DNA of 64,000 nucleotides from Pollutimonas sp. M17 (GTDB lineage Bacteria > Pseudomonadota > Gammaproteobacteria > Burkholderiales > Burkholderiaceae_B). Position 1 is the stretch's first letter. Each line of letters opens with the position of its first letter. The stretch spans positions 2,232,001-2,296,000 of the forward strand of contig NZ_CP107548.1 of assembly GCF_025836975.1 (NCBI RefSeq), in the 5' to 3' direction. Below are positions 1 to 64,000 of this stretch, one piece after another. The position numbers were made by a program, and so were the translations under genes. The notes under the pieces are model-generated. The model was not told where the DNA came from, ran no database searches, and saw nothing but the letters and a program-made list of their open reading frames with translations.

Positions 1-601
1 CGGCGCGATCCGGTCTCAGTGCCCGCCACGCGGCCGGCACCAGCAGCACCAGGACGAGAGCCAGCGCGAAACACTGCACCGGCCAAGGAAAAAAAGGCCG
101 CCAGCCCGCGATCCGGCGCAGTTGGGTGGCTGCGGAACTGGCTGCCTCGATCGCGGCCATGTCCGGGACGCCGGGTGCGCCCGGCGCACCCAGGATGCGC
201 AACTGCGGATAGGCCAGGCGCAGTTCGGCCAGCACCTCCTCGGCCGCAAGGCGGGACGGATAGAAGCGGTCCGTGCGCGCCACCACCGCGCCCTCGTGCA
301 CGGCTACCAGCCAGTGTCCCGCGGCACCGACTTCCATCAACAAGGCCATGGTGCCCGAGGCGAACAGCACAGCGACATTCTGTGCCGCCGAGTGCAGGAC
401 ATTCTTGTGCTGCCGTCCGGCCTTCAGGGTCAGCACGCCGACCGACCCGGCCGCGTCGCCGGCCAATACGCAATGCGTGGACCGATGGCGTCTGGCGATG
501 CGCATGCCCAGGCGGTCGGCCCTGGCTCCGATCAGCGGAAACCAGTCCAGGCCGAATACCAGCGTCGCGGATGGAAGGGAAAGGATCAAGGGTTCGCTCA
601 T
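1..601 (-). CDS. pilO2: Type IVB pilus accessory protein, PilO2-like (3' end outside window)
   Basis: An open frame runs from an ATG at 601 to the window edge without a stop, so at least 200 residues are visible. It starts MSEPLILSLPSATLVFG and has one strong membrane segment near residues 173-188 (CFALALVLVLLVPAAW), preceded by a cytoplasmic-looking domain. That layout fits PilO/PilO2 proteins, inner-membrane accessory factors of type IVB pilus machines such as R64 thin pili and Tcp. It begins only 8 nt after the pilN stop, with a purine-rich GGCGAGG just ahead of the start, so it is surely cotranscribed. The family call rests mainly on position after tcpQ-pilN and on topology; sequence recognition is moderate. 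The rest of the operon should lie to the left of the window. Confidence 0.62.
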   Translation of the reverse strand, partial: MSEPLILSLPSATLVFGLDWFPLIGARADRLGMRIARRHRSTHCVLAGDAAGSVGVLTLKAGRQHKNVLHSAAQNVAVLFASGTMALLMEVGAAGHWLVAVHEGAVVARTDRFYPSRLAAEEVLAELRLAYPQLRILGAPGAPGVPDMAAIEAASSAATQLRRIAGWRPFFPWPVQCFALALVLVLLVPAAWRALRPDRA

Positions 602-609
602 GGCCTCGC

Positions 610-2199
610 CTAAAACCCTTCTTCAAGCTGGGCCGTGACCACCATGACGGTGGTCAGTTGCTGGGCGGCGGCGCGGTCGCTGCCGCCCAGCGCCAGCGGC
701 ATGCCCGGATTCAGGCGCCGGCCTTCGGTCTCTTCCTGCGTGCGATCGAAGCCGGAAATAATCAGGGGCTGGCCCGGCTGCAGTACGACCTGCTGCACCG
801 TCCCATTGCCGTCGATGGTGACTTGCTGCAGTTGCAGGGGATTGTCCCGGCTTCCGAACATGACGGATTTCAGAGGCTGGGCAACGGTGTTGTCATAGGC
901 CACCGACAGCAGTATCTGGCCGTCGTCCTGCGCATCCGGAACCAGCGTCAGCAGCGACCCCACCGTCTCTTCCCTCTGGCTGACGGAAACCGAAGGCAGC
1001 GCAAGCCCCGCGCTCTGGCCCAGCGCCGTGGTCTGGACCTTGTCGATATAGGAAAAGGTGGTCCGCACCGCATGCGTGACGGGCCTGCGGTTCAAGGTCA
1101 GGACGGGCAGGCTGCTGCGTCGCACCACCTTGCCGACCCGGCTCAAGGCCTTGATCACCGCCTCGGAGCTCTTGAACGGCCCTTCGTTCAAGCCTATGCC
1201 CAGCGCACCCGCCTCGGCTACGCCGGACCCGGGCATGCTGATGGCCGCCGCCACTTTAGCGCTGGTAAACACCAGGTTCCAGTCCAGCCCCGCTTCGGCG
1301 CTGTCCTGCACAGCCACCGTAAGCTCTTCGAAGACCAGGCGGACCCGCCGCGTCAATGCGCGGTTTTCCTGCTCCAGATACAAGGCGATTCGGTTCAGCA
1401 CCTCTGGAGTGTCCGTCACCACAATGGACGAACTGGCGCCCGGTTCGGCCACCACGACGCCGGCACGCGAAAGAAAAGGCTCGATGCGCGCGCGCAGCAC
1501 CGTGAATACATCATGGACGGGACTGTCCAGGCTGGTCCGCGACGTACTGACGAAGCCGTCCGCCTCGCTGCGGCCGCCCAGGCCCAGCGAGGCCTGCGCA
1601 TTGGCATTGAGCGTCAGCGCACGCACATTGAAAACGCGGGTTTCAGTCCGGTAGAACTCGATGCGCTCATTCCGATATGCCCAGGCCACGCCCAGCCGCG
1701 CGGCAATGCGGTCCAGTATGCGGGCCAGCGGCGCCGGGCCGCCCGACAGCGCCACGGTTGCCGGCGCGACAAACGCCGAACCGGCCTCCGCCGCGCCCAG
1801 CCGGGGAAGGAAGTGATCAAGTGGAAGCAAAGCATCGGGCCGGACGTGCACCGGAATATTCGTTGCCGCCGTGATACGCTGAGCCAGGGCCTGGAGGTCC
1901 ATTTCGCCTTCCGCGAACATCAGCGTCGTATCGACATTGGCGCGCAATGCCAGGGGCAGCGTCAGCTCGCGGGCCAGAGGCTGCGAGCGGCCCGCCAGCC
2001 AGGGGCGCCCGACATCCTGAGCCGCGCGGCGCGCCTCGGCGCTTTCCACCGAACGCGAAAACCCCTCGTGCCCCGCCAGAACGGCCGATTGCCTGCCGTC
2101 TATCGATGCCGCCAGCTGGCGCATACGCTCGCCCAGCGCGCATCCGGACAGCGCGCCGCACAAGGCGGCAGCCAGCATGAAGCGTAGGGCCCCGGTCAT
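610..2199 (-). CDS. pilN: PilN-family type IVB pilus outer-membrane secretin
   Basis: This 529-residue lipoprotein secretin would form the outer-membrane channel for a type IVB pilus. The N-terminus is a lipoprotein signal with lipobox LSGC. The middle resembles secretin N-domains, and the C-terminal half has the secretin-like stretch with VLTLNRRPVTHAV, TLVPDAQDDGQILLSVAYDN and a closing LIISGFDR segment. I start at the ATG at 2199 instead of a longer in-frame opening, because this ATG begins the signal peptide and overlaps the upstream stop as ATGA, a sign of translational coupling. It is the middle gene of the visible tcpQ-pilN-pilO2 run. Family length is usually 500-560 residues, so it looks complete. 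Confidence 0.85.
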   Translation of the reverse strand: MTGALRFMLAAALCGALSGCALGERMRQLAASIDGRQSAVLAGHEGFSRSVESAEARRAAQDVGRPWLAGRSQPLARELTLPLALRANVDTTLMFAEGEMDLQALAQRITAATNIPVHVRPDALLPLDHFLPRLGAAEAGSAFVAPATVALSGGPAPLARILDRIAARLGVAWAYRNERIEFYRTETRVFNVRALTLNANAQASLGLGGRSEADGFVSTSRTSLDSPVHDVFTVLRARIEPFLSRAGVVVAEPGASSSIVVTDTPEVLNRIALYLEQENRALTRRVRLVFEELTVAVQDSAEAGLDWNLVFTSAKVAAAISMPGSGVAEAGALGIGLNEGPFKSSEAVIKALSRVGKVVRRSSLPVLTLNRRPVTHAVRTTFSYIDKVQTTALGQSAGLALPSVSVSQREETVGSLLTLVPDAQDDGQILLSVAYDNTVAQPLKSVMFGSRDNPLQLQQVTIDGNGTVQQVVLQPGQPLIISGFDRTQEETEGRRLNPGMPLALGGSDRAAAQQLTTVMVVTAQLEEGF

Positions 2200-3347
2200 G
2201 ATGGCCTCGTTGCGCCGACAGTACGGTCGCAAGGCTGCGCATACGGCACAACGCGCAATACCCGATTGGAATAAAAGCACGGCTGCGCCGGCCGGTCCGA
2301 CAATTCCGTCGAGGCCACGAGCTCACGCACGGCCAGCTTGAAATCGGGCTCGAAACTGGCCGCACCCACAATCGGAATGTCCGCGTCGATGGCCCAATGC
2401 TCCGGCTCGAACGTCCAGCCCGACTGCCGCGCCCATCGGGCCAGCGCGGACCTTAGCGTAAGGTCTTGCGGTCCGACCTGATAGCGGCCGGTGGGAGCAG
2501 CGCCCGACAGATCGAAACTGGCGGCTGTAAGCGCCGAGACCGACGACGAAGACAAGGGCGCGGCAGAAGGCGATTTCGATGCCGATGAATCCGGCATACC
2601 TGATGGCATCGCCCGGGTTGGCGACTTGCCACTCGCTGACGATCCCGCCATCGACCTCGCCATCCACTCCGCCTGCACCTCTGGCGATGCCGGCCCCGGC
2701 CTACCTGGCGACAGGCCCGGAACCTGGTCCGGCACCTGCTCAACAGATGCCCCTGTTCGTGCTTCGGCGCCGGTTGCGGTCGTGGTTGCGGTTGCCATTG
2801 ACCTCGCGGGCGCGACCGCAGCGGGAACCATAGTTGGTTCCGCCATGACCGGAATCGAATCCAGGATATCAGCCTGATCGATTTGATTGACTGGATTGAC
2901 TGAAGCCGCCGAGGCCGTCGGCGCAAGCGCGGCAACAGGCTGCGCATCGGCATCCGGCGCCTGCGGCGACAACACGCCTTCCCCCGCTGCCCGCCGTACC
3001 GTGCTTTTAAGATGGCCGCCGCGCAAAACCAGCGTCGGCCATACGCCGTCCAACACCACATACGGCCCTTCGCGCACATACGCCAGCGGCCTGCCGCCCC
3101 GGGCGCCGTCCGCAAAGATCGCCGGCACCGGCTGCTGCGGCGAAAATTGCAGCCAGGTCTTGCGGCCATCGTCGAACACCTGTACCGGCGCCACGGCCCG
3201 GTGGCCCGACAGTTCCCAATCGAAGTTGTACTGGACCGCCGCAGCCTTGTCAGCCCGCATCGTGCGCACGAATGAGGGCCAATCGTGCACGCCGGCACAC
3301 GCCGTCAATACGCCAAGCAACAGAAACGCAGCAAGCAATCTGGCCAT
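2196..3347 (-). CDS. TcpQ-like type IVB pilus biogenesis lipoprotein
   Basis: This is a predicted lipoprotein of 383 residues with signal MARLLAAFLLLGVLTAC. The N-terminal third (to about residue 120) contains a small globular region (VFDDGRKTWLQFSPQQ) typical of pilus or conjugation accessory proteins. A long Ala/Ser/Pro-rich linker follows, and then a C-terminal TcpQ-type domain (YQVGPQDLTLRSALARWARQ onward) that in related systems works with the secretin. The ATG at 3347 is preferred over an in-frame TTG at 3365 because it opens directly into the signal peptide. The last codons overlap pilN. It is the first gene of the visible operon and has a candidate promoter about 100 bp upstream. The linker is low complexity and probably fast evolving. 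Confidence 0.75.
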   Translation of the reverse strand: MARLLAAFLLLGVLTACAGVHDWPSFVRTMRADKAAAVQYNFDWELSGHRAVAPVQVFDDGRKTWLQFSPQQPVPAIFADGARGGRPLAYVREGPYVVLDGVWPTLVLRGGHLKSTVRRAAGEGVLSPQAPDADAQPVAALAPTASAASVNPVNQIDQADILDSIPVMAEPTMVPAAVAPARSMATATTTATGAEARTGASVEQVPDQVPGLSPGRPGPASPEVQAEWMARSMAGSSASGKSPTRAMPSGMPDSSASKSPSAAPLSSSSVSALTAASFDLSGAAPTGRYQVGPQDLTLRSALARWARQSGWTFEPEHWAIDADIPIVGAASFEPDFKLAVRELVASTELSDRPAQPCFYSNRVLRVVPYAQPCDRTVGATRPS

Positions 3348-3449
3348 CGTCCGCACCCAAAGCAAGTAATCACGCCAACCCTCGGCATTGGCGCCATCTT
3401 GCTTGCGGTCGGCTTCTGACCGCCAGACCGAGATGTACGGATAGAATTT

Positions 3450-3477
3450 TTTATCGCTGCAATAAGCCCACTAGCAA
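3450..3477 (-). promoter_or_regulatory. Candidate sigma70 promoter for the pilus operon
   Basis: On the minus strand, a TTGCTA hexamer (3477-3472) and GATAAA (3455-3450) are separated by 16 nt, each matching consensus at four of six positions. They lie in an AT-rich patch about 105 bp upstream of the TcpQ-like start. Prediction by eye only. Confidence 0.35.
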
Positions 3478-3772
3478 TTCAATAAAAACAATCACTTACA
3501 ACGATCGCACACCGAAAGGAAGCCAGCGTCCCCACAGGCTGCAATTGCCCACCATCGAGAATAAAGAAGCAGCACCCAAGCGACAGGCCATGCCAATTGC
3601 ATTCGCGTCCCGCCAAGCCATAGAATCCTGGCCAGCCAGAACCTTCGATGCGGAGCTGTTTGCGCCACAAGAGAAGCTGCTCGCTGCACCAGAAGCCGCT
3701 TGCGCCAGAGCACAGACTCTCAAACAGCAACAGCCACAAACCGGCCCACCAAAACCCGGCATGCAGCCGTGG

Positions 3773-3960
3773 CGGCGTGGGTGGGCGGGCCCGGCGTTTA
3801 GGCGTGCGCCGCATGCTTCCGTAGGGAAGGCGGGGGCTTTCGGCGGGCGCTGTCTGACCGGAGCGGCACGCAGTGACGCGCAGGGAGTTCGCCCGCCGCC
3901 CGCCTGGACGAGGAAGATGCGGAAACAAGCACGCCGTGCCGGGACTGCCCATCCGCGCCG
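3773..3960 (+). repeat. Palindromic intergenic repeat, copy A
   Basis: This is one of three copies in this window, about 188 bp long. The core at 3791-3944 matches copy B (reverse strand) at about 146 of 154 positions in my hand alignment. Ends 3773-3795 and 3938-3960 form an imperfect inverted repeat: 19 of 23 Watson-Crick pairs plus three G-T pairs. Inside, arms 3841-3849 and 3890-3898 form a perfect 9-bp stem enclosing a smaller hairpin, and a further hairpin lies near 3825. The element sits in an 840-bp gene-free stretch, beyond the terminator of the solute-binding protein gene and upstream of the pilus operon. The open frames crossing it are by-products of the repeat, since the same translated string appears at all three copies. 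Confidence 0.85.
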
Positions 3961-4129
3961 TCATGGCGTGTTTGCAGAAAAACTATGCGCAAACGCAAGT
4001 CACCAGATAGCAAGAAGCGTGTGAGTCCTGACCTTGTCGATCACGTCCCTCAAACAGCCCTACGATTGCCGGGAGCCTAACTCCCCATGTGAAGAGCCCT
4101 TAACGTCGAAAAAAAATGTCATAAAGGCC

Positions 4130-4158
4130 AAAAAAAACGCCGCCTCAACCGAGGCGGC
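4130..4158 (-). terminator. Rho-independent terminator after the solute-binding protein gene
   Basis: On the minus strand, an 8-bp GCCGCCTC/GAGGCGGC stem with a 4-nt loop is followed by a run of eight T after one G. It starts 30 bp past the stop at 4188 and is a textbook intrinsic terminator. The remaining gene-free DNA from 3348 to 4187 holds copy A of the repeat and the candidate pilus promoter; I see nothing else convincing there. Confidence 0.9.
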
Positions 4159-4187
4159 GCCTTCCCGATAAAGAACAGAAACGTCCC

Positions 4188-5510
4188 TTACTTTTTGGCC
4201 ATCATCTTTGCAGCCTCGGCCGCCGCCGTCTTCAGGGCCGTCGGCGCGGGCTGATTGCCGCTCAGGGCCGTTTCCAGCGTCTGGCGGAACATCGCCCGTA
4301 TGCGCGGGTAATTGTCGATCCGGAATCCACGGCTGTTGGCCCCCGGGCTGGTCGCATTCGCGGCCACCAGCTGCTTCCAATCGCCCAGGTTCTTGTAGTA
4401 GCCATTGTCCGTCAGCGCAAAGGCCTGATCCGTCAAGGGCAGGAAGCCTGTGGCCTGATACCACTCGGCCGCCCGCTTCGGCTGTGCAAGCCAGGCCAGG
4501 AACTTGGCGCTGGCCGCATCGCTATCCTTGGAATGTCCGGCCGTCACCCACAGCGCCGACCCGCCCACGAAGGGGTTGCCCGGCTTCTTCGTAACCTCCG
4601 GATAATAAGGCAGGCCGCTGATCGCGAAATCCAGCTTCTTCGAGTTCTTGAAATAGCCCAGGTTTTCCGAGGTCGAGAACAGCACCGCGCATTCCCCGGC
4701 CGCAAAGCGCTTGGTCGCCACCGAGTTGTACTCGGGCTTGACCATCAGTTCCGAGCGCACCCAGCTTATCATCAGCGACAGATGACGTATGTACATCGAA
4801 TCGAAACTGAAGGCCGGCTTGCTCTTGGCCTTCAAGCCATTGTCGCCGCCGGCATAAAGCTGGTTGTTCACCGCCGCCAGGTTTTCCAGATTGATCGACA
4901 CCGGCTGATCCGAGGTCAGGGGGCAAGTGCGCGAACCGTTATTGGCCAGAGTGACCAGTTGATCCTGCAAGCCGCTCCAGGCGCGCTGCGGCACCGTCGG
5001 CTGCAGCTTGGCCTTCTTGAAGGCGTCGACGTTGTAGAACATTACCGGGACGTCCACCATATAGGGGAAAGCCACCAGCCTGCCTTTGTTGTCGCGCGCA
5101 AAGGTGTTTTGCTCGGACAAGAACCACTTTGCGTCCTTGATCGGGTAACGCGCCAGCAAGGTGTTCAAGGGCTGGATGTAGGAACGGCCCGCCACCTCGT
5201 CGGGCGCCCGGTCGTCGTCCAACTGCACCAGTTGTGGCCTTTCGTCGCGTTTCTTGGCCGCTTCCAGCGCCGCCTCGACCTCGTCTTCGTTGGCGAACGC
5301 CTTGAGCTTGACGGTAACGTCTTTTTGATCGCGGTTGAAATCCTTGACCAGCCCCTCGAAGATCTCTTTGTTGTACGGACTGAGCGAATGCCAGACCCGG
5401 ACTTCGGTGGCGGCCGATGCCGCCACCGAAGACATCAGCATCGCGCCCGCACTTGCCCACACAAGCTTGCGCCCCGAAAACAGGGCGCCATAAAGCCAGT
5501 TTAATTTCAT
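4188..5510 (-). CDS. Extracellular solute-binding protein (UgpB-like, ABC family 1), orphan
   Basis: This 440-residue periplasmic binding protein has a signal peptide (SSVAASA, cleavage near residue 34). The mature start TEVRVWHSLSPYNKEIFEGL and the motif GGSALWVTAGHSK are typical of family-1 solute-binding proteins for sugars or glycerol-3-phosphate (UgpB-like). The start ATG at 5510 lies 1 nt after the dadA stop, so the two genes form one transcription unit ended by a strong terminator. No permease or ATPase gene is adjacent, so it must either borrow an ABC permease encoded elsewhere or serve a sensory role. The true ligand cannot be read from sequence. Linkage to a D-amino-acid dehydrogenase is unusual for a sugar-type binding protein. 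Confidence 0.85.
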   Translation of the reverse strand: MKLNWLYGALFSGRKLVWASAGAMLMSSVAASAATEVRVWHSLSPYNKEIFEGLVKDFNRDQKDVTVKLKAFANEDEVEAALEAAKKRDERPQLVQLDDDRAPDEVAGRSYIQPLNTLLARYPIKDAKWFLSEQNTFARDNKGRLVAFPYMVDVPVMFYNVDAFKKAKLQPTVPQRAWSGLQDQLVTLANNGSRTCPLTSDQPVSINLENLAAVNNQLYAGGDNGLKAKSKPAFSFDSMYIRHLSLMISWVRSELMVKPEYNSVATKRFAAGECAVLFSTSENLGYFKNSKKLDFAISGLPYYPEVTKKPGNPFVGGSALWVTAGHSKDSDAASAKFLAWLAQPKRAAEWYQATGFLPLTDQAFALTDNGYYKNLGDWKQLVAANATSPGANSRGFRIDNYPRIRAMFRQTLETALSGNQPAPTALKTAAAEAAKMMAKK

Positions 5511-5511
5511 A

Positions 5512-6771
5512 TTAGGTTTGACCCAGAAAAGGAAACTCAGGTTCGGGCCGCCGGCCCGAGATAAGGTCAGCCAGCGCGCGACCCGACCCGACCCCCATGG
5601 TCCAACCCAAGGTACCGTGCCCGGTATTCAGATACAGGTTCTGGATTTTGGTTCTGCCGATCAGAGGGACATTCGAAGGCGTCGTGGGGCGCAGGCCCGA
5701 CCAGTAGCACACATTATCAAAATCGAGCGCGCTTGGGAACAATTCCCGGGCAAGCCGCGTCATATTATCGCAACGGATTGTATTAAGCGCGCGCGAATAG
5801 CCCGACAGCTCCGCCGTGCCGGCCATGCGCAGCTGATTGCCAAAACGGCTGTAAACCACCTTGTGGGCGCTATCGGTAAGACTGACCGTGGGGGCCGCGG
5901 CCGGGTCCACGATATCGAAGGTGGCCGAATAGCCCTTGGCCGGATACACATTGCACGGCACGCCCAGGGGCGATACGAACCAGGGCGTATAAGCGCCCAG
6001 CGCCGCCACATAGGCATCGGCCCTCAGCGTTTCATACAGGCCGTCGGGGCGTATCACCTCGGCGCCTTCCACCCGCCCGCCCGACGACACCAGCCGGCTC
6101 AACTGGGTGGAAAACCGGAACTCCACCCCGGCGCGCTCCGCCTGCTCGGCCAGCGCCTTGGTAAACAGATAGACGTCGCCGCTTTCGTCCTCGGCCGTGT
6201 AGTCGCCGCCCACGATGCTTTGGCGCACCGGAGCCAGCGCGGGCTCGAGCTGGATGATTTCCTCGGGGGTGACGATGCGGCGGTCCACGCCGAAATCGCG
6301 CATCACGCCGGCCATGCGCTGGGAGTCCTCGAACTCGGCCTGGTCGCGATAGAAATTGAGTATGCCGCGCTCCAGATGCTTGTAGTCGATGCCCAGCTCC
6401 GCGCGCATCGCCTGCAAGGTGCCGCGGCTGTATTCAGACATGCGCACCATGGCGCGTATGTTGGGCGCCAGCCGGCCCGGCAGGCATTCGCGCAGGAATT
6501 GCAGGCCCCACCACCACTGCCGGGGATCGAAACGCGGCCGGAAGACAATGGGCGAATCGTCCTTGAACAGCCAGCGCGCCAGCTTCAGCGGCGCTTGCGG
6601 ATTGGCCCAGGGCTCGGAATACGACACGGAAATCTGGCCGCCATTGGCGCGGCTGGTTTCCTGGGCGGGACCGCTTTCGCGGTCGATGACCATCACATCA
6701 TGGCCGGCCTGCCTCAGCCACCATGCCGTCGATGTTCCGATTACGCCGCTGCCCAGCACTGCTATCTTCAT
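5512..6771 (-). CDS. dadA: D-amino acid dehydrogenase
   Basis: This 419-residue FAD-dependent oxidase of the DadA/DAO family deaminates D-amino acids (classically D-alanine) to 2-oxo acids and passes electrons to the respiratory chain. The N-terminal Rossmann motif GSGVIGTSTAWWLRQAG, the substrate-domain stretch ETSRANGGQISVSYSEPWA and the C-terminal GLRPTTPSNVPLIGRT/NTGHGTLGWTMG are all intact. Length is as expected (about 415-435 residues). Usually dadA pairs with an alanine racemase or a Lrp-type regulator; here it is followed after 1 nt by a solute-binding protein gene. The upstream neighbour on the same strand begins 87 bp away, so dadA may belong to a three-gene unit with the ferredoxin-type reductase. 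Confidence 0.9.
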   Translation of the reverse strand: MKIAVLGSGVIGTSTAWWLRQAGHDVMVIDRESGPAQETSRANGGQISVSYSEPWANPQAPLKLARWLFKDDSPIVFRPRFDPRQWWWGLQFLRECLPGRLAPNIRAMVRMSEYSRGTLQAMRAELGIDYKHLERGILNFYRDQAEFEDSQRMAGVMRDFGVDRRIVTPEEIIQLEPALAPVRQSIVGGDYTAEDESGDVYLFTKALAEQAERAGVEFRFSTQLSRLVSSGGRVEGAEVIRPDGLYETLRADAYVAALGAYTPWFVSPLGVPCNVYPAKGYSATFDIVDPAAAPTVSLTDSAHKVVYSRFGNQLRMAGTAELSGYSRALNTIRCDNMTRLARELFPSALDFDNVCYWSGLRPTTPSNVPLIGRTKIQNLYLNTGHGTLGWTMGVGSGRALADLISGRRPEPEFPFLGQT

Positions 6772-6858
6772 TGTCCTGTCCTTTAACGCTGATTGGACGA
6801 CATGCCGCGAAGAATCCGTATCCGCCGCGCACCGGCGCCCTTGCCCGCCGAGATAAGG

Positions 6859-7896
6859 CTAGTCGGCGGCGTGAGCCTGTGTCGTGAACGCGTCGGCAAA
6901 GAACTCGTCCTCGGGCAGGCCATTCAGTTGAATGAAATCCCGGCGCGCGCTCTCGACCATGACGGGCGCGCCGCAGGCGTATACCTGATGCCCCGACAAA
7001 TCGGGGATGTCTTGCAGGACGGCCTGATGGACGAAGCCCTTGCGGCCCGTCCAGCCGTCCTCGGGCAGCGCCTCGGACACCACCGGCACATAGCTGAAGC
7101 CCGGCAGGTCCTTCGTCCATTGCAAGGCCAGCTCGTGCATGTACAGGTCGGCCGGCCGGCGGCCGCCCCAATACAGGGTAGCGGGACGCCGGTCGCCATT
7201 GGCCATCATACGCTCGACAATGGCCTTGATCGGTGCGAAGCCCGTTCCGCTGGACACGAACACCAGCGGCTTTTGATTGTCTTCGCGCAGGAAGAACGAG
7301 CCGAACGGGCCTTCCACGCGCAGGATCTCGCGCAGTTTCATTTGCGTCTCGCCGGCGCCGAACACATGGTCGGTGAACACCCCGCCCGGCGTATGGCGTA
7401 TGTGCAACTCGACCAGGTTGTTTTCGCTGGGCGGCGTGGCCATCGAATAGCTGCGCCGGCGGCCATCCTTCAGGATGAACTCGATGTACTGCCCGGGGTA
7501 GTAGCGGAAGGGATCCGCCGCGGGCAGCTGCAGCTTGACGATCATGACGTCGCCGGCCGCCTGCTCCAAGCCCATGACGCGCGCCGGCATCTTGCGGATC
7601 TGGATGTCGCTGGCCATGCGGATTTCATGCGCTTCTATCGTCAGGTCGGAACTGGGCCGGGCCTGGCAGAAGAGGGTATAGCCCTGCTCCAGGTCTTCGG
7701 GCGAGAGGATTTGCGCGGGGCTCGCGCCGGCGTCGTACGACCCGGCAACGACCCTGCCCTTGCAGGTGGAACACGCGCCGTTGCGGCAACTGTACGGCAG
7801 GACGATGCCCGCCGCCAGGGCGCCGTCCAGTACGGACTGCCCCTCTTCGACGGTGAACTCGTGCTGGCTGGGTTGAACTGTGACCTTGAAACTCAT
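6859..7896 (-). CDS. 2Fe-2S ferredoxin / FAD-NAD reductase (CDP-6-deoxy-delta-3,4-glucoseen reductase-like)
   Basis: This 345-residue fusion has three parts. A plant-type ferredoxin domain (residues 1-92) has cluster ligands in YSCRNGACSTCKGRV and a later Cys in LFCQARP. A ferredoxin-NADP reductase-like FAD domain (about 100-200) carries RRSYSMATPP. An NAD domain (about 200-340) carries FVSSGTGFAPIKAIVE and YACGAPVMVE. Burkholderiales genomes usually label this CDP-6-deoxy-delta-3,4-glucoseen reductase (AscD-like), but no deoxysugar genes are nearby. A general electron donor for an oxygenase or demethylase is equally possible. The gene lies 62 bp from parC and 87 bp from dadA on the same strand. 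Confidence 0.85.
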   Translation of the reverse strand: MSFKVTVQPSQHEFTVEEGQSVLDGALAAGIVLPYSCRNGACSTCKGRVVAGSYDAGASPAQILSPEDLEQGYTLFCQARPSSDLTIEAHEIRMASDIQIRKMPARVMGLEQAAGDVMIVKLQLPAADPFRYYPGQYIEFILKDGRRRSYSMATPPSENNLVELHIRHTPGGVFTDHVFGAGETQMKLREILRVEGPFGSFFLREDNQKPLVFVSSGTGFAPIKAIVERMMANGDRRPATLYWGGRRPADLYMHELALQWTKDLPGFSYVPVVSEALPEDGWTGRKGFVHQAVLQDIPDLSGHQVYACGAPVMVESARRDFIQLNGLPEDEFFADAFTTQAHAAD

Positions 7897-7967
7897 GACG
7901 CCCGATAAAGAAAAATAAACGAAAATACCGCCATTTTAAGCCGGATGGCCTGTTCCCCTCTACGGGA

Positions 7968-10271
7968 CTAGGCGGCCGAAAGTGTAGGTTGCTTCACCTT
8001 GACCGACAAGACTTTTCCCTTGCGCGCCCGTTTTCCCGCATATTCGGCCAGCGCATCCCCATCCAGGACCTGGGACGTTTCCTTGTTGCGATAGACGCCG
8101 CTGGCCACGACGCCCGCGGGGCCGGCCGCCACCCACTGCTCCAGTGTGTCGCCCGGGTCCAGCGCCATCAATATGGTGCCGCGCCCGCCGCCCGACAGCG
8201 TCTTGAGCTCGGCCAGGTCGATGACCAGGAATTTCCCCTTGCGGGCCAGCATGGCCAGCTGGATGTCCGTGTCGCGCAGCGGGATGGGCTTCTTCAGCAC
8301 GTCGCCCTTGTCCAGGGTGATGAATTGCTTGCCGGCGCGCTGCCGCGTCGTCATGTCTTTCAGCGTCGTGATGAAGCCATAGCCCGACTGGGTGCCAAGC
8401 ACATAGCGCCGCCCCGGGTTGCCCGCAACCATGTGGACGATGCGCGCGCCCTGCTCGGTCTCGACCATGGACGTGATGGGCTGGCCGTCGCCCCGCGCCG
8501 AAGGCAGGCTGGACACCGCCACGGTATACACCCGCCCGGTGCTGGAAAAGGCCACCAGCTCATCGGTGCTCAGGCATTCGATGGCGTCGTACAGCGCGTC
8601 ACCGGCCTTGAAGTTGAACTGGGCCGCATCATGGCCGTGGCCCTGGCGTGCGCGCAGCCAGCCCTTTTGCGAGATGATGACGGTAACGGGTTCCTGGACG
8701 ACGCGTGTTTCCAGCACGGCGCGCTCGGCCGCCTCGATCAGCGTGCGCCGGTCGTCGCCATATTGCTTGGCATCGGCCTCGATCTCCTTGATCATCAGGC
8801 GCTTGAACGCATTGGGGTTCTCCAGCAGTTCGCGCAGAACGGCCTGCTCGTCGCGCTGGGCCGCGAGCTCTTTCTCGATCTTGATGCCTTCCAGGCGGGC
8901 CAATTGCCGCAAGCGCATCTCCAGGATGTCCTCGGCCTGCCTTTCCGACAGATCGAAGCGCTCCATCAAGGCGGCGCGCGGCTCGTCCGACTCGCGTATG
9001 GTCTGGATGACCTCGTCCACATTCAGGTAGACCACCATGCGCCCTTCCAGCACATGGATGCGGTCGGTGACCTTGTCCAGGCGGAACTGGGTGCGCCGCG
9101 TCATGGTATGGGCGCGGAATCCTATCCACTCGGTCAGCACTTGCCGGAGGGCACGCTGGCCCGGACGGCCATCCGTACCGATGCAGACCAGGTTGAAGGA
9201 AACGCTGCCCTCCATGCTGGTCTGGGCCAGCAGGGTATTGACGAACTCGTCGCGGTCGATACGGCTGGTCTTGGGTTCGAAAACCAGGCGGACCGCCGCG
9301 TCCTTGCCGGATTCGTCGCGCACCGCATCCAGCAGGCCCAGGATCAATGCCTTGGTCTGCTGCTGCTCCGTGGTCAGGCTCTTCTTGCCCGCCTTGACCT
9401 TGGGATTGCTGCGGTCCTCGATTTCCTCGAGTATCTTCTGCGACGACGTGCCCGGCGGCAATTCCGTCACCACCAGCTGCCACTGCCCGCGCGCCATTTC
9501 CTCGAATTGCCAGCGGGCCCGCGCCTTGATGGAGCCCCGGCCGGTCGCGTAGACATGGGCGATGTCGGCGGGCGACGAGATGATCTGGCCGCCGCCGGCG
9601 AAGTCCGGCCCCGGGATCAGCGCATGAAGATCCTCGTCCGGCAGCTTGGGATTGCGGATCAGCGCGACGCAGGCCTGGGCCACCTCGCGCAGATTGTGCG
9701 AGGGGATTTCGGTCGCCATGCCCACCGCGATGCCCGAGGCGCCGTTCAGCAGCATGACCGGCAGGCGCGCGGGCAGAAGCACCGGCTCTTTCTGGCTGCC
9801 GTCATAGTTGGGCGCGAAATCGACCGTGCCCTCGTCCAGTTCGTCGAGCAGGACGCGCGCGAAAGGCGTCAGGCGCGCTTCGGTGTAGCGCATGGCCGCG
9901 GCATTGTCGCCGTCGCGCGAACCGAAGTTCCCCTGGCCGTCGATAAGCGGGTAGCGCAGGCTGAAGTCCTGCGCCATGCGCACCATGGCGTCATAGGCGG
10001 CCTGGTCGCCATGCGGGTGATACTTGCCCAGCACATCGCCGACCACGCGGGCCGACTTGACCGGCTTGGCGCCGGGGCCCAGGCCCATGGCCTGCATGGC
10101 GTAGAGAATGCGCCGCTGAACGGGTTTCTGCCCGTCCGCCACGTCGGGCAGGGCCCGGCCCCGCACCACCGACACCGCATAATCCAGATATGCCTGCTCG
10201 GCATAATGGGCCAGAGTGATGCCGTCTCCGCCGCTTTCCTGATCGAACAGGCCTGCTTGATTGCTATCCAT
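7968..10271 (-). CDS. parC: DNA topoisomerase IV subunit A
   Basis: This 767-residue ParC is the DNA-breaking subunit that, with ParE, unlinks daughter chromosomes. The active-site tyrosine lies in [14 protein letters not shown]. The N-terminal breakage-reunion domain is followed by a C-terminal beta-pinwheel (roughly from residue 500) that wraps DNA. The quinolone-resistance region reads [15 protein letters not shown], with Gln where E. coli ParC has Ser80. The start ATG at 10271 gives the expected N-terminus. It lies about 100 bp downstream of parE on the same strand, so the two subunits are probably cotranscribed. Confidence 0.96.
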
Positions 10272-10370
10272 TTTCTAATCTCGATGTAATGAGGGACCGA
10301 ATAGGCCGTGGCGGGCCGCGCAACCCTGTGTCGCGCACGCCCCGCGCCGCCGGCCCGGACCATCCATGAT

Positions 10371-12332
10371 TTAAACGTCGACCTCGGCAAGATTGCCTTT
10401 TTCTTCGAGCCAGCTGCGGCGCTGGGCCGATTCGCCCTTGCCCATCAGCATGTCGAACATCTGCGTGGTCGCGGCGATGCCCAGTTCGCCGTAGCTGACC
10501 GGCATCAGGCGCCGCGTATCGGGATTCATGGTCGTATCCCATAATTGCTCGGCGCTCATCTCGCCCAGGCCCTTGAAGCGGCTGATGCTCCACGAGCCTT
10601 CGCGCACGCCGTCGTTGCGCATCTTGTCCTGCACCGCATCCAGTTCGCCCTGATCCAGGCAGTACACCTTGCGCGCGGGGCGCTTGCCCGCCGCCGGCAC
10701 ATCCACCCGGAACAGCGGCGGCCGCGCCACGAACACATGGCCCGCCTCGACCAGCTTGGGAAAGTGCCGGAAGAACAGGGTCAGCAGCAAGACCTGTATG
10801 TGCGAACCGTCGACGTCGGCATCCGACAGGATGCAAATACGGCCATAGCGCAGGCCCGACAGGTCGGCTGCATCGCCGGGACCGTGCGGATCGACGCCGA
10901 TGGCGACTGCGATATCGTGGATTTCGGTATTGGCGAACAGCCGGTCGCGATCGACCTCCCAGGAGTTGAGCACCTTGCCGCGCAGGGGCAGTATGGCCTG
11001 GAACTCCTTGTCGCGGCCCATCTTCGCGGAGCCGCCCGCCGAATCCCCTTCGACCAGGAACACTTCAGTACGCGAGGTATCGTTCGATTCGCAATCGGTC
11101 AGCTTGCCGGGCAGGACGGCCACGCCGGAACTCTTGCGCTTTTCCACCTTCTGCGACGAGCGCGCCCGGGCCTGGGCCTGGCGGATGGCGCTTTCCGCCA
11201 GCTTCTTGCCATGATCCACGTTCGCGTTCAGCCACAGATCCAGTGCATTCTTGACGTAGCCGCTGACCAGGCGCACGGCGTCCCGGCTGTTCAGGCGCTC
11301 CTTGATCTGCCCCTGGAACTGCGGATCCAGCACCTTGGCGGACAGGACGAAGCTGGCCCGCGCGAACACGTCCTCGGGCAGCAGCTTCACGCCCTTGGGC
11401 ACCAGCGAATGCAGCTCCGCAAACGACTTCACGGCGTTGAACAGGCCGTCGCGCAGGCCTGCCTCGTGGGTTCCGCCGGCCGTCGTGGAAATCAGGTTCA
11501 CATACGATTCGCGCACGACGGCGCCATCGGCCGTCCAGGCCACCACCCATTGGGCGCCCTCGCCCAGCGCGAAGGATTCGTCGTCATGCGCCGCGTACTG
11601 CTTGCCCTCGAACACGGGGATGATCTTCTCGGCATCGCCCAGCGCCTCGTCCAGGTAGCCGCGCAGGCCTTCCTGATACTGCCACTCGCGCGTTTCGCCG
11701 GTTTTCTCGACGTGCAGCGTCACCTTGATGCCGTTGAGCAATACCGCCTTGCTGCGCAGCGCATGGACCAGCTCGGCCATCGGTATGGCGGCCGTATCGA
11801 AGTATTTGGGATCCGGCCAGACCCGCACCCGCGTGCCGGTCTTTCTGCGGCCGGCGGGCTCCAGGGCTTGCAGGGGCGTATGGACTTCGCCGTCGGCGAA
11901 AACCAGTTCGTGCGTCTGGCCGTCGCGCCAGACCCGCACTTCCAGCCTTTTGGACAGCGCATTGGTCACGGATACGCCCACGCCGTGCAGGCCGCCCGAG
12001 AAGGCGTAGGCGCCGCCGTCCTTCTTGTCGAATTTCCCGCCCGCATGCAGGCGGGTAAAGACCAACTCGACGACCGGGGCGTTTTCCTCGGCGTGCAGGC
12101 CTACCGGAATGCCGCGCCCGTCGTCCTCGATGGACGTGCTGCCGTCGGCATGCAGGGTGACCTGGATATGCTTGCCGTAGCCGGCCAGGGCCTCGTCGGC
12201 GGCGTTGTCGATGACTTCCTGGAGTATGTGCAGGGGATTGTCGGTGCGGGTATACATGCCCGGCCGTTGCCGCACCGGCTCCAATCCCTTCAGAACGCGG
12301 ATGGATGCTTCGTCGTAACGTGGTATAGCCAA
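10371..12332 (-). CDS. parE: DNA topoisomerase IV subunit B
   Basis: This is the ATPase subunit of topoisomerase IV, 653 residues from the chosen start. It has a GHKL ATP-binding site (EVIDNAADEALAG, EDDGRGIPVG), a TOPRIM domain (EGDSAGGSAK, DADVDGSHI) and the family's C-terminal segment. No ATG is available near the conserved IPRYDEASIRVLKGLE start. I choose the TTG at 12332, preceded by GAGAAT; the frame extends further upstream to 12494, but that extension has no family resemblance. Divergent from trxA across a 236-bp intergenic region that must carry promoters for both. Confidence 0.93.
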   Translation of the reverse strand: MAIPRYDEASIRVLKGLEPVRQRPGMYTRTDNPLHILQEVIDNAADEALAGYGKHIQVTLHADGSTSIEDDGRGIPVGLHAEENAPVVELVFTRLHAGGKFDKKDGGAYAFSGGLHGVGVSVTNALSKRLEVRVWRDGQTHELVFADGEVHTPLQALEPAGRRKTGTRVRVWPDPKYFDTAAIPMAELVHALRSKAVLLNGIKVTLHVEKTGETREWQYQEGLRGYLDEALGDAEKIIPVFEGKQYAAHDDESFALGEGAQWVVAWTADGAVVRESYVNLISTTAGGTHEAGLRDGLFNAVKSFAELHSLVPKGVKLLPEDVFARASFVLSAKVLDPQFQGQIKERLNSRDAVRLVSGYVKNALDLWLNANVDHGKKLAESAIRQAQARARSSQKVEKRKSSGVAVLPGKLTDCESNDTSRTEVFLVEGDSAGGSAKMGRDKEFQAILPLRGKVLNSWEVDRDRLFANTEIHDIAVAIGVDPHGPGDAADLSGLRYGRICILSDADVDGSHIQVLLLTLFFRHFPKLVEAGHVFVARPPLFRVDVPAAGKRPARKVYCLDQGELDAVQDKMRNDGVREGSWSISRFKGLGEMSAEQLWDTTMNPDTRRLMPVSYGELGIAATTQMFDMLMGKGESAQRRSWLEEKGNLAEVDV

Positions 12333-12503
12333 TTTATTCTCGAATTTTGCAAATGGATTGGGGGGTATTTTACGGATAATGTGTTTTTCATGGCCCGGGC
12401 ACGGGCTGCGGACCGGCCGAACCGGGCTGTGCGCAGCGGCTCCGACAGTGGTATGCTTGTTGAAATCCCGCAACAAACCACACTGAACACTCAATAGAAT
12501 ACA

Positions 12504-12533
12504 TTGTGTTGTTGCCTTGCATTCCCGTATAGT
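12504..12533 (+). promoter_or_regulatory. Candidate promoter for trxA-rho
   Basis: TTGTGT (12504-12509) and TATAGT (12528-12533) are separated by 18 nt, ending 35 bp before the trxA ATG. The -10 is good and the -35 is weak. trxA itself has no obvious Shine-Dalgarno. Confidence 0.4.
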
Positions 12534-12568
12534 TTTCCGATCCTGATCATCCTCTTTTTCTTTCTATC

Positions 12569-12895
12569 ATGAGCGAATCCATCAAACACGTCAGCGACGC
12601 CTCGTTCGAGGCCGACGTCATCAACTCCGACGTTCCCGTCCTGGTCGACTACTGGGCGGCCTGGTGCGGTCCCTGCAAAATGATCGCCCCCTTGCTGGAC
12701 GAAGCCGCCAATCAGTACAAAGGCCGTGTTATCATTGCCAAGGTCAATGTCGACGATAATCCCGAGACCGCGGCAAAATTCGGCGTTCGCGGTATCCCCA
12801 CGCTAATGTTGTTCAAAGACGGCAAAGCCGCTGCAACCAAAGTGGGCGCATTGTCCAAATCCCAACTCAGCGCGTTTCTGGACGAATCCCTGTAA
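12569..12895 (+). CDS. trxA: Thioredoxin 1
   Basis: This 108-residue cytoplasmic thioredoxin has the active site WCGPCK (Cys33, Cys36) and cis-Pro in RGIPTLMLF, which is full family length. It reduces protein disulfides using electrons from thioredoxin reductase. It is followed by rho after 69 bp on the same strand, the conserved trxA-rho order seen in many proteobacteria. It is divergent from parE, with a candidate promoter at 12504-12533. Confidence 0.96.
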
Positions 12896-12964
12896 ACCTG
12901 ATTTTTGCGCGCGAGCCTTTTCTGGGCTCGCCACCACTTTGCAAATACCCCCCTCTCTCCTCAC

Positions 12965-14221
12965 ATGCACCTCACCGAATTAAAAACGCAGCACGTCTCG
13001 AAGCTGCTGGAAATGGCCGCCGAGCTGGAAATCGACAACGCCAGCCGCCTGCGCAAACAAGAACTCATGTTTGCCATCATGAAGAAGCGGGCCAAGCAGG
13101 GTGAACAGATTTTCGGCGACGGCGTGCTCGAAGTCCTGCCGGACGGCTTCGGTTTCCTGCGCTCGCCCGATACCTCGTACCTGGCCAGCACCGACGACAT
13201 CTATATATCCCCTTCCCAGATCCGGCGCTTCAACCTGCATACGGGCGATTCCATCGAAGGTGAGGTCCGCACGCCCAAGGACGGGGAACGCTACTTCGCC
13301 CTGGTCAAGGTGGACAAGGTCAACGGCATGCAACCCGAGGCCATCAAGCATCGCATCATGTTTGAGAACCTCACGCCCCTGCACCCGGACGAAGTGATGA
13401 CGCTGGAACGCGACATCAAAAGCGAAGAAAACACCACCGGCCGCATCCTGGACATCTTCGCCCCCATGGGCAAGGGCCAGCGCGCGCTCATCGTCGCCAG
13501 CCCCAAGTCGGGCAAGACGGTGATGATGCAGCACATGGCGCATGCCATCAGCACGAACTACCCCGACGCCGTCATGATCGTCCTGCTGGTCGACGAGCGC
13601 CCCGAGGAAGTCACCGAAATGCAGCGCACCGTGCGCGGCGAAGTGGTCGCATCGACCTTCGACGAACCCGCCACGCGCCACGTGCAAGTGGCCGAAATGG
13701 TCATCGAAAAGGCCAAGCGCCTGGTCGAGCTCAAAAAAGACGTCGTCATCCTGCTGGACTCCATCACCCGACTGGCGCGCGCCTACAACACCGTCGTGCC
13801 CGCGTCGGGCAAGGTGCTGACCGGCGGCGTGGACGCCAATGCGCTGCAACGGCCCAAGCGCTTCTTCGGCGCGGCCCGCAATGTCGAGGAAGGCGGTTCG
13901 CTGACCATCATCGGCACGGCGTTGGTCGAAACCGGCAGCCGCATGGATGAAGTCATCTATGAAGAATTCAAGGGCACAGGCAACTCCGAGGTTCACCTGG
14001 AGCGCCGCCTGGCCGAAAAACGAGTGTATCCGGCCATCAACCTGAACAAATCGGGCACGCGCCGCGAAGAATTACTCATCAAGCCAGAGCTTCTACAAAA
14101 GGTCTGGGTGCTGCGCAAGTTCATACACGATATGGACGAAATCGAAGCAATGGAGTTTATTTTGGACAAGATTCGCGCAACCAAGACAAACTCCGAATTT
14201 TTCGACATGATGAAAAAATAA
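12965..14221 (+). CDS. rho: Transcription termination factor Rho
   Basis: This is the 418-residue hexameric RNA helicase that ends transcription at Rho-dependent sites. Starting at the ATG at 12965 gives the standard N-terminus [18 protein letters not shown]; a longer in-frame extension upstream is not conserved. The order is the N-terminal helix-bundle and OSB RNA-binding domain (about 1-120, with [15 protein letters not shown]), Walker A ASPKSGKT, Walker B with [15 protein letters not shown], and the Q/R-loop region. It is probably cotranscribed with trxA. A strong hairpin lies 18 bp after the stop. Confidence 0.97.
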
Positions 14222-14238
14222 GCGGCAAGCCACACCTG

Positions 14239-14262
14239 TAAGCCTCTCTAGCGAGAGGCTTA
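14239..14262 (+). terminator. Hairpin downstream of rho
   Basis: A perfect 10-bp stem (TAAGCCTCTC / GAGAGGCTTA) with a TAGC loop starts 18 bp past the rho stop. It lacks a T-run, so it may be an RNA-processing stop or a weak terminator. A second, weaker hairpin (CACCCC/GGGGTG, 14274-14296) follows in the gdhA leader. Confidence 0.6.
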
Positions 14263-14375
14263 CTTGCGCTATGCACCCCAATATCTCTTCGGGGTGGACG
14301 TGTCGATCCCGAACCGAAACTATTTTCAATCCTCGCTGGGTCTTGCCCACTCAGCCGCATAACAGAGCACTTTTG

Positions 14376-15716
14376 ATGAAACTACCCACACTAGATCAAT
14401 TCCTTGACCAAATCCGTGCCCGCGACCCGAACCAGCCCGAGTTCATGCAAGCCGTCAAAGAAGTGATGAATAGTTTATGGCCTTTCATTGAACGCAACCC
14501 GCGCTATGCCGAACATGGATTGCTTGAGCGCCTGGTGGAGCCCGAACGCGCCATCCAGTTTCGTATTTCCTGGGTCGACGATCAGGGGAAGGTCCAGATC
14601 AATCGCGGTTTCCGCATCCAGCACAGCTCGGCCATCGGCCCCTTCAAGGGCGGCATGCGCTTCCACCCCTCGGTCAACCTGTCCATCCTGAAATTCCTGG
14701 CCTTCGAGCAGACCTTCAAGAATGCCCTGACCACCCTGCCCATGGGCGGCGGCAAGGGCGGTTCCGACTTTGATCCCAAGGGAAAATCCGACGGTGAAGT
14801 CATGCGCTTCTGCCAGGCCCTCATTCTCGAGCTCCACCGCCACCTGGGTCCGGATACCGATGTCCCCGCGGGCGATATCGGCGTGGGCGCGCGCGAAGTC
14901 GGTTTCATGGCCGGCATGATGAAAAAGCTGTCCAACTCGTCGGCCAGCGTCTTCACCGGAAAAGGCCTGAGCTTCGGCGGCAGCCTGATCCGGCCGGAAG
15001 CCACCGGCTACGGCACGGTGTACTTTGCCGAGGAGATGCTCAAGCATGCCCACCAGTCCATCGAGGGCCTGACGGTCTCGGTCTCGGGCTCGGGCAATGT
15101 GGCGCAGTACGCCATCCAGAAATGCATGCAGCTGGGCGCCAAGGTCGTGACCGTTTCCGATTCGCACGGCACGGTGGTGGACAAGGCGGGCTTCACCCCC
15201 GAGAAGCTGGCCGAACTGATCCGCCTGAAGAACGAAGAACGCGGCCGCGTCGAAACCTACGCCAAGAAGTTCAACCTGGTGTACGAGGCCGGCAAGCGCC
15301 CCTGGCATATCCCGGTCGACGTCGCGCTGCCCTGCGCCACGCAGAACGAGCTGGAGCTTGACGATGCCAAGGCCCTGATCGCCAACGGCGTGCGCTGTGT
15401 CGCCGAAGGCGCCAACATGCCCACCAGCCTGGATGCGGTGGACGCCTTCATCGATGCCAAGATCCTGTATGCCCCGGGCAAGGCCAGCAATGCCGGCGGC
15501 GTGGCGGTATCGGGCCTGGAAATGAGCCAGAACGCCCAGCGCCTGCAATGGACGCGCGAACAGGTCGACAGCAAGCTGCACGCCATCATGCGCGACATCC
15601 ACGAGAACTGCGTGCGCCACGGCACGGAAGGCCAGTCGGTCAACTACGTGAACGGCGCCAACATCGCCGGCTTCGTGAAGGTGGCCGACGCCATGCTGCA
15701 GCAAGGCATCTACTAG
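14376..15716 (+). CDS. gdhA: NADP-specific glutamate dehydrogenase
   Basis: This 446-residue enzyme interconverts glutamate with 2-oxoglutarate plus ammonia. The signature LPMGGGKGGSDFDPKGK, the substrate Lys region SAIGPFKGGMRFHPSV and the dinucleotide-binding VSVSGSGNVAQYA mark the hexameric, anabolic NADP-type family. The start at 14376 gives MKLPTLDQFLDQI, the usual N-terminus. About 150 bp separate it from rho, with hairpins between, so it is probably independently transcribed. Its 3' end faces the YhdP-like gene across 65 bp. Confidence 0.95.
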   Translation: MKLPTLDQFLDQIRARDPNQPEFMQAVKEVMNSLWPFIERNPRYAEHGLLERLVEPERAIQFRISWVDDQGKVQINRGFRIQHSSAIGPFKGGMRFHPSVNLSILKFLAFEQTFKNALTTLPMGGGKGGSDFDPKGKSDGEVMRFCQALILELHRHLGPDTDVPAGDIGVGAREVGFMAGMMKKLSNSSASVFTGKGLSFGGSLIRPEATGYGTVYFAEEMLKHAHQSIEGLTVSVSGSGNVAQYAIQKCMQLGAKVVTVSDSHGTVVDKAGFTPEKLAELIRLKNEERGRVETYAKKFNLVYEAGKRPWHIPVDVALPCATQNELELDDAKALIANGVRCVAEGANMPTSLDAVDAFIDAKILYAPGKASNAGGVAVSGLEMSQNAQRLQWTREQVDSKLHAIMRDIHENCVRHGTEGQSVNYVNGANIAGFVKVADAMLQQGIY

Positions 15717-15781
15717 GCATCAACGGGCGGCGGGCAAACGACGCGCATCGCGCCGCGCCCCACATGCCGCCGCCCCCGCTT

Positions 15782-18700
15782 TTACGGCGTGATCTCTTCG
15801 CCTCCGCCCGCCCCGCCATCCGCGCGGGACGGCGCGGCGACTTCCTCGACCTTGGGGTCGGCCCAGTCCCCTCTTATCCGGTATTCGACCGTCATCGCCT
15901 TGGCCAGCGGCGCCTGCAGAAACCATTGCGTCAGGAATGCGCCTATGCCCACGATGGGATTGATGGCGATGCCCGCCGCGATCGCCGCGCCGCTGACGTC
16001 CAGGTTGGGTATGACCACCGCCTGCAAGTCCAGCGTGTCGTTCAGCAGGTTCACGTCGCCCCCCAGGACTATGGTACCCACCGGCCCGATGACGCGATAA
16101 TCGCTGGTGCTCATCAGGCCATTCTTCAGAATCACGGTGCCGCGCAAATCGTCGTAAGGGAAGCCGTCCTTGGTCAGGCCGGCGGGATTGAAGTCCAGGC
16201 GCGCAAGGCGCTTGACCGATTGCAGCGACAATAACTCCAGCAGGCGGGCCGAGTATGAATTGAGGTTGTTGAAACGGCCCTTCTTCAGGGCGAACTCTAT
16301 GCTGCCGTTCAAATCGGCCTTGCTGAAATCCCACGGCATGTTGCGCCATTCGAAGTTGCCGCGCATGGTTCCCGCGCCGCCCTTCATCAGATCCTTGAAG
16401 CCGATCTGGTCGAGATAGGCGCCAAGGTCGTCGGCCTGCACCTGGGCATCGAGTTTCAGGCCGCGCCGCGGGCCGCTCAGGCGCCACATGCCGTTGCCCT
16501 CCAGCACCGCCGAAGGACTGCTCAGCTTCAGTTCGTTCAGCCGCCACAGGCGGCCACGCTCCTGGTTCACGCCGACCACCGACAATTCGCCGACGTCTCT
16601 GCCGTAAAGACGCAAGTTCTTCACATGCAGGTTGATCCCCGGAATATCCAGATCGTCGTCGACATGGAAATCCTCCGCGTCGTCCCCGGCCTTCTCCTGG
16701 CGCGAGGTATCGCGCCCCAGCGAAAGGCGGTCGAAGCTGGCATCGACCCGGCCCGCCACCTTGCCCTTGGCCTCGCGCCAGAACAGGGTTCCCGCCGTCT
16801 GCGACGAGCTGATGTCCACGCGCCACTGGGCGCTTTGGGGCCGGCGCGCCGTGAACGTCAGTTCGTCCAGCGTCAGCCCCTGGACATCGGCTTGCCTGGC
16901 TTGCAGGCGGACTTCAGCGAGATCAGGCAGCAAGGGCCGCTCACGCCGCGTGTCCTGCTTGGAGCTGGACGTCGAGAACTCGGTGGCGACGGTCTGCCAG
17001 GCGTCGATGTCGACAAAGGGATAGAGGACATCCAGCCTCATCCCCGTCATGGGAAGATCGGGATTTTTGTTTATTCCGGCCGCGCCGGCGTAGAAGTAGC
17101 TTCCGCCCTTTTGATTCTCGCGATGCAGCAGGCGCGCGTTCACTTCATGGCCCAGCACGATGTTCAGCGCCATGCTTTTGCGGTCGCTGTGGCGTTTCCA
17201 GCTGACTTGAAGCGGCAGTGCCTGCTCCGCGGCCTTGTCCAGGGGCGGCGGCAGATCCAGCGCCAGGCCTTTCAGGTCCGACTCGGCCACCAGCGAGAAA
17301 TCCCTGTTCTTGTCGCGCTGCAAGGTCGCCCTATAGGCCAGCACGCCTTTCAGGCGCTTCATGCCCTCGACACCCACATAGCCCGCCAGGTCCTTGTCGG
17401 CGGCGCGGCCTTGCAGCTTCAGCCCCTTCAGGTCGCCGCCCACTCCTCCGCTGGCAACGAGAGGCCCGCCCAGGAACTGCGCCTTGAGCTCCGAGGCGCT
17501 GATGGTGCTGTCGGTGAAGTCCATGCTGCCGGTCAGTTGCCGGAAGGGCGGCATTTCGGGCATCAGCCGGAGGGTACTGCCCGAAAAGCGGATGGCGCCG
17601 CTCACCGTGGTGTCGCGGCTATGCAGCAAGGGGATGGACAGCGACAAAGGCACTTCCCAGACGCCGTCCGCGCTGGCCTCGTCGAAAATTCCGTCCAGCA
17701 GTTCGCCCAGGGGCGAATGCGCCATGAGCGCCAGGTAGGCCTCGCCCTTGGCCGCCGTTTCGCCCTGTATGCCCAGGACGGAGTTCTCTTCGATGTTCGG
17801 GATGCGCGCCTGGACGTTCTTCAACTGGATGGGCAGGCCGGTCGTCGGCCACATGGTCGCCTGATCGGCCACCAGGCGCAGATCGGCGCGGTTCAGCGCC
17901 ACGGAACCCTGCATATCGGTCAGGCGCGGCCAGCCCAGTTCCTTGCCCTCGGGCGGCAGGTAGTCGATGATGCCGCCGGTGTATTTTCCTTCCACCGAGA
18001 AATCCCCCTTGGAAGGGTCTTCATTGAAGGGAAAATATTCCAGGTCGCCGCGCAGGACCAGGCTGGCGTCTTCGATCTGCCCGTCCACCAGGCCTTTGGC
18101 CATCCACTCCCGCGCATCCAGGTTCACGGTATTGGGCAGGTACTCGTCGATGGCGGTAATGAGCGCCCGCTTGAAGTGGCCGCCGACCTCGACCAGCCCG
18201 GACGGCCCGTCGCCGCCCTGGCGCCAGTTCCCATGCAGGCTCGCCTCCATGTCCTTGTTTGCAATATCCGCCTGGTCCGCCTGCACGCTGAGCAAGCCGC
18301 CGGCCAGGCTCTGCACGGCACCCTTGGCGCCGATATGCTCGAAATCCAGCGGATATTCGAAAACGCCGGGCGCCAGTACATTCAGTTGACGCGCCTGCAG
18401 GCGAAATTCAAGTGGCGGCGCGCCGGTTTCTGCGCGCTCGAGCAGACCCTCATGGCCATCCCACGGCCCGGCCAGGTACAGGCGCAGAAAACCGGCCTGC
18501 ACCTGCGCCTGCCCTTCGAAATCCCAGTGGCCGTGGCTTACGCTGACGTCCGAAGTGAAATGCTGTATTTCGCCCGCGCCGAACCGCAGCCAGGCCTGGG
18601 CCGACACCCGGCCCGATTTCAGGCTTTGCGGCAAATCCATCCAGGGCGACCAGCCCAGCGGCCGCATGTCCTCGATACGCGCATAAAGCTGGCCCGCTCC

Positions 18701-19405
18701 GCCGGCGAAGGCGAACGTCCCGGGCGAATCGGCGGCAGCCTGCCGGAATGTGCCGCGCATGTCCAGCGACTCGCCCAGCTCGGACGGCGGAACGGCCATC
18801 AGCGAGTAGCGGTGGTCGCGTCCCTGGTTGAACACATTCAGGGTGACGCCCTTGAGCACCAGGGGAGGCGCCTGGCGGGTTTCGTCGGTCCACCGGATGG
18901 TGGCATCGCTGAGCACGATCTGCCGCTGCATGACCAGCCAGTCCACGAAGCCGGCCGACTCGCCCTCGGCGGACGCGTCCATCGACTCCAGGTCGAACGA
19001 TCGGCCCAGAAGATGCAAGCGCCCTTCACGGTCCCGGCGGATATCCAGGTCGATGCCGCCGGCATCCAGGCTGACGAACAGCGGGGTCAAGGAAAACAGG
19101 CTGCGCCAGCTGAGTACGGCCCGCAATTGCGGCAGCTTCAGCAGCATCCGCCGCTTGTGGCCGGTGAAGACCACATCGCTGATTTCGATGCGGGGGTTCA
19201 GTCCGGTCCACTCGGCCTCGATGCGGCCCAGGCTGACGTCGGTATCGAGCACGGAGGACAATTGGCGGCTTATCTGCGGCCGCCAGTCGTCGATATTGGG
19301 CAGCACCCAATAGCGCACGCCCAGGAAGCCGGCGGCAAGCAGGAAATAGATCAGGAGCGCGATCTTGCCCAGAATCCGGAGGAAGGCGGTAGAAAGTGGA
19401 AACAC
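15782..19405 (-). CDS. YhdP family protein (AsmA-like, phospholipid-transport type)
   Basis: This very long envelope protein (about 1,207 residues) has an N-terminal anchor ([20 protein letters not shown]) and then a repetitive beta-rich body characteristic of the YhdP/DUF3971 and AsmA-like C-terminal families. In E. coli, YhdP, TamB and YdbH form bridges moving phospholipids from inner to outer membrane. The C-terminal stretch [22 protein letters not shown] is the usual AsmA-like ending. The start is uncertain. I use GTG at 19405, just before the anchor; an in-frame GTG at 19498 would add 31 poorly hydrophobic residues and has its AGAAGG only 2 nt away. It is divergent from glnE. Confidence 0.85.
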
Positions 19406-19516
19406 AGAGTGATCAGGGCCTGTTACGGTAATATTTGCGGTATCTTCTTGGGTCTCATACCCGTTGCACGGTCGTCGTCTTCCTGTTATTTCAGCCACAT
19501 CCTTCTTGCAGGCCTT

Positions 19517-22294
19517 ATGTCCGAAGCCATTATATTAGAGCCGGCCTTGCGCTGGTCCGGCGCCTTGCGGCGCAAGCTCGGCGCCAACCTTCCGTTCCAG
19601 CAATGGCTGACCGAGGCGGCCGGCCAGGCCCTGACGCCGCAAACCCTACACGCCTGGTTCGATGAGCTCAAAGGCGGTCCCTCCAGCGATGCGCTGTCCA
19701 CCGAGGATGTGCGGCGGGTGTTGCGCCAATTGCGCGAACGCGTATTCTTTACCGCGATGGCGCGCGACATCAACGGCAGCGCGCCCTTGCAGGAGGTCGT
19801 GGCGGCCATGTCGGCGCTGGCCGACCTGGCCGTGGCGCAAGCCTACAAAAGCGTGGCATCGAGCCTGGCCGAAGTACATGGCGAACCCATCGATCCGGCC
19901 ACCGGCCTGCCCCAGGAGCTGCTGATCGTGGGCATGGGCAAGCTGGGCGGCAAGGAGTTGAACGTGTCGTCCGACATCGACCTCATCATGCTCTACGGCG
20001 AGGAAGGCGAGACCACCGGACGGCGCAAGATCAGCCATCATGAGTTCTATGGCCGCGTGACCCAGCGGATGATGCCCATCCTGTCGGAAATCGATCAATA
20101 TGGCCAGGTGTTCCGCACAGACCTGCGCCTGCGCCCGGACGGCGACTCCGGCCCCCTGGCCTGGAGCCTGGACGCGCTGGAGAATTACCTGGTGGCGCAG
20201 GGCCGGGAGTGGGAGCGCTATGCCTGGCTCAAAGGCCGGGTCATCCCCTGCCAGGCTTTTGCCGGCAGCCGGCCCGCCGCCCAGCTGGAGCAGCTGGAAG
20301 CGCTGCGCACGCCCTTTGTCTACCGCAAATATTTCGACTTCGACGCCTTGGCGGCCCTGCGCGGCCTGCGCGAACGGATACGGCTGGACTGGCAGCGGCG
20401 CGCCCTGGCCCGCAATGGCGTGGACACCGTGCACAACATCAAGCTGGGCGAAGGCGGTATACGGGAAATCGAATTCGTCGTCCAGTTGAACCAGTTGATA
20501 CGCGGCGGCCGCATGCCGTCGCTGCAGCAGCGCGGACTGCTGAATGCCCTGCGCCGGCAAAAGGAAGCGGGCGTCATCGCGGCCGATGTGGCGGACAGGC
20601 TGGCCTCGGCCTACGATTTTCTTCGCCGCGTCGAGCATCTGCTGCAGTACCGCGAAGATGAACAAACCCATTTGCTGCCGCGCGACCCGGAAGGCTGCGC
20701 CGGCCTGGCCCGGGCCATGGGCATGGACCCGCCGGCGTTCGAGGCGGCGCTGTCGGACCACCGCGCCTTCGTGGCGCAAACCTTCCGCGACGCCTTCCGC
20801 ATTGCCGGCATGGCCGATGGCGACGAGACGGGCGGCGCCTCGGCAAGCCGCGCCGAAGCGCCTTGCGCCGACCTGGCCGCGCATATCCAGCAGAATATCG
20901 GCGAACGACCCGACACCATATGCGAGCGAGTCGATTCGCTGCTGGACGGACACCGCGTCCGCAGCCTGCCGTCCACCAGCCGCAAGCGCGTCGAAGCGCT
21001 TTTGCCGGCCATCGTCAGCGCCGCCGCAAAAACCGAAGATCCTCACGCCACGGTGCTGCGCCTTCTGAACCTGGTGGAGCATATCGCCCAGCGCAGCGCC
21101 TATCTTGCTTTGCTGGCGGAGTATCCCGAAACCCTGGCCCGGCTGGCGCGCATCGTGGGCGCCAGCCCCTGGGCCTCGCAATACCTCAGCCGCTACCCCA
21201 TTTTGCTGGACAGCCTGATCGAGTGGCGGTCCCTGCTTGAGCCGCCCGCCTTCGAGCAGATTGCCCGGCAGATGAACAGCGAGCTCGATGCCTGCGTCCT
21301 GCCGGACGGCCGGCCCGACGTCGAGCAGCAGATGAATTTGATGCGCGACATCCAGCACCAGATCACCTTCCAGCTGCTGGCCCAGGATCTGGAGGGCGTC
21401 CTGACGGTGGAGCAGTTGGCCGACCGCCTGTCGGCCCTTGCCGACATGATGTTGGCGGAAACCATCACGCGGGTCTGGCCCTTGGTGCAGCCGCGCGGAA
21501 AGCAGGCCCAGCCTCTTGCACCGCCCCATTTCGCCATCATCGCCTACGGCAAACTGGGCGGCAAGGAGATCGGCTACGCCTCGGACCTGGATCTGGTCTT
21601 CCTGTACGACGACCCCAACGACGAAGCCAGCGAGATCTACGCCAAGCTGGGACGCCGCATGGCGTCCTGGCTGTCCACCATGACCTCTTCCGGCCGCCTG
21701 TACGAGATCGACCTGCGCTTGCGTCCCGACGGCGACGCCGGCCTGCTGGCCGTATCGGTGGACGCGTTCTCGCAATACCAGACGCAGCATGCCTGGGCCT
21801 GGGAGCACCAGGCGATCACCCGCGCCCGCTTCGTCGTGGGCGACGAAACCATAGGGCGCCGCTTCGAGGATATCCGCCGGCAGGTGATGCTGCTGCCGCG
21901 AGACCCCGAAACCCTCAAGGATGAAGTGCGGGCGATGCGCGAGAAGATCAGCGCCGGCCATCCCAATCCCACGCATGACTTCGACCTGAAGCACGATCGC
22001 GGCGGCATGGTCGACGTGGAGTTCATTACGCAATACCTGGTGCTGTGCCACTCGCGCGGGAATCCCGAGCTGCTGGACAACCTGGGCAATATCGCCCTGC
22101 TGCGGCTGGCCTCGGAAGCGGGCCTGATTCCCGCCGATCTGGCGGGACAGGCGGCGGACGCCTACCGGGAGTTCCGCAAGCGGCAGCATGCCTTGCGCCT
22201 GCAGGGCGCCGAGAAGGCGCGTGTGGCCAGCGATCAGTTCGAGAAGGAACGCGTGGCGGTCAGGCAACTTTGGAATATGGTGATAGGCGACTAA
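19517..22294 (+). CDS. glnE: Bifunctional glutamine synthetase adenylyltransferase / adenylyl-removing enzyme
   Basis: This 925-residue enzyme adds AMP to, or removes it from, glutamine synthetase in response to PII status. It holds two nucleotidyltransferase domains in tandem: the N-terminal adenylyl-removing domain with [13 protein letters not shown] and the C-terminal adenylylating domain with [16 protein letters not shown]. Both catalytic Asp-x-Asp pairs are present. Starting at ATG 19517 gives [15 protein letters not shown] and fits family length. A much longer in-frame opening extends upstream antisense to yhdP and is an artefact of high GC. It shares a nitrogen theme with gdhA 4 kb away. 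Confidence 0.95.
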
Positions 22295-22347
22295 AATAGT
22301 CCTTCATCGATTCATTTTATACGCCGCCGCGGCGGCGCATTATTGCC

Positions 22348-23034
22348 ATGACCGACGTCCAACGCCCCAAACTCGTCCTGCCCGACAATCGCAAGAAGGT
22401 GCTGATGCATTCCTGCTGCGCGCCCTGTTCGGGAGAGGTGATGGAAGCCATGACGGCTTCAGGCATCGACTATTCCATTTATTTCTACAACCCGAACATT
22501 CATCCCGATCGCGAGTACGAGATCCGCAAGAACGAGAATATCCGCTTCGCCGAGCAACACGGCATCGAGTTCATCGATGCGGATTATGATCGCGACAATT
22601 GGTTCGAGCGGGTCAAGGGGCTGGAAAACGAGCCCGAACGCGGGCAGCGCTGCACGGTTTGCTTCGACATGCGCTTCGAGCGCACGGCGCTGTATGCGCA
22701 CGAGCATGGTTTCGATACGATTACGAGCTCGCTGGGGATTTCGCGCTGGAAGGACATGAATCAGATCAATGGCTGCGGCGAGCGGGCGGCGGCCAGGTAT
22801 CCTGAACTGATCTACTGGACGTATAACTGGCGGAAAGGCGGCGGTTCGGCCCGTATGATAGAAATCAGCAAGCGCGAGGAGTTCTATCAGCAGGAATACT
22901 GCGGGTGTGTGTATTCGCTGCGCGATACGAATAGGCATCGCCGGGAGCAGGGACGCGAGCGGATCAAAATAGGGATCAAGTTCTACGGGAAGGATGAGCT
23001 GGAGTTGAATCCGCCTCCTGGGGTGGAGTCTTGA
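22348..23034 (+). CDS. queH: Epoxyqueuosine reductase QueH
   Basis: This 228-residue protein performs the last step of queuosine biosynthesis in tRNA, reducing epoxyqueuosine to queuosine. QueH (formerly DUF208) is a cobalamin-independent alternative to QueG. The conserved N-terminal [10 protein letters not shown] (Cys23, Cys24, Cys27), the CTVCFDMR pair near residue 100 and the C-terminal CGCVYSLRD supply the Fe-S and metal ligands expected for the family. It starts 53 bp after glnE and ends at a clear intrinsic terminator. queF, an earlier step of the same pathway, lies 23 kb away. Confidence 0.93.
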
Positions 23035-23064
23035 TTTCTGTCATTTGTTTAGCGTGATTCGGTG

Positions 23065-23097
23065 AGGATCCGTATAGCTTAACGGGTCCTTTTTTTT
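23065..23097 (+). terminator. Rho-independent terminator after queH
   Basis: A 9-bp stem (AGGATCCGT with ACGGGTCCT, one G-T pair) is followed by eight T. It lies 30 bp past the queH stop and before repeat copy B. The 403-bp gene-free stretch 23035-23437 holds this terminator and the repeat, and nothing else I can identify. Confidence 0.88.
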
Positions 23098-23128
23098 CTT
23101 CTCGTTTTTGTCATTTAACACGCGGACA

Positions 23129-23318
23129 CCTGTGTACCCGGCGGGTCCCGGCACGGCGTGCTTGTTCCCGCGTCTTCCTCGTCCAGGCGGGCGTCGGGCG
23201 AACTCCCTGCGCGCCACTACGTGCCGCTCCGGTCAGACAGCGCCCGACGAAGGCCCCCGCCTTCCCTACGGAAGCACGCGGCGCACGCCTAAACGCCGGA
23301 ACCCGCCGGGTACACAGG
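23129..23318 (-). repeat. Palindromic intergenic repeat, copy B
   Basis: This is the second copy of the family, in inverted orientation relative to A and C, 190 bp long. Its ends are a perfect 18-bp inverted repeat (23129-23146 and 23301-23318) that extends a few more bases with mismatches. The core 23147-23300 is about 95% identical to copy A. The internal stem arms are 23192-23200 and 23241-23249. Relative to A, one base changes in each arm and the pair is preserved (G-C becomes T-A). It lies between convergent genes, just after the queH terminator. Confidence 0.88.
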
Positions 23319-23437
23319 CGTCTGCTGTATCGGGTGCAGTGAAAAGCCGGCTCAATGAATTAGGATTTCGGTCTTATTGAACGGCGCGTCTAACGTCGGC
23401 AGTAGAACATAGGCCTCTCGGAAGCGGGGCTTGCTGC

Positions 23438-23788
23438 CTACGCCTTCGCGCCATCGTAGTGCTGGAGTTCCAACGCATCCAGGTCGATGGCGGGCACGCA
23501 GCGCAGGTTGATGGCGCGGACTTCCGATCCGTCGGGATTGGCCCCGTAGGCGAAAGGCTCGGTGCCGCAGATCTGGCAAAAGCGATGAGCTATCTTGTGG
23601 GTGTTGAACTTGTAGGAGCGCAGGGCTTCCTCGCCCTGCGTCAAGGTGAACTGCTCCGCCGGAAAGAATGACAACAAGAATCCCTTCCGCCGACAGTGTG
23701 AGCAATTGCAGCTGATCGCCGCGGCCGGCGGTTCGGCGTTCACCTTGAATTGGACGGCTCCGCAGTGACAGCTTCCTTCAAACGACAT
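23438..23788 (-). CDS. GFA family protein (Gfa-like zinc protein)
   Basis: This 116-residue protein of the GFA/CENP-V fold, named after glutathione-dependent formaldehyde-activating enzyme, has Cys ligands in SCHCGAVQF, CNCSHCRRKGF and RFCQICGTEPF that match the two zinc sites of the family. Many members have no proven formaldehyde activity, so substrate and role are unknown. I choose the ATG at 23788 over the one at 23794 because AAGGA sits 6 nt before the former and directly abuts the latter. It stands alone, convergent with queH across repeat copy B. Confidence 0.85.
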   Translation of the reverse strand: MSFEGSCHCGAVQFKVNAEPPAAAISCNCSHCRRKGFLLSFFPAEQFTLTQGEEALRSYKFNTHKIAHRFCQICGTEPFAYGANPDGSEVRAINLRCVPAIDLDALELQHYDGAKA

Positions 23789-23982
23789 TGGCATTCCTTA
23801 TCTATCGGTGGGCAAACGGCCCTCTTGGAGCGGGGCCATTCATGACGGCCTGGATGGCAGGCCTTCAAAGGTCGAATAGTACGCCGGGCCAGGGGTTCCT
23901 GAACAGCCCCTGCAAAGTGGCATGTCCTGAGCCATCCTGTGGGCATGCCCCGCATAGAAAGACGGAAGGTCCGCTGAAATGG

Positions 23983-24645
23983 CTAGCGCTGCCTGCCACG
24001 GGGCGGCTTTCTGGCCGCCGGCCCGGAAGTTCCTTCTTTACCCGTCACGAATCCACTATCGCTCAACTGCTCCAGCCATGACAAGGCATCGACGTAGGAC
24101 AGGAAGTGGTGCAGGTATTCAGGCGATCGCTCGCCCATCAGGGCCAGCGATCGATGGACCAGGTTGGTCGAATTGAGGGGACCCGCATTGTCCGGCACCT
24201 TGGCCTTCGACTGTCGCAGCAGCCGCTTGGCGCCCACTCTGGACCAGATGTTCCGGAAATAATCGATGGACGAGAGTTCGGATCCCAAGCTGCCTTGACT
24301 GGCGGAGCCGCCCGTGTCGAGCTTCACGCCGTCCCGCGGCTTTCGGCTTGCGATGTAGGCGGCAAGCTCGGCCAGGGGGCCGCCGTCCGCCGCGCCGGCT
24401 TGCGGCTGTCCGGTGGCGGCCTGGGTCTCGCCGCCATCCGTGTGGCCTTCCTTGCCGTCCTGATAGGTTCGCAGCAGTTCGGACAGCCTTGCGTCCAGCA
24501 ACTGGCGCGGCTCGCCGCTGTGGCTGTCGGCCCGCCGGGCGAGGCCCTGGATGAAATGGTAACGGACGGGATCCAGTCGGTCGGCGCCCTGCTCGCGCCA
24601 GGCGGCAAGAAGCGCCCGGGCTTGGTCGACGGCCTCGCTGCTCAC
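23983..24645 (-). CDS. DUF2894 domain protein, candidate ZorG of a type III Zorya-like operon
   Basis: This 220-residue soluble protein has an N-terminal helical segment (QARALLAAWREQGADRLDPVRYHFIQGLARRA), a disordered Gly/Gln/Ala middle and a conserved C-terminal part (SSIDYFRNIWSRVGAKRLLRQS, LVHRSLALMGERSPEYLHHFLSYVDALSWLEQL) that I recognise as DUF2894. The start is a GTG at 24645 overlapping the upstream stop as GTGA. It is the last of four overlapping or adjacent genes. From memory, type III Zorya defence systems consist of ZorA, ZorB and two proteins with DUF3348 and DUF2894 (ZorF and ZorG). The biochemical activity of this protein is unknown. Confidence 0.78.
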   Translation of the reverse strand: MSSEAVDQARALLAAWREQGADRLDPVRYHFIQGLARRADSHSGEPRQLLDARLSELLRTYQDGKEGHTDGGETQAATGQPQAGAADGGPLAELAAYIASRKPRDGVKLDTGGSASQGSLGSELSSIDYFRNIWSRVGAKRLLRQSKAKVPDNAGPLNSTNLVHRSLALMGERSPEYLHHFLSYVDALSWLEQLSDSGFVTGKEGTSGPAARKPPRGRQR

Positions 24646-25283
24646 GAGCCACCCGCCGTGGCGGACGGCTTGGCGATGGGCGCGATTTCCACCCGCCGGT
24701 TCCTGGCGCGCCCTTCTTCGTCGGCATTGGGCGCCACGGGCTGCTGGGCGCCGAACGCGGCCGCGAAAACCGATGACGGCGGGATCCCCTCATCGATCAG
24801 GGCGCGCGTGACGGTCAGCGCACGCTGGGCCGAGAGCTCCCAGTTGTCGGCGAACCTGCGGTTGCCCTCGTGGACCGGCTGGTCGTCGGTGAAGCCGCTG
24901 ACCATCAGCACCTGGCCATGGGCTTGCAGGTAGTCGGACAGCGGCCCGACCAGGGACCGCAACACGTCGCGGCCTTCGGCCTGCAATTGGGCGGAGTTCA
25001 GCGCAAACAGCACGCTGCCGCTGATCCCGATGCGCCCATCCACCAAGGTGACCCGGCCTTCGGCCAGCGGCCTGGCCAGCGCCTGCTCCAGGGTCTTGCG
25101 GCGCTGCGTCTCTTCCTGGCGATGATGGATTTCCTCTTCCAGCCTGGCGGAAAGTTCCAGTTGCACGCCGATCACGCCCACCAGAACCAGCACGAAGGCG
25201 CCCAGCAGCACCGACATCAGGTCGCCGAAGACGGCCCATACGGGCGCCGTCGGCTCGACGCCGGTGTCCAGTTCGCCGCTCAT
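24642..25283 (-). CDS. OmpA/MotB-like membrane protein, candidate ZorB
   Basis: This 213-residue protein starts at ATG 25283. Its N-terminal membrane segment, PVWAVFGDLMSVLLGAFVLV, carries an Asp at residue 21 in the position of the proton-binding Asp of MotB. A short coiled-coil follows (residues 48-75), and then an OmpA-like peptidoglycan-binding domain (about 90-205) with NWELSAQRALTVTRAL and ARNRRVEI. The combination defines MotB, ExbD-like and ZorB stators. No flagellar genes are near. Both ends overlap neighbours by 4 bp (ATGA and GTGA), so stoichiometric expression with the MotA-like gene is likely. Confidence 0.85.
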   Translation of the reverse strand: MSGELDTGVEPTAPVWAVFGDLMSVLLGAFVLVLVGVIGVQLELSARLEEEIHHRQEETQRRKTLEQALARPLAEGRVTLVDGRIGISGSVLFALNSAQLQAEGRDVLRSLVGPLSDYLQAHGQVLMVSGFTDDQPVHEGNRRFADNWELSAQRALTVTRALIDEGIPPSSVFAAAFGAQQPVAPNADEEGRARNRRVEIAPIAKPSATAGGS

Positions 25284-27373
25284 GCCGGTACCGGGCCGGC
25301 GCTTGCCTGCCGGCCCGCCATCTGCTGCAGCTCTTCGATGATCTGCTTCTGCGACATGATGCTCAGATCGATGACCTCTTTCGCCTGCGCCACGTAATAG
25401 GCAAGCTGTTCGTCGCTGCGCGCCATCGATTTGTCGAGCACCGCTTCGATGCGTTGCAGATGCTCCATCAGGGCCGCGTTCGATTGGCCGAACGACTGCA
25501 CGGCGGCCCCGAACGCGTCGCCCAGGCTGGCCACTTCGACGGCGCTTCCGGCGACCTGCGCGGCGACCTGGCCGATCCTGTCGGTTTCGGCCTGTACCTT
25601 GTCGGTGAACTGGGCGCCGACGCGATCCAGCACGTCGGCCGAGCGGGCCAGCAGGGCATCGACGGCCCCGCGTTGTTCGGACGAGGCATGATTCACGGCG
25701 TCGAGCAGCGTTCCCAGCGTTTCCATGAGCCGGTTGCGCTCTTCCAGCATGGCATTGTCGCGCGCCATGCTGTCGGAAAAGGCCTGGCGCACTTCGGCAA
25801 CCAGACTGGCCGCCGCCTTGGGCGCCTCCGCGGTGGTTTGCATCAGTTCCGCGATCTGTGCGATGGTGCTGCCCGCCTGCTCCCGCGCCTGCGTCGATAT
25901 ATGGCCGGCGGTTTGCTCCAGGATTTCGCAAATTTGTTGCTGGCGGATGGCGGCCTGGGCGCCCGCCTCTTCCCACTGCCGGCTGAGCGCTCCGGCCGTG
26001 CCCTCGAGCGCGGCGCTCCAGGCTGCCAGCCGCTGTTCGTCCTGGGCCGCCAATTGCGCCCGCAGTTCGCCATGCGACTGGCCCACGGTCTGCACCAGCG
26101 AGGTGGAATGCCGCTCAAGCGCCGACACGGCAGCCGTCAAGGCGCGCTGGTTCCCGTCCGACAGCTTCTCGCTGGCATGCTCGTGCCGGGCCAGCGCGGC
26201 GCTCCATGCTTCGGACATCGTATCCGCCGCCGCGTCCATGCGGGCCGAGACCTTGTCCAGCAGGATGGCGGAGCGCTGCTCGAATCCCTGCGAGTAGCCA
26301 TCCAGCGATACGCGCAGATCCGCGACCAGCGAGTCGCTGGCGTGCCGATGCTCGGCCAATGCGCCCTTCCAGATGTCGGCCACCGTTGCCGACGAGGACT
26401 CCACTCGGCTGGACAAGCCATCCAGCTGCTGCTGTACGGCCTGCGTGATCACCTCATGCAGCGTCGCGGTGTCCCGGGCCAAGCCGGCCATCGTGGCCTC
26501 GACAGCGGGCTGGACCGCCGCGGCGGCCAGGCGAGCACCTTCGGCGACGCCTTCCTTCAAGGACTGCTCCACGGAAGCCGCCAGTCGCATGTAGGCGGCG
26601 TCGGCCTTGGCATGGAAGTCGTCCTGCCTGGATGCCATCCTCTCATTCAAGGCGGCGTCATGCCGCTCCATCGCCGTCATCATGGCCTGCAGCCTATCGA
26701 CGAGCTCCGCCATGCCCAGCGTCTGCTGCCGCAGGAGCTTGGAGTCCTCCTCGCGCTGATAAGCGGGCGAATACAGGCGCAGCGCGGTCCCGATCTTTGC
26801 GTCGAGCATCTGCGCCGCCCGGATGCGCTCGCGGCGGCACAGGGCGGAGAGCAGCCCCAGCATCGCGGACGCGGCCACGCCGGCGACCGAGGTGCCGAAG
26901 GCGAACCCCAGGCCCTTGACGGGCGCGGCCAGCGACGCGCGGATCGCCTGCAGGTCGGTGGCGCCCTCCAGAGCAAGGCCCGTGCCCCTCAAGGTGGCGA
27001 CCATGCCCAGAAAGGTGCCCAGCATGCCCAGCAGCACCAGCAATCCCACCAGATAAGGCGCCAGCACCGGCCCCGGCAGGCCGACACGCTCGCCTTCGAC
27101 GCGCTGGCGTACTGCAACGCGCAAGCCGGGATGCATACTGGAGAGCCAGTCATCCAAGCTGTCCGGAGGCCCGGACAAGCCTGCCAGCGCCTCCGTCAGC
27201 GTGGACGTCGCCTGCTTGTAGCGAAACAGCTCCAGTGCGCCCGACAGGTAGACAATGATGATGAGGGCCGTCACGGCCAATGCCAGCAAGTTCGACGCCA
27301 CATAGCCGGCGCCGATCCAGCATGCCACGGCAAGGCCTACGGCGAAGACAAAAAAATGAAGGAATCGATTCAT
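25280..27373 (-). CDS. DUF802 MotA/ExbB-like protein with long tail, candidate ZorA
   Basis: This 697-residue protein has four membrane segments, at about residues 6-25, 28-47, 103-125 and 155-177. The third and fourth (PYLVGLLVLLGMLGTFLGMVA and KGLGFAFGTSVAGVAASAMLG) carry the MotA/TolQ/ExbB channel signature. The remaining 500 residues are an alanine- and glutamine-rich predicted coiled coil in the cytoplasm. A MotA-like core with a long intracellular tail is the hallmark of ZorA, where the tail is thought to signal phage invasion. It lies between the DUF3348 and OmpA-like genes. Flagellar or Tol roles are less likely, because partners of those systems are absent. Confidence 0.85.
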   Translation of the reverse strand: MNRFLHFFVFAVGLAVACWIGAGYVASNLLALAVTALIIIVYLSGALELFRYKQATSTLTEALAGLSGPPDSLDDWLSSMHPGLRVAVRQRVEGERVGLPGPVLAPYLVGLLVLLGMLGTFLGMVATLRGTGLALEGATDLQAIRASLAAPVKGLGFAFGTSVAGVAASAMLGLLSALCRRERIRAAQMLDAKIGTALRLYSPAYQREEDSKLLRQQTLGMAELVDRLQAMMTAMERHDAALNERMASRQDDFHAKADAAYMRLAASVEQSLKEGVAEGARLAAAAVQPAVEATMAGLARDTATLHEVITQAVQQQLDGLSSRVESSSATVADIWKGALAEHRHASDSLVADLRVSLDGYSQGFEQRSAILLDKVSARMDAAADTMSEAWSAALARHEHASEKLSDGNQRALTAAVSALERHSTSLVQTVGQSHGELRAQLAAQDEQRLAAWSAALEGTAGALSRQWEEAGAQAAIRQQQICEILEQTAGHISTQAREQAGSTIAQIAELMQTTAEAPKAAASLVAEVRQAFSDSMARDNAMLEERNRLMETLGTLLDAVNHASSEQRGAVDALLARSADVLDRVGAQFTDKVQAETDRIGQVAAQVAGSAVEVASLGDAFGAAVQSFGQSNAALMEHLQRIEAVLDKSMARSDEQLAYYVAQAKEVIDLSIMSQKQIIEELQQMAGRQASAGPVPA

Positions 27374-27385
27374 AGGGTTTGTGGG

Positions 27386-28138
27386 TTAACAGGCACGGAG
27401 GGCGGCCAGCAGGCCTTCCACCGCTTGTAAACGAATGTGCAGCTCGGCAAGCAGCACGCTGCGCATATCCTTGTCAAAAACATCCAGCCATGCGCCGCTA
27501 TCGGCCGCCGGCGAACGCGCTGATGGCGCATCCTGGCTGGGCGCCGCCAGCGCGGTTTGGCGCAGGCGCTCGAAGCGCGCTTCGAGCAAAGCCGGCACGC
27601 CGGCCAGCAGGCGGTATTCGCGCTCATTCAAGGCCTGCTCCATGGCGGCATCCACGCCCGCCAGGCCGGCCATTTCCGGCGCCTTGGCAGCCAGCTTCCC
27701 GCGCAAGCGGCAGCGCAGGTTGGTGATGCCGGCCTCCATCGCCTGCTGCAAGGAAACGTAGCGCCGGCGATAGGTCGCGAACTCGGCCGCCTCCGCAGCC
27801 TTGAGGCCGCCTTGCACAACGGCGGCCCTGGGCGCCCGCTGCCTGAGCACCGGCGGCGCGTTGACACTAGCAATGGCGCGCTGCAACTCAGCCTTGACGC
27901 GGTCATAGTCGCTTTGCCCTGCGCAGGCAGCGGGATCCTCCCCGCCCGCCTCGACGGAAGGCGCGGAGCCATTCAGGGCCGCGGCCAGGGCAATGGCGTC
28001 GGCCCAATCCAGCCACTGGCCCAGGCGATCCGGAAGCGATGGCCCTGGCTCGAGGATATCGGCCTCGTTCAAGCGGGCAAGCAGGCGAATGAGCGCCGGC
28101 CCGCTGGAACTTGTGCGCCGTGGGAGTTCTTGCACCAT
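27386..28138 (-). CDS. DUF3348 domain protein, candidate ZorF
   Basis: This is a 250-residue soluble, mostly helical protein. The N-terminal SGPALIRLLARLNEADI and DRLGQWLDWADAIALAAAL, and the central TYRRRYVSLQQAMEAGITNLR, match what I recall of DUF3348. It has no membrane segment or enzymatic motif that I can see. It is first in the four-gene operon, with the MotA-like gene 12 bp downstream, and is divergent from the autotransporter gene across 203 bp. Its role within the putative Zorya-like system is unknown; family assignment is from recognition, not from a search. Confidence 0.75.
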   Translation of the reverse strand: MVQELPRRTSSSGPALIRLLARLNEADILEPGPSLPDRLGQWLDWADAIALAAALNGSAPSVEAGGEDPAACAGQSDYDRVKAELQRAIASVNAPPVLRQRAPRAAVVQGGLKAAEAAEFATYRRRYVSLQQAMEAGITNLRCRLRGKLAAKAPEMAGLAGVDAAMEQALNEREYRLLAGVPALLEARFERLRQTALAAPSQDAPSARSPAADSGAWLDVFDKDMRSVLLAELHIRLQAVEGLLAALRAC

Positions 28139-28270
28139 ACCGCCCAGGACAAAAACCTAGGAGTTTACACTGGCGTGCCAGCCCAGATAGACCGGGCCGG
28201 GAATCGGATCCGGGTCATCCGCCGCCGGACCTCGTTTGTTCCATCCAACACACGCCAACACAAAACTTTG

Positions 28271-28300
28271 TTGTAATTTATTTTTACATATAGTTAAAAT
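28271..28300 (+). promoter_or_regulatory. Candidate promoter for the autotransporter gene
   Basis: TTGTAA (28271-28276) and TAAAAT (28295-28300) with an 18-nt spacer lie in a conspicuously AT-rich patch 42 bp before the autotransporter ATG. The AGGAAGG at 28314-28320 is too far from the ATG to be an ideal ribosome-binding site. Confidence 0.45.
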
Positions 28301-28341
28301 AAAGTTACACACAGGAAGGTCTAGCGAGGTTTATTGGCAGC

Positions 28342-31300
28342 ATGAAGAAACGGAACACGCTCACTCTGGCCATGGTGTTTGCACTGGCAGCCCAAAACGC
28401 CGCAGCCTACGAAAGCCAGCTGGTTCGCCGCCCCGACGGAGAGGCGATCTTCGAATTGCGCTTCTTCAATGTGGGCGACGGTCCATTCATGATCAACGGA
28501 TCGAATCCTCCTTTTGAATCCACCTGGAACCTGAACGCGGACCAGAAGGATAAGATCATGACCGCCATGCAGTACTGGGCGGAAGTCATCAACCCCGCTC
28601 CGGGGCAATTGCCGGCCATCGTCAATATCGGCACGATCGACGGCAACAACGCCTATGGATCCGGCGGCTCCAATGAAGAAGAGCCCGTCTCGCTGACCAA
28701 TATCCAGGCCGCCCTGCTGAACCAGGAAGTCGACGAGTTGGTCTACGGCTCGCATGCGCAATTCGTGATGGGCAAGCTGAACTGGGACGAGACCGCCTAT
28801 TTGCCTTCGCAAGTTCCTATGACCGGCAAGTTCGAGTTGATGCCCACCGCGTTGCATGAGCTCGCGCACGGCCTGGGCGTATCCAGCTCCGCTTACGACC
28901 GGGACGGCGAAAACACGGACACCCCTTACTTCCAGCCGTCACTGACCACCTGGGACACTCTGTTGCGCGATGACAACGGCAATCCGGCCAGGCCGGGGCA
29001 AGCCATACTTTGCGGCCCTTGTGCAAACGACACAAGCGATCCCACCGCTTTCGACGCCCGGCTGGATCGCGCCTACCTGACGGGCAGGCATATCGATGAA
29101 GTGCTGGCCGGCAGCATGCCGGGAGTACCGGTCAGCAACCTGGCCCACGGCGGCGTCGATCCCGCCTACATGAGCCATATCGAACTCAAGAACAGCGCGA
29201 TGAGCCACCAGGACTACCGCAACTACACCAGCTTCATGGAAGCCGAGCTGGCCATCATGCAGGACCTGGGCTACGACATCGACCGGCGCAACTTCTTCGG
29301 TTATTCCATCTACAACGACAACCAGACCGTCGTCAACGATCACGGCTACTTCCAGCGCAACGCCCAGGGAACCGCTTACCTGCCCGGCACCTACAACACC
29401 GCCATGCTGGGACTGGGCCTGCACGTTTATGGCAGCCACAACACCGTCTATCAACGTGCCGACCTGCTCACCAGGGGGGCGGGCGGAGCCGGCATCCGCG
29501 TGGACGGCCGGGACAACACCATCGTCATCCAACCCGGAACCCGCATCCACGCCGACGGCCTGAATGGGCGCGGCCTGGCCTTCGCCTACGGGCGCGACCA
29601 CAATCTCATCCAGCGCGGCGACGTCCAGGCCCTGGGCGAACTGGGCATCGCCGCCAGTTTCGACTTCGGCAACAATGCGATAGGCAGCGATGTGGAATAC
29701 CGCGGGTCTTACATACAAGACGTCAATGGCGCACCTATGGCCACCCCGCTGGATGAGCTGAACGGAGCCCTGGTCGACCGCTACGACCTGACCGGACACC
29801 TGGCCGGAACCGCGGCGGCCATCTATATTTCGTCCAATGCCCTGGTCAACCAGATCAACGTCATGCGCGGCGCGCAGATCCAGGGCGACATCATCTCGCT
29901 CTACAAGCAGGAAGATGAAAATGGCGATCCGCGCCTGACCCGGCTCAGCTTTGGCCAATTGCCGGACACGCTGGGCCGCGCCACCGGCCAGTCCGATGCG
30001 GCGTTCTCGCTGCGCTACCAGGGCAATATCCAGGGCCAGAATATCGCCCTCTCCGCACAGGGAGGCCACACTTCGCTGAACGGCGATCACGATCTGCACA
30101 GCGTGCGCGTCGATTCCGGCGCCACCCTGGCCGGCAACAGCCGCTATACCCTCCAGGCGGGCCAGCTCTTTGTCAATGACGGCACGGTGTCGCCAGGAAA
30201 CTCGCTGGGACGCATCGACATCGTCGGCGATTATCAGCAAGGATCCACGGGCACGCTGCAAATGGAGGTCGATGCGCAAGGCGGACATGACATCCTGGCC
30301 GTCAGCGGCCATGCCGACCTGGACGGCCGATTGGCCCTGTCGCCGTTGCAGGACTGGTATCCCTCGGATTGGAGCGCAAGCTTCGATCAGCTCGTCCAGG
30401 CCAACACGACCGCCGGCGCCTTCAGCACCGTACTTGCCGTATCGTCTTCGCCCACCCTGTCCTTCCAGGCGATCGGGACGGGCGGCGGTTCGTACCAGCT
30501 TAGCGCGGCCCGTCCGGCCCAGGCCTACAGCCGCTATGCCCGGGACGCCAACAGCCATGGGGTCGGACTGACCCTGGACCGGATTTCCGGTATCGCGCGG
30601 GCCGGCATCCAGCCCTTGTACAAGGCGCTGGACTTCTCCGCCCCCGACGGCAGCGGCATCGCCGCCGCACTGGAACCCTTGTCCGGGGCGGCCTACAGCG
30701 CCCTGTTGGCCGGCGGCCTGCAGCGCGAGCGGCAGATCGCCCAGATAGCGGGCGACCAGCAGCCGGCCGGCATTCAGCCCGACAGCCAATGGCGCGCCTA
30801 CGCCGCAGCCTTCGGGGCCGGCGCATGGCAAAAGCGGCAAGGCGACCAGCTTGCCTATGACGCATCCACTTACGGCGCCGTCTTCGGCACTCGATCCCGG
30901 CGCAATGACTGGACCTTGGGCATCTATGGCGCACTGAGTCAGCAGACGGTAAAGCTGCGCGATGAACAGCGCGGCACGGGCCGCTCCAGCGCCCTGCATC
31001 TGGGCTTGCAGGCCCGCCACGCGCCGGATCCCCTGGCCGGACCTTACCTGTTCGGACAAGGCCAGATCGGCATCAAAGAAGGAAAAATGGATCGCAACGT
31101 AAGCATCGGCCAGTATCAAGGCAGGCACCACGCCGATTGGACCGGCTACAGCGGCGCGCTCAGCCTGGGCGGAGGCTACAACTGGGCGCTCTCGCCCGCC
31201 TGGAGCGCCGGGCCCGTCGCCTCCTTGGACTACACCTACCTGCACCGTCCCGGGCTGACCGAATCCGGCAGCGAGGCAAGCCGCCTGACGCTGGAGTCGG

Positions 31301-31635
31301 CCGGTTTCTCCTCACTGCGCGCCAGCCTGGGCGCGGGAGCCAGCCTGAATCTGCCGCTACGGAACGATGCCATGCTCACGGCGCAGATGCAGGTCGCCTG
31401 GGAGCGAGAACTGCTGAACCGGAGCATCAGCCAGCACGCTCACTTCGCCGCTTATCCGGACCAGCCCTTCAGTACCCGCAATACCATCGTGAGTGCCGAT
31501 GCCCTGGCCATCAGGGGCGCCTTGCACTATGCCGCCACCCCGACGCTAAGCCTGAGCGCCAGCCTGTCCAGCCAATTCCTGCGCGCCGGCTACCGCTCGC
31601 TTACCGGCAACCTTGCCCTGAACTGGAAGTTCTGA
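28342..31635 (+). CDS. Autotransporter with HExxH metalloprotease-like passenger
   Basis: This is a 1,097-residue type V secreted protein. It has a signal peptide (MKKRNTLTLAMVFALAAQNAAA), then an N-terminal domain of about 320 residues carrying HELAHGLGVSS (His172, Glu173, His176), a zincin-type zinc site, with later Met-turn-like AMSHQDY. A beta-helical passenger follows (about 330-690, ending NDGTVSPGNSLGRIDI). The C-terminal 280 residues form an autotransporter beta-barrel that ends in aromatic Phe (LNWKF). The third zinc ligand is not the usual metzincin His, since Ser occupies that place. A secreted or surface protease is inferred; the substrate is unknown. It is monocistronic. Confidence 0.88.
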   Translation: MKKRNTLTLAMVFALAAQNAAAYESQLVRRPDGEAIFELRFFNVGDGPFMINGSNPPFESTWNLNADQKDKIMTAMQYWAEVINPAPGQLPAIVNIGTIDGNNAYGSGGSNEEEPVSLTNIQAALLNQEVDELVYGSHAQFVMGKLNWDETAYLPSQVPMTGKFELMPTALHELAHGLGVSSSAYDRDGENTDTPYFQPSLTTWDTLLRDDNGNPARPGQAILCGPCANDTSDPTAFDARLDRAYLTGRHIDEVLAGSMPGVPVSNLAHGGVDPAYMSHIELKNSAMSHQDYRNYTSFMEAELAIMQDLGYDIDRRNFFGYSIYNDNQTVVNDHGYFQRNAQGTAYLPGTYNTAMLGLGLHVYGSHNTVYQRADLLTRGAGGAGIRVDGRDNTIVIQPGTRIHADGLNGRGLAFAYGRDHNLIQRGDVQALGELGIAASFDFGNNAIGSDVEYRGSYIQDVNGAPMATPLDELNGALVDRYDLTGHLAGTAAAIYISSNALVNQINVMRGAQIQGDIISLYKQEDENGDPRLTRLSFGQLPDTLGRATGQSDAAFSLRYQGNIQGQNIALSAQGGHTSLNGDHDLHSVRVDSGATLAGNSRYTLQAGQLFVNDGTVSPGNSLGRIDIVGDYQQGSTGTLQMEVDAQGGHDILAVSGHADLDGRLALSPLQDWYPSDWSASFDQLVQANTTAGAFSTVLAVSSSPTLSFQAIGTGGGSYQLSAARPAQAYSRYARDANSHGVGLTLDRISGIARAGIQPLYKALDFSAPDGSGIAAALEPLSGAAYSALLAGGLQRERQIAQIAGDQQPAGIQPDSQWRAYAAAFGAGAWQKRQGDQLAYDASTYGAVFGTRSRRNDWTLGIYGALSQQTVKLRDEQRGTGRSSALHLGLQARHAPDPLAGPYLFGQGQIGIKEGKMDRNVSIGQYQGRHHADWTGYSGALSLGGGYNWALSPAWSAGPVASLDYTYLHRPGLTESGSEASRLTLESAGFSSLRASLGAGASLNLPLRNDAMLTAQMQVAWERELLNRSISQHAHFAAYPDQPFSTRNTIVSADALAIRGALHYAATPTLSLSASLSSQFLRAGYRSLTGNLALNWKF

Positions 31636-32023
31636 TCGACATATGGTCGCGGCGCAAAGCACAGCTGGCTCACAGGGCATGAGGCATGCTATATTTTTTG
31701 CAAGCGGCCTCCGCCCGATCGGACAGCGCCCTATACCCAAATCCGCATAGCAAGAAATCCGCATGACATCGTTTGCCCACTGCAAATCGCCCGCCTTGAC
31801 CGCGCACCACGCGGCGGACGGTGCGCGTGCCGCAAACCCGCCCCCCTCTTCCGTCGCACCTCCGGCGAACATCGCCGCGGCAAGCCTGCATCCGCCGCGC
31901 GCCATCGCCCAGGGCTGATTCACAGCCCGCCACCCGGCCCCGTCCTCCATGCTTGACTTCGGCTGACGCCGTTGCGTCAGCCGGGCGGACGGGCCTGCTT
32001 CCCATTCGACGGTTGAGTTCAAC
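31636..32023. other. Gene-free stretch with an 8-bp hairpin before the EamA gene
   Basis: No convincing gene lies here. A perfect GGCTGACG/CGTCAGCC stem with a 6-nt loop is at 31961-31982, 41 bp before the EamA start, and could be a leader structure or the end of a short transcript. A 51-codon open frame at 31763-31918 lacks a ribosome-binding site and is not claimed. A TATATT at about 31690 could be a -10 without a visible -35. Confidence 0.5.
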
Positions 32024-32893
32024 ATGACCACAAAATCCCCCGCATGGTCCGCCTATGCCGCCATGTCCATTTTCGTGCTGCTCTGGGGCAGCGCGGCCAT
32101 CTTCACCCGCTGGGGCCTGGACCACGGCTCCGTCTTTGCACTGCTTATCCTGCGCTTCGCGCTGGCATTGGGTGCGCTCCTGCTGATCGGGCTGCCCGGC
32201 AGGCGCTGGCTGCCGGCCCCGGGAACACGCCGCCAAGTCGCCGCGACGGGACTGCTGCTGATAGGCAGCTACTCCGTCTGCTATTTCCAGGCCATGGCGC
32301 ATGGCATCACCCCCGGCCTGCTGGCCACCCTGCTGGGCGTCCAGCCCATTCTTACCCTCTTGCTGACCGAGAGGCGTTATTCCCCCTGGCGGCTCGCCGG
32401 CCTGCTGCTGGCCCTGTCCGGCCTGACGCTGGTGGTTTACCAGAGCCTGGCCCGCGCGCATTTCTCGGGACTGGGCATGGCTTTTGCGCTGGCGGCCCTG
32501 CTATCCATGACCCTGGGCGCCATGCTGCAAAAGCGCAGCCGGCAGGCGCCCGCGCAGGTGCTGCCATTGCAATACGCCGCGACCCTTGGCCTGTGCCTGC
32601 TCCTGGCCCCCTTCCAGCCCTTCCATGTCGAGTGGACCGCGGGCTTCCTGATCTCCCTGCTCTGGCTGGGCCTGCTGATTTCCGTGGCGGCCCAATTGCT
32701 GCTGTACCGGATGATACGCAGCGGCAACCTGGTCAACGTCACCAGCCTGTTCTACCTGGTGCCGGTGGTCACCGCCATCCTGGACTACCTGATCCTGGGC
32801 AACGCAATGCCGCCATTGGCCCTGGCGGGCCTGGCGGCGATACTGGCCGGCCTGGCCCTGGCATTCCGGCAAACGGCGGCGAATGCCAACTGA
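32024..32893 (+). CDS. EamA family drug/metabolite exporter
   Basis: This 289-residue inner-membrane protein has about ten hydrophobic segments arranged as two EamA repeats (first FVLLWGSAAIFTRWGLDHGS, second around LGMAFALAALLSMTLGAMLQKRSRQ). The segment FYLVPVVTAILDYLILGN is typical of the end of the DMT fold. Such carriers export amino acids, metabolites or drugs; the substrate cannot be deduced. It is monocistronic, behind a 388-bp leader region with a hairpin, and convergent with clpB across repeat copy C. Confidence 0.9.
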   Translation: MTTKSPAWSAYAAMSIFVLLWGSAAIFTRWGLDHGSVFALLILRFALALGALLLIGLPGRRWLPAPGTRRQVAATGLLLIGSYSVCYFQAMAHGITPGLLATLLGVQPILTLLLTERRYSPWRLAGLLLALSGLTLVVYQSLARAHFSGLGMAFALAALLSMTLGAMLQKRSRQAPAQVLPLQYAATLGLCLLLAPFQPFHVEWTAGFLISLLWLGLLISVAAQLLLYRMIRSGNLVNVTSLFYLVPVVTAILDYLILGNAMPPLALAGLAAILAGLALAFRQTAANAN

Positions 32894-32997
32894 CAATCCC
32901 TCCGCCATCAATCTATAGCGCCTTGGCTATCGACCGCTTCCAACTAGGGCATCAAGCCGGCTATTGCGCTCGCCCACTCATCACCGACGCAGCCGGT

Positions 32998-33204
32998 GGC
33001 CGGGGGTGGGGCCCGGCCGGCGGTCAGGCAGGCGCCGCGGGCTTCCGAAGGGAAGCCGGGGGCTTTCGGCGGGCGCTGTCTGACCGGAGCGGCACGCAGT
33101 GCCGCGCAGGGAGTTCGCCCGCCACCCGGCTGGACGAGGAAGGCGCGGGTAGTCCGGCCAAGGGCCGGACCGCCAGCCGTGCCGGCAGGGCCCCACCCCC
33201 GGCC
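32998..33204 (+). repeat. Palindromic intergenic repeat, copy C
   Basis: This third copy of the family is 207 bp long. Its ends (32998-33014 and 33188-33204) are a perfect 17-bp inverted repeat, unlike those of A or B. The core is recognisable but more diverged than A against B. The internal stem arms are 33068-33075 and 33116-33123, enclosing a perfect 7-bp hairpin at 33089-33105, and an extra copy-specific hairpin (GTCCGGCC/GGCCGGAC) lies at about 33151-33169. It sits between convergent EamA and clpB genes, in a 446-bp gene-free stretch that otherwise holds only the clpB terminator. Confidence 0.85.
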
Positions 33205-33282
33205 GCCGGCGCCGCAAGAATAAATAAACCGGTAGCGTTAAATAGCCCGCCATCAGGCAAGAAACCAATAACGCCCGCCAAC

Positions 33283-33320
33283 AAAAAAAGCATGGCCGAA
33301 CCTCGGTCCGGCCATGCTTT
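33283..33320 (-). terminator. Rho-independent terminator after clpB
   Basis: On the minus strand, a 9-bp GCATGGCCG/CGGCCATGC stem, extended by A-T pairs, is followed by seven T. It begins 20 bp past the clpB stop. Confidence 0.9.
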
Positions 33321-33339
33321 CCTACCGCAACGACACAAA

Positions 33340-35934
<2,595 letters not shown>

Positions 35935-35979
35935 AATATGGTTTTCACTGAAATGGGAGAGCATGTGCTCGAATAGTGA

Positions 35980-36009
35980 ATATGTGCGGCCGGAACAGGC
36001 ATTTTCAAG
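35980..36009 (-). promoter_or_regulatory. Candidate sigma32 (RpoH) promoter for clpB
   Basis: On the minus strand, CTTGAAA (36009-36003) matches the RpoH -35 exactly, and GCACATAT (35987-35980) resembles the CCCCATNT -10, with 15 nt between. ClpB is a classical RpoH target, which supports the call. Confidence 0.62.
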
Positions 36010-36108
36010 GGCGTTTGCGGCCGCCGCGGACCGAAGGCGTTCCCCATGCTGATACTATTGCACTTGGCCCGGCCCCGCACTGACTGGCCGCCTACCTGAC
36101 ACGCCAGC

Positions 36109-37038
36109 ATGGACAAATTCAAACAACTCGAAAGCTTCGTGGCCGTTGCGACACTGGGCAGCCTGTCGGCCGCCGCCCGGGCCGAAGGCATCGCCCCGGC
36201 AATGATGGGCCGGCGCATCAGCTCGCTTGAAGCGCGCCTGGGCATCAAGCTTCTGGCGCGCTCCACCCGCCGCCTGTCCCTGACCTCGGAAGGCGCCGAA
36301 CTGTTCGAAGAGGCGCAGCGCATCCTGCGCGAACTGAATGACGCTGAATCGCGCATTTCACAGGGCAGCATACGGCCCAGCGGGCATTTGCGCGTCAGCG
36401 CGCCGGCGGGCTTCGGGCGGCGCCACGTGGCGCCGCTGATACCCGAGTTCGTCGCCGCCTACCCCGAGGTCACCGTCACCCTCGACCTCAGCGACCGCCT
36501 GGTCGATCTCATCGAAGAACGCTACGACTGCGCCATCCGCCTGGGCGAACTGGACGATTCCCAGATCGTCGGATTGCGCCTGGCCGACAACAAACGCGTC
36601 ATCGTCGCCGCTCCGTCCTACCTGCAGGAATACGGCCGCCCCAATACGCCCGACGATCTGGCGCAGCACAACTGCCTGTCTTTCGGCAACCAGGGCAATC
36701 AGGCCCGGGGGTGGCTGCTCAGGCAGGACGGGGAACTGCGCGCCGTGCGCGTCAAGGGCAATATGGCCTGCAGCGACGGATCGGTGCTGCATCAGTGGAC
36801 GCTGGCCGGCATCGGGCTGGCCTGGCGTTCTTTGTGGGAAGTCCAGGAGGACCTGGCCGAGGGGCGCCTGATCAGCGTGCTGGACGACTACGCGGCCCCG
36901 GCCAACGGCATTTTCGCCATGCTGCCCGAACGCAAGCACCTGCCCCTGCGTGTACGCCTGTTCATCGACATGGTCAAGGCGCGCTATGCATCGCCCGCCT
37001 ACTGGAATCCCACTGGCGAAAAAACCACACTCAGGTGA
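36109..37038 (+). CDS. LysR family transcriptional regulator
   Basis: This 309-residue LysR-type regulator has an N-terminal winged helix-turn-helix (residues 1-60, LGSLSAAARAEGIAPAMMGRRISSLE) and a periplasmic-binding-like effector domain (about 90-300, with the typical LDLSDRLVDLIEERYDCAIRLGEL). It is divergent from clpB, and the gene downstream is fnr, 148 bp away, so its own regulon is not evident. LysR proteins often control a neighbouring divergent gene, but clpB is an unlikely target. The ligand is unknown. Confidence 0.92.
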   Translation: MDKFKQLESFVAVATLGSLSAAARAEGIAPAMMGRRISSLEARLGIKLLARSTRRLSLTSEGAELFEEAQRILRELNDAESRISQGSIRPSGHLRVSAPAGFGRRHVAPLIPEFVAAYPEVTVTLDLSDRLVDLIEERYDCAIRLGELDDSQIVGLRLADNKRVIVAAPSYLQEYGRPNTPDDLAQHNCLSFGNQGNQARGWLLRQDGELRAVRVKGNMACSDGSVLHQWTLAGIGLAWRSLWEVQEDLAEGRLISVLDDYAAPANGIFAMLPERKHLPLRVRLFIDMVKARYASPAYWNPTGEKTTLR

Positions 37039-37071
37039 CAAGCAAGGGATTAAAAGCCCGCTACCGTATAC

Positions 37072-37085
37072 TTGATGCATGTCAT
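37072..37085 (+). promoter_or_regulatory. Degenerate Fnr box upstream of fnr
   Basis: TTGAT-GCAT-GTCAT matches the Fnr consensus TTGAT-N4-ATCAA fully in the left half and at three of five positions in the right half. It lies about 100 bp before the fnr ATG and could mediate autoregulation, but it is weak. Confidence 0.35.
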
Positions 37086-37186
37086 GGCAAGGGATGCGCC
37101 AGTCTCCCTGACTGAAAGCTTACAATGAAGCATACGGCCCTTAGCTGGCCGCCGAACCTTACTTCCTCGCCCACGAGGACGATTGA

Positions 37187-37915
37187 ATGCAGAAAAAAAT
37201 TCCTGTTACTCCCAATTCGACGCGCTGTTCCACTTGCATGCTCAGCGAAATATGCCTGCCGCTGGGCATGCCGCGCAATGATGTCGCCAAGCTGGATGAA
37301 TTGGTCAAGGAACGCATCCGCATCCCCAAGGGGAGTGCCCTGTTCCGCCTGGGCGACAAGACCGAAGCGGTGTACGGCATCCGGTCGGGCTCCCTGAAGA
37401 CCCAGCTGGAGGATTCCTCCGGCCAGGTGCAGATCACCGGCTTCCTGCTGCCCGGCGAGATCCTGGGCATGGACGGCCTGCTGGACAACACCCATGTATC
37501 CCACGCCATCGCGCTGGAAGATACCGAAGTCTGTGTCATACGCATAGACGAAATGGACCAGCTGTCGCAGCATCTTCCAGTGCTGCAGCAACAGTTCCGG
37601 CGGCTCATGAGCAAGGAAATCAGCCGTTCGCACCATCTGATCATGGCCCTGGGCGCCCTGCGGTCCGAGCAAAGGCTGGCCGCCTTCCTGGTGAACCTGT
37701 CGCAAAGGCTGGTTGTGCTGGGCTATTCGGCCAGTGAATTCATCCTGCGCATGAGCCGCGAGGAAATCGGCAACTACCTGGGCCTGACCCTGGAGACCGT
37801 CAGCCGTCTGTTTTCCCGCTTTGCGCGGGAGGGGCTGATCCGGGTCCAGCAACGCGAGGTCCACATCCTGGACATGCGCAATCTGCAGGCGCTGGCCGGC
37901 ACCGACTGCGGCTGA
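37187..37915 (+). CDS. fnr: Fnr-type oxygen-sensing transcriptional regulator
   Basis: This 242-residue Crp/Fnr-family regulator has Cys14, Cys17, Cys23 and Cys116, spaced exactly like the four 4Fe-4S ligands of E. coli Fnr (20, 23, 29, 122). It is therefore expected to bind DNA under low oxygen and lose activity when the cluster is destroyed. The C-terminal helix-turn-helix SREEIGNYLGLTLETVSRLFSRF has the Fnr recognition pattern E-xx-SR. It lies immediately beside the cbb3 oxidase cluster (convergent) and three perfect Fnr boxes occur in this window. The Bordetella counterpart is called btr. Confidence 0.94.
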   Translation: MQKKIPVTPNSTRCSTCMLSEICLPLGMPRNDVAKLDELVKERIRIPKGSALFRLGDKTEAVYGIRSGSLKTQLEDSSGQVQITGFLLPGEILGMDGLLDNTHVSHAIALEDTEVCVIRIDEMDQLSQHLPVLQQQFRRLMSKEISRSHHLIMALGALRSEQRLAAFLVNLSQRLVVLGYSASEFILRMSREEIGNYLGLTLETVSRLFSRFAREGLIRVQQREVHILDMRNLQALAGTDCG

Positions 37916-37940
37916 GGGCCGCCCCGCCGCTACGCGGCGG

Positions 37941-38195
37941 TTATTGCTCTATGGGATCGCCGAACTCGTCGACCAGCTGGCCGCGAGGCGCCAGGTGCAG
38001 GCTCAGGGCGCTGGACAAGGCGGCCATCAGCCAGAAAAGAAAGAATCCCCCCGCATACACTTGCTGGCGAGTAGCTTCCATATAGCCGAAAAAGGCGATA
38101 TCCAGGGGATCGACCATGGCGAATACCGCTGCACTGGTGGCCGCGCCCACCAGGAACGAAGGCCATAAAATCCACATCAATGAACGCCACCGCAT
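37941..38195 (-). CDS. Small membrane protein of the cbb3 oxidase cluster
   Basis: This 84-residue protein has two predicted membrane helices (SLMWILWPSFLVGAATSAAVFA and QQVYAGGFFLFWLMAALSSAL). GGGAG-like sequence GGGAG sits 8 nt before the ATG. It is the last gene of the ccoNOQPG-fixH run, 30 bp after fixH, so it is likely cotranscribed and may help cytochrome oxidase assembly or stability. I do not recognise a characterised family; similarly sized membrane proteins often follow fixH in Burkholderiales. Its 3' end faces fnr across 25 bp. Confidence 0.75.
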   Translation of the reverse strand: MRWRSLMWILWPSFLVGAATSAAVFAMVDPLDIAFFGYMEATRQQVYAGGFFLFWLMAALSSALSLHLAPRGQLVDEFGDPIEQ

Positions 38196-38225
38196 AAAGG
38201 TCTCCCGTCGTATTCTTTTGCTTGC

Positions 38226-38462
38226 CTAAGGTTTTGAAGGCGGCGGAGTCTGGGTTTGCTTGCTGACGACCAGGCCGCGCTTGACGCCCCCGTCGGTAAT
38301 GGCCTGATCCCCAAAATTCTGCACCGCCAGCACAATGGTAATGATACAGCCAACGACGGCCGCCGCCGGGCCGGCCATGAGTATCCATGGCCAGGGCTCC
38401 CGCCACCAGGGCTTGCTGCTGTTTTCGGGCCCATTCGCGCCAGTGGGTTGGGTGTCGGACAT
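38226..38462 (-). CDS. fixH: FixH family protein (short form)
   Basis: This 78-residue protein has one membrane anchor (PWPWILMAGPAAAVVGCIITIVLAV) preceded by the typical KPWWREPWPW motif and followed by a short periplasmic tail with KRGLVV. FixH proteins assist cbb3 oxidase biogenesis with the CcoI copper pump. Classical FixH is about twice this length, so the periplasmic domain is reduced here. I choose ATG 38462, because GGAGG stands 7 nt ahead; an upstream ATG at 38483 overlaps the ccoG stop but lacks such a site. Confidence 0.8.
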   Translation of the reverse strand: MSDTQPTGANGPENSSKPWWREPWPWILMAGPAAAVVGCIITIVLAVQNFGDQAITDGGVKRGLVVSKQTQTPPPSKP

Positions 38463-38479
38463 GGTGCTGCCTCCTGGAA

Positions 38480-39979
38480 TCATTTTGGCACAAAAAAGCT
38501 GGAACGCTCGACGACGGTCGTTTCGCCTTCCTCGCCATAGCTGCCCACCACGGTGAGCTCGATATCGTGCAGGCCCGCGTCGACCTTGCCGGCCGGCGCC
38601 CGTACCACGATGGGCACCAGCCGGTTCGACGCCGGATCGACGTGGACTGTGGTCGCGCCATGGTCGGCCGTCATGATGGACAGCTCGGGCAGACCGCTGG
38701 CGCCCAGGGTCAGCTCGACCGGCGACTCGGACGTGTTGATGAACTGCAGGCGATAAACGTTCTCTATCATGCCGCCCGCCACTTCGCGGCCCAGTACGCC
38801 CCGGTCGCGGATGACGTCCATGCGCAGGTTCGTGCGCGTGGCCAGCGACACCACGAAGCCAATGACGATCAACCCCAATATGAAGGAGTAAGCCAGCACC
38901 CGCGGCCGCAGCATGCGCTTGCGGACCTGGCTTTGCGTCATGCCGTCGGCGATGGCGCGCCCGGAGGTATATCGGATCAGGCCTTTGGGATAATCCATTT
39001 TTTCCATGACCTGATCACAGGCGTCGACACAGGCGCCGCAGCCTATGCACATGTATTGCAGGCCGTCGCGGATGTCGATGCCGGTGGGGCAAACCTGCAC
39101 GCACAGGCTGCAATCGACGCAGTCGCCCATGCCGGCTTCCTTGTGGTCGATGCGGCGCGAGCGTCCGCCCCTGGGCTCACCGCGCACATGGTCGTAGGTC
39201 ACCACGAAGGTGTCGTCGTCGACCATCACGCTCTGGAAGCGCGCATAGGGGCACATGTATTTGCAGACGGCTTCACGCATGAAGCCCGCGTTGCCCCAGG
39301 TCGCGAAGGCGTAGAACACCATCCAGAACCACTGCCACGGCCCCAGGGACAGGGTCAGCAGGCCCATGCCCAGTTCGCGTATGGGCGCGAAATAGCCGAT
39401 GAAGGTGGAGCCCGTCCACCAGGCGATCAGCAGCCAGACGATGTGCTTGGATGCCTTCAGGCGTATCTTGCGCCATGTCCAGGGTTGCTCGTCCAGGCGG
39501 ATGCGCGCCAGCCGGTCGCCCTCGATGCGCCGCTCGACCCACATGAAGATTTCGGTATAGACCGTTTGCGGACAGGCATAGCCGCAGAACAGGCGCCCCG
39601 CCATCGCGGTGAACAGGAACAGGGCGAAGGCCGAAACCACCAGCAGGACGGCCAGGTAGATGACGTCCTGCGGCCACAGCACCATGCCGAAGATGTAGAA
39701 CTTGCGCGCGGCCAGATCGAACAATACGGCCTGGCGGCCGTTCCATTGCAGCCAGGGCAGTCCGTAGAAGATCAATTGCGTCACGAACACCATGACGATG
39801 CGCCAGCGCGCGAAGATGCCCGACACCGAGCGCGGGTAGATCTTGCTGCGCACGTCGGACAGCGCCTTCTCGACCTGCGGAGAAGCGCCACCCCCGACCC
39901 TGGATACGCGGGGCGGCTGCCAGGCGGGCGCCGCCGCGGATGTTTGCGTGGTCGGATTGACGGGTGGTTCGCTGCTCAT
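38480..39979 (-). CDS. ccoG: Cytochrome c oxidase accessory protein CcoG
   Basis: This 499-residue membrane iron-sulfur protein (FixG/RdxA) has several transmembrane helices and two ferredoxin-type Cys clusters, CVDCSLCVQVCPTG and CIGCGACVDACDQVM. A C-terminal Ig-like FixG domain (about 380-499) ends in TTVVERSSFFVPK. In related bacteria CcoG reduces copper for delivery into the cbb3 catalytic subunit. It is placed 10 bp after ccoP, with AAAGG 7 nt before the ATG, and followed directly by fixH. The family is normally 460-500 residues, so it is complete. Confidence 0.95.
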   Translation of the reverse strand: MSSEPPVNPTTQTSAAAPAWQPPRVSRVGGGASPQVEKALSDVRSKIYPRSVSGIFARWRIVMVFVTQLIFYGLPWLQWNGRQAVLFDLAARKFYIFGMVLWPQDVIYLAVLLVVSAFALFLFTAMAGRLFCGYACPQTVYTEIFMWVERRIEGDRLARIRLDEQPWTWRKIRLKASKHIVWLLIAWWTGSTFIGYFAPIRELGMGLLTLSLGPWQWFWMVFYAFATWGNAGFMREAVCKYMCPYARFQSVMVDDDTFVVTYDHVRGEPRGGRSRRIDHKEAGMGDCVDCSLCVQVCPTGIDIRDGLQYMCIGCGACVDACDQVMEKMDYPKGLIRYTSGRAIADGMTQSQVRKRMLRPRVLAYSFILGLIVIGFVVSLATRTNLRMDVIRDRGVLGREVAGGMIENVYRLQFINTSESPVELTLGASGLPELSIMTADHGATTVHVDPASNRLVPIVVRAPAGKVDAGLHDIELTVVGSYGEEGETTVVERSSFFVPK

Positions 39980-39989
39980 GTGTGGCCTT

Positions 39990-40913
39990 TTATTTCGCTG
40001 CTGTGCTGGTTCCCTGATTGGACAAGCCCCATACCCATGCGGTAAGCATGCGGATCTGGTCCTCGGTCAGAATGCCTTCCTGCGCCGGCATGCGGTTCTC
40101 GCGTCCGTTCAGGATGGTGTCCACGATGGACGCCTCGGAGCTGCCATAGAGCCAGACATTGTCGGTCAGGTTCGGCGCACCCAGGGCGGTGTTGCCCTTG
40201 CCTTCGACGCCGTGGCAGGCGACACAGAAGGTCTCGAAGCCGCGCTTGCCCGGCACGACGCGCAGCGGATCGCTGGCCAGGCCCGACAGGGAACGCACGT
40301 ATTGGGCGATGTCGGCGGCCTCGGCCGGCTTGATGGACGACTTCCAGGCGGGCATCATGCCGTGCCGGCCCTTGGTGATGGTTTGCAGGATCTGTTCGGG
40401 CGCGCCGCCGTACAGCCAGTCGCCATCGGCCAGGTTGGGGAAGTTGCCGCTGCCCCGGGCATCCGAACCATGGCATTGCGCACAGTTGTTCAGGAACAGC
40501 CGCTGCCCGATTTCGCGGGCCTGCTCGTCGTGGGCCACCTCGGTGATCGGCATTTCCTTGTAGCGGGCGTATACCGGCCGGATCTGCTCGTTCATGGCCT
40601 CTTGCTGCGCCTTGACCTGCCTGGCCGCGGTATAGCCCAGAGTGCCCTCGTAGCTGCCCAGGCCGGGATACAGGAACAGCATGCCCAGGGCAATGACGCA
40701 CAGCCCTATGTAGAACACCGTCCACCATCGCGGCACCGGCGTGTTCAGCTCGGTCAGGTCGCCGTCCCAGACGTGTCCGGTGTCCTCGACCTGAGGCACG
40801 GTCTTCTTCAGCCAGGCGCGCTGGGTGAACAGCAGCCAAAGGCAAAAGACGATCCCGCCGATGGCGATGATGGCGATGAAGTAGCTCCAGAAGCTACTGA
40901 CGAAGTCACTCAT
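39990..40913 (-). CDS. ccoP: cbb3-type cytochrome c oxidase subunit III (diheme)
   Basis: This 307-residue membrane-anchored diheme cytochrome c carries CAQCH (Cys144-His148) and CVACH (Cys230-His234) and feeds electrons into the CcoNO core. The N-terminal anchors IAIIAIGGIVFCLWLLF and VFYIGLCVIALGMLFLY flank the DGDLTELNTPVPRWW signature of the family. The start ATG at 40913, with GGGGGC ahead, lies within the end of ccoQ (8-bp overlap). Upstream in-frame ATGs would add twelve unconserved residues. It is part of ccoNOQP. Confidence 0.96.
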   Translation of the reverse strand: MSDFVSSFWSYFIAIIAIGGIVFCLWLLFTQRAWLKKTVPQVEDTGHVWDGDLTELNTPVPRWWTVFYIGLCVIALGMLFLYPGLGSYEGTLGYTAARQVKAQQEAMNEQIRPVYARYKEMPITEVAHDEQAREIGQRLFLNNCAQCHGSDARGSGNFPNLADGDWLYGGAPEQILQTITKGRHGMMPAWKSSIKPAEAADIAQYVRSLSGLASDPLRVVPGKRGFETFCVACHGVEGKGNTALGAPNLTDNVWLYGSSEASIVDTILNGRENRMPAQEGILTEDQIRMLTAWVWGLSNQGTSTAAK

Positions 40914-41079
40914 GCGAGCCCCCTGCATTTTTATCCGTCGAGCGTTCATCGGGCATGGCGAAAGGCAGCAGCGATGCTTCCCGGTTCGCGTCGGCCCGGC
41001 CGCGTGAGTAAGCCCACCATACGATGCCCAGGAAGGTCAGCATGGCGATGATTGTTGCAATTCCATTGACGATAGCCAT
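40906..41079 (-). CDS. ccoQ: cbb3-type cytochrome c oxidase subunit CcoQ
   Basis: This is a 57-residue protein with one membrane helix: [20 protein letters not shown] followed by WWAYSRGRADANREASLLPF. The helix plus a short polar tail with a FLGIVWWAYS motif is the standard CcoQ (FixQ) pattern; CcoQ stabilises the cbb3 complex. Its ATG overlaps the ccoO stop by 1 nt (TAATG), and its own stop lies 8 nt inside ccoP, so it is translationally coupled on both sides. It is easily missed because it is so short. Confidence 0.93.
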   Translation of the reverse strand: MAIVNGIATIIAMLTFLGIVWWAYSRGRADANREASLLPFAMPDERSTDKNAGGSHE

Positions 41080-41735
41080 TACAGCGCTCCTTCGGAAACC
41101 GCCTTGGCGGCCGCCTCGCGGCCGGCCACGCCCAGGCCCTGCAGATACGCCACCAGGGCGTCCTCTTCGGTCTTGCCCTTCAACTGCTCGGGCGCCTTCT
41201 GGATCTGCTCGTCGGTATAGGGCACGCCCAGCTTGCGCAGCGCGCGCATGCGGTCCTGGACGTTCTCCTGATCGACCCGATTGTGCTGCAGCCAGGGATA
41301 GGCGGGCATGTTGGACTCTTTCACCACGTCACGCGGATTGCGCAGGTGCACGCGGTGCCAGTCGTCGGAATAGCGCTGGCCGACCCGCGCCAGGTCGGGG
41401 CCGGTGCGCTTGGAACCCCACAGGAAGGGGTAGTCGTAGGTGGATTCGCCGGCCAGCGAATAAGGGCCGTAGCGCAGCACCTCGGAGCTGAGCATGCGGA
41501 TCTGCTGCGAATGGCAGCCCACGCATCCCTCGCGTATGTAGACGTCACGGCCGATGAGGTTGAGCGGCTCGTAGGGCTGCACGCCCGGGGCCGGCGCCGT
41601 GGTCGAATGCTGGAAGAACAAGGGGACGATCTGCACCAGACCCGCGAAGGAGATCACCACGATGCTCAGGATGATCAGCAGGCCGACGTTGGTTTCGATC
41701 AGCTTGTGGGAAAAACCGGCGGTTTTCTTGGACAT
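41079..41735 (-). CDS. ccoO: cbb3-type cytochrome c oxidase subunit II (monoheme)
   Basis: This 218-residue membrane-bound cytochrome c has one N-terminal helix ([21 protein letters not shown]) and the heme motif CVGCHSQQ (Cys71-His75), with an axial Met expected near SNMPAYPWL. It starts at ATG 41735 with GAGGAGAA nearby, which is preferred over five additional upstream residues. It transfers electrons from CcoP to the CcoN heme-copper centre. It lies 11 bp after ccoN. Confidence 0.96.
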
Positions 41736-41746
41736 GCGGGTTCTCC

Positions 41747-43249
41747 TCAAGCCATGCCCGTCGTCGCCGCCGTGGCGGACGCGGGGCCGAGCAGCGCGGG
41801 ATCGACCGGATCCGGACTGCGTTTATAGACGACGGGATTCACTTTGGGCTGCCCCTTGACGGTGATCCAGGTATTCCAGGCCATCACGCCCATGCCCGAC
41901 AGGAAGCACAGGCCACCGAGCAAGCGGATGACATAGAAGGGATAGGTGGCCTTGACCGCCTCGACGAAGCTGTAGGTCAAGGTGCCGTCGGCGCCGGTGG
42001 CGCGCCACATCAGGCCCTGCATGACGCCGGCGATCCACATCGAGCTGATGTACAGGACCACGCCCAGCGTCGCCATCCAGAAGTGCAGCTCGACCAGCTT
42101 CATGCTGGCCATGGCGCTGCGCCCGTAAAGGCGGGGAATCATGTAGTAGAAGGATCCGAAGGTGATCATGGCGACCCAGCCCAGCGCGCCCGAATGCACG
42201 TGGCCCACCGTCCAGTCGGTGTAATGCGACAAGGCATTGACGGTGCGGATGGACATCATCGAGCCCTCGAAGGTGGACATGCCGTAGAAGGACAGGGCCA
42301 CGACCAGGAATTTCAGGATGGGGTCGGTGCGCAGCTTGTGCCAGGCGCCCGACAGAGTCATGATGCCGTTGATCATGCCGCCCCAGGAAGGCGCCAGCAG
42401 GATGAGCGACAGGGCCATCCCCAGCGACTGCGTCCAGTCGGGCAAGGAGGTATACAGCAGGTGATGGGGGCCCGCCCACATATAGGTGAAGGCCAGCGCC
42501 CAGAAGTGCACGATGGACAGGCGGTACGAGTAAATGGGGCGTTCGGCCTGCTTGGGCACGAAGTAGTACATCATGCCCAGGAAGCTGGTGGTCAGGAAGA
42601 AGCCCACGGCGTTATGGCCGTACCACCACTGCACCATGGCGTCCTGCACGCCGCCATAGATGGAATACGACTTCCACCATGAAACCGGCATTTCAAGATT
42701 ATTGAAAATATGCAGGACGGCGATGGTCAGGATGTAGGACCCGAAGAACCAGTTCGCCACGTAGATGTGCCGGACCCGGCGCTTGGCGATGGTGCCGAAG
42801 AACACCACGGCGTAGGTGATCCAGACCAGGGCGATCAGGATGTCCAGCGGCCATTCGAGTTCGGCGTATTCCTTGGTGCTGGTGAAGCCCATGGGCAGGG
42901 TGATGACCGCCCCCACCAATACGGCCTGCCATCCCCAGAAGGTGAAGGCGGCCAGCTTGTCGCTGAACAGCCGCACCTGACAGGTGCGCTGCACCACGTA
43001 GTAGGACGTGGCGAACAAGGCACTGCCGCCGAAGGCGAAGATCACCCCGTTCGTATGCAATGGGCGCAGACGGCCGTAGCTGAGCCACGGCGTGTTGAAA
43101 TTGAGTTCCGGCCAGATGAGTTGCGCCGCGATCAGTACCCCGACCGCCATGCCGACCACCCCCCAGACTATGGTGGCAATCGTGAATTGCCTGACGACAC
43201 CATAGTTGAAGGTTTCAGCCTGATTTCCGATAGCATCGGAAGTGCCCAT
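41747..43249 (-). CDS. ccoN: cbb3-type cytochrome c oxidase subunit I
   Basis: This 500-residue catalytic subunit of the high-affinity oxygen reductase has about 12 membrane helices and conserved heme-copper histidines ([43 protein letters not shown]). It reduces oxygen to water and pumps protons at low oxygen. It is the first structural gene of ccoNOQPG and follows a perfect Fnr box at 43316-43329, so induction under oxygen limitation is expected. Length and helices match the family. Confidence 0.97.
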
Positions 43250-43315
43250 GAGCTTCCCCTAAACAAATAAACAATATGAGACGCCAGCATGATGGCGCAA
43301 CGAGCCCAAGCCCTC

Positions 43316-43329
43316 TTTGATCTGCATCA
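43316..43329 (-). promoter_or_regulatory. Perfect Fnr box upstream of ccoN
   Basis: TTGAT-CTGC-ATCAA is a perfect match to the Fnr/Anr consensus. It is centred 73 bp before the ccoN ATG. A site at -41.5 would put the transcription start near 43281, with CATCAT at about 43287-43292 as a plausible -10. It is 79 bp past the ccoS stop. Confidence 0.85.
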
Positions 43330-43407
43330 AGATGGACCCAGTCGTCTTGCCGCTGACGTTTCCGCACCACACTTTGGATAACATTCCTACCGACACACCG
43401 ATTCCAG

Positions 43408-43587
43408 CTAGGTGTTCTTTTCGCCCGCCCGCTGACCTTCGGGACTGTCGTCGTCCAGGAGGATGGCTTGCGCCGCCTCGTTGGCATCGTCGAACTGGCC
43501 GGCAAAAATGGCCCACCAGAAAGCGGCCCCGATGGCGATCACCGCCAGAAGCGAGATCGGCAGCAGCAGAAACAGAGAGGCTTCCAC
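43408..43587 (-). CDS. ccoS: cbb3-type cytochrome oxidase assembly protein CcoS
   Basis: This 59-residue protein starts at GTG 43587 (VEASLFLLLPISLLAVIAIG). Its single helix and the AAFWWAIFAGQFDD motif, followed by an acidic tail, define CcoS, which is needed for cofactor insertion into the cbb3 oxidase. No ATG exists at a suitable place. It lies 3 nt downstream of the P-type ATPase-like gene and upstream of ccoN, the standard ccoI-ccoS-ccoN order. It is too short to be picked out by a length cutoff. Confidence 0.9.
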   Translation of the reverse strand: MEASLFLLLPISLLAVIAIGAAFWWAIFAGQFDDANEAAQAILLDDDSPEGQRAGEKNT

Positions 43588-43590
43588 GGT

Positions 43591-44559
43591 TCAGCCTTCC
43601 ATGGCCGCGCCCTGCCAGGCGACGGTCGGCGCCTGGCGGGTCTGCCGCCGGAACAGGCGCCAGGAGTTTGCCGCCACCGCCAGCGAGGACAGCAGCATGC
43701 TGATGGCCGCCAGCCAGGGGGCCACCCACCCCGCCGCGGCCAGGGGCACCATCAAAAGATGCCAGGCCACGGAGCCGTACAGGTTCTGCCGCGCAACCCG
43801 TCCCGCCGCCTGGATCAGGCGCAGCACCTCGTCCTCGCTGCGGGCGGGTACGGCGGAAAGGCCGGCATGCGCCGCGGCCACGGCCGTGGGTACGGACATC
43901 GCCATGGCGCAAGGGCAGCTCATGACCAGCAGGGCCACCATGACGCCAATGGCGTGCTGGGGCGCATACACATACCAGGCCGCGCCGACAATGAAGGCCA
44001 GGGCCACCTGCACGGCCACGAACCAGAAAGCCAATTGATTGGCGCGGCCGGACACCGCGGCGCTGAACTGTTCAATCAGGCGATGGGCTTCGCCCCCGTC
44101 CACCGATTGGCGCGCGCAAAGCTCCAGATAGCGGGCCGTCAGCAGAAAAGCCACGAACATCGTGACGGAATCGAAATAGATCTCGCCGTGGCCCGTCCAG
44201 GTGGCGTGGGCGCTGGGAATGAAGGCGGCGACGATGCCCAGGGCGACCGGAACATCCATGCCGACGCGTCCGCGCAGCAGTTGGCGGCTTGCGCCGCCCC
44301 ACACCGGCCAGGCGCAATACAGCATGACGGGAACCGTCAGCACCAGGCTGATCCAGTTCATCATGAATATGGCCTGGTCGAGCAATTGCAGATTGTCCGG
44401 CGCCATGCTTTCAGAGCGCAGATAGCCCGGAAAGGCGAACATCATCACCTGCATCATGGCCAGCCATCCCAGGCCCAGGCGGGCAAGCATATGGCGGCGC
44501 TTTTGCCGATCATCGCCGGAAAGGCCGTTGGGGGTGGAGAAAATGGAAAAGGCGCGCAT
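43591..44559 (-). CDS. Domain-stripped P1B-ATPase-like protein in the ccoI position
   Basis: This 322-residue protein retains the membrane part of a copper P-type ATPase: about eight helices including VALLVMSCPCAMAMS, with the metal-binding Cys-Pro-Cys at 215-217. Between helices 4 and 5 there is no actuator domain with TGE. After helix 6 the phosphorylation and nucleotide domains (DKTGT, TGD, GDGxND) are missing, and the sequence passes straight from AVAAAHAGLSAVPARS to the last two helices. The reading frame is clean, so this looks like a settled reduction and not a recent wreck. CcoI normally supplies copper to cbb3 oxidase; this form cannot hydrolyse ATP. Confidence 0.85.
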   Translation of the reverse strand: MRAFSIFSTPNGLSGDDRQKRRHMLARLGLGWLAMMQVMMFAFPGYLRSESMAPDNLQLLDQAIFMMNWISLVLTVPVMLYCAWPVWGGASRQLLRGRVGMDVPVALGIVAAFIPSAHATWTGHGEIYFDSVTMFVAFLLTARYLELCARQSVDGGEAHRLIEQFSAAVSGRANQLAFWFVAVQVALAFIVGAAWYVYAPQHAIGVMVALLVMSCPCAMAMSVPTAVAAAHAGLSAVPARSEDEVLRLIQAAGRVARQNLYGSVAWHLLMVPLAAAGWVAPWLAAISMLLSSLAVAANSWRLFRRQTRQAPTVAWQGAAMEG

Positions 44560-44567
44560 GGAGGGAG

Positions 44568-44608
44568 ACTATACCAAAACCAGAATCTACAATATTGATA
44601 TTAATCAA
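44568..44608 (-). promoter_or_regulatory. Fnr-dependent class II promoter of the ccoI-like gene
   Basis: A perfect Fnr box TTGAT-ATTA-ATCAA (44595-44608) is followed on the minus strand by a -10 TATAGT (44573-44568). The box centre is 41-42 bp from the base just before the ATG at 44559. The geometry is that of a class II Fnr promoter and predicts a transcript that starts at or almost at the start codon. Confidence 0.82.
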
Positions 44609-44631
44609 GTTTTGCTCCCGCCCTCCATGCA

Positions 44632-44655
44632 TTGCGGCGCTCGAAGGCGCCGCAA
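44632..44655 (-). terminator. Hairpin downstream of aceA
   Basis: A perfect 9-bp TTGCGGCGC/GCGCCGCAA stem with a 6-nt loop lies 63 bp past the aceA stop. No T-run follows, so termination strength is uncertain. It separates aceA from the Fnr box of the next gene. Confidence 0.5.
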
Positions 44656-44717
44656 AAGGCCAGGAACCCACGGCCGGCCGAGCCCCCTACCCGGACCCGC
44701 CATGGGCAAGGCGGCGG

Positions 44718-46043
44718 TCAGGCCACCTTCAGGCCCTCTCCGGAAGCAGACTCGAACTGCGCTTCCTCAGTCGATCCCGCAAGCGCGGTGGTCGAGGACT
44801 GGCCGCCCTCGATGGCTTGCGTCACGGCATCGAAGTAGCCCGTGCCCACCTCGCGCTGATGCTTCACGGCGGTGAATCCGATATCGGCCGCGGCGAACTC
44901 CTTTTGCTGCAGCTCCACGAAAGCGCTCATCTGGCGGCGGGCGTAGCCATGGGCCAGCTCGAACATGCCGTAGTTCAGGGCATGAAAACCCGCCAGGGTG
45001 ATGAACTGGAACTTGTAGCCCATGGCGCCCAGTTCGCGCTGGAACTTCGCGACCGTGGCATCGTCCAGGTTCTTCTTCCAGTTGAAGGACGGCGAGCAGT
45101 TATAGGCCAGCATCTTGCCCGGGAAGCGGCTATGGATCGCCTCGGCGAATTGACGGGCGTACTCCAGGTTGGGCGTGGAGGTTTCGCACCACAGCAGATC
45201 GGCGTAAGGCGCGTAGGCCAGGCCGCGCGAAATGCCCTGCTCAATGCCGGCGCGCGTGCGGAAGAAGCCTTCGGCGGTACGCTCGCCGGTGATGAAGGGA
45301 CGGTCGTTATCGTCGATATCGCTGGTAAGCAGGTCGGCCGCGTCGGCATCCGTGCGGGCCAGCAGCAGCGTGGGCACATTGAGCACGTCGGCGGCCAGGC
45401 GGGCCGACACCAGCTTGGCGACGGCGTCGCGGGTAGGCACAAGCACCTTGCCGCCCATATGGCCGCATTTCTTGACCGACGCGAGCTGGTCTTCGAAATG
45501 CACCCCGGCCGCGCCCGCCTCTATCATGGCCTTCATCAGTTCAAAGGCGTTCAGCACGCCGCCGAAGCCCGCCTCGGCGTCGGCCACGATGGGCGCGTAG
45601 TAATCCAGGTAATCCGGGTCGCCGGGATTCTTTCCTTCCATCCACTGGATCTGATCGCAGCGTGTCAGCGCATTATTGATGCGGCGCACGACCTGCGGAA
45701 CCGAATTGGCGGGATACAGGGATTGGTCGGGATACATCTCGCCCGCGCCATTGGCGTCGCCCGCCACCTGCCAGCCAGACAGGTAGATGGCCTTCAGCCC
45801 CGCCTTGACCTGCTGCATGGCCTGGTTGCCGGTCAGGGCGCCCAGGGAATTGACGAAAGGCTCGGTATGCAGCAGGTCCCACAGTTTCCGGGCGCCGCGG
45901 CGGGCCAGGGTATGTTCGACCGGCACCGAACCCCGCAGACGGACAACGTCTTCGGCGCCGTAGCCGCGTTTGATGCCTTGCCAGCGCGGATCCTCGGCCC
46001 AGGTTTTCTGCAGGTCGCGTATTTCATTTTCCCGTGTAGTCAT
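44718..46043 (-). CDS. aceA: Isocitrate lyase
   Basis: This 441-residue enzyme of the glyoxylate shunt splits isocitrate to succinate and glyoxylate. The catalytic signature [11 protein letters not shown], the substrate-binding YNCSPSFNW and an acid-rich metal site are intact. It permits growth on acetate and fatty acids, and also on acetyl-CoA made by the phenylacetate pathway encoded 8 kb away. No malate synthase gene is in the window. A palindromic operator candidate lies 80-95 bp upstream, over the predicted -10. Confidence 0.96.
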
Positions 46044-46123
46044 GGTGCTTTCCTTTTGATGGTAGAAAAAGATGAAATCGATGGGAAAAGTCTACGCGCT
46101 TGTTGCGGGGCAAACCTCACTTA

Positions 46124-46157
46124 TGTCTTATATAAGACAAAAAATATTATTCAACAA
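46124..46157 (-). promoter_or_regulatory. aceA promoter with overlapping 16-bp palindromic operator
   Basis: TGTCTTATATAAGACA (46124-46139) is a perfect palindrome. On the minus strand it overlaps a -10 TATATA (46134-46129), placed 17 nt after TTGTTG (46157-46152). Such placement suggests a repressor site for carbon-source control. I cannot name the regulator from sequence. The rest of the 314-bp aceA-queF interval is AT-rich, with a TACAAT at 46296-46301 as a possible queF -10. Confidence 0.6.
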
Positions 46158-46357
46158 AAACAAATACTTGTATTTTTTATTTCTTTATGTGGAATGATAT
46201 TTTTCGCTATGAAACCATGGATAGTGCATCGCAGCATTTGCTTTTCATAATCCGGTAACAGTCTTTCACCATATGGGAACAGCAGCATCCAGAGGTACAA
46301 TAGACGGTACGCCTCAACCCCGGCGCCGCTTTTTCGGCCGCCCCTCATCGTTTCGCA

Positions 46358-47182
46358 ATGCCAGATCCCTCTTTGATCCAGGCCCCCCTGGGCCAGGACG
46401 TCAGCTATCCCGACCGCTACGACCCGAAGCTTTTGTTTCCGATCGATCGCGCCGCCAACCGCCAGTCGCTGCGGATTCCCGGCCCCTGGTTCGGCGCGGA
46501 TATCTGGAATGCCTACGAAGTCTCGTGGCTGAACAAGAAAGGCAAGCCCGCCGTCGCCCTGGCCCGCTTCGTCGTGCCGCATGACAGTCCCATGCTGATC
46601 GAATCGAAGTCATTCAAGCTTTATCTGAACTCGTTCAGCGAAGAGCGTTTCGATCATGCTCAGGCCGTACGCGAGATCATGGTCGGCGATCTGAGCCGGG
46701 CCGCGGGCGCGCCGGTGCAGGTCGAACTGGCTGAATTGAGCCAGACCGCTGCTGTGCCCTGCCATCCTCTGGAAGGCGTCAACATCGACGGCGCCGACAT
46801 TGAAATCACTGCCTACGAGCCGGCGCCGGGATTGCTGCGCTGCTTGCCAGGCGGGGAAGTCACCAGCGAAACGCTGGTGTCGGATCTACTGAAATCCAAT
46901 TGTCCGGTAACCGGCCAGCCCGACTGGGGCAGCGTACAGGTCCGCTATACCGGCCCGCGCATCGATCACGAGTCCCTGCTGGCCTATATCGTTTCCCTGC
47001 GCCGGCACACCGAATTCCACGAGCACTGCGTGGAAAAGATGTATTGCGACATCTGGCATGCCTGCCAGCCGCAATCCCTGCTGGTATATGCCCGCTATAC
47101 GCGACGCGGCGGGCTGGACATCAACCCCTGGCGCAGCAGCGGCCCGGCGCAAGTCAGCCTGGACCGCAACCCAAGGCAGTAG
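46358..47182 (+). CDS. queF: NADPH-dependent 7-cyano-7-deazaguanine reductase
   Basis: This 274-residue long-form (YqgE-like two-domain) QueF reduces the nitrile preQ0 to preQ1 in queuosine biosynthesis. The tunnel-fold domains carry the family motif ESKSFKLYLNSF for NADPH, the catalytic Cys in SNCPVTGQPDWG and the later FHEHCVEKMYCDIW. The start MPDPSLIQAPLGQ at 46358 fits family length. It is divergent from aceA. Together with queH in the same window it indicates de novo queuosine synthesis; the preQ0-forming genes are not here. Confidence 0.95.
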   Translation: MPDPSLIQAPLGQDVSYPDRYDPKLLFPIDRAANRQSLRIPGPWFGADIWNAYEVSWLNKKGKPAVALARFVVPHDSPMLIESKSFKLYLNSFSEERFDHAQAVREIMVGDLSRAAGAPVQVELAELSQTAAVPCHPLEGVNIDGADIEITAYEPAPGLLRCLPGGEVTSETLVSDLLKSNCPVTGQPDWGSVQVRYTGPRIDHESLLAYIVSLRRHTEFHEHCVEKMYCDIWHACQPQSLLVYARYTRRGGLDINPWRSSGPAQVSLDRNPRQ

Positions 47183-47212
47183 ACCGGCGGAAGATACGAG
47201 CGCGTGTGCGCA

Positions 47213-48520
47213 TCAAGCGCGCGCGGTGGCGGCGGCGTGAGCAATGCTGCGGCCGGCCGCCTTGGCAACCATCACGGCCAGCACCGCCGCCACCACGAAG
47301 CCCGTGGCGGCTCCGAACCACGGCCCCTGGCTGAAACCGGCGTCCAGCATCAGGCCGAAGCCCACCGGCGCCAGCGACGAGCCTACGTCCATGCCGGAAT
47401 ACACCAGGCCATAGACAGTCCCCGTGGCGCCCTTGGGCGTGACCCGCCGTATGAGCATGTCGCGCGAGGGGGCAGAAACGCCCGAGCAGAAACCCGCCAT
47501 GGCCACCAACACCATGGCGAAGGACGAGGGGACCGAGCCCATGGCCAGCACGACCAGCAGGCCTCCGGCCAGCAGCAGCGAAATGGCCACGGTGCGTTCC
47601 GTATTGGGCGTGGCGCCCACCAGGAAGCCGCCCGCCAGCATGCCCGCGGCCGCGGCGATCATATAGGCGGACAAGGTGGTGCCTGCCATGACCTTGTCGA
47701 TGCCGTAGACATCGCCCAGCATGGGTATGGTGTAGTTCTGTACGGCCGACAGAGCCATGGACGTAAAGGCGAAGAACAGGAAAGCGCCCCACAGCGCCGG
47801 CTGCACCAGCAAGGTGGCCAGGGTCCGGCCCACGGTTTGCTGCGCCAGATCGGGCGCGGCGTCGCCCGCCGAGGGGTCGGCAGCCACGGCCTGCTCGAGT
47901 TCGACCGCCGCGTTGCGGCCGGCCAGCAGATCGCGCCCCAGCCAGGTCAGCAGCAGGACGAAAGCGACCAGGGCCGCCGCCGCGAAGGCGGCCACCCGCC
48001 AATTCGACACATAGATGATGCCGGCCATGAAAACCGGGGTCAGGGCCCAGCCCAGGTTCCCGGTCAGGCCGTGCGTGCTGAAGGCGTGGCCCAGCCGACG
48101 CTGGCTGACGCGATGATTGATGATGGAGTAGTCCACGGGATGGAAGACCGAGTTTCCAAGCCCGCCGATGACGGCCGCCAGGACCAGCATGGCGTATCCG
48201 TTGGAGGCCGCGATGAGGATGCCCGAGACGACGAAGCTGGCCAGGCCGAAGCGCAGCACCGGCGCCGGGCCGATGCGGTCGACCACGAACCCGGACGAAG
48301 CCTGCCCCAGGCAGGACACCAGGAAGAACACCGAGGCCAGCATGCCCAGCTTGACGAAATCGTAGCCATACTCGTGCGCCAGCGACAAATACAGCGTGGG
48401 AAAGACCAGCTGGAAGAAGTGGGACGAGGCGTGCGCCGAGGCGATCAGGCCGATGATGGTCCAATCGCGGCGCTTAAGGGCCGGCGTATCCGGAATTTGA
48501 GCGAGGCTTGCGGCGGTCAT
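47213..48520 (-). CDS. MFS transporter
   Basis: This 435-residue major-facilitator carrier has twelve predicted helices split by a central cytoplasmic loop of about 45 residues (residues 205-245, rich in Ala and acidic residues). The segment GFVVDRIGPAPVLRFG is the usual loop 2-3 motif. VTPKGATGTVYGLVYSGMDVGSSLAPVGFG in the second half resembles sugar-phosphate and drug efflux members. Substrate unknown. It is on the same strand as pgsA and 22 bp from it, so readthrough from the uvrC-pgsA unit is possible. Confidence 0.88.
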   Translation of the reverse strand: MTAASLAQIPDTPALKRRDWTIIGLIASAHASSHFFQLVFPTLYLSLAHEYGYDFVKLGMLASVFFLVSCLGQASSGFVVDRIGPAPVLRFGLASFVVSGILIAASNGYAMLVLAAVIGGLGNSVFHPVDYSIINHRVSQRRLGHAFSTHGLTGNLGWALTPVFMAGIIYVSNWRVAAFAAAALVAFVLLLTWLGRDLLAGRNAAVELEQAVAADPSAGDAAPDLAQQTVGRTLATLLVQPALWGAFLFFAFTSMALSAVQNYTIPMLGDVYGIDKVMAGTTLSAYMIAAAAGMLAGGFLVGATPNTERTVAISLLLAGGLLVVLAMGSVPSSFAMVLVAMAGFCSGVSAPSRDMLIRRVTPKGATGTVYGLVYSGMDVGSSLAPVGFGLMLDAGFSQGPWFGAATGFVVAAVLAVMVAKAAGRSIAHAAATARA

Positions 48521-48542
48521 TGCGTGTTCTGTTGAAAAAAGC

Positions 48543-49121
48543 TCAGCGCCGGTCGGAGCGGTCGCGGATTTCAGGCCATGCGCGGCGCAGGTAATAGCAC
48601 ATGGACCATACCGTCAGGATGGCGGCGATGACGATCAGTATCTGACCGATGAGTTCCAGGGATATGCCATGGAAGGGCCTCCAGTACAGCAGGCAGGGAA
48701 TCGCGACCATCTGGGCGGCGGTCTTGAATTTGCCCAGCCAATGCACCGCCACGCTGCCGCTGGCGCCGATTTTGGCCATCCATTCGCGCAGGGCCGAAAT
48801 GGTGATCTCACGCCCGATGATGATCAGGGCGATGAAGGAGTCGACCCGGTTCAGATCCAGCAATATCAGCAGGGCCGCGCAGACCATGAGCTTGTCGGCG
48901 ACCGGATCCAGGAAGGCGCCGAAGGACGAGGTCTGGTTCCAGCGGCGGGCCAGCCAGCCATCGAACCAATCGGTCAGGGCGGCCACGATGAAGGCCAGCG
49001 CGGCCACGGTGTCGCGCAGCGGCACCGAGATCCAGTCGGCCGGGATGTAGAACAGCGCCACGATCAGGGGGATCATGGCGATGCGCAGCCAGGTCAGGGC
49101 GATGGGTAGATTCATGGGCAT
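48543..49121 (-). CDS. pgsA: CDP-diacylglycerol--glycerol-3-phosphate 3-phosphatidyltransferase
   Basis: This 192-residue membrane enzyme makes phosphatidylglycerol phosphate. The CDP-alcohol phosphotransferase signature D-x2-DG-x2-AR-x8-G-x3-D-x3-D is complete in DWFDGWLARRWN followed by GAFLDPVADK. About five membrane helices. The ATG at 49121 is used; a second ATG two codons later is equally possible. It follows uvrC by 15 bp, and the uvrC-pgsA pairing is widespread in proteobacteria. Confidence 0.95.
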   Translation of the reverse strand: MPMNLPIALTWLRIAMIPLIVALFYIPADWISVPLRDTVAALAFIVAALTDWFDGWLARRWNQTSSFGAFLDPVADKLMVCAALLILLDLNRVDSFIALIIIGREITISALREWMAKIGASGSVAVHWLGKFKTAAQMVAIPCLLYWRPFHGISLELIGQILIVIAAILTVWSMCYYLRRAWPEIRDRSDRR

Positions 49122-49136
49122 AAGATGAATACTACC

Positions 49137-50975
49137 TTATCGGAGGGCCTGATAGATGCGTTCGGCCAATTCGTCGGAAATCCCTTCCACGGACCGCAGG
49201 TCGTCGACGCTGGCGTCGACCACGCCGGAGAACCCGCCAAAGCGCGCCAGCAGCTTCTGACGCCGCCGCGCGCCTATGCCCTCGATCTCTTCCAGGCGCG
49301 ATACATTGCGCGCCTTGGCCCGTTGCGCGCGCATGCCCGTAATGGCGAAACGGTGCGCCTCGTCGCGAATCTGCGCCACCAGCATCAAAGCCGCGGACTC
49401 GATGCCCAGGGCCACCGGGGCGCGGCCATCGACGAATACCAGCGTTTCCAGGCCCACCTTGCGGCCTTCCCCCTTGGCCACCCCGACGATGGTCTGCGTG
49501 TCCAGGCCCAGTTCCACGAAAACCTGCCGGGCGATCTCCACCTGCCCCTTTCCGCCGTCGATCAGCACCACATTGGGCATCTGGGCCTGCCCGTCCGCCA
49601 CCCGGCTGAAACGGCGCGTCAGCACCTGGCGCATGGCGGCGTAATCGTCGCCCGGCGTAATGCCGGCGATGTTGTACCGGCGATACAGGGACGGCTGCAT
49701 GGCATGGTGCTGATACACCACGCAAGACGCTTGCGTAGCCTCGCCGGCGGTATGGCTGATGTCGAAGCACTCGATATGCAGGGCGTCCAGGGCCGCCTCG
49801 TCGGTGTCCAGTTCCAGCACGGTGGCCAGGGCCAGGCTGCGCGCCGCACGGGCGCTGGACTCGGTCAGCAGGCGAGCCAGCGCGAGCTCCGCGTTCTTCA
49901 CCGCCTGCTCCAGCCAGGCCTTGCGCATGCCCTGGGGCTTGACCAGTATCCGGGCCTTGACGCCCGTCTGCTCGGCCAGCAGCCCCATCAGGTCGGGGTC
50001 GGGCAGCGCGTGCGAACAGACCAGCACCGGCGGCATGCCGCTATCCATGTAGTGCTGCGCCACGAAAGCCGCCAGCACCTCGCCCGGGCTGTCGTCATGG
50101 GTATGGGTCGGAAAGAAGGGCTTGTCGCCCAGGTGCCGGCCGCCGCGCACCATGGCCAGGTTGACGCAGATGCGCCCGCCCGCCGAGGCGATGGCGATCA
50201 CGTCCACATCGTCGTTGCCGACTTTTTCCATGGACTGCTGCTGCAGCACCTTGGCCAGCGCGCCCATCTGGTCGCGCAGCAACGCGGCGCGCTCGAACTC
50301 CAGCGCTTCGGACGCTTCGTGCATGCGCTTCTCGATGTCGCGCAACACCTTGCTGGCGCGGCCGTCCAGGAACTGCACGGCGCGCTCGACGTCGGCGCGA
50401 TAGGCCTCGTCGGAGATCAGATCTACACAGGGCGCCGAACAACGCCCTATCTGATGCAGCAGGCAGGGTCTGGAGCGGTTGGCGTAGACGCTGTCCTCGC
50501 AGGTGCGCAGGCGGAACACGCGTTGCAGTATCTGTATGGTTTCGCGCACGGCCCAGGCATTGGGATAGGGCCCGAAATACCGGCCGTTGCCGCTGGTGCT
50601 GCCGCGATAATAGGCGATGCGCGGTATGTCGTGGCCGCTGAACATCAGGTAGGGATACGACTTGTCATCCCTGAAAAGAATGTTGTAACGCGGCTTCAAG
50701 CGCTTGATAAGGTTGTTTTCAAGCAGCAGCGCCTCGGCCTCGGAGCGCGTGACGGTGACCTCCAGCCGCACGACCCGCGCCACCATATGGGTGATGCGCG
50801 GGCTGCTAAGCGTCTTCTGGAAATACGAATTCACGCGCTTCTTCAGGTCGCGCGCCTTTCCTACGTACAATACCTCGCCCTGTGCATCGATATGGCGATA
50901 CACGCCGGGCAGATGCGGCAGGTCAGCCAGAAACGATTTGAGATTGAAGTCGTCGGGCATATTGATAACGTTCAT
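49137..50975 (-). CDS. uvrC: Excinuclease ABC subunit C
   Basis: This 612-residue nuclease makes both incisions in nucleotide-excision repair. It has an N-terminal GIY-YIG domain ([26 protein letters not shown]), a Cys-rich region ([16 protein letters not shown]), a UVR motif around residue 220, an RNase H-like C-terminal domain ([10 protein letters not shown]) and a double helix-hairpin-helix at the end. The 5' end overlaps nagZ by 53 bp if the ATG at 50975 (AGG ahead) is used; a second ATG at 50960 also fits family alignments. Confidence 0.95.
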
Positions 50976-51981
50976 CGGCCTGCAAGGCGTCCCAGTCCAG
51001 GGCCGGGATGCACGGGGTCAGGCGGCGTATGCGCTGGATCGAAGCGGGGCTGTGCTCCACCTGTAGGCGGGCCAGGAGGTCGTCGGCCAGGTCGGGGCGG
51101 TTGCACACAAGCACCATGTCGCAGCCCGCCCCCAGGGCGGCCTGGGCGCGGGCCAGGATGTCGCCGGCCACCGTCGCGCCTTCCATGGTCAGGTCGTCGG
51201 AAAAGACCACGCCATCGTAAGCCAGGTCCTGGCGCAACACCTTCTGTATCCAATGCGCGGAAAAGCCGGCGGGATGAGGGTCGACCTTGGGATAGATGAC
51301 GTGGGCCGGCATGACCGAGGGCAGGACCATGTCGCCCAGCCAGCCGTAGGGCGCCGCGTCTTTCTGCATGATCTGCTCGAAGTCGCGCTCGTCGACGGGA
51401 ATCTCGTGGTGCGAATCGGCTTCGACCGCGCCATGGCCGGGAAAGTGCTTGCCGCAGGCGGCCATGCCCGCCAGCGCCAGGCCCTGTATCAGGGCGCGCG
51501 CCAGCATGGCCACGACGCGGGGATCGCGGTGGAAGGAGCGGTTGCCGATGACTTTGCTGACCCCGTAGTCCAGATCCAGCACAGGGGTGAAGCTCAGGTC
51601 CACGCCGCAGGCGCGCAGCTCGGCGCCCAGCACATAGCCCGTTTCCGACGCCAGGCGCATGGCGGCCAGCGAATCCTGCGACCAGAGCTCGCCGAACACG
51701 CTCATGGCGGGAATGGACGTGAAGCCGTCGGTCCGGAAACGCTGCACCCGCCCTCCTTCGTGGTCCACCGCGATGAGCAAGGGCTCGTCGCGCTCGTCGT
51801 GTATGGCCTGGCACAAGGCGGCCAGCTGTTCGCGATGATCGAAGTTGCGGGCGAAGAGTATCACCCCGCCCACCAGCGGATCGCGCAGGCGGGCACGCTC
51901 GTGCGCCGTCAGCACGGTTCCTTCGACATCCACCATGACCGGGCCGGGAGGCAGAGTCGCGCGCGTATTCTTGGCTACCAT
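50923..51981 (-). CDS. nagZ: Beta-N-acetylhexosaminidase NagZ
   Basis: This 352-residue family-3 glycosidase removes N-acetylglucosamine from anhydromuropeptides during peptidoglycan recycling. The active-site His loop is [17 protein letters not shown], and the nucleophile Asp lies in [11 protein letters not shown]. It is cytoplasmic, with no signal peptide. In organisms with AmpC-type regulation its product is an inducer, but no ampR or ampC is seen here. It overlaps uvrC at its 3' end and lies 14 bp after acpS. Confidence 0.94.
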
Positions 51982-51995
51982 AATGCGTCTTCCAT

Positions 51996-52430
51996 TTAAT
52001 CCTTGATTTCGGGCTTGCGGGCTTCGACCACGACAAAGGCCGCGACCATATCGCTCTCATCCGTAATTGAAACATGCGCCGCGCCGAAGCGGCAGCCGTA
52101 CCAGCTTGCCAGGGGCTCGGACAGGCGCACGCAGGGCTTGCCGCTGGCTTCGTTAAGGGTTTGCATCCGCGACCAGGTCATGGGGCTGTGCATGCCCAGG
52201 CCTATGGCCTTGGAAAAGGCCTCTTTGGCGGCAAAGCGCGAGGCCAGGAAGCGCAGGCCTCGCTGCGGATCGCGCTGATAGCGAATATTGAATTTTTCTA
52301 TTTCCTGCGGACCGAGTATCCGGCGCGCGAAACGCTCGCCGTGACGGGCGAATACGCGCTCGATGCGCTCCAGGCGCAACAAGTCGACTCCGATTCCGGC
52401 CACGGCGGCCCCGACAGCATGCGTATTCAT
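51996..52430 (-). CDS. acpS: Holo-[acyl-carrier-protein] synthase
   Basis: This 144-residue phosphopantetheinyl transferase converts apo-ACP to holo-ACP. It has the motifs [15 protein letters not shown] and [13 protein letters not shown] (magnesium and coenzyme A binding). The ATG at 52430 is preferred, because the frame upstream to 52493 has no family similarity. In many proteobacteria acpS follows pdxJ; here the gene upstream is paaK, about 100 bp away. The order acpS-nagZ-uvrC-pgsA suggests a housekeeping operon. Confidence 0.93.
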
Positions 52431-52527
52431 CCATACGTCCGTTAACGTTTGCGAACCTTGAATGATACCTTCTTGGGAAGTTGGGCGCGGCAAGGCGCCG
52501 GCGCAACGCCGGCCCCGAAACAGCGGC

Positions 52528-53844
52528 CTATCTGGGCCGCTTGTCGATGACCCGCCTGGCCTTGCCCGTCAGCGTGCGTTCGACCAGCCCGGCCGTCTGC
52601 ACCGTGACGCGCGCCGACACGCCGATATAGGTCTTGACCGCATGCTTGAGCTTGCCCGCCAGCTGGTCGCGCTCGGAAACGCTGAGGTGGTCGAACTCGG
52701 GACGCACTTCCGTCAGGATTTCCAGCTCGTCCAGGTTGCCGCTGCGCGTCAGCACCAGTTGATACTGCGCCGCCAGCTCGGGCATCTTCAGCACGACTTC
52801 CTCGACCTGGGTCGGGAACAGATTGACGCCGCGCACGATCAGCATGTCGTCGCTGCGGCCCGTGATCTTGTCGATGCGGCGCATGCTGCGCGACGTGGGC
52901 GGCAGCAGCCGCGTCAGGTCGCGTGTACGGTAGCGTATCACCGGCATGGCTTCCTTGGTCAGCGAGGTGAAGACCAACTCGCCCTCTTCGCCGTCGGGGA
53001 CGACCTCGCCGGTATCCGGATTGATGATCTCGGGATAGAAATGGTCTTCCCACACCACCGGGCCGTCCTTGGATTCGACGCACTCCATGGCCACGCCCGG
53101 GCCCATGACTTCCGACAGGCCGTAGATGTCCAGCGCATCGATGCCCGCGCGCTGCTCGATGTCCTTGCGCATCTGGCCCGTCCAGGGCTCCGCGCCGAAG
53201 ATGCCGATGCGCAGGGAACTGTCGCGCGGGTCCATGCCCTGGCGCTCCATTTCCTCCAGGATATTGCAGAAGTAGGAAGGCGTGACCAGGATGATGTCCG
53301 GCTTGAAGTCCTGGATCAATTGCACCTGTTTCTCGGTCTGGCCGCCGGACATCGGCACCACCGAGCAGCCCAGCTTTTCCGCCCCGTAATGCGCGCCCAG
53401 CCCGCCCGTGAACAGGCCGTAGCCGTAGGCCACGTGGGCGATGTCGCCGGGACGGCCGCCGGCCGCCCAGATCGAGCGGGCCACGAGATCGGCCCAGTTA
53501 TCGATGTCTTTCGCGGTATAGCCGACCACGGTGGGCTTGCCGGTGGTGCCGCTGGATGCGTGGATGCGGGACACCTTCTCGCGCGGAACCGCGAACATAT
53601 TGAACGGGTAGTTGTCGCGCAGGTCCTGCTTGGTCGTGAATGGAAAACGCGAGATATCCGACAGCTGCTTCAAATCGTCGGGATGCACCCCCGCCTTGTC
53701 GAACGCGGCCCGGTAAGGGGGCACGTTGTCGTAGGCATGCCTGAGCGACCATTTCAGGCGTTCGAGCTGCAGGCTTTGCAATTCATCCCGGCTGGCATGC
53801 TCGATGGCATCGCGCCCGGCATTCGACGATTTCGACTCAGACAT
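52528..53844 (-). CDS. paaK: Phenylacetate--CoA ligase
   Basis: This 438-residue adenylate-forming enzyme activates phenylacetate with ATP and coenzyme A, the entry step of the pathway. The ATP-binding loop [34 protein letters not shown] and the hinge region with [19 protein letters not shown] are intact. It is last in the paa transcription direction, 88 bp after paaI. That interval has no strong terminator, so it may still be cotranscribed with the upper paa genes. Confidence 0.96.
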
Positions 53845-53932
53845 TCTTTACTCCTACCCTATACCTGCGTTTCATATGAATGCGGGAGCCCGCGTCTGAA
53901 AAGCCGGGCATCCCGCTGGATTCCTTCAATGG

Positions 53933-54406
53933 CTATCCGCCAACCACCTGGCCTTTGATGCGATACGAGCGCCCGCGGAAAATCGCGATGCGCTTGCCGT
54001 CCTGGTTGGTGACCTGCACGTCGTAGACGCCCGTGCGCCCGGCCAGCGAATATTCCGTGGCCTGCGCGGTCAGCACATCGCCCTCGAAGCCGGGAGCCAG
54101 ATAATCGATGGTGCAGCCCGACGCCACCGTTGCCGCATTGCGCGAGTTGCACGCAAACGCAAAAGTGCTGTCCGCCAGGGCGAAAATGAAGCCGCCATGG
54201 CAGGTCTTGTGGCCGTTGAGCATGTCGGCCCGCACCGTCATGGCCATGCTCGCCGTGCCCGGCCCCACCGAAACGACGCGCGCTCCCAGTGCCTGGGAGG
54301 CGGCATCGCCGTCGTACATGGTTCTGGCCGTCAGTTCGGCCAGGGCCTGCGGATCTTCGGGCAGGGCCGCGTCTTGCGTGGAAGTAGGCGCCAGGGAACT
54401 CATCAT
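53933..54406 (-). CDS. paaI: Hydroxyphenylacetyl-CoA thioesterase PaaI
   Basis: This 157-residue hotdog-fold thioesterase hydrolyses dead-end CoA esters of the phenylacetate route, returning coenzyme A. The helix motif CHGGFIFALADSTFAFACN is the family hallmark. The ATG at 54406 overlaps the paaG stop (ATGA). A second ATG at 54403 is better spaced (5 nt) from AAGGGG, so either is possible. It is followed by paaK. Confidence 0.93.
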   Translation of the reverse strand: MMSSLAPTSTQDAALPEDPQALAELTARTMYDGDAASQALGARVVSVGPGTASMAMTVRADMLNGHKTCHGGFIFALADSTFAFACNSRNAATVASGCTIDYLAPGFEGDVLTAQATEYSLAGRTGVYDVQVTNQDGKRIAIFRGRSYRIKGQVVGG

Positions 54407-55191
54407 TTCCCCTTGAATGCCGGCTGGCGCTTGCCCAGGAAGGCGGCCACGCCTTCGGCGTAATCGTGGCTGGCGCCCAGTTCGCGCATCAGGTCGCGTT
54501 CCAGGTCCAGCTGCTCGTCCAGGCTGTTGGCCAGACTCCGGTTCAGCGCCCGCTTGGTATAGGCCAGGCCCTTGGTGGGCGCATCGGCGAAATGCCGGGC
54601 CAACTCGTCCAGGCGCGCCTCGAAGGCATCGTCGGGCACGCATTGCCAGATCAGGCCCCACTGCTCGGCCTTTTCGGCGCTGAGCTTGTCGCCCAGCATG
54701 GACAGCCCCATGGCGCGGGCCTGGCCCACCAGGCGCGGCAGGACATAGGTGCCGCCCGTGTCGGGCAGGAGCCCGAGGCGGCAGAAAGGTTGGATGAAGC
54801 TGGCCGACTGCTTGGCGATGACGATGTCGCCGGCCAGGGCCAGATTGGCGCCGGCGCCGGCCGCCACGCCGTTGACGCCGACCACGACAGGCATGGGCAA
54901 AGCGCGCAGGCGGCGCACCAGCGGCGCATAGTATTTTTCGATGGTGGAACCTAGGTCTATCGGCGCCGAGCCTGCGCTCATTTCCCGTTCGGACAGATCC
55001 TGGCCCGCGCAGAAGCCGCGTCCATTTCCCGTCAGCACCAGCACGCGCGCCTGGCCGCTCTCGACCTTTGTCAGGGCGTCTGCCAATTCACCGTGCATCG
55101 CCGCGGTGAAGCTGTTCAGCTTGTCGGGGCGATTGAAGGTGATGCGTGCGATGCCGCCGTCCAGGTCAAAGACAATGTTCTCGTAGCTCAT
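54403..55191 (-). CDS. paaG: Ring-1,2-epoxyphenylacetyl-CoA isomerase PaaG
   Basis: This 262-residue crotonase-fold enzyme isomerises the ring epoxide to an oxepin. The oxyanion-hole stretch NGRGFCAGQDLSER and NGVAAGAGANLALAGDIV, then CRLGLLPDTGGTYVLPRLVG, place it in the PaaG branch. The start at ATG 55191 has GGAG 5 nt upstream; the longer frame upstream is not coding. It lies between paaN and paaI. The other enoyl-CoA hydratase of the route (PaaF) and the thiolase (PaaJ) are not in this window. Confidence 0.93.
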   Translation of the reverse strand: MSYENIVFDLDGGIARITFNRPDKLNSFTAAMHGELADALTKVESGQARVLVLTGNGRGFCAGQDLSEREMSAGSAPIDLGSTIEKYYAPLVRRLRALPMPVVVGVNGVAAGAGANLALAGDIVIAKQSASFIQPFCRLGLLPDTGGTYVLPRLVGQARAMGLSMLGDKLSAEKAEQWGLIWQCVPDDAFEARLDELARHFADAPTKGLAYTKRALNRSLANSLDEQLDLERDLMRELGASHDYAEGVAAFLGKRQPAFKGK

Positions 55192-55210
55192 GAAGTCTCC
55201 AGTCTTGTTT

Positions 55211-56875
55211 TTATGCGTGCCAGCGCGTTTGCACCACGCGGAAGCGATTGGCCACATAGGCCGTGTCCGACAGGGCCGCATTGGCGGCCGGATTGGCGCC
55301 GGTGCCATGGAAATCGCTGAACGCCGCCGTCTGGTTCACGAAGACGCCGCCGGTCAGATTCAGCGACAGCGACACTCCCGCGCGCTCGGCCGCCTTCTCC
55401 ACTTCCCGCGCCACGGCATCGTCGATGGTGTAGGCGGCCAGGGTCAGGGCGCCATGCTCGACGACCGTATCCCGCGCCAGCTTGATGCTGTCATCGGTGG
55501 AGTCGGTCGCCACCACGAACACGATGGGACCGAACCATTCGCGCATGATGACCGCATCGGCGGCGTCCGCCTTCAGCAGCAAGGGTGTCGCGATGCGGGC
55601 ACCCTGGAACTGGGGATGTTCGATGGCCTGGCTGTCGCACAGCACGGACAGCCCCAGCGCACGCGCCTCACCAATGCGCTGCACAACGCCCGTATTCTGT
55701 ATCGCCCCGGTGATCTCCACCGCGCGCGCCGGATCCGACACCAGTTTCTCCACGGCCTGCGCAAGGCCCGCCGCCACATCGTCGAAACTCATATGGCCAT
55801 CGGCGGTCTTGATGCCTTCACGCGGCACATAGATGTTCTGCGGCGCCGTGCACATCTGCCCGGAATACAGCGCAAACGAAAACGCCAGGTTGCGCGCCAC
55901 GCTCTTGAAATCGTCGACCGAATCGATGATGACCTGATTCACGCCGGCCTTTTCCGTGTACACCTGTGCCTGCCGCGCGTTCTGCTCCAGCCAGTTGCCG
56001 TTGGCGCTGCTGCCGGTGAAGTCGATCAGCTTGACCGCCGGATCCAGGGCCAGTTGCTGGGCCGTATCGTCCCCCGCGAGGTGGGCCGCCAGCAGCACCA
56101 CGTTGGGATCGAAGCCGGCTTCGGCCAGGACCTCGCGCGCGATCTTCACGGTGATGGCCAGCGGCAGGATGACGCTGGGGTGCGGCTTGACGATCAGGGT
56201 GTTGCCCGTTGCCAGGCTGGCGAACATGCCCGGATAGCCGTTCCAGGTCGGAAAGGTGGAGCAGCCTATGAGCAGGCTGATGCCGCGCGGCACGACCGTG
56301 AAGCGCTTCTGCATTTTGATGGGATCGTGCTTGCCTTGCGGCTTCTCCCAGGAGACCAGCCCCGGGATGCGGGCCATTTCCTGCCAAGCATAGGCCACGG
56401 CCTCCAGGCCGCGATCCTGCGCGTGCGGTCCGCCCGCCTGAAAGGCCATCATGAAACCCTGTCCGGTGGTGTGCTGCACCGCGTAGGCCATTTCGAAGCT
56501 GCGCTGGTTGACGCGCTTCAGGATTTCCAGCGACACGCCCACCCAGGCTTGCGGCCCGGCCGCGCGCCATGACTCCAGCGCCCGCTGCGACTGCTCGATC
56601 AACGCAGGAACGGACAGCCGGGGATATCGAATGCCGAGCTCGAAGCCGTAAGGCGACACCTCGCCGTCCACGCTGCCCTGCGCCCCGTCCAGGGCCAGCG
56701 GAAAATCCTTGCCCTTGTAGCCCTCGAAGGCGGCGCGGCCCTCGTCGTTGGCCGTCTCGCCGTAGACCCGGGGGCTGGGTGATTCGGAAAAAGGGCTCCA
56801 GTAGCCGCGCGTGGCGGCCGCCGCAACGGCCTGCTCCAGGACATCCTGATGAGCCTTGAAAAAATCGGTCGACAC
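55211..56875 (-). CDS. paaN: Phenylacetic acid degradation protein PaaN (ring-opening aldehyde dehydrogenase)
   Basis: This 554-residue member of the aldehyde dehydrogenase superfamily is known as PaaN in betaproteobacteria. It is thought to oxidise the aldehyde formed when the oxepin ring is opened. The region around YTEKAGVNQVIID and FALYSGQMCTAPQNIYVP, with Cys in place for catalysis, fits. The GTG at 56875 is chosen as the start, because AGGAG lies 8 nt upstream. The first GTG, three codons earlier, overlaps that site. Unlike E. coli PaaZ it lacks the fused hotdog hydratase domain. Confidence 0.92.
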   Translation of the reverse strand: MSTDFFKAHQDVLEQAVAAAATRGYWSPFSESPSPRVYGETANDEGRAAFEGYKGKDFPLALDGAQGSVDGEVSPYGFELGIRYPRLSVPALIEQSQRALESWRAAGPQAWVGVSLEILKRVNQRSFEMAYAVQHTTGQGFMMAFQAGGPHAQDRGLEAVAYAWQEMARIPGLVSWEKPQGKHDPIKMQKRFTVVPRGISLLIGCSTFPTWNGYPGMFASLATGNTLIVKPHPSVILPLAITVKIAREVLAEAGFDPNVVLLAAHLAGDDTAQQLALDPAVKLIDFTGSSANGNWLEQNARQAQVYTEKAGVNQVIIDSVDDFKSVARNLAFSFALYSGQMCTAPQNIYVPREGIKTADGHMSFDDVAAGLAQAVEKLVSDPARAVEITGAIQNTGVVQRIGEARALGLSVLCDSQAIEHPQFQGARIATPLLLKADAADAVIMREWFGPIVFVVATDSTDDSIKLARDTVVEHGALTLAAYTIDDAVAREVEKAAERAGVSLSLNLTGGVFVNQTAAFSDFHGTGANPAANAALSDTAYVANRFRVVQTRWHA

Positions 56876-56972
56876 GGTGTTCACTCCTGTTGGCCGGCCG
56901 CCGCATGGCTGCGATGGCCGATATGATTGCATGGGCGGTATGCGCCGCCGGCGCCCCGCCCTCGTATGAAAA

Positions 56973-58055
56973 TCAGGTTTCCTGGTCGAAATCGATCACC
57001 AGCTTATCCGTAACCGGAAAACTCTGGCAACTGAGCACGAAGCCGCGCGCGACTTCGTAGTCCTCGAGCGCAAAGTTCGCATCCATGTCGACCTCGCCTT
57101 CGATCACTTTGCAGCGGCAGGTCGAACAGACCCCGCCCTTGCAGGAATACGGCAGCTCCACGCCCTGGGCCAGCGCGGAATCGAGCACGCTGTCCTTGTT
57201 CTTCTCTATGGTCAGTGTCCGGGTCAGTCCGTCCTGAACGACGGTCAGCTCGCACTGCTCGCGACCGGGCGCCTTGCGGGCCTCGTGTCCGGTGCGCAGG
57301 ACCCGCGGCCCCTTGGGCGATCCGAACAGCTCGAACTTGATCTGCGACTTGTCCAGGCCCTTGTCCCGCAATGCCTGCGTCACGGATTCCGTCATGTCTT
57401 GCGGGCCGCACACGAAGGCATAGTCGATTTGCGAAGGCGGCATCCACAGGTTCAGCAGCTGCTCGACCTTGGGGCCGTCCAGGCGGCCGTTGAACAGGTC
57501 GATGTCCTGGTGCTCGCGGCTCATGACATAGACCAGCGAAAAGCGCTCCATGTAGCGGTTCTTCAGGTCTTCGATCTCTTCGCGGAACAGCACCGCCGAC
57601 GAGGCCCGGTTGCCGAAAAACAGGGTGAAGCTGCTGCCCGGCTCGGTGTCGAGCGCGGTCTTGACCAGCGACAGGATGGGGGTGATGCCGCTGCCCACCG
57701 CGAACGCGGCATAGCGGCGGGCATGTTCGGGCGAGAACTCCACCGTGAAATGCCCGTCCGGCGGCATCACGTCCAGCGCCTGGCCGGCCGCCAGATGCTC
57801 GTTGGCCCAGCCCGAGAAGGCGCCGTCGTTCAAACGCTTGATCGCCACCCTCAGCAGCCTGTCGCCCGGCGCCGCGCAGATCGAATAGGAACGGCGCAGC
57901 TCCTCGCCGTCCAACTGGGTGCGCAAGGTCAGGTACTGGCCGGGCCGGAATGCGAAGGTATCACTCAACTCGGGGGGAACGTCGAAGGTCACGACCACCG
58001 CGTCCCGCGTATTCTTGGCCACCGAGGCCACTTTCAATGAATAGAACTGACTCAT
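56973..58055 (-). CDS. paaE: Phenylacetyl-CoA epoxidase reductase subunit PaaE
   Basis: This 360-residue flavoprotein passes electrons from NADPH to the PaaABC diiron centre. An N-terminal FAD domain (RRSYSICAAPGDRLL) and NAD domain (FAVGSGITPILSLVKTAL, FVCGPQDMTESV) are followed by a C-terminal plant-type ferredoxin domain whose four Cys lie in YSCKGGVCSTCRCKV and LSCQSFPV. This is the usual order for PaaE. It lies 6 bp downstream of paaD in the paaABCDE operon. Confidence 0.96.
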   Translation of the reverse strand: MSQFYSLKVASVAKNTRDAVVVTFDVPPELSDTFAFRPGQYLTLRTQLDGEELRRSYSICAAPGDRLLRVAIKRLNDGAFSGWANEHLAAGQALDVMPPDGHFTVEFSPEHARRYAAFAVGSGITPILSLVKTALDTEPGSSFTLFFGNRASSAVLFREEIEDLKNRYMERFSLVYVMSREHQDIDLFNGRLDGPKVEQLLNLWMPPSQIDYAFVCGPQDMTESVTQALRDKGLDKSQIKFELFGSPKGPRVLRTGHEARKAPGREQCELTVVQDGLTRTLTIEKNKDSVLDSALAQGVELPYSCKGGVCSTCRCKVIEGEVDMDANFALEDYEVARGFVLSCQSFPVTDKLVIDFDQET

Positions 58056-58061
58056 GGGAAA

Positions 58062-58571
58062 CTAATGGGCCTTGAAGTAATCGAAGGGTTCGCCGCAATC
58101 CATGCAGCGATACAGGGCTTTGCAGGCCGTCGAGCCGAAATGGCTGACCAGGCGCGTATGCGCCGACCCGCACAGGGGGCAAGGCACGACCACATCGCTC
58201 GCGCGCCGGGTGATGCCCGAGATGTCGATGGCTTTTTCCCCCGGCGGCGCAATGCCGTAGCCTTGCAGCGCCTGGCGCCCCTTCTCGCTCATCCAGTCGG
58301 TCGTCCAGGCCGGCGACAGGCGCGTTTCGATGCGCAGCTGCTCGATGCCCTGCGCCAGCAATGCGTCGCGTATTCCCGACGAGATCTCCTGCATGGCCGG
58401 GCAGCCCGAATACGTGGGCGTGATCGTCACCACGCAGGTGGTGCCGTCCCAGGACACGTCGCGGATCAGGCCCAGGTCGACCACCGACAGCACGGGAATC
58501 TCCGGGTCGGGTACGGCGGCCAGCCACTGCATGACCTGCCGGGCCGGAACCGGGGCGACGGCGGTATTCAC
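58062..58571 (-). CDS. paaD: 1,2-phenylacetyl-CoA epoxidase assembly protein PaaD
   Basis: This 169-residue MIP18/SufT-like Fe-S maturation protein has the N-terminal DUF59 domain (PDPEIPVLSVVDLGLIRDV, TPTYSGCPAMQEI) and a C-terminal Zn ribbon (CPLCGSAHT, CMDCGEPF). The start is GTG 58571, overlapping the paaC stop (GTGA). The function is needed for assembly of the epoxidase complex, probably for its metal centres. The longer frame upstream is antisense noise. Confidence 0.94.
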   Translation of the reverse strand: MNTAVAPVPARQVMQWLAAVPDPEIPVLSVVDLGLIRDVSWDGTTCVVTITPTYSGCPAMQEISSGIRDALLAQGIEQLRIETRLSPAWTTDWMSEKGRQALQGYGIAPPGEKAIDISGITRRASDVVVPCPLCGSAHTRLVSHFGSTACKALYRCMDCGEPFDYFKAH

Positions 58572-59332
58572 CAGGAAGCTCCGGGATAGGCGCGCTGCAG
58601 ATGCTGCATCTCGGCCAGGATGTAGCCCAGGGCTTCGGTGTGGCGGCCGTGTATGCCGCCACGATAGGCCAGGTGATTGGCGCCATCGGGATCGGGCATG
58701 GCCAGCGTGGCCTCGTCCAGCGTGGCTTTTACATGGCCCAGCCAGTCGGCCCACAAGCTGCTGTGTGGCGCTATGACTTTGCGCTGCGCCAGGTCCAGGC
58801 TGATTTCGTCATCGACGAAGAGTTCACCCACGAAGCGCCAGGCATCGTCGACCGCCGCCTGCATCCGCGCATGGCTTTCGGCCGTGCCGTCGCCCAGTCG
58901 CACGATGATGTCCGAGGATCGCCTGACATGGTAGCTGACTTCCTTGATGGATTTCTCGGCGATGGCCGCCACGCGCTCATCCGATGAACTACAGAGTTCC
59001 TTGAGCAGGAAGTAGTGCCACACGTCGAAGAAAAACTGGCGCGCGATGGTGTCGCCGTAATGGCCGTTGTCGCGCTCGACCAGCAGGTAATTGCGGTATT
59101 CCGGCGCGTCGCGCAGGTAGGCAAGCTGGTCTTCGTCGCGCTCCCGACCCTCGACCTCGCCCGCCAAGGTCAGCCACAGGCGGGCCTGGCCCAGCAGATC
59201 GAGCGCCACGTTGGTCATGGCCAGGTCTTCTTCCAGCGCGGGGCCGTGGCCGGTCCATTCGGAAACGCGGTGCGAAAGAATCAGGGTGGTGTCGCCCAGG
59301 CGCAGCAAATATTGAAACAAGGCGTGGTCCAT
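58568..59332 (-). CDS. paaC: Phenylacetyl-CoA epoxidase structural subunit PaaC
   Basis: This 254-residue ferritin-like subunit forms a heterodimer with PaaA. It keeps the four-helix bundle (ALDLLGQARLWLTLAGEVEG, DVWHYFLLKELCSSSDE) but lacks a full diiron ligand set, as expected for the structural subunit. MDHALFQYLLRLGDTTLILSH is the usual N-terminus. It is followed by paaD (4-bp overlap) and preceded by paaB (8-bp gap). Confidence 0.95.
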   Translation of the reverse strand: MDHALFQYLLRLGDTTLILSHRVSEWTGHGPALEEDLAMTNVALDLLGQARLWLTLAGEVEGRERDEDQLAYLRDAPEYRNYLLVERDNGHYGDTIARQFFFDVWHYFLLKELCSSSDERVAAIAEKSIKEVSYHVRRSSDIIVRLGDGTAESHARMQAAVDDAWRFVGELFVDDEISLDLAQRKVIAPHSSLWADWLGHVKATLDEATLAMPDPDGANHLAYRGGIHGRHTEALGYILAEMQHLQRAYPGASW

Positions 59333-59340
59333 GGGGCCTC

Positions 59341-59628
59341 CTACATGTGCTTGACTTCTTCGGGCATGGGGAAGAAGGTGGGATGGCGGTAGACCTTGTT
59401 GTTGGCCGGCTCGAACAACGGTTCCTTGTCGCCGGGGCTGCTGGCCACCACGTCGGCCGCCTTGACCACCCAGATGCTCAGGCCTTCATTGCGGCGCGTA
59501 TAGACGTCGCGTGCGTTGTTGATCGCCATTTCGGCGTCCGATGCATGCAGGCTGCCCACGTGCTTGTGGGCCAGGCCATGCTGGCTGCGAATGAACACCT
59601 CCCAGAGAGGCCATCCGTTCTGGCTCAT
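59341..59628 (-). CDS. paaB: Phenylacetyl-CoA epoxidase subunit PaaB
   Basis: This 95-residue bridging subunit is needed for the active epoxidase complex. WPLWEVFIRSQHGLAHKHVGS and SIWVVKAADVVASSPGD are typical motifs. The ATG at 59628 is favoured over the longer open frame, as GGGGG and ACGGAA precede it. It lies between paaA and paaC. The protein has no catalytic residues and joins PaaAC heterodimers in the complex. Confidence 0.95.
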   Translation of the reverse strand: MSQNGWPLWEVFIRSQHGLAHKHVGSLHASDAEMAINNARDVYTRRNEGLSIWVVKAADVVASSPGDKEPLFEPANNKVYRHPTFFPMPEEVKHM

Positions 59629-59718
59629 TTCCGTACCCCCGATAGCCGGCTTTCGCCGGCATTCAATCAAAGAAGGATGCGGCGCGGACGCCGTATCCCG
59701 ATAAATCAAGAACAGCGT

Positions 59719-60708
59719 TCAGGCGACTTTCCTGGCGGCCTGCTTGCCGGCGTAGGCATTGAAGGCCTCGCGCACCCATGCGCCGTCCTCGTGCGCCTTG
59801 ACGCGCGCCTGCAGGCGCTCGCGGTTGCAAGGGCCATGACCCTTGATGACGGCATAGAACTCGGACCAGTCGATTTCGCCGAAATCGTAGTGGCCCCGCT
59901 CCTCGTTCCACTTCAGGTCGGGATCGGGCACTTTCAGGCCCAGGTACTCGGCCTGCGGCACGGTCTGGTCCACCATCTTCTGGCGCAGCTCGTCGTTGGA
60001 AAACAGCTTGATGCGCCACTGCATGGACTGGGCGCTATTGGGCGAATCGGCATCGGACGGGCCGAACATCATCAGCGCCGGCCACCACCAGCGGTTGAAG
60101 GCTTCCTGGCACATGTCTTTTTGCGCCCGGGTGCCGTGCAGGCACATCTGTATGAGCAGGTCGTAGCCCTGGCGCTGGTGGAAGGATTCTTCCTTGCACA
60201 CACGCACCATGGCGCGCGCGTAGGGCCCGTAGGAACAGCGGCACAGCGGGATCTGATTGATGATGGCCGAGCCGTCGACCAGCCAGCCTATCATGCCGAT
60301 GTCGGCCCAGGTCAGCGTGGGGTAATTGAAGATGCTGGAATACTTGGCCTTGCCCGAATGCAGATCGTCGACCAGGTCGTCGCGCGAGACCCCCAGGGTT
60401 TCCGCCGCGCTGTACAGGTACAGGCCATGGCCCGCCTCGTCCTGCACCTTGGCCAGCAGGATGGCCTTGCGCTTGAGCGTGGGCGCACGGGTGATCCAGT
60501 TGCCCTCGGGCAGCATGCCCACGATTTCCGAATGCGCATGCTGAGAAATCTGGCGCACCAGGGTCTTGCGATAGGCCTCCGGCATCCATTCCTTGGGTTC
60601 GATCCGGACACCTTCGTCGATGCGTTCCTGAAAGACCCGTTCGGCCCCGGTCAGATCTTCCACCGATCGGACGCTTTTGACCCCGGTTTCAACGAGCTGG
60701 GCGTACAT
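59719..60708 (-). CDS. paaA: Phenylacetyl-CoA epoxidase catalytic subunit PaaA
   Basis: This 329-residue diiron subunit inserts one oxygen atom into the ring of phenylacetyl-CoA, so it needs O2. Diiron ligands are visible in [16 protein letters not shown] and [15 protein letters not shown]. It is the first gene of paaABCDE-paaN-paaG-paaI-paaK, with CAGGAG ahead of the ATG. The promoter region shared with divergent paaX contains a perfect Fnr box, which is unusual for an oxygen-dependent catabolic operon. Confidence 0.96.
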
Positions 60709-60768
60709 GGCGATCTCCTGTCTGTTTCATGCTCATGCGGCGATGTTTCATTATTTAATACAAAAATA

Positions 60769-60782
60769 TTGATGTCAATCAA
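60769..60782 (-). promoter_or_regulatory. Perfect Fnr box in the paaA-paaX intergenic region
   Basis: TTGAT-GTCA-ATCAA is centred about 67 bp upstream of paaA and 75 bp upstream of paaX. On the minus strand, TTTGAT (60783-60778) and TATTAA (60760-60755), spaced 17 nt, form a possible paaA promoter whose -35 lies inside the box, which would fit repression. If instead the box is at -41.5, activation would start near 60734. A -10-like TATAAG at 60816-60821 faces paaX. Confidence 0.8.
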
Positions 60783-60850
60783 ATTTTAGTATCAAATAGG
60801 GTTATCCCTCTTTCGTATAAGATGGCCTGTCCGCCAACACGATCGACGCC

Positions 60851-61804
60851 ATGCCCGATACGCACAACACGCTGCAACGACTGGTTCACACCTTGCTTGA
60901 ACACGATCCGCCCCGCGCCAAATCCTTGTGCGTCACCCTGCTGGGCGACGCCATCGAACCCCACGGCGGCAGCATCTGGCTGAGCGATCTGATCGAACTG
61001 GTCACCCCCTTGGGGATCAACGAACGCCTATTGCGCACCAGCGTATTCAGGCTGGTCGCCCAGGACTGGCTGCAGTCGGAGCGCCACGGGCGGCGCAGCC
61101 TGTACCGGCTCAGCGAACAGGGCCTGGAGCTGACCCGGCAGGCGTCGGAACGCATCTACGACGGCTCCCCGGCGGACTGGGCGGGCGACTGGACGTTGGT
61201 GATACTGCCGCGCTTCGGCAATGGCAGCCTGGCCAAGCGCGGCGAAGTCAGGCGCGAATTGATCTGGGCCGGCTTCGGCGCCATCGCGCCGGGCATTTTC
61301 GCCTTGCCGCGCAATCAGACCGCCGCCGTGCAAAAAGTGCTGAACAAGCTGAAACTGGCCGACCACGCCCTGGTGCTGAGCGCCCATGAAATGAACGAGG
61401 GGCACGGCCTGGTGATCAGCGCATTGATATCCCAATGCTGGGATATGGAGGGCGTCGCCGGGCAGTACCGGGACTTTTCCGCAACCTTCGGCCCCATCCA
61501 GGAAGCGGTCAACCGGCACATGCGGCCGTCCCAGGCCTTTGCGATACGCGCCCTGACCCTGCATGCATGGCGGCGCATCGTCCTGCACGACCCGCAACTG
61601 CCTCGGCAACTGCTGCCGGCGGACTGGCCGGGACACGCGGCGCGCCGCCTTTGCGGCAAGCTGTACTGGGCCGTGTTCGACCTGGCGGAAGAGCATCTGG
61701 AGCAGTTGCTGGGCCAGGACCCGATGCGCTATCAGGCCCTGAAGCCTTATGCACTGGAACGGTTCGGGGGGCGGGAAAACCAGGCCCAATCGCAAGCCGC
61801 ATGA
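60851..61804 (+). CDS. paaX: Phenylacetate catabolism regulator PaaX
   Basis: This 317-residue GntR-like transcriptional repressor is released by phenylacetyl-CoA. The N-terminal winged helix (WLSDLIELVTPLGINERLLRTSVFRLVAQDWL) and the central and C-terminal PaaX domains (ADWAGDWTLVILPRFG, RRELIWAGFGAIAPGIFALPR) are intact. It is divergent from paaA over 142 bp, so it probably controls the shared region. Its 3' end faces orn. PaaX is the usual local control of paa genes, so the Fnr box would add a second, oxygen-linked layer. Confidence 0.94.
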   Translation: MPDTHNTLQRLVHTLLEHDPPRAKSLCVTLLGDAIEPHGGSIWLSDLIELVTPLGINERLLRTSVFRLVAQDWLQSERHGRRSLYRLSEQGLELTRQASERIYDGSPADWAGDWTLVILPRFGNGSLAKRGEVRRELIWAGFGAIAPGIFALPRNQTAAVQKVLNKLKLADHALVLSAHEMNEGHGLVISALISQCWDMEGVAGQYRDFSATFGPIQEAVNRHMRPSQAFAIRALTLHAWRRIVLHDPQLPRQLLPADWPGHAARRLCGKLYWAVFDLAEEHLEQLLGQDPMRYQALKPYALERFGGRENQAQSQAA

Positions 61805-61855
61805 AGGCGGCGGCGATCCGCTTGCGGCTTGCCTGGCTGGCGCCGCATGCTGCGG

Positions 61856-62401
61856 CTACAGCTTGATGAAGTGCTCGCGGTAATGCTTCAGTTCTTCAAT
61901 GGATTCGTAGATGTCGGCCAGCGCCTCATGCCGGCTTTTCTTCACAAAGCTCCTGTAGACTTCGGGCTTCCAGCGCAGGGACAGCTCTTTGAGCGTGCTG
62001 ACGTCCAGATTGCGGTAATGGAAATAGGACTCCAGCCTGGGCATGTACTTCACCATGAAGCGGCGGTCCTGCCCGATGGTGTTGCCGCACATGGGCGACT
62101 TGCCCGCCGGAACATGCTGGGCCAGAAAGGCCAGCAACTGGTCCTCGGCCTGCTCTTCCGTAAGCGTCGACGCCCTGACCTTGTCGATCAGGCCGCTTTT
62201 GCCGTGCGTGGACTGGTTCCACTTGTCCATGGCGTCGAGCAGCGCATCGCTTTGGTGTATAACCAATACCGGGCCCTCGGCCACAAAAGTAAGGTCGGCC
62301 TCGGTAACGACCACCGCCACTTCGATGATGCGTTCTTTTTCCGGATCCAGCCCGGTCATTTCCATGTCGAGCCATACTAAACGCTGGTCATTCGCCGCCA
62401 T
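61856..62401 (-). CDS. orn: Oligoribonuclease
   Basis: This 181-residue DEDD-family exonuclease degrades 2-5 nt RNAs and pGpG, the product of c-di-GMP breakdown. [20 protein letters not shown] holds the first acidic motif, and [16 protein letters not shown] and [15 protein letters not shown] hold the last two. The ATG at 62401 gives the standard N-terminus. It is divergent from the M48 peptidase gene, the same arrangement seen upstream of rsgA in relatives. Confidence 0.96.
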
Positions 62402-62447
62402 ATAATCCTTCCTTAAAACATAGATTTTCGCACACGGTCCGCCTCTT

Positions 62448-63692
62448 ATGTTTACCTTGCTGTTCGTCGCCTTCCTGCTGACCGATATCCTGGCCCGGCT
62501 GTGGCTCGCATCGCGCCAGTTGCGCCACGTCCAAAAGCACCGGGACAGCGTCCCCGCCGAGTTCTCCGATCGCATCGGGCTGCACAGCCATCGGCGCGCG
62601 GCCGACTACACCATGGCCAAGATGCAATTCTCCATGGTGGAGCACGTTGTCGAGGCCGCCGTGCTCGTCGGCCTGACCTTGCTGGGCGGCCTGCAGTTCC
62701 TCGACATGCAGCTGGGCTTGCTCATCGAAAACGAAATGCTGCGCCAGCTGGCGCTGATCGGCGTCGTACTGGCCCTGATGGGGGTGGTCGGGCTCCCCTT
62801 TTCCGCCTGGCGCAAGTTCAGGCTGGAGGCCCGCTTCGGCTTCAACCGGGTCACGCCGCGCCTGTTCGCGATCGACACCCTCAAAACGCTTATCGTAACC
62901 CTGATACTGGGCACGCCGCTGGCGGCCAGCGTGTTGTGGATCATGGGCAATGCCGGCCCCAACTGGATCTGGTGGGCCTGGGGCACCTGGGTGCTGTTCA
63001 ATTTCCTGATCCTGTGGCTGTTTCCCACCGTCATCGCCCCGCTGTTCAATAAATTCACGCCGCTGGACAACCCGGAAATGGCGGAGCGCATACATCAGTT
63101 GGCCAGGCGCTGCGGCTTTTCATTAAGCGGCCTGTTCGTCATGGACGGCTCCAGGCGCTCCGCGCACGGCAATGCCTATTTCACGGGCTTTGGCAAGGCG
63201 CGCCGCATCGTGTTCTTCGACACGCTGCTGAGCCGGCTGAACACGGATGAAATCGAAGCCGTCCTGGCGCACGAGCTGGGCCATTTCAAGCACAAGCATA
63301 TCGTCAAGCGGATGTTCGTCAGCTTTGCCGTGGCGCTGGGCTTCTTCCTGCTGCTGGGCTGGCTGTCCACCCAGGTATGGTTCTATACAGGCCTGGGCGT
63401 GGTGCCGCAGCTTGGCCGGCCCAACGACGCGCTGGCGCTCATCCTGATCTTCCTGGCCGTTCCCGTGTTCACCTTCTGGCTGACGCCGCTGGCAAGCTGG
63501 CTGTCGCGCCGCGACGAATTCCAGGCCGACCGCTATGCGGCCCAGCAGTGCCCTCCGGACTGGCTGGTGTCGGCGCTGGTCAAGCTGTACGACGACAACG
63601 CCGCGACACTGACCCCCGATCCGGTGCACTCGGCGTTCTACGACAGCCATCCGCCCGCCGTGATACGCATACAAAACCTGAAGCATGGCTGA
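62448..63692 (+). CDS. M48 family metallopeptidase (Ste24-like)
   Basis: This 414-residue integral membrane zinc protease has about seven membrane segments, an HELGH motif (His275, Glu276, His279) and the third ligand Glu in [15 protein letters not shown]. This set fits the Ste24/CAAX-protease branch, larger than HtpX. Substrates in bacteria are unknown; roles in membrane-protein quality control are plausible. The stop overlaps the rsgA start by 8 bp, so the two genes are coupled. Confidence 0.92.
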
Positions 63693-64000
63693 TACCCCTG
63701 CCCTGCAGGGGCGCATCATCGCCGCTCATGGCCGCCACTACACGGTGGAGCTGCCCGACGGCCATATCCGCAAATGCTTCCCCCGTGGCAAGAAGGCCGG
63801 CGCCGCCGTGGGCGATTACGTCATCGTCAGTCCGCAAGGCCGCGACGAAGGGTCCATAGACCGCATCCTGGAGCGCCGCAACCTGCTCTACCGCTCGGAC
63901 GACATGCGCACCAAGCAATTCGCCGCCAATGTGGATCAACTGCTTATCGTGGTGGCGCCCGAGCCCTCTTTTTCCGACGACCTGCTGGGCCGCGCCCTGG
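63685..64000 (+). CDS. rsgA: Small ribosomal subunit biogenesis GTPase RsgA (5' part only)
   Basis: The first 105 residues are visible; the gene leaves the window. The N-terminal OB-fold ([29 protein letters not shown]) and the beginning of the GTPase domain ([24 protein letters not shown]) match RsgA (YjeQ), a circularly permuted GTPase that helps mature the 30S subunit. The start at 63685 overlaps the M48 peptidase end. The GTP-binding motifs lie outside the window. Confidence 0.92.

Follow-up and report, generated by a model that had tools for sequence, protein, structure and literature searches.

Very long hairpins downstream of genes in many Bordetella relatives form an apparently undescribed family

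Three long hairpins in the window

The window analysed here, 64 kb of Pollutimonas sp. M17 DNA, contains three copies of a long hairpin that we call T1, at the positions first stated (Table 1). Copies B and C lie between convergent genes. Copy A follows the 3' end of a solute-binding-protein gene (4188-5510, minus strand); at the same time it precedes, by about 400 bp, the start of a TcpQ/CagX-like gene (2196-3365, minus strand), so the original claim that all copies avoid genes and lie beyond 3' ends holds for B and C and only partly for A. An open frame of 250 aa (3272-4024, plus strand) extends into copy A; it has no Pfam match and we take it to be spurious.

Table 1. T1 copies and their parts in the 64-kb window
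Feature	Position	Strand	Remark
Copy A, whole hairpin with outer arms	3766-3967	+	R1 core match 3804-3925
Copy A, left outer arm	3766-3795	+	pairs with 3938-3967: 24 Watson-Crick, 5 G-U, 1 mismatch
Copy A, right outer arm	3938-3967	+	partner of 3766-3795
Copy A, apical motif	3851-3891	+	TGTCTGA..hairpin..GAGTTCG
Copy B, whole hairpin with outer arms	23122-23325	-	R1 core match 23165-23286
Copy B, outer arm	23122-23152	-	pairs with 23295-23325; 18 of 18 in the arm scan
Copy B, other outer arm	23295-23325	-	partner of 23122-23152
Copy B, apical motif	23199-23239	-	
Copy C, whole hairpin with outer arms	32992-33210	+	R1 core match 33030-33151
Copy C, left outer arm	32992-33021	+	pairs with 33181-33210
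Copy C, right outer arm	33181-33210	+	partner of 32992-33021
Copy C, apical motif	33077-33117	+	
Copy C, extra short hairpin on the 3' side	33153-33169	+	TCCGGCC/GGCCGGA

The three copies share a core. As had been estimated by hand, copies A and B are about 95% identical (155 nt at 95%, B being inverted); B and C have 133 nt in common at 89% (inverted), and A and C 160 nt at 84%. The outer arms, in contrast, are private to each copy and still pair within it, over 31 nt at 90% complementarity in B and 30 nt at 93% in C. In copy A the predicted pairing is real, with the count over 30 nt given in Table 1 instead of the 19 of 23 plus three G-T first claimed. A scan of the whole 64 kb, in which 16 or more bases out of 18 had to be complementary between arms separated by 100-180, recovered only B (18/18) and C (17/18) and missed A; a control scan with the complement, not reversed, gave 3 raw matches versus 27. 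Each copy also folds far better than its shuffled versions (folding-energy z-scores of -7.9, -8.7 and -7.8 for A, B and C), and none of 200 shuffles folded as well in any case. The compensatory pair noticed between A and B in a 9-bp stem, G-C to T-A, is genuine, and we found a second one that had been missed, A-T to G-C (GCATGC/GATGCGG to GCGTGC/GACGCGG). The extra short hairpin of copy C is a variant present too at loci L006, L010 and L019, among other T1 copies.

Architecture, distribution and gene context

The T1 unit is a long hairpin of about 190-230 nt (the elements measured span about 190-260 nt), present once and often twice per site. It is built of two tiers of stems around a conserved core, whose internal loops are fixed and whose apex carries the motif TGTYTGA..GAGTT; this core is directional, its strand-specific bulges and apical motif being kept. 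The original prediction held that significant covariation, many copies and sites lacking the element would together support a mobile structured repeat. Covariation proved significant beyond chance, as expected of a structured RNA: on the 31 diverse cores from which a model, R1, was built, 98.1% of the cells were paired and 97 were double-change cells, and the covariation score was 0.325, which none of 500 shuffles matched (0.108 ± 0.009), as against at most 0.040 when the structure was slid. Covarying stems, and arms that are complementary despite their differing sequence (the arm helix was measured in 52 of 55 T1 copies, three having no long arm helix), thus bear out the folded element first proposed.

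Many copies exist in many genera, the second of these expectations. A search for the T1 pattern in one genome per species (84,980 species) returned 108 stretches with 116 matches, 105 of distinct sequence. All 108 records are named as Alcaligenaceae genera or "Alcaligenaceae bacterium", none of them by name Bordetella. Dozens of copies are dispersed in at least one genome: CGII-64 accounts for 39 of the 108 stretches, and among the matches listed its loci share mostly 500-760 bp at 84-96%. In the family of the window, taken as Alcaligenaceae, R1 was found in 18 of 43 sampled genera and 42 of 250 genomes, the other 208 having no match under strict filters; in the order it was found in 24 of 135 sampled genera and 48 of 300 genomes, with mostly weaker scores. 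Copy and pair counts from R1 are lower bounds, at most 12-14 candidates being scored per genome. Neither copy A nor the T1 pattern matched plasmids, phages or viral contigs, which argues against carriage by phage or plasmid; the wider apical motif, among the matches listed, occurred in viral contigs at about chance level by estimate, and was not used.

We next consider the surroundings of the copies. For 59 T1 copies, with genes predicted by our own gene caller, 34 lie between convergent genes and 25 between codirectional ones, with none between divergent genes and none inside a gene. Relative to codirectional genes no strand preference is apparent, 13 copies being sense and 12 antisense, and none was found along one chromosome. 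Copies are very often arranged back to back. Among the R1 matches listed, 21 of 23 close pairs are in the order minus-plus, with 5' ends inward, and none plus-minus (minus-plus in 14 of 15 in the order, listed without G000, and 7 of 8 in the family, listed without G000, G010 and G019). Of the 105 distinct copies, 54 are too near a contig end and 51 are informative: 31 of the latter have a partner within 900 bp, which in 30 cases lies on the 5' side and on the opposite strand (this set overlaps the seven family pairs by two or more). The original prediction had left the choice between a structured RNA and a mobile palindromic repeat similar to ERIC/MITE; because of the lack of strand preference and the many back-to-back pairs, the repeat half fits better and the RNA half less so.

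Orthologous sites and turnover of the arms

T1 copies persist at orthologous sites across genera, with loss, flipped cores and differing arms. By eye, the core is inverted in three comparisons: T1 is on the minus strand in genome G444 and on the plus strand in G471 between queH and clpB; at the L025 site the T2 core has opposite orientations in G019 and G444; and L084 is inverted relative to L097 and L130. Where a site holds a flipped copy whose arms differ, however, independent insertions could be the cause instead. Arm change was followed in the L097/L130 pair, whose flanks have 31 differences per 600 columns (the alignment of L024 with L213 was left out of this comparison). Seven of the eight differences between the two hairpins fall in the arms, where two pairs are compensated, three are wobbles and none is broken. 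The core has one change in about 150 columns versus seven in 60 for the arms, suggesting that the core is under purifying selection.

Sites without the element do exist in relatives, as had been anticipated. However, several of these "empty" sites, such as those of G471 at the L018 and L024 sites, hold remnants, so that loss is shown rather than gain. All presence/absence comparisons are between species, and at L020 (G471) and L022 (G019 and G444) they cover part of the site; no target-site duplication could be defined from such cross-species empty sites and no autonomous partner was found, while inverted arms are present. Thus, the mobile repeat originally suggested is supported as to its dispersed copies and element-free sites, but recent mobility is supported only in part, since many copies are conserved in position across genera. 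We also considered insertion into pre-existing terminator hairpins, the arms being then the target. This was rejected because copies that belong to one subfamily within a genome have their arms in common; moreover, diverged arms are shared between certain orthologues (L024 and L134).

Possible nature of the T1 hairpins

Consistent with the original remark that no described family was recognised, Rfam (release 15) gave no relevant match for the window or for 16 T1 loci: the window had none above the gathering threshold, seven loci searched at E<=1 gave a single irrelevant match below threshold, and nine further loci gave none. For nine superfamily loci the matches were a group I intron and a tRNA, both in other parts of the loci, plus two that stayed below threshold. 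Nothing related to the T1 sequence motifs appeared among the top-listed publications, judged by title and abstract.

The closest likeness is to the GTAG and CGTC REPs, REPINs and BIMEs. REPs, as PMC3733652 describes them, are palindromic, dispersed, located downstream of unidirectional or convergent genes and often arranged as opposite-orientation dimers, and T1 shares these traits. Measured against the same description (20-40 bp, stems of 5-13 bp, loops of 2-20), T1 is far longer, with two tiers of stems, conserved internal loops and arms that are free to differ. T1 is outside the size of GTAG REPs and no GTAG tag is seen by eye at its ends. CGTC REPs, given in that source as having a stem of 8-9 bp, a loop of 4-5 and a CGTC tag, with no dedicated transposase, are far exceeded in stem and loop size; CGTC is found at many T1 right ends, but not in copies B and C. 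ERIC, YPAL and NEMIS/Correia are likewise long, intergenic and multicopy hairpins (about 100-170 bp in the account of PMC2267715), whereas the arms of T1 vary and a second hairpin often stands back to back with the first; copy A gave no match in 5,426 E. coli genomes (blastn, 1e-5) that would indicate similarity to ERIC. Finally, T1 recalls the GC-rich repeats found between genes in Bordetella and other Betaproteobacteria, BRE (75-91 bp, often tandem, according to PMC3110155) and the stem-loop families Bor-1 and Bor-2 (as listed in PMC2267715); T1 differs from BRE in form, being a single long hairpin.

Candidate mobilising enzymes were each sought in ten genomes. Opposite-orientation dimers are typical of the REPIN-RAYT system, but the RAYT/Y1 transposase (PF01797) is missing from eight of the ten tested for it, including those of the window and CGII-64 (another of the ten, G016, holds only a partial copy), which argues against mobilisation by a RAYT. 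Reverse transcriptase genes are common, and PF00078, over cut-off in seven carriers and without a match in two, is thus uninformative; mobilisation by reverse transcriptase was not supported. A role for lagging-strand single-stranded DNA was likewise not supported: for the 14 copies listed in one single-contig genome, the best replichore cut fits nine, and 98.6% of random sets do as well.

The reading that we prefer, and to which we give an even chance, is that T1 represents a non-autonomous palindromic repeat of REP/BIME-like kind but giant size, whose structure is what is recognised and which is now mostly inherited vertically, with arms kept complementary by selection and templated copying. 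The core, folded as a single strand or a cruciform, would be recognised when a copy is made by a putative enzyme encoded in trans. The arms would need only to pair, hence their sequence could drift, and both selection and template switching at the palindrome would restore complementarity; template switching may rewrite the two arms or make them anew in a single event. The core would flip when the inverted arms recombine with each other. Against this reading, the arms of subfamily Ca, with a shortened fold of 9 pairs, show no double change and only five single ones. The present copies would be mostly inherited vertically and tolerated, being perhaps mildly useful as 3' gene boundaries. If so, T1 would represent an overlooked class of conserved intergenic structures, overlooked because the outer arms have no common sequence and no RNA family covers the class. 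It would also be a natural system in which to study how long palindromes persist and remain well paired, since arm turnover, wobble and core inversion would be directly visible in orthologous copies, and a defined folded substrate for finding the protein that recognises the core.

More tentatively, T1 may belong, as one branch, to an unnamed and very widespread superfamily of giant hairpins that stand in pairs, in Burkholderiales and other Gammaproteobacteria (in the GTDB sense), all with an apical TGTYTGAG..CGAGTT. They would be copied as folded single strands by a putative enzyme, with the core fixed and the arms, private to each locus, renewed as a block by templated copying. Among the 30 superfamily loci L142-L171, 12 have arms by our criterion and several others lie in apparent coding genes.

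An unlikely alternative is a structured RNA at mRNA 3' ends, whose hairpin in read-through transcripts would block exonucleases, be a target of RNase III or aid termination between convergent genes, the structure being kept for this function. Similar roles have been proposed for REPs and MITEs (PMC3733652), and the 34 of 59 copies between convergent genes, with none between divergent ones, are as this would predict; however, avoidance of promoters alone would yield an equal 3' bias. Covariation is RNA-like and strong, with conserved internal loops. Moreover, on the T1 strand G-U outnumbers A-C (25:10 in 47 of 55 T1 copies and 21:4 in 12 other loci), which would favour one-strand RNA or single-stranded DNA, but this bias is gone in 17 further hairpins (16:14). 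The near-equal sense and antisense counts, the variable orientation at orthologous sites and the absence of R1 from 208 of 250 family genomes under strict filters also argue against an RNA.

BIMEs have been proposed to extrude cruciforms or to bind nucleoid proteins or gyrase. T1 could similarly be a structural site in DNA, its arm pairing serving extrusion, which we consider improbable. The paired, orientation-neutral hairpins and their very long stems would suit such a site, as would the 16:14 ratio, which double-stranded constraint predicts; yet the core is directional, keeping its strand-specific bulges and apical motif, and the distribution is patchy across genera (18 of 43).

Improbable too is a decaying repeat with no function, in which the arms only seem co-evolved through template switching and inverted-repeat recombination. 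In subfamily J, changes in the arms are mostly double Watson-Crick (33 cells versus 17 single), whereas the core stems, whose structure near the apex is an uncertain energy fold, have none double and 48 single. Such one-step doubles, including transversions, and block changes are predicted by template switching, which in the RNA genes treated in PMC8794818 makes multibase compensatory changes and renews perfect stems in one event; T1 would be a bacterial case of whole-arm turnover. Decayed copies in G471 also agree. However, some of the J doubles belong to shared blocks that whole sub-lineages have inherited, and are not independent. Moreover, the short core stems, broken by conserved loops, covary strongly across subfamilies, and the L097/L130 core is far less changed than the arms.

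Last, T1 is very improbably an attC-like site whose folded strand is recognised by an integron-type integrase: its structure is conserved rather than its sequence and its hairpins have extrahelical bases, but no integrase exceeded the curated cut-off in any of ten carriers and the copies are dispersed, not in cassette arrays.

As a minor observation, IS-disrupted copies exist among the T1 copies.

Copies A, B and C and the T1 hairpin family

The original prediction had placed three palindromic elements in the window, and all of them are present there. Copies A and B, which lie in inverted orientation, are 95% alike over 155 nt, in agreement with the core identity of about 95% that it had given for them; C is 84% identical to A over 160 nt and 89% identical to B over 133 nt. 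Each copy forms one long hairpin, with folding-energy z-scores of -7.9 (A), -8.7 (B) and -7.8 (C), and 0 of 200 shuffles folded as well in each case. A scan of the 64-kb window for arms with 16 or more of 18 bases complementary and a spacer of 100-180 picked out B and C alone; the non-reversed control gave 3 raw hits. In the genome from which the window comes, a single contig of 3.85 Mb, a DNA search with copy A returned 9 matches, the weakest of them short. The original prediction recognised no described family; indeed, the window gave no Rfam match, seven copies of the family, here named T1, gave nothing relevant at E up to 1, and nine further loci gave no match.

Coordinates of T1 copies and of other features in the window and in two fetched loci
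Feature	Sequence	Position	Strand	Remark
Copy A	window	3766-3967	+	T1
Copy B	window	23122-23325	-	T1
Copy C	window	32992-33210	+	T1
B-C stretch	window	23326-32991		9.7 kb
Gene left of copy A	window	2196-3365		TcpQ and CagX domain matches
Secretin-like gene	window	610-2280		neighbour of the TcpQ/CagX gene; below Pfam cut-off
Interrupted apical motif	L035	~5390
Group I intron	L159	1813-2063		RF00028, 66 bits

The T1 plan, drawn from 55 non-redundant copies, begins with a variable outer arm, inside which lie a conserved AGGCGTGCGCCGCG-like block, then the interrupted stems that lie around GAAGGGAAG and around CTGGACGA, then a second stem (TCGNCGG/CCGNCG), and finally an apex in which TGTYTGA and GAGTT enclose a variable hairpin; the 3' side mirrors the stems and adds a short bulge. 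In some copies, C among them, the 3' side holds one more short hairpin, and a tail like CGTCTTAAGAAC adjoins the right end of many.

The predicted covariation was recovered when 31 diverse cores were aligned over 128 columns with 29 pairs: standard pairs make up 98.1% of cells, both-sided changes occur in 97 cells in 12 pairs, and the covariation score is 0.325, compared with 0.108 +/- 0.009 after shuffling (0/500) and at most 0.040 when the partners were slid. The outer arms of 52 of the 55 copies contain, by folding, 1494 Watson-Crick pairs, 73 G-U pairs (a single conserved closing pair accounts for some), 8 A-C and 21 further mismatches. When aligned without G-U credit, 47 T1 arms showed 25 G-U versus 10 A-C (p 0.017, the copies not being independent); in the wider family, 12 of 30 loci showed 21 versus 4 (p 0.0009). 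This excess suggests a one-strand constraint, though not consistently across sets, since 17 further hairpins showed 16 versus 14.

Genomic place and back-to-back pairs

Using our own gene caller, we placed 59 copies with callable neighbours: 34 lie between convergent and 25 between codirectional genes, none between divergent genes and none inside genes. Background gaps of at least 250 bp, element-bearing gaps counted in, are codirectional in 61 cases, convergent in 41 and divergent in 26. The codirectional copies are sense in 13 cases and antisense in 12, and because placement is thus orientation-neutral, a simple read-through RNA function is disfavoured.

Many T1 sites have flanks that are orthologous across genera. 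Six sites of the isolate CAII-52 were compared with its congener, Pusillimonas MFBS29, and with another genome, G471. MFBS29 holds T1 at three (L022, L024, L025) and other hairpins at two, and is nearly clean at the L018 site; in G471 the gaps are shorter at all six, with decayed remnants at two. The queH-clpB gap contains T1 in MFBS29 and a flipped T1 with other arms in G471; in CGII-64 it is 113 bp long and lacks T1. In the window's genome queH adjoins B and clpB adjoins C, and in relatives the two genes are adjacent, with one T1 or none between. Genes of the B-C stretch (OmpA-like, DUF802, DUF3348, part of DUF2894) are located elsewhere in relatives. Because the order of B and C fits that of a normal back-to-back pair, the two may be one pair later split or loaded with cargo.

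Beside clpB in CAII-52 (L342), an arm-like palindrome of ~21 bp without a T1 core, perhaps a core-deleted remnant, stands where relatives have T1. A further short hairpin repeat, of the GTCGGATTA..TAATCCGAC type, occurs in CGII-64 intergenic regions (L341, L204, L207), T1-less ones included.

Pairing was surveyed in the 51 copies whose flanks were long enough in both directions, 54 more being too close to a contig end. A second hairpin type, T2, lies within 900 bp of 25 copies, in 24 of them on the 5' side and in opposite orientation; a second T1, always 5' and opposite, lies near six (four pairs), and 20 have no partner. Among the listed matches of R1, a model of 31 T1 cores, those less than 1 kb apart are ordered '-+' in 14 of 15 cases from the order and in 7 of 8 from the family, and never '+-'; the order list is independent of the survey, which shares at least two of the seven '-+' pairs of the family list. 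In fourteen inspected units, two long hairpins stand back to back; both bear the apical motif, except in L366, where the motif search detected one apex only. By eye, among 11 units that come from other families, most have on the outer side of each hairpin an inverted repeat resembling TTTCTTTTGG and a repeat resembling GGGGGCAGCCCGGC; the two G719 units lack these flanks. At L357-L363, L367 and L368, inverted repeats of the TTTCTTTTGG..CCAAAAGAAA kind, with ends resembling GGGGGCAGCCCGGC, flank the paired hairpins, in most cases on either side, to give near-symmetric units of several hundred bp.

Change in the arms and possible mobilisation

Arm changes were counted against the consensus in the 36 intact copies of subfamily J (CGII-64 and the like), giving 33 double Watson-Crick cells (13 distinct, transversions included; part of them shared blocks), 6 G-U, 2 A-C and 9 others; the core stems gave 0 double and 48 single changes. 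Arms of subfamily Cb (14 copies) gave 16 double Watson-Crick, 4 G-U and 3 double mismatches. In the 12 copies of Ca, whose arm was truncated to 9 pairs, no double and 5 single changes were counted. Two Castellaniella genomes differ at 31 of 600 flank columns and 8 of 211 element columns; seven of these eight sit in the arms and amount to two compensated pairs plus three wobbles; no pair is broken. At the orthologous site of a third Castellaniella (L084) the element is flipped; its core is similar and its arms, though well paired, are quite different. Template switching is described in PMC8794818 as making and repairing such stems in one step.

The best-supported reading, to which we give an even chance, is that T1 is a giant REP/BIME-like repeat, putatively recognised by its structure, whose present copies would be mostly inherited vertically and whose arm complementarity would be maintained by selection together with templated copying. 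As mobilisers, RAYT is missing from eight of ten genomes tested and an integron integrase from all ten; reverse transcriptases are common in the tested genomes and hence uninformative. A RAYT-like Y1 transposase of 243 aa (L140, L141) was found in MFBS29 and CAII-52 only, among these ten.

The right end of 17 of 31 J copies (e.g. CGII-64 loci L063, L081, L093, L106) runs into tandem arrays of 19-21 bp, seen in 0 of 15 Cb and 0 of 14 Ca copies; the unit begins with the arm's last bases and is uniform inside a locus and different among loci. The apical motif is interrupted, after TGTTTGAG (in L091, in its 3' half), by what is probably an insertion sequence, starting with ATTCTATAGTTTT, in L035, L070, L091, L109 and L137, from CGII-64 and Paralcaligenes ureilyticus.

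Described repeats and taxonomic distribution

The nearest described kind, as far as the relevant parts of PMC3733652 go, is the GTAG- or CGTC-tagged REP dimer, which shares with T1 the dimer layout, the 3' placement and, in CGTC REPs, the lack of a transposase, but is five to ten times smaller. Comparison with the Bordetella repeat BRE, given as 75-91 bp and often tandem in a section of PMC3110155, and with Bor-1 and Bor-2, from a section of PMC2267715, was by description. No description of T1 was recognised in the open-access papers covered by the searches.

Copies in Alcaligenaceae, which the original prediction had proposed to count, are numerous: across 84,980 species (one genome each), the core pattern gave 116 matches (105 distinct sequences) in 108 stretches, all titled Alcaligenaceae. 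They come from Paralcaligenes, Pusillimonas, Pollutimonas, Paracandidimonas, Paenalcaligenes, Castellaniella and Candidimonas, and from isolates titled 'Alcaligenaceae bacterium', among them CAII-52 and CGII-64, the latter with 39 stretches. A search of plasmids, phages and E. coli genomes with copy A found no match, nor did one of viral contigs with the core pattern. R1 matches 42 of 250 genomes from the family of the window, taken as Alcaligenaceae (18/43 genera), and 48 of 300 drawn from the order (24/135 genera; own genome included), the latter mostly with weaker scores and with carriers in many families. Of 369 genomes of the class, 29 contain the strict apical pattern, with 73 matches in all, 27 of which fall in one genome; the reversed control gave 8. 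Many of 30 fetched apical-motif loci lie within long hairpins, 12 by the arm criterion, and from their shared layout, motif and R1 scores we take these loci as a superfamily including T1. The group I intron of L159 lies ~300 bp away from the superfamily motif.

Follow-up and report, generated by a model that had tools for sequence, protein, structure and literature searches.

A CcoI copper ATPase reduced to its membrane core in the cbb3 oxidase cluster of Pollutimonas and related bacteria: a candidate ATP-independent Cu(I) relay

Results

The cco cluster and its short ccoI gene

The window analysed here is a stretch of 64,000 nucleotides from Pollutimonas sp. M17 (assembly GCF_025836975.1, contig NZ_CP107548.1, positions 2,232,001 to 2,296,000), and contains a cbb3 oxidase (cco) gene cluster in which the ccoI position is occupied by a short gene (Table 1). 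The open reading frame is intact and begins with ATG. The sole Pfam match of its product is to the C-terminal edge of E1-E2_ATPase (residues 169-232; model positions 111-176 of 181), and NCBIfam returned scattered pieces of Cu-ATPase models with scores far under the cut-offs. An AlphaFold2 model built with 60 homologues (pLDDT 84, pTM 0.79) has helices that fit MA to M6 with a break at CPC; the top ten Foldseek matches to this model were all Cu P1B ATPases (best E 2.2e-5, TM-score 0.42-0.57 by query length), and a profile search of PDB sequences gave 6e-25. The protein thus has the P1B membrane-domain fold (MA, MB, M1-M6). A preliminary description, made from the letters of this DNA and a list of its open reading frames, had called the gene a copper ATPase cut down to its membrane domain, lying in the ccoI position behind an Fnr promoter and beside ccoS and ccoN; the reading frame, the Pfam and NCBIfam results and an alignment against 59 full-length CcoIs bear this out, as do the FNR box and the adjoining genes.

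Table 1. Features of the cco cluster, with positions counted from the first letter of the window and motif counts taken from an alignment of 89 short and 59 full-length proteins.
Feature	Position	Strand	Evidence and remarks
FNR box TTGATATTAATCAA	44595..44608	.	upstream of short ccoI
Short ccoI	43591..44559	-	CcoI-type P1B-1 ATPase membrane core, 322 aa, 8 predicted membrane helices; ORF, Pfam/NCBIfam, AlphaFold2, Foldseek
Short N-terminus, aa 1-18	44506..44559	-	replaces N-terminal metal-binding domains of full-length CcoI
M2-M3 loop, ~aa 152-171	44047..44106	-	actuator domain missing here
CPC, C215-P216-C217 in M4	43909..43917	-	both Cys 89/89 short, 59/59 full-length; CPC also used to pick ORFs
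M4-M5 loop, ~aa 232-254	43798..43866	-	P and N domains missing here
W266-H267 in M5	43759..43764	-	at Tyr-Asn place of copper pumps; His 89/89 short, Asn 59/59 full-length; Trp 85 and Phe 4 short, Tyr 58/59 full-length
MXXXS of M6, M288 to S292	43684..43698	-	Met 89/89 short; Ser 87, Thr 2
ccoS	43408..43587	-	PF03597 7.8e-15; TIGR00847 1.4e-13
Second FNR box	43317..43330	.	upstream of ccoN
ccoN	41747..43249	-	TIGR00780 1.6e-227
ccoO	41079..41735	-	ORF; position and sequence; syntenic in named loci
ccoQ	40906..41079	-	ORF; by position; no Pfam/NCBIfam match
ccoP	39990..40949	-	TIGR00782 3.7e-75
ccoG	38480..39979	-	TIGR02745 2.4e-153
ccoH, shortened to ~78 aa	38226..38462	-	PF05751 FixH, positions 1-37 of 150 only; lengths in relatives
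Small predicted membrane protein after ccoH	37941..38195	-	no Pfam match; in most related clusters (tblastn relatives)
Crp/Fnr-family regulator adjoining cluster	37187..37915	+	PF13545, PF00027, PF00325

The boxes upstream of ccoI and ccoN match TTGATNNNNATCAA perfectly; three perfect FNR sites occur in the window where 0.03 would be expected by chance, the third of them at 60769-60782, away from the boxes of the cco cluster. An FNR-like box lies no more than 250 nt upstream of 80 of the 89 short genes. The order ccoI-S-N-O-Q-P is kept in all 51 named loci, as far as their contigs reach, and full-length relatives carry ccoI in the same slot, before ccoS-ccoN.

Several neighbouring genes merit description in their own right. 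CcoH is about 64-116 aa long in the family to which the window's genome belongs (L071-L121, L180-L184), compared with 159-177 aa in several other Betaproteobacteria. A coupling between the loss of its periplasmic part and the change in ccoI was considered and discarded: CcoH is already short in L180-L184, relatives whose CcoI is full-length, so that the shortening predates the ccoI change or is independent of it. The small predicted membrane protein 3' of ccoH is possibly an unrecognised cbb3 assembly gene. CcoN has five clade-specific positions, none an obvious copper ligand, among which K335 to R is the clearest: Arg is present in 50/50 short-form clusters and Lys in 34/34 clusters with full-length CcoI. 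An MFS gene at 47213-48520 looked, from its sequence, Fsr-like rather than CcoA-like.

Three cytosolic regions are missing

We aligned the 89 short proteins with the 59 full-length CcoIs. The N-terminus before R27 has a median length of 26 aa in the short proteins and 194 aa in the full-length ones, the M2-M3 loop, which holds the actuator (A) domain, 33 and 139 aa, and the M4-M5 loop, which holds the P and N domains, 33 and 281 aa. DKTGT and GDGxND are found in 0/89 short and 59/59 full-length proteins, although the full-length set was selected by these motifs and the short set by the absence of DKTGT, so that the informative measures of domain loss are the loop lengths. N-terminal CxxC metal-binding sites occur in 56/59 full-length proteins and 0/89 short ones. 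Domain loss had been described beforehand at two places, and both losses are seen; the disappearance of a third region, the N-terminal metal-binding domains, had been overlooked.

The phosphorylated aspartate and the actuator domain are defining features of P-type ATPases. The short CcoI has neither DKTGT with its P domain, nor a nucleotide-binding domain, nor an actuator with TGE, the E1-E2_ATPase model being matched in its last third only. With the A, P and N domains absent, the use of ATP by the known mechanism is impossible for this protein, and ATP-driven Cu(I) transport is not expected of a sequence lacking the catalytic domains.

The copper path is kept and its switch is changed

The residues that line the copper path survive almost throughout. 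Position 130 is acidic (D or E) in 89/89 short forms and E146, which we take to be the cytosolic entry Glu, is present in 84/89, the roles of E146 and D130 being assumed partly from what is known of LpCopA; M134 and the MA methionines are also retained, almost without exception. The CPC metal site, the retention of which had been claimed in the preliminary description, is present in 89/89 short forms (CPC itself having served to pick ORFs), as is MXXXS in M6 with the substitutions given in Table 1; of the P1B-1 signatures only the YN of M5 is lacking, its place being taken by Trp/Phe-His. This exchange, which had escaped the preliminary description, lies in an ungapped part of the alignment, where the spacing from RQNL to PLAA is 11 residues in short and full-length proteins. 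W32, N68, W87 and Q184 are likewise fixed or nearly fixed in the short forms, and rare or absent in the full-length ones. The entry Met of M1, M101, is invariant (89/89); it and the exit path along the Met residues of MA, M2 and M6 were assigned after the work on HMA4, in which Cu exits along these residues and the Tyr-Asn pair, together with the Ser of MXXXS, positions and switches the CPC cysteines (PMC10973460). Elsewhere the Tyr is assigned to TM-MBS1 and the Asn to TM-MBS2 (PMC7558416). Short CcoI thus retains the sulfur ligands and has exchanged the switch, whereby the His may serve as an additional ligand of Cu(I). Conservation of the copper path is strict enough, we argue, for Cu(I) binding to remain the point of the protein.

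Distribution, origin and selection

By hand counts from the result tables, 163 of the 250 genomes analysed in the family carry an intact short form; they span most of its 43 genera, including Achromobacter, Bordetella, Taylorella, Pelistega, Oligella, Advenella, Castellaniella, Pusillimonas and Zwartia, and ccoN accompanies the short form in all 163, clean in 161, interrupted by the end of a contig in G097 and with a frameshift in G188. A further 26 genomes of the family pass the ccoN search: matches fitting full-length CcoI were obtained in 19, the short gene is split in G091, and two others hold partial copies; in four, the assemblies of which are fragmented or incomplete, no ccoI was found. 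Fourteen full-length CcoI loci of the family read as complete ORFs. Among the matches listed for the order (about 390 genomes) and the class (369 genomes), no short form was found outside the family; these were full-length CcoI only, with the exception of shorter frames whose match was confined to a single model segment, as a truncated or disrupted full-length gene would give. A locus with all domains present had been named beforehand as a case that would speak against the reduction if seen in the same species; such loci are confined to other genera of the family and to a single genome from a mixed genus.

In a tree of the CcoI core, 55/55 short forms make up a single branch (SH-aLRT 99.8) that lies within the full-length CcoIs, and among the nearest sequences are the family's own full-length L180-L183, from one genus, and L184. 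The CcoN tree recovers the same single clade with support of 98; the exact sister group is unsure, because both trees used a quick search and contain some long branches. Both descent in one clade and the gene's location beside ccoS and ccoN in the cco cluster mark the short protein as belonging with CcoI/FixI by orthology, as distinct from activity. Read from these sequences, the simplest history would be one loss of the cytosolic parts followed by vertical inheritance. In G025, from a genus otherwise of the short form, the same slot holds a full-length CcoI that evolves fast (L184), which may represent retention or replacement by transfer.

Across 13 closely related short-form pairs, dN/dS is 0.05-0.29, as under purifying selection; together with 163 intact copies this is not the pattern of a pseudogene. 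Misassembly was rejected as an explanation, the same short gene being found in 163 genomes and across most genera of the family. The earlier suggestion that the gene does not look like the product of random decay is supported by the single origin, the strict purifying selection, the conserved FNR box, the fixed position and the presence of ccoN in 163/163 short-form genomes. In G091 (L192, 7590-13114) an insertion that codes for an IS481-like transposase divides the short ccoI, and both ccoN and ccoP carry frameshifts, which indicates that the cbb3 cluster there decays as a unit; from the type of insertion sequence this genome is presumably Bordetella pertussis.

Copper pumps elsewhere in the genomes

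Only two DKTGT genes are present in the window's genome, and both encode complete ATPases: a CopA of 762 aa, after which comes a CueR-like gene, and a 653-aa pump resembling ZntA. A genome search found no second full-length ccoI, and the DKTGT search no orphan gene for P and N domains, in the window's genome. A split gene with its ATPase domains encoded elsewhere was consequently rejected, and the earlier proposal that short CcoI partners such domains is unsupported in its simple form. A complete Cu-ATPase was found in 39/39 genomes tested, including 36/36 with the short form and genomes of 1.6-1.7 Mb, and SCO/SenC in 11/11 genomes tested. CopA could therefore supply pumping, although its presence is weak evidence because CopA is so widespread.

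Discussion

The short CcoI is, by its descent in sequence trees, an orthologue of CcoI, yet it lacks the features by which P-type ATPases are defined. A literature search, with most subscription journals outside its scope, found no published description of it. With CcoI/FixI (CopA2-type P1B-1 ATPases such as that of Rhodobacter capsulatus), inside whose tree it is nested, it shares the membrane domain, the MMQVMM stretch of MA, CPC, MXXXS and the place in the cco cluster; it differs in having no N-terminal metal-binding, A, P or N domains, in the change of Tyr-Asn to Trp/Phe-His in M5 and in having no known mechanism for ATP hydrolysis. The membrane-domain fold is also like that of CopA (CopA1-type exporters; Foldseek matches 4bbj, 7r0g and 3rfu, and also HMA4 and ATP7B), but CopA is a complete detoxification pump, whereas short CcoI is the membrane part only and lies in an oxidase cluster. 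The role that we propose, ATP-independent hand-over of Cu(I) to the oxidase, resembles that of the SenC/Sco1 and PCuAC chaperones; these are unrelated soluble or single-helix proteins, encoded by separate genes in the same genomes (SCO alone was examined). CcoA, an MFS importer, is likewise a membrane protein moving copper for cbb3, but has an unrelated fold and brings copper into the cytosol.

We propose that short CcoI, derived once from CcoI, works as a Cu(I) relay embedded in the membrane that serves cbb3 assembly without ATP, and regard this proposal as evenly poised between right and wrong. In the ancestor of most Alcaligenaceae, ccoI would have lost the N-terminal metal-binding domains, which pick up cytosolic copper, and the A, P and N domains, which serve ATP coupling, while the sulfur path was kept (M101 of M1, CPC 215-217, M288 of M6 and the methionines of MA and M2). 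Trp/Phe-His would have taken the place of the Tyr-Asn switch, probably creating a Cu(I) site of Cys/Cys/Met/His type. The protein would then bind Cu(I) within the membrane, keep it next to apo-CcoN and pass it to the CuB site, directly or with SenC as a partner; it would do no transport work itself, uphill export from the cytosol being left to the CopA retained in the short-form genomes tested. Because the parts that use ATP are lost and the copper-binding path is kept, short CcoI probably hands copper on without pumping.

The precedent from R. capsulatus cuts both ways. There, CPC mutants of CcoI make no cbb3 and CcoI works with SenC (PMC8475189); assembly needs ATP-driven Cu(I) pumping by CcoI, and added copper does not rescue the loss of ccoI (PMC8475189, PMC7558416), so that a CcoI without pumping is unexpected, which counts against a relay. 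The retained M101 (89/89) and E146 (84/89) would also suit copper supplied from the cytosol better than copper from the periplasm. Cu(I) is, however, bound far more tightly by CopZ (Kd ~6e-22 M) than by SenC (~3e-15 M) (PMC7558416), and a protein that does not pump could not pull cytosolic copper outward against this difference, which favours a relay fed by CopA or by periplasmic chaperones.

The same affinities weigh on the possibility that the membrane domain is a passive channel, conducting Cu(I) down its gradient with chaperones on either side setting the direction, since they allow no unaided outward flow of copper. Residues of the entry (M101, E146), the centre (CPC, M288) and the exit (D130, M134) are all kept, and the sequence facts that suit a relay suit a channel equally; general knowledge of P-type pumps adds that removal of the A and P domains takes away the known gating machinery. 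An ungated copper leak would nonetheless be costly, and a His instead of Asn at the site points to copper being held more than let through, so that we consider a channel unlikely. Short CcoI might instead be a docking or exit subunit in a complex with CopA, the latter supplying copper by ATP-driven transport. CopA is complete in the window's genome, where it is one of only two DKTGT genes, and a complete Cu-ATPase accompanies every short form tested; but nearly all bacteria have a CopA, which makes its presence poor evidence, and copA is unlinked to the cco cluster; we regard a dedicated complex as unlikely too. That short CcoI serves purely to scaffold CcoN assembly, without handling copper, would be in keeping with a gene adjoining ccoS and ccoN, but is improbable when the copper-site residues CPC (also used to pick ORFs), M288 and H267, all 89/89, are among the most conserved. 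A decaying remnant or an assembly error, suggested by the absence of most of a normally essential enzyme and by the IS481-like insertion in G091, is already refuted by 163 genomes of the family, 51 named loci, the dN/dS values and a single old origin, and in G091 the frameshifts in ccoN and ccoP point to the whole cluster decaying as a unit.

The interpretation in the preliminary description, of a channel, a scaffold or a partner for ATPase domains elsewhere, is thus partly supported, and its sequence-based checks are answered: among the matches listed in a survey of Burkholderiales the short form is confined to one family, and the genome holds no second ccoI and a complete CopA. Returning to the relay, its broader form is that a P-type ATPase has turned into an ATP-independent metallochaperone, a bare pump core with a rebuilt Cys/Cys/Met/His site that places copper into cbb3 across most of the family; this we put forward tentatively, as falling a little short of even. 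Here a clade-wide, selected descendant separates the copper-binding membrane path from ATP coupling, and the exchange of Tyr-Asn for Trp-His offers a two-residue handle for studying how pumps switch their copper site. If the proposal is true, cbb3 assembly in these organisms needs no ATP-driven export by CcoI, which is held to be obligatory elsewhere. The bacteria affected, which include Achromobacter, Bordetella and Taylorella, seem to manage without a CcoI pump, and would provide a natural test of why copper for cbb3 must pass through the cytosol and CcoI.
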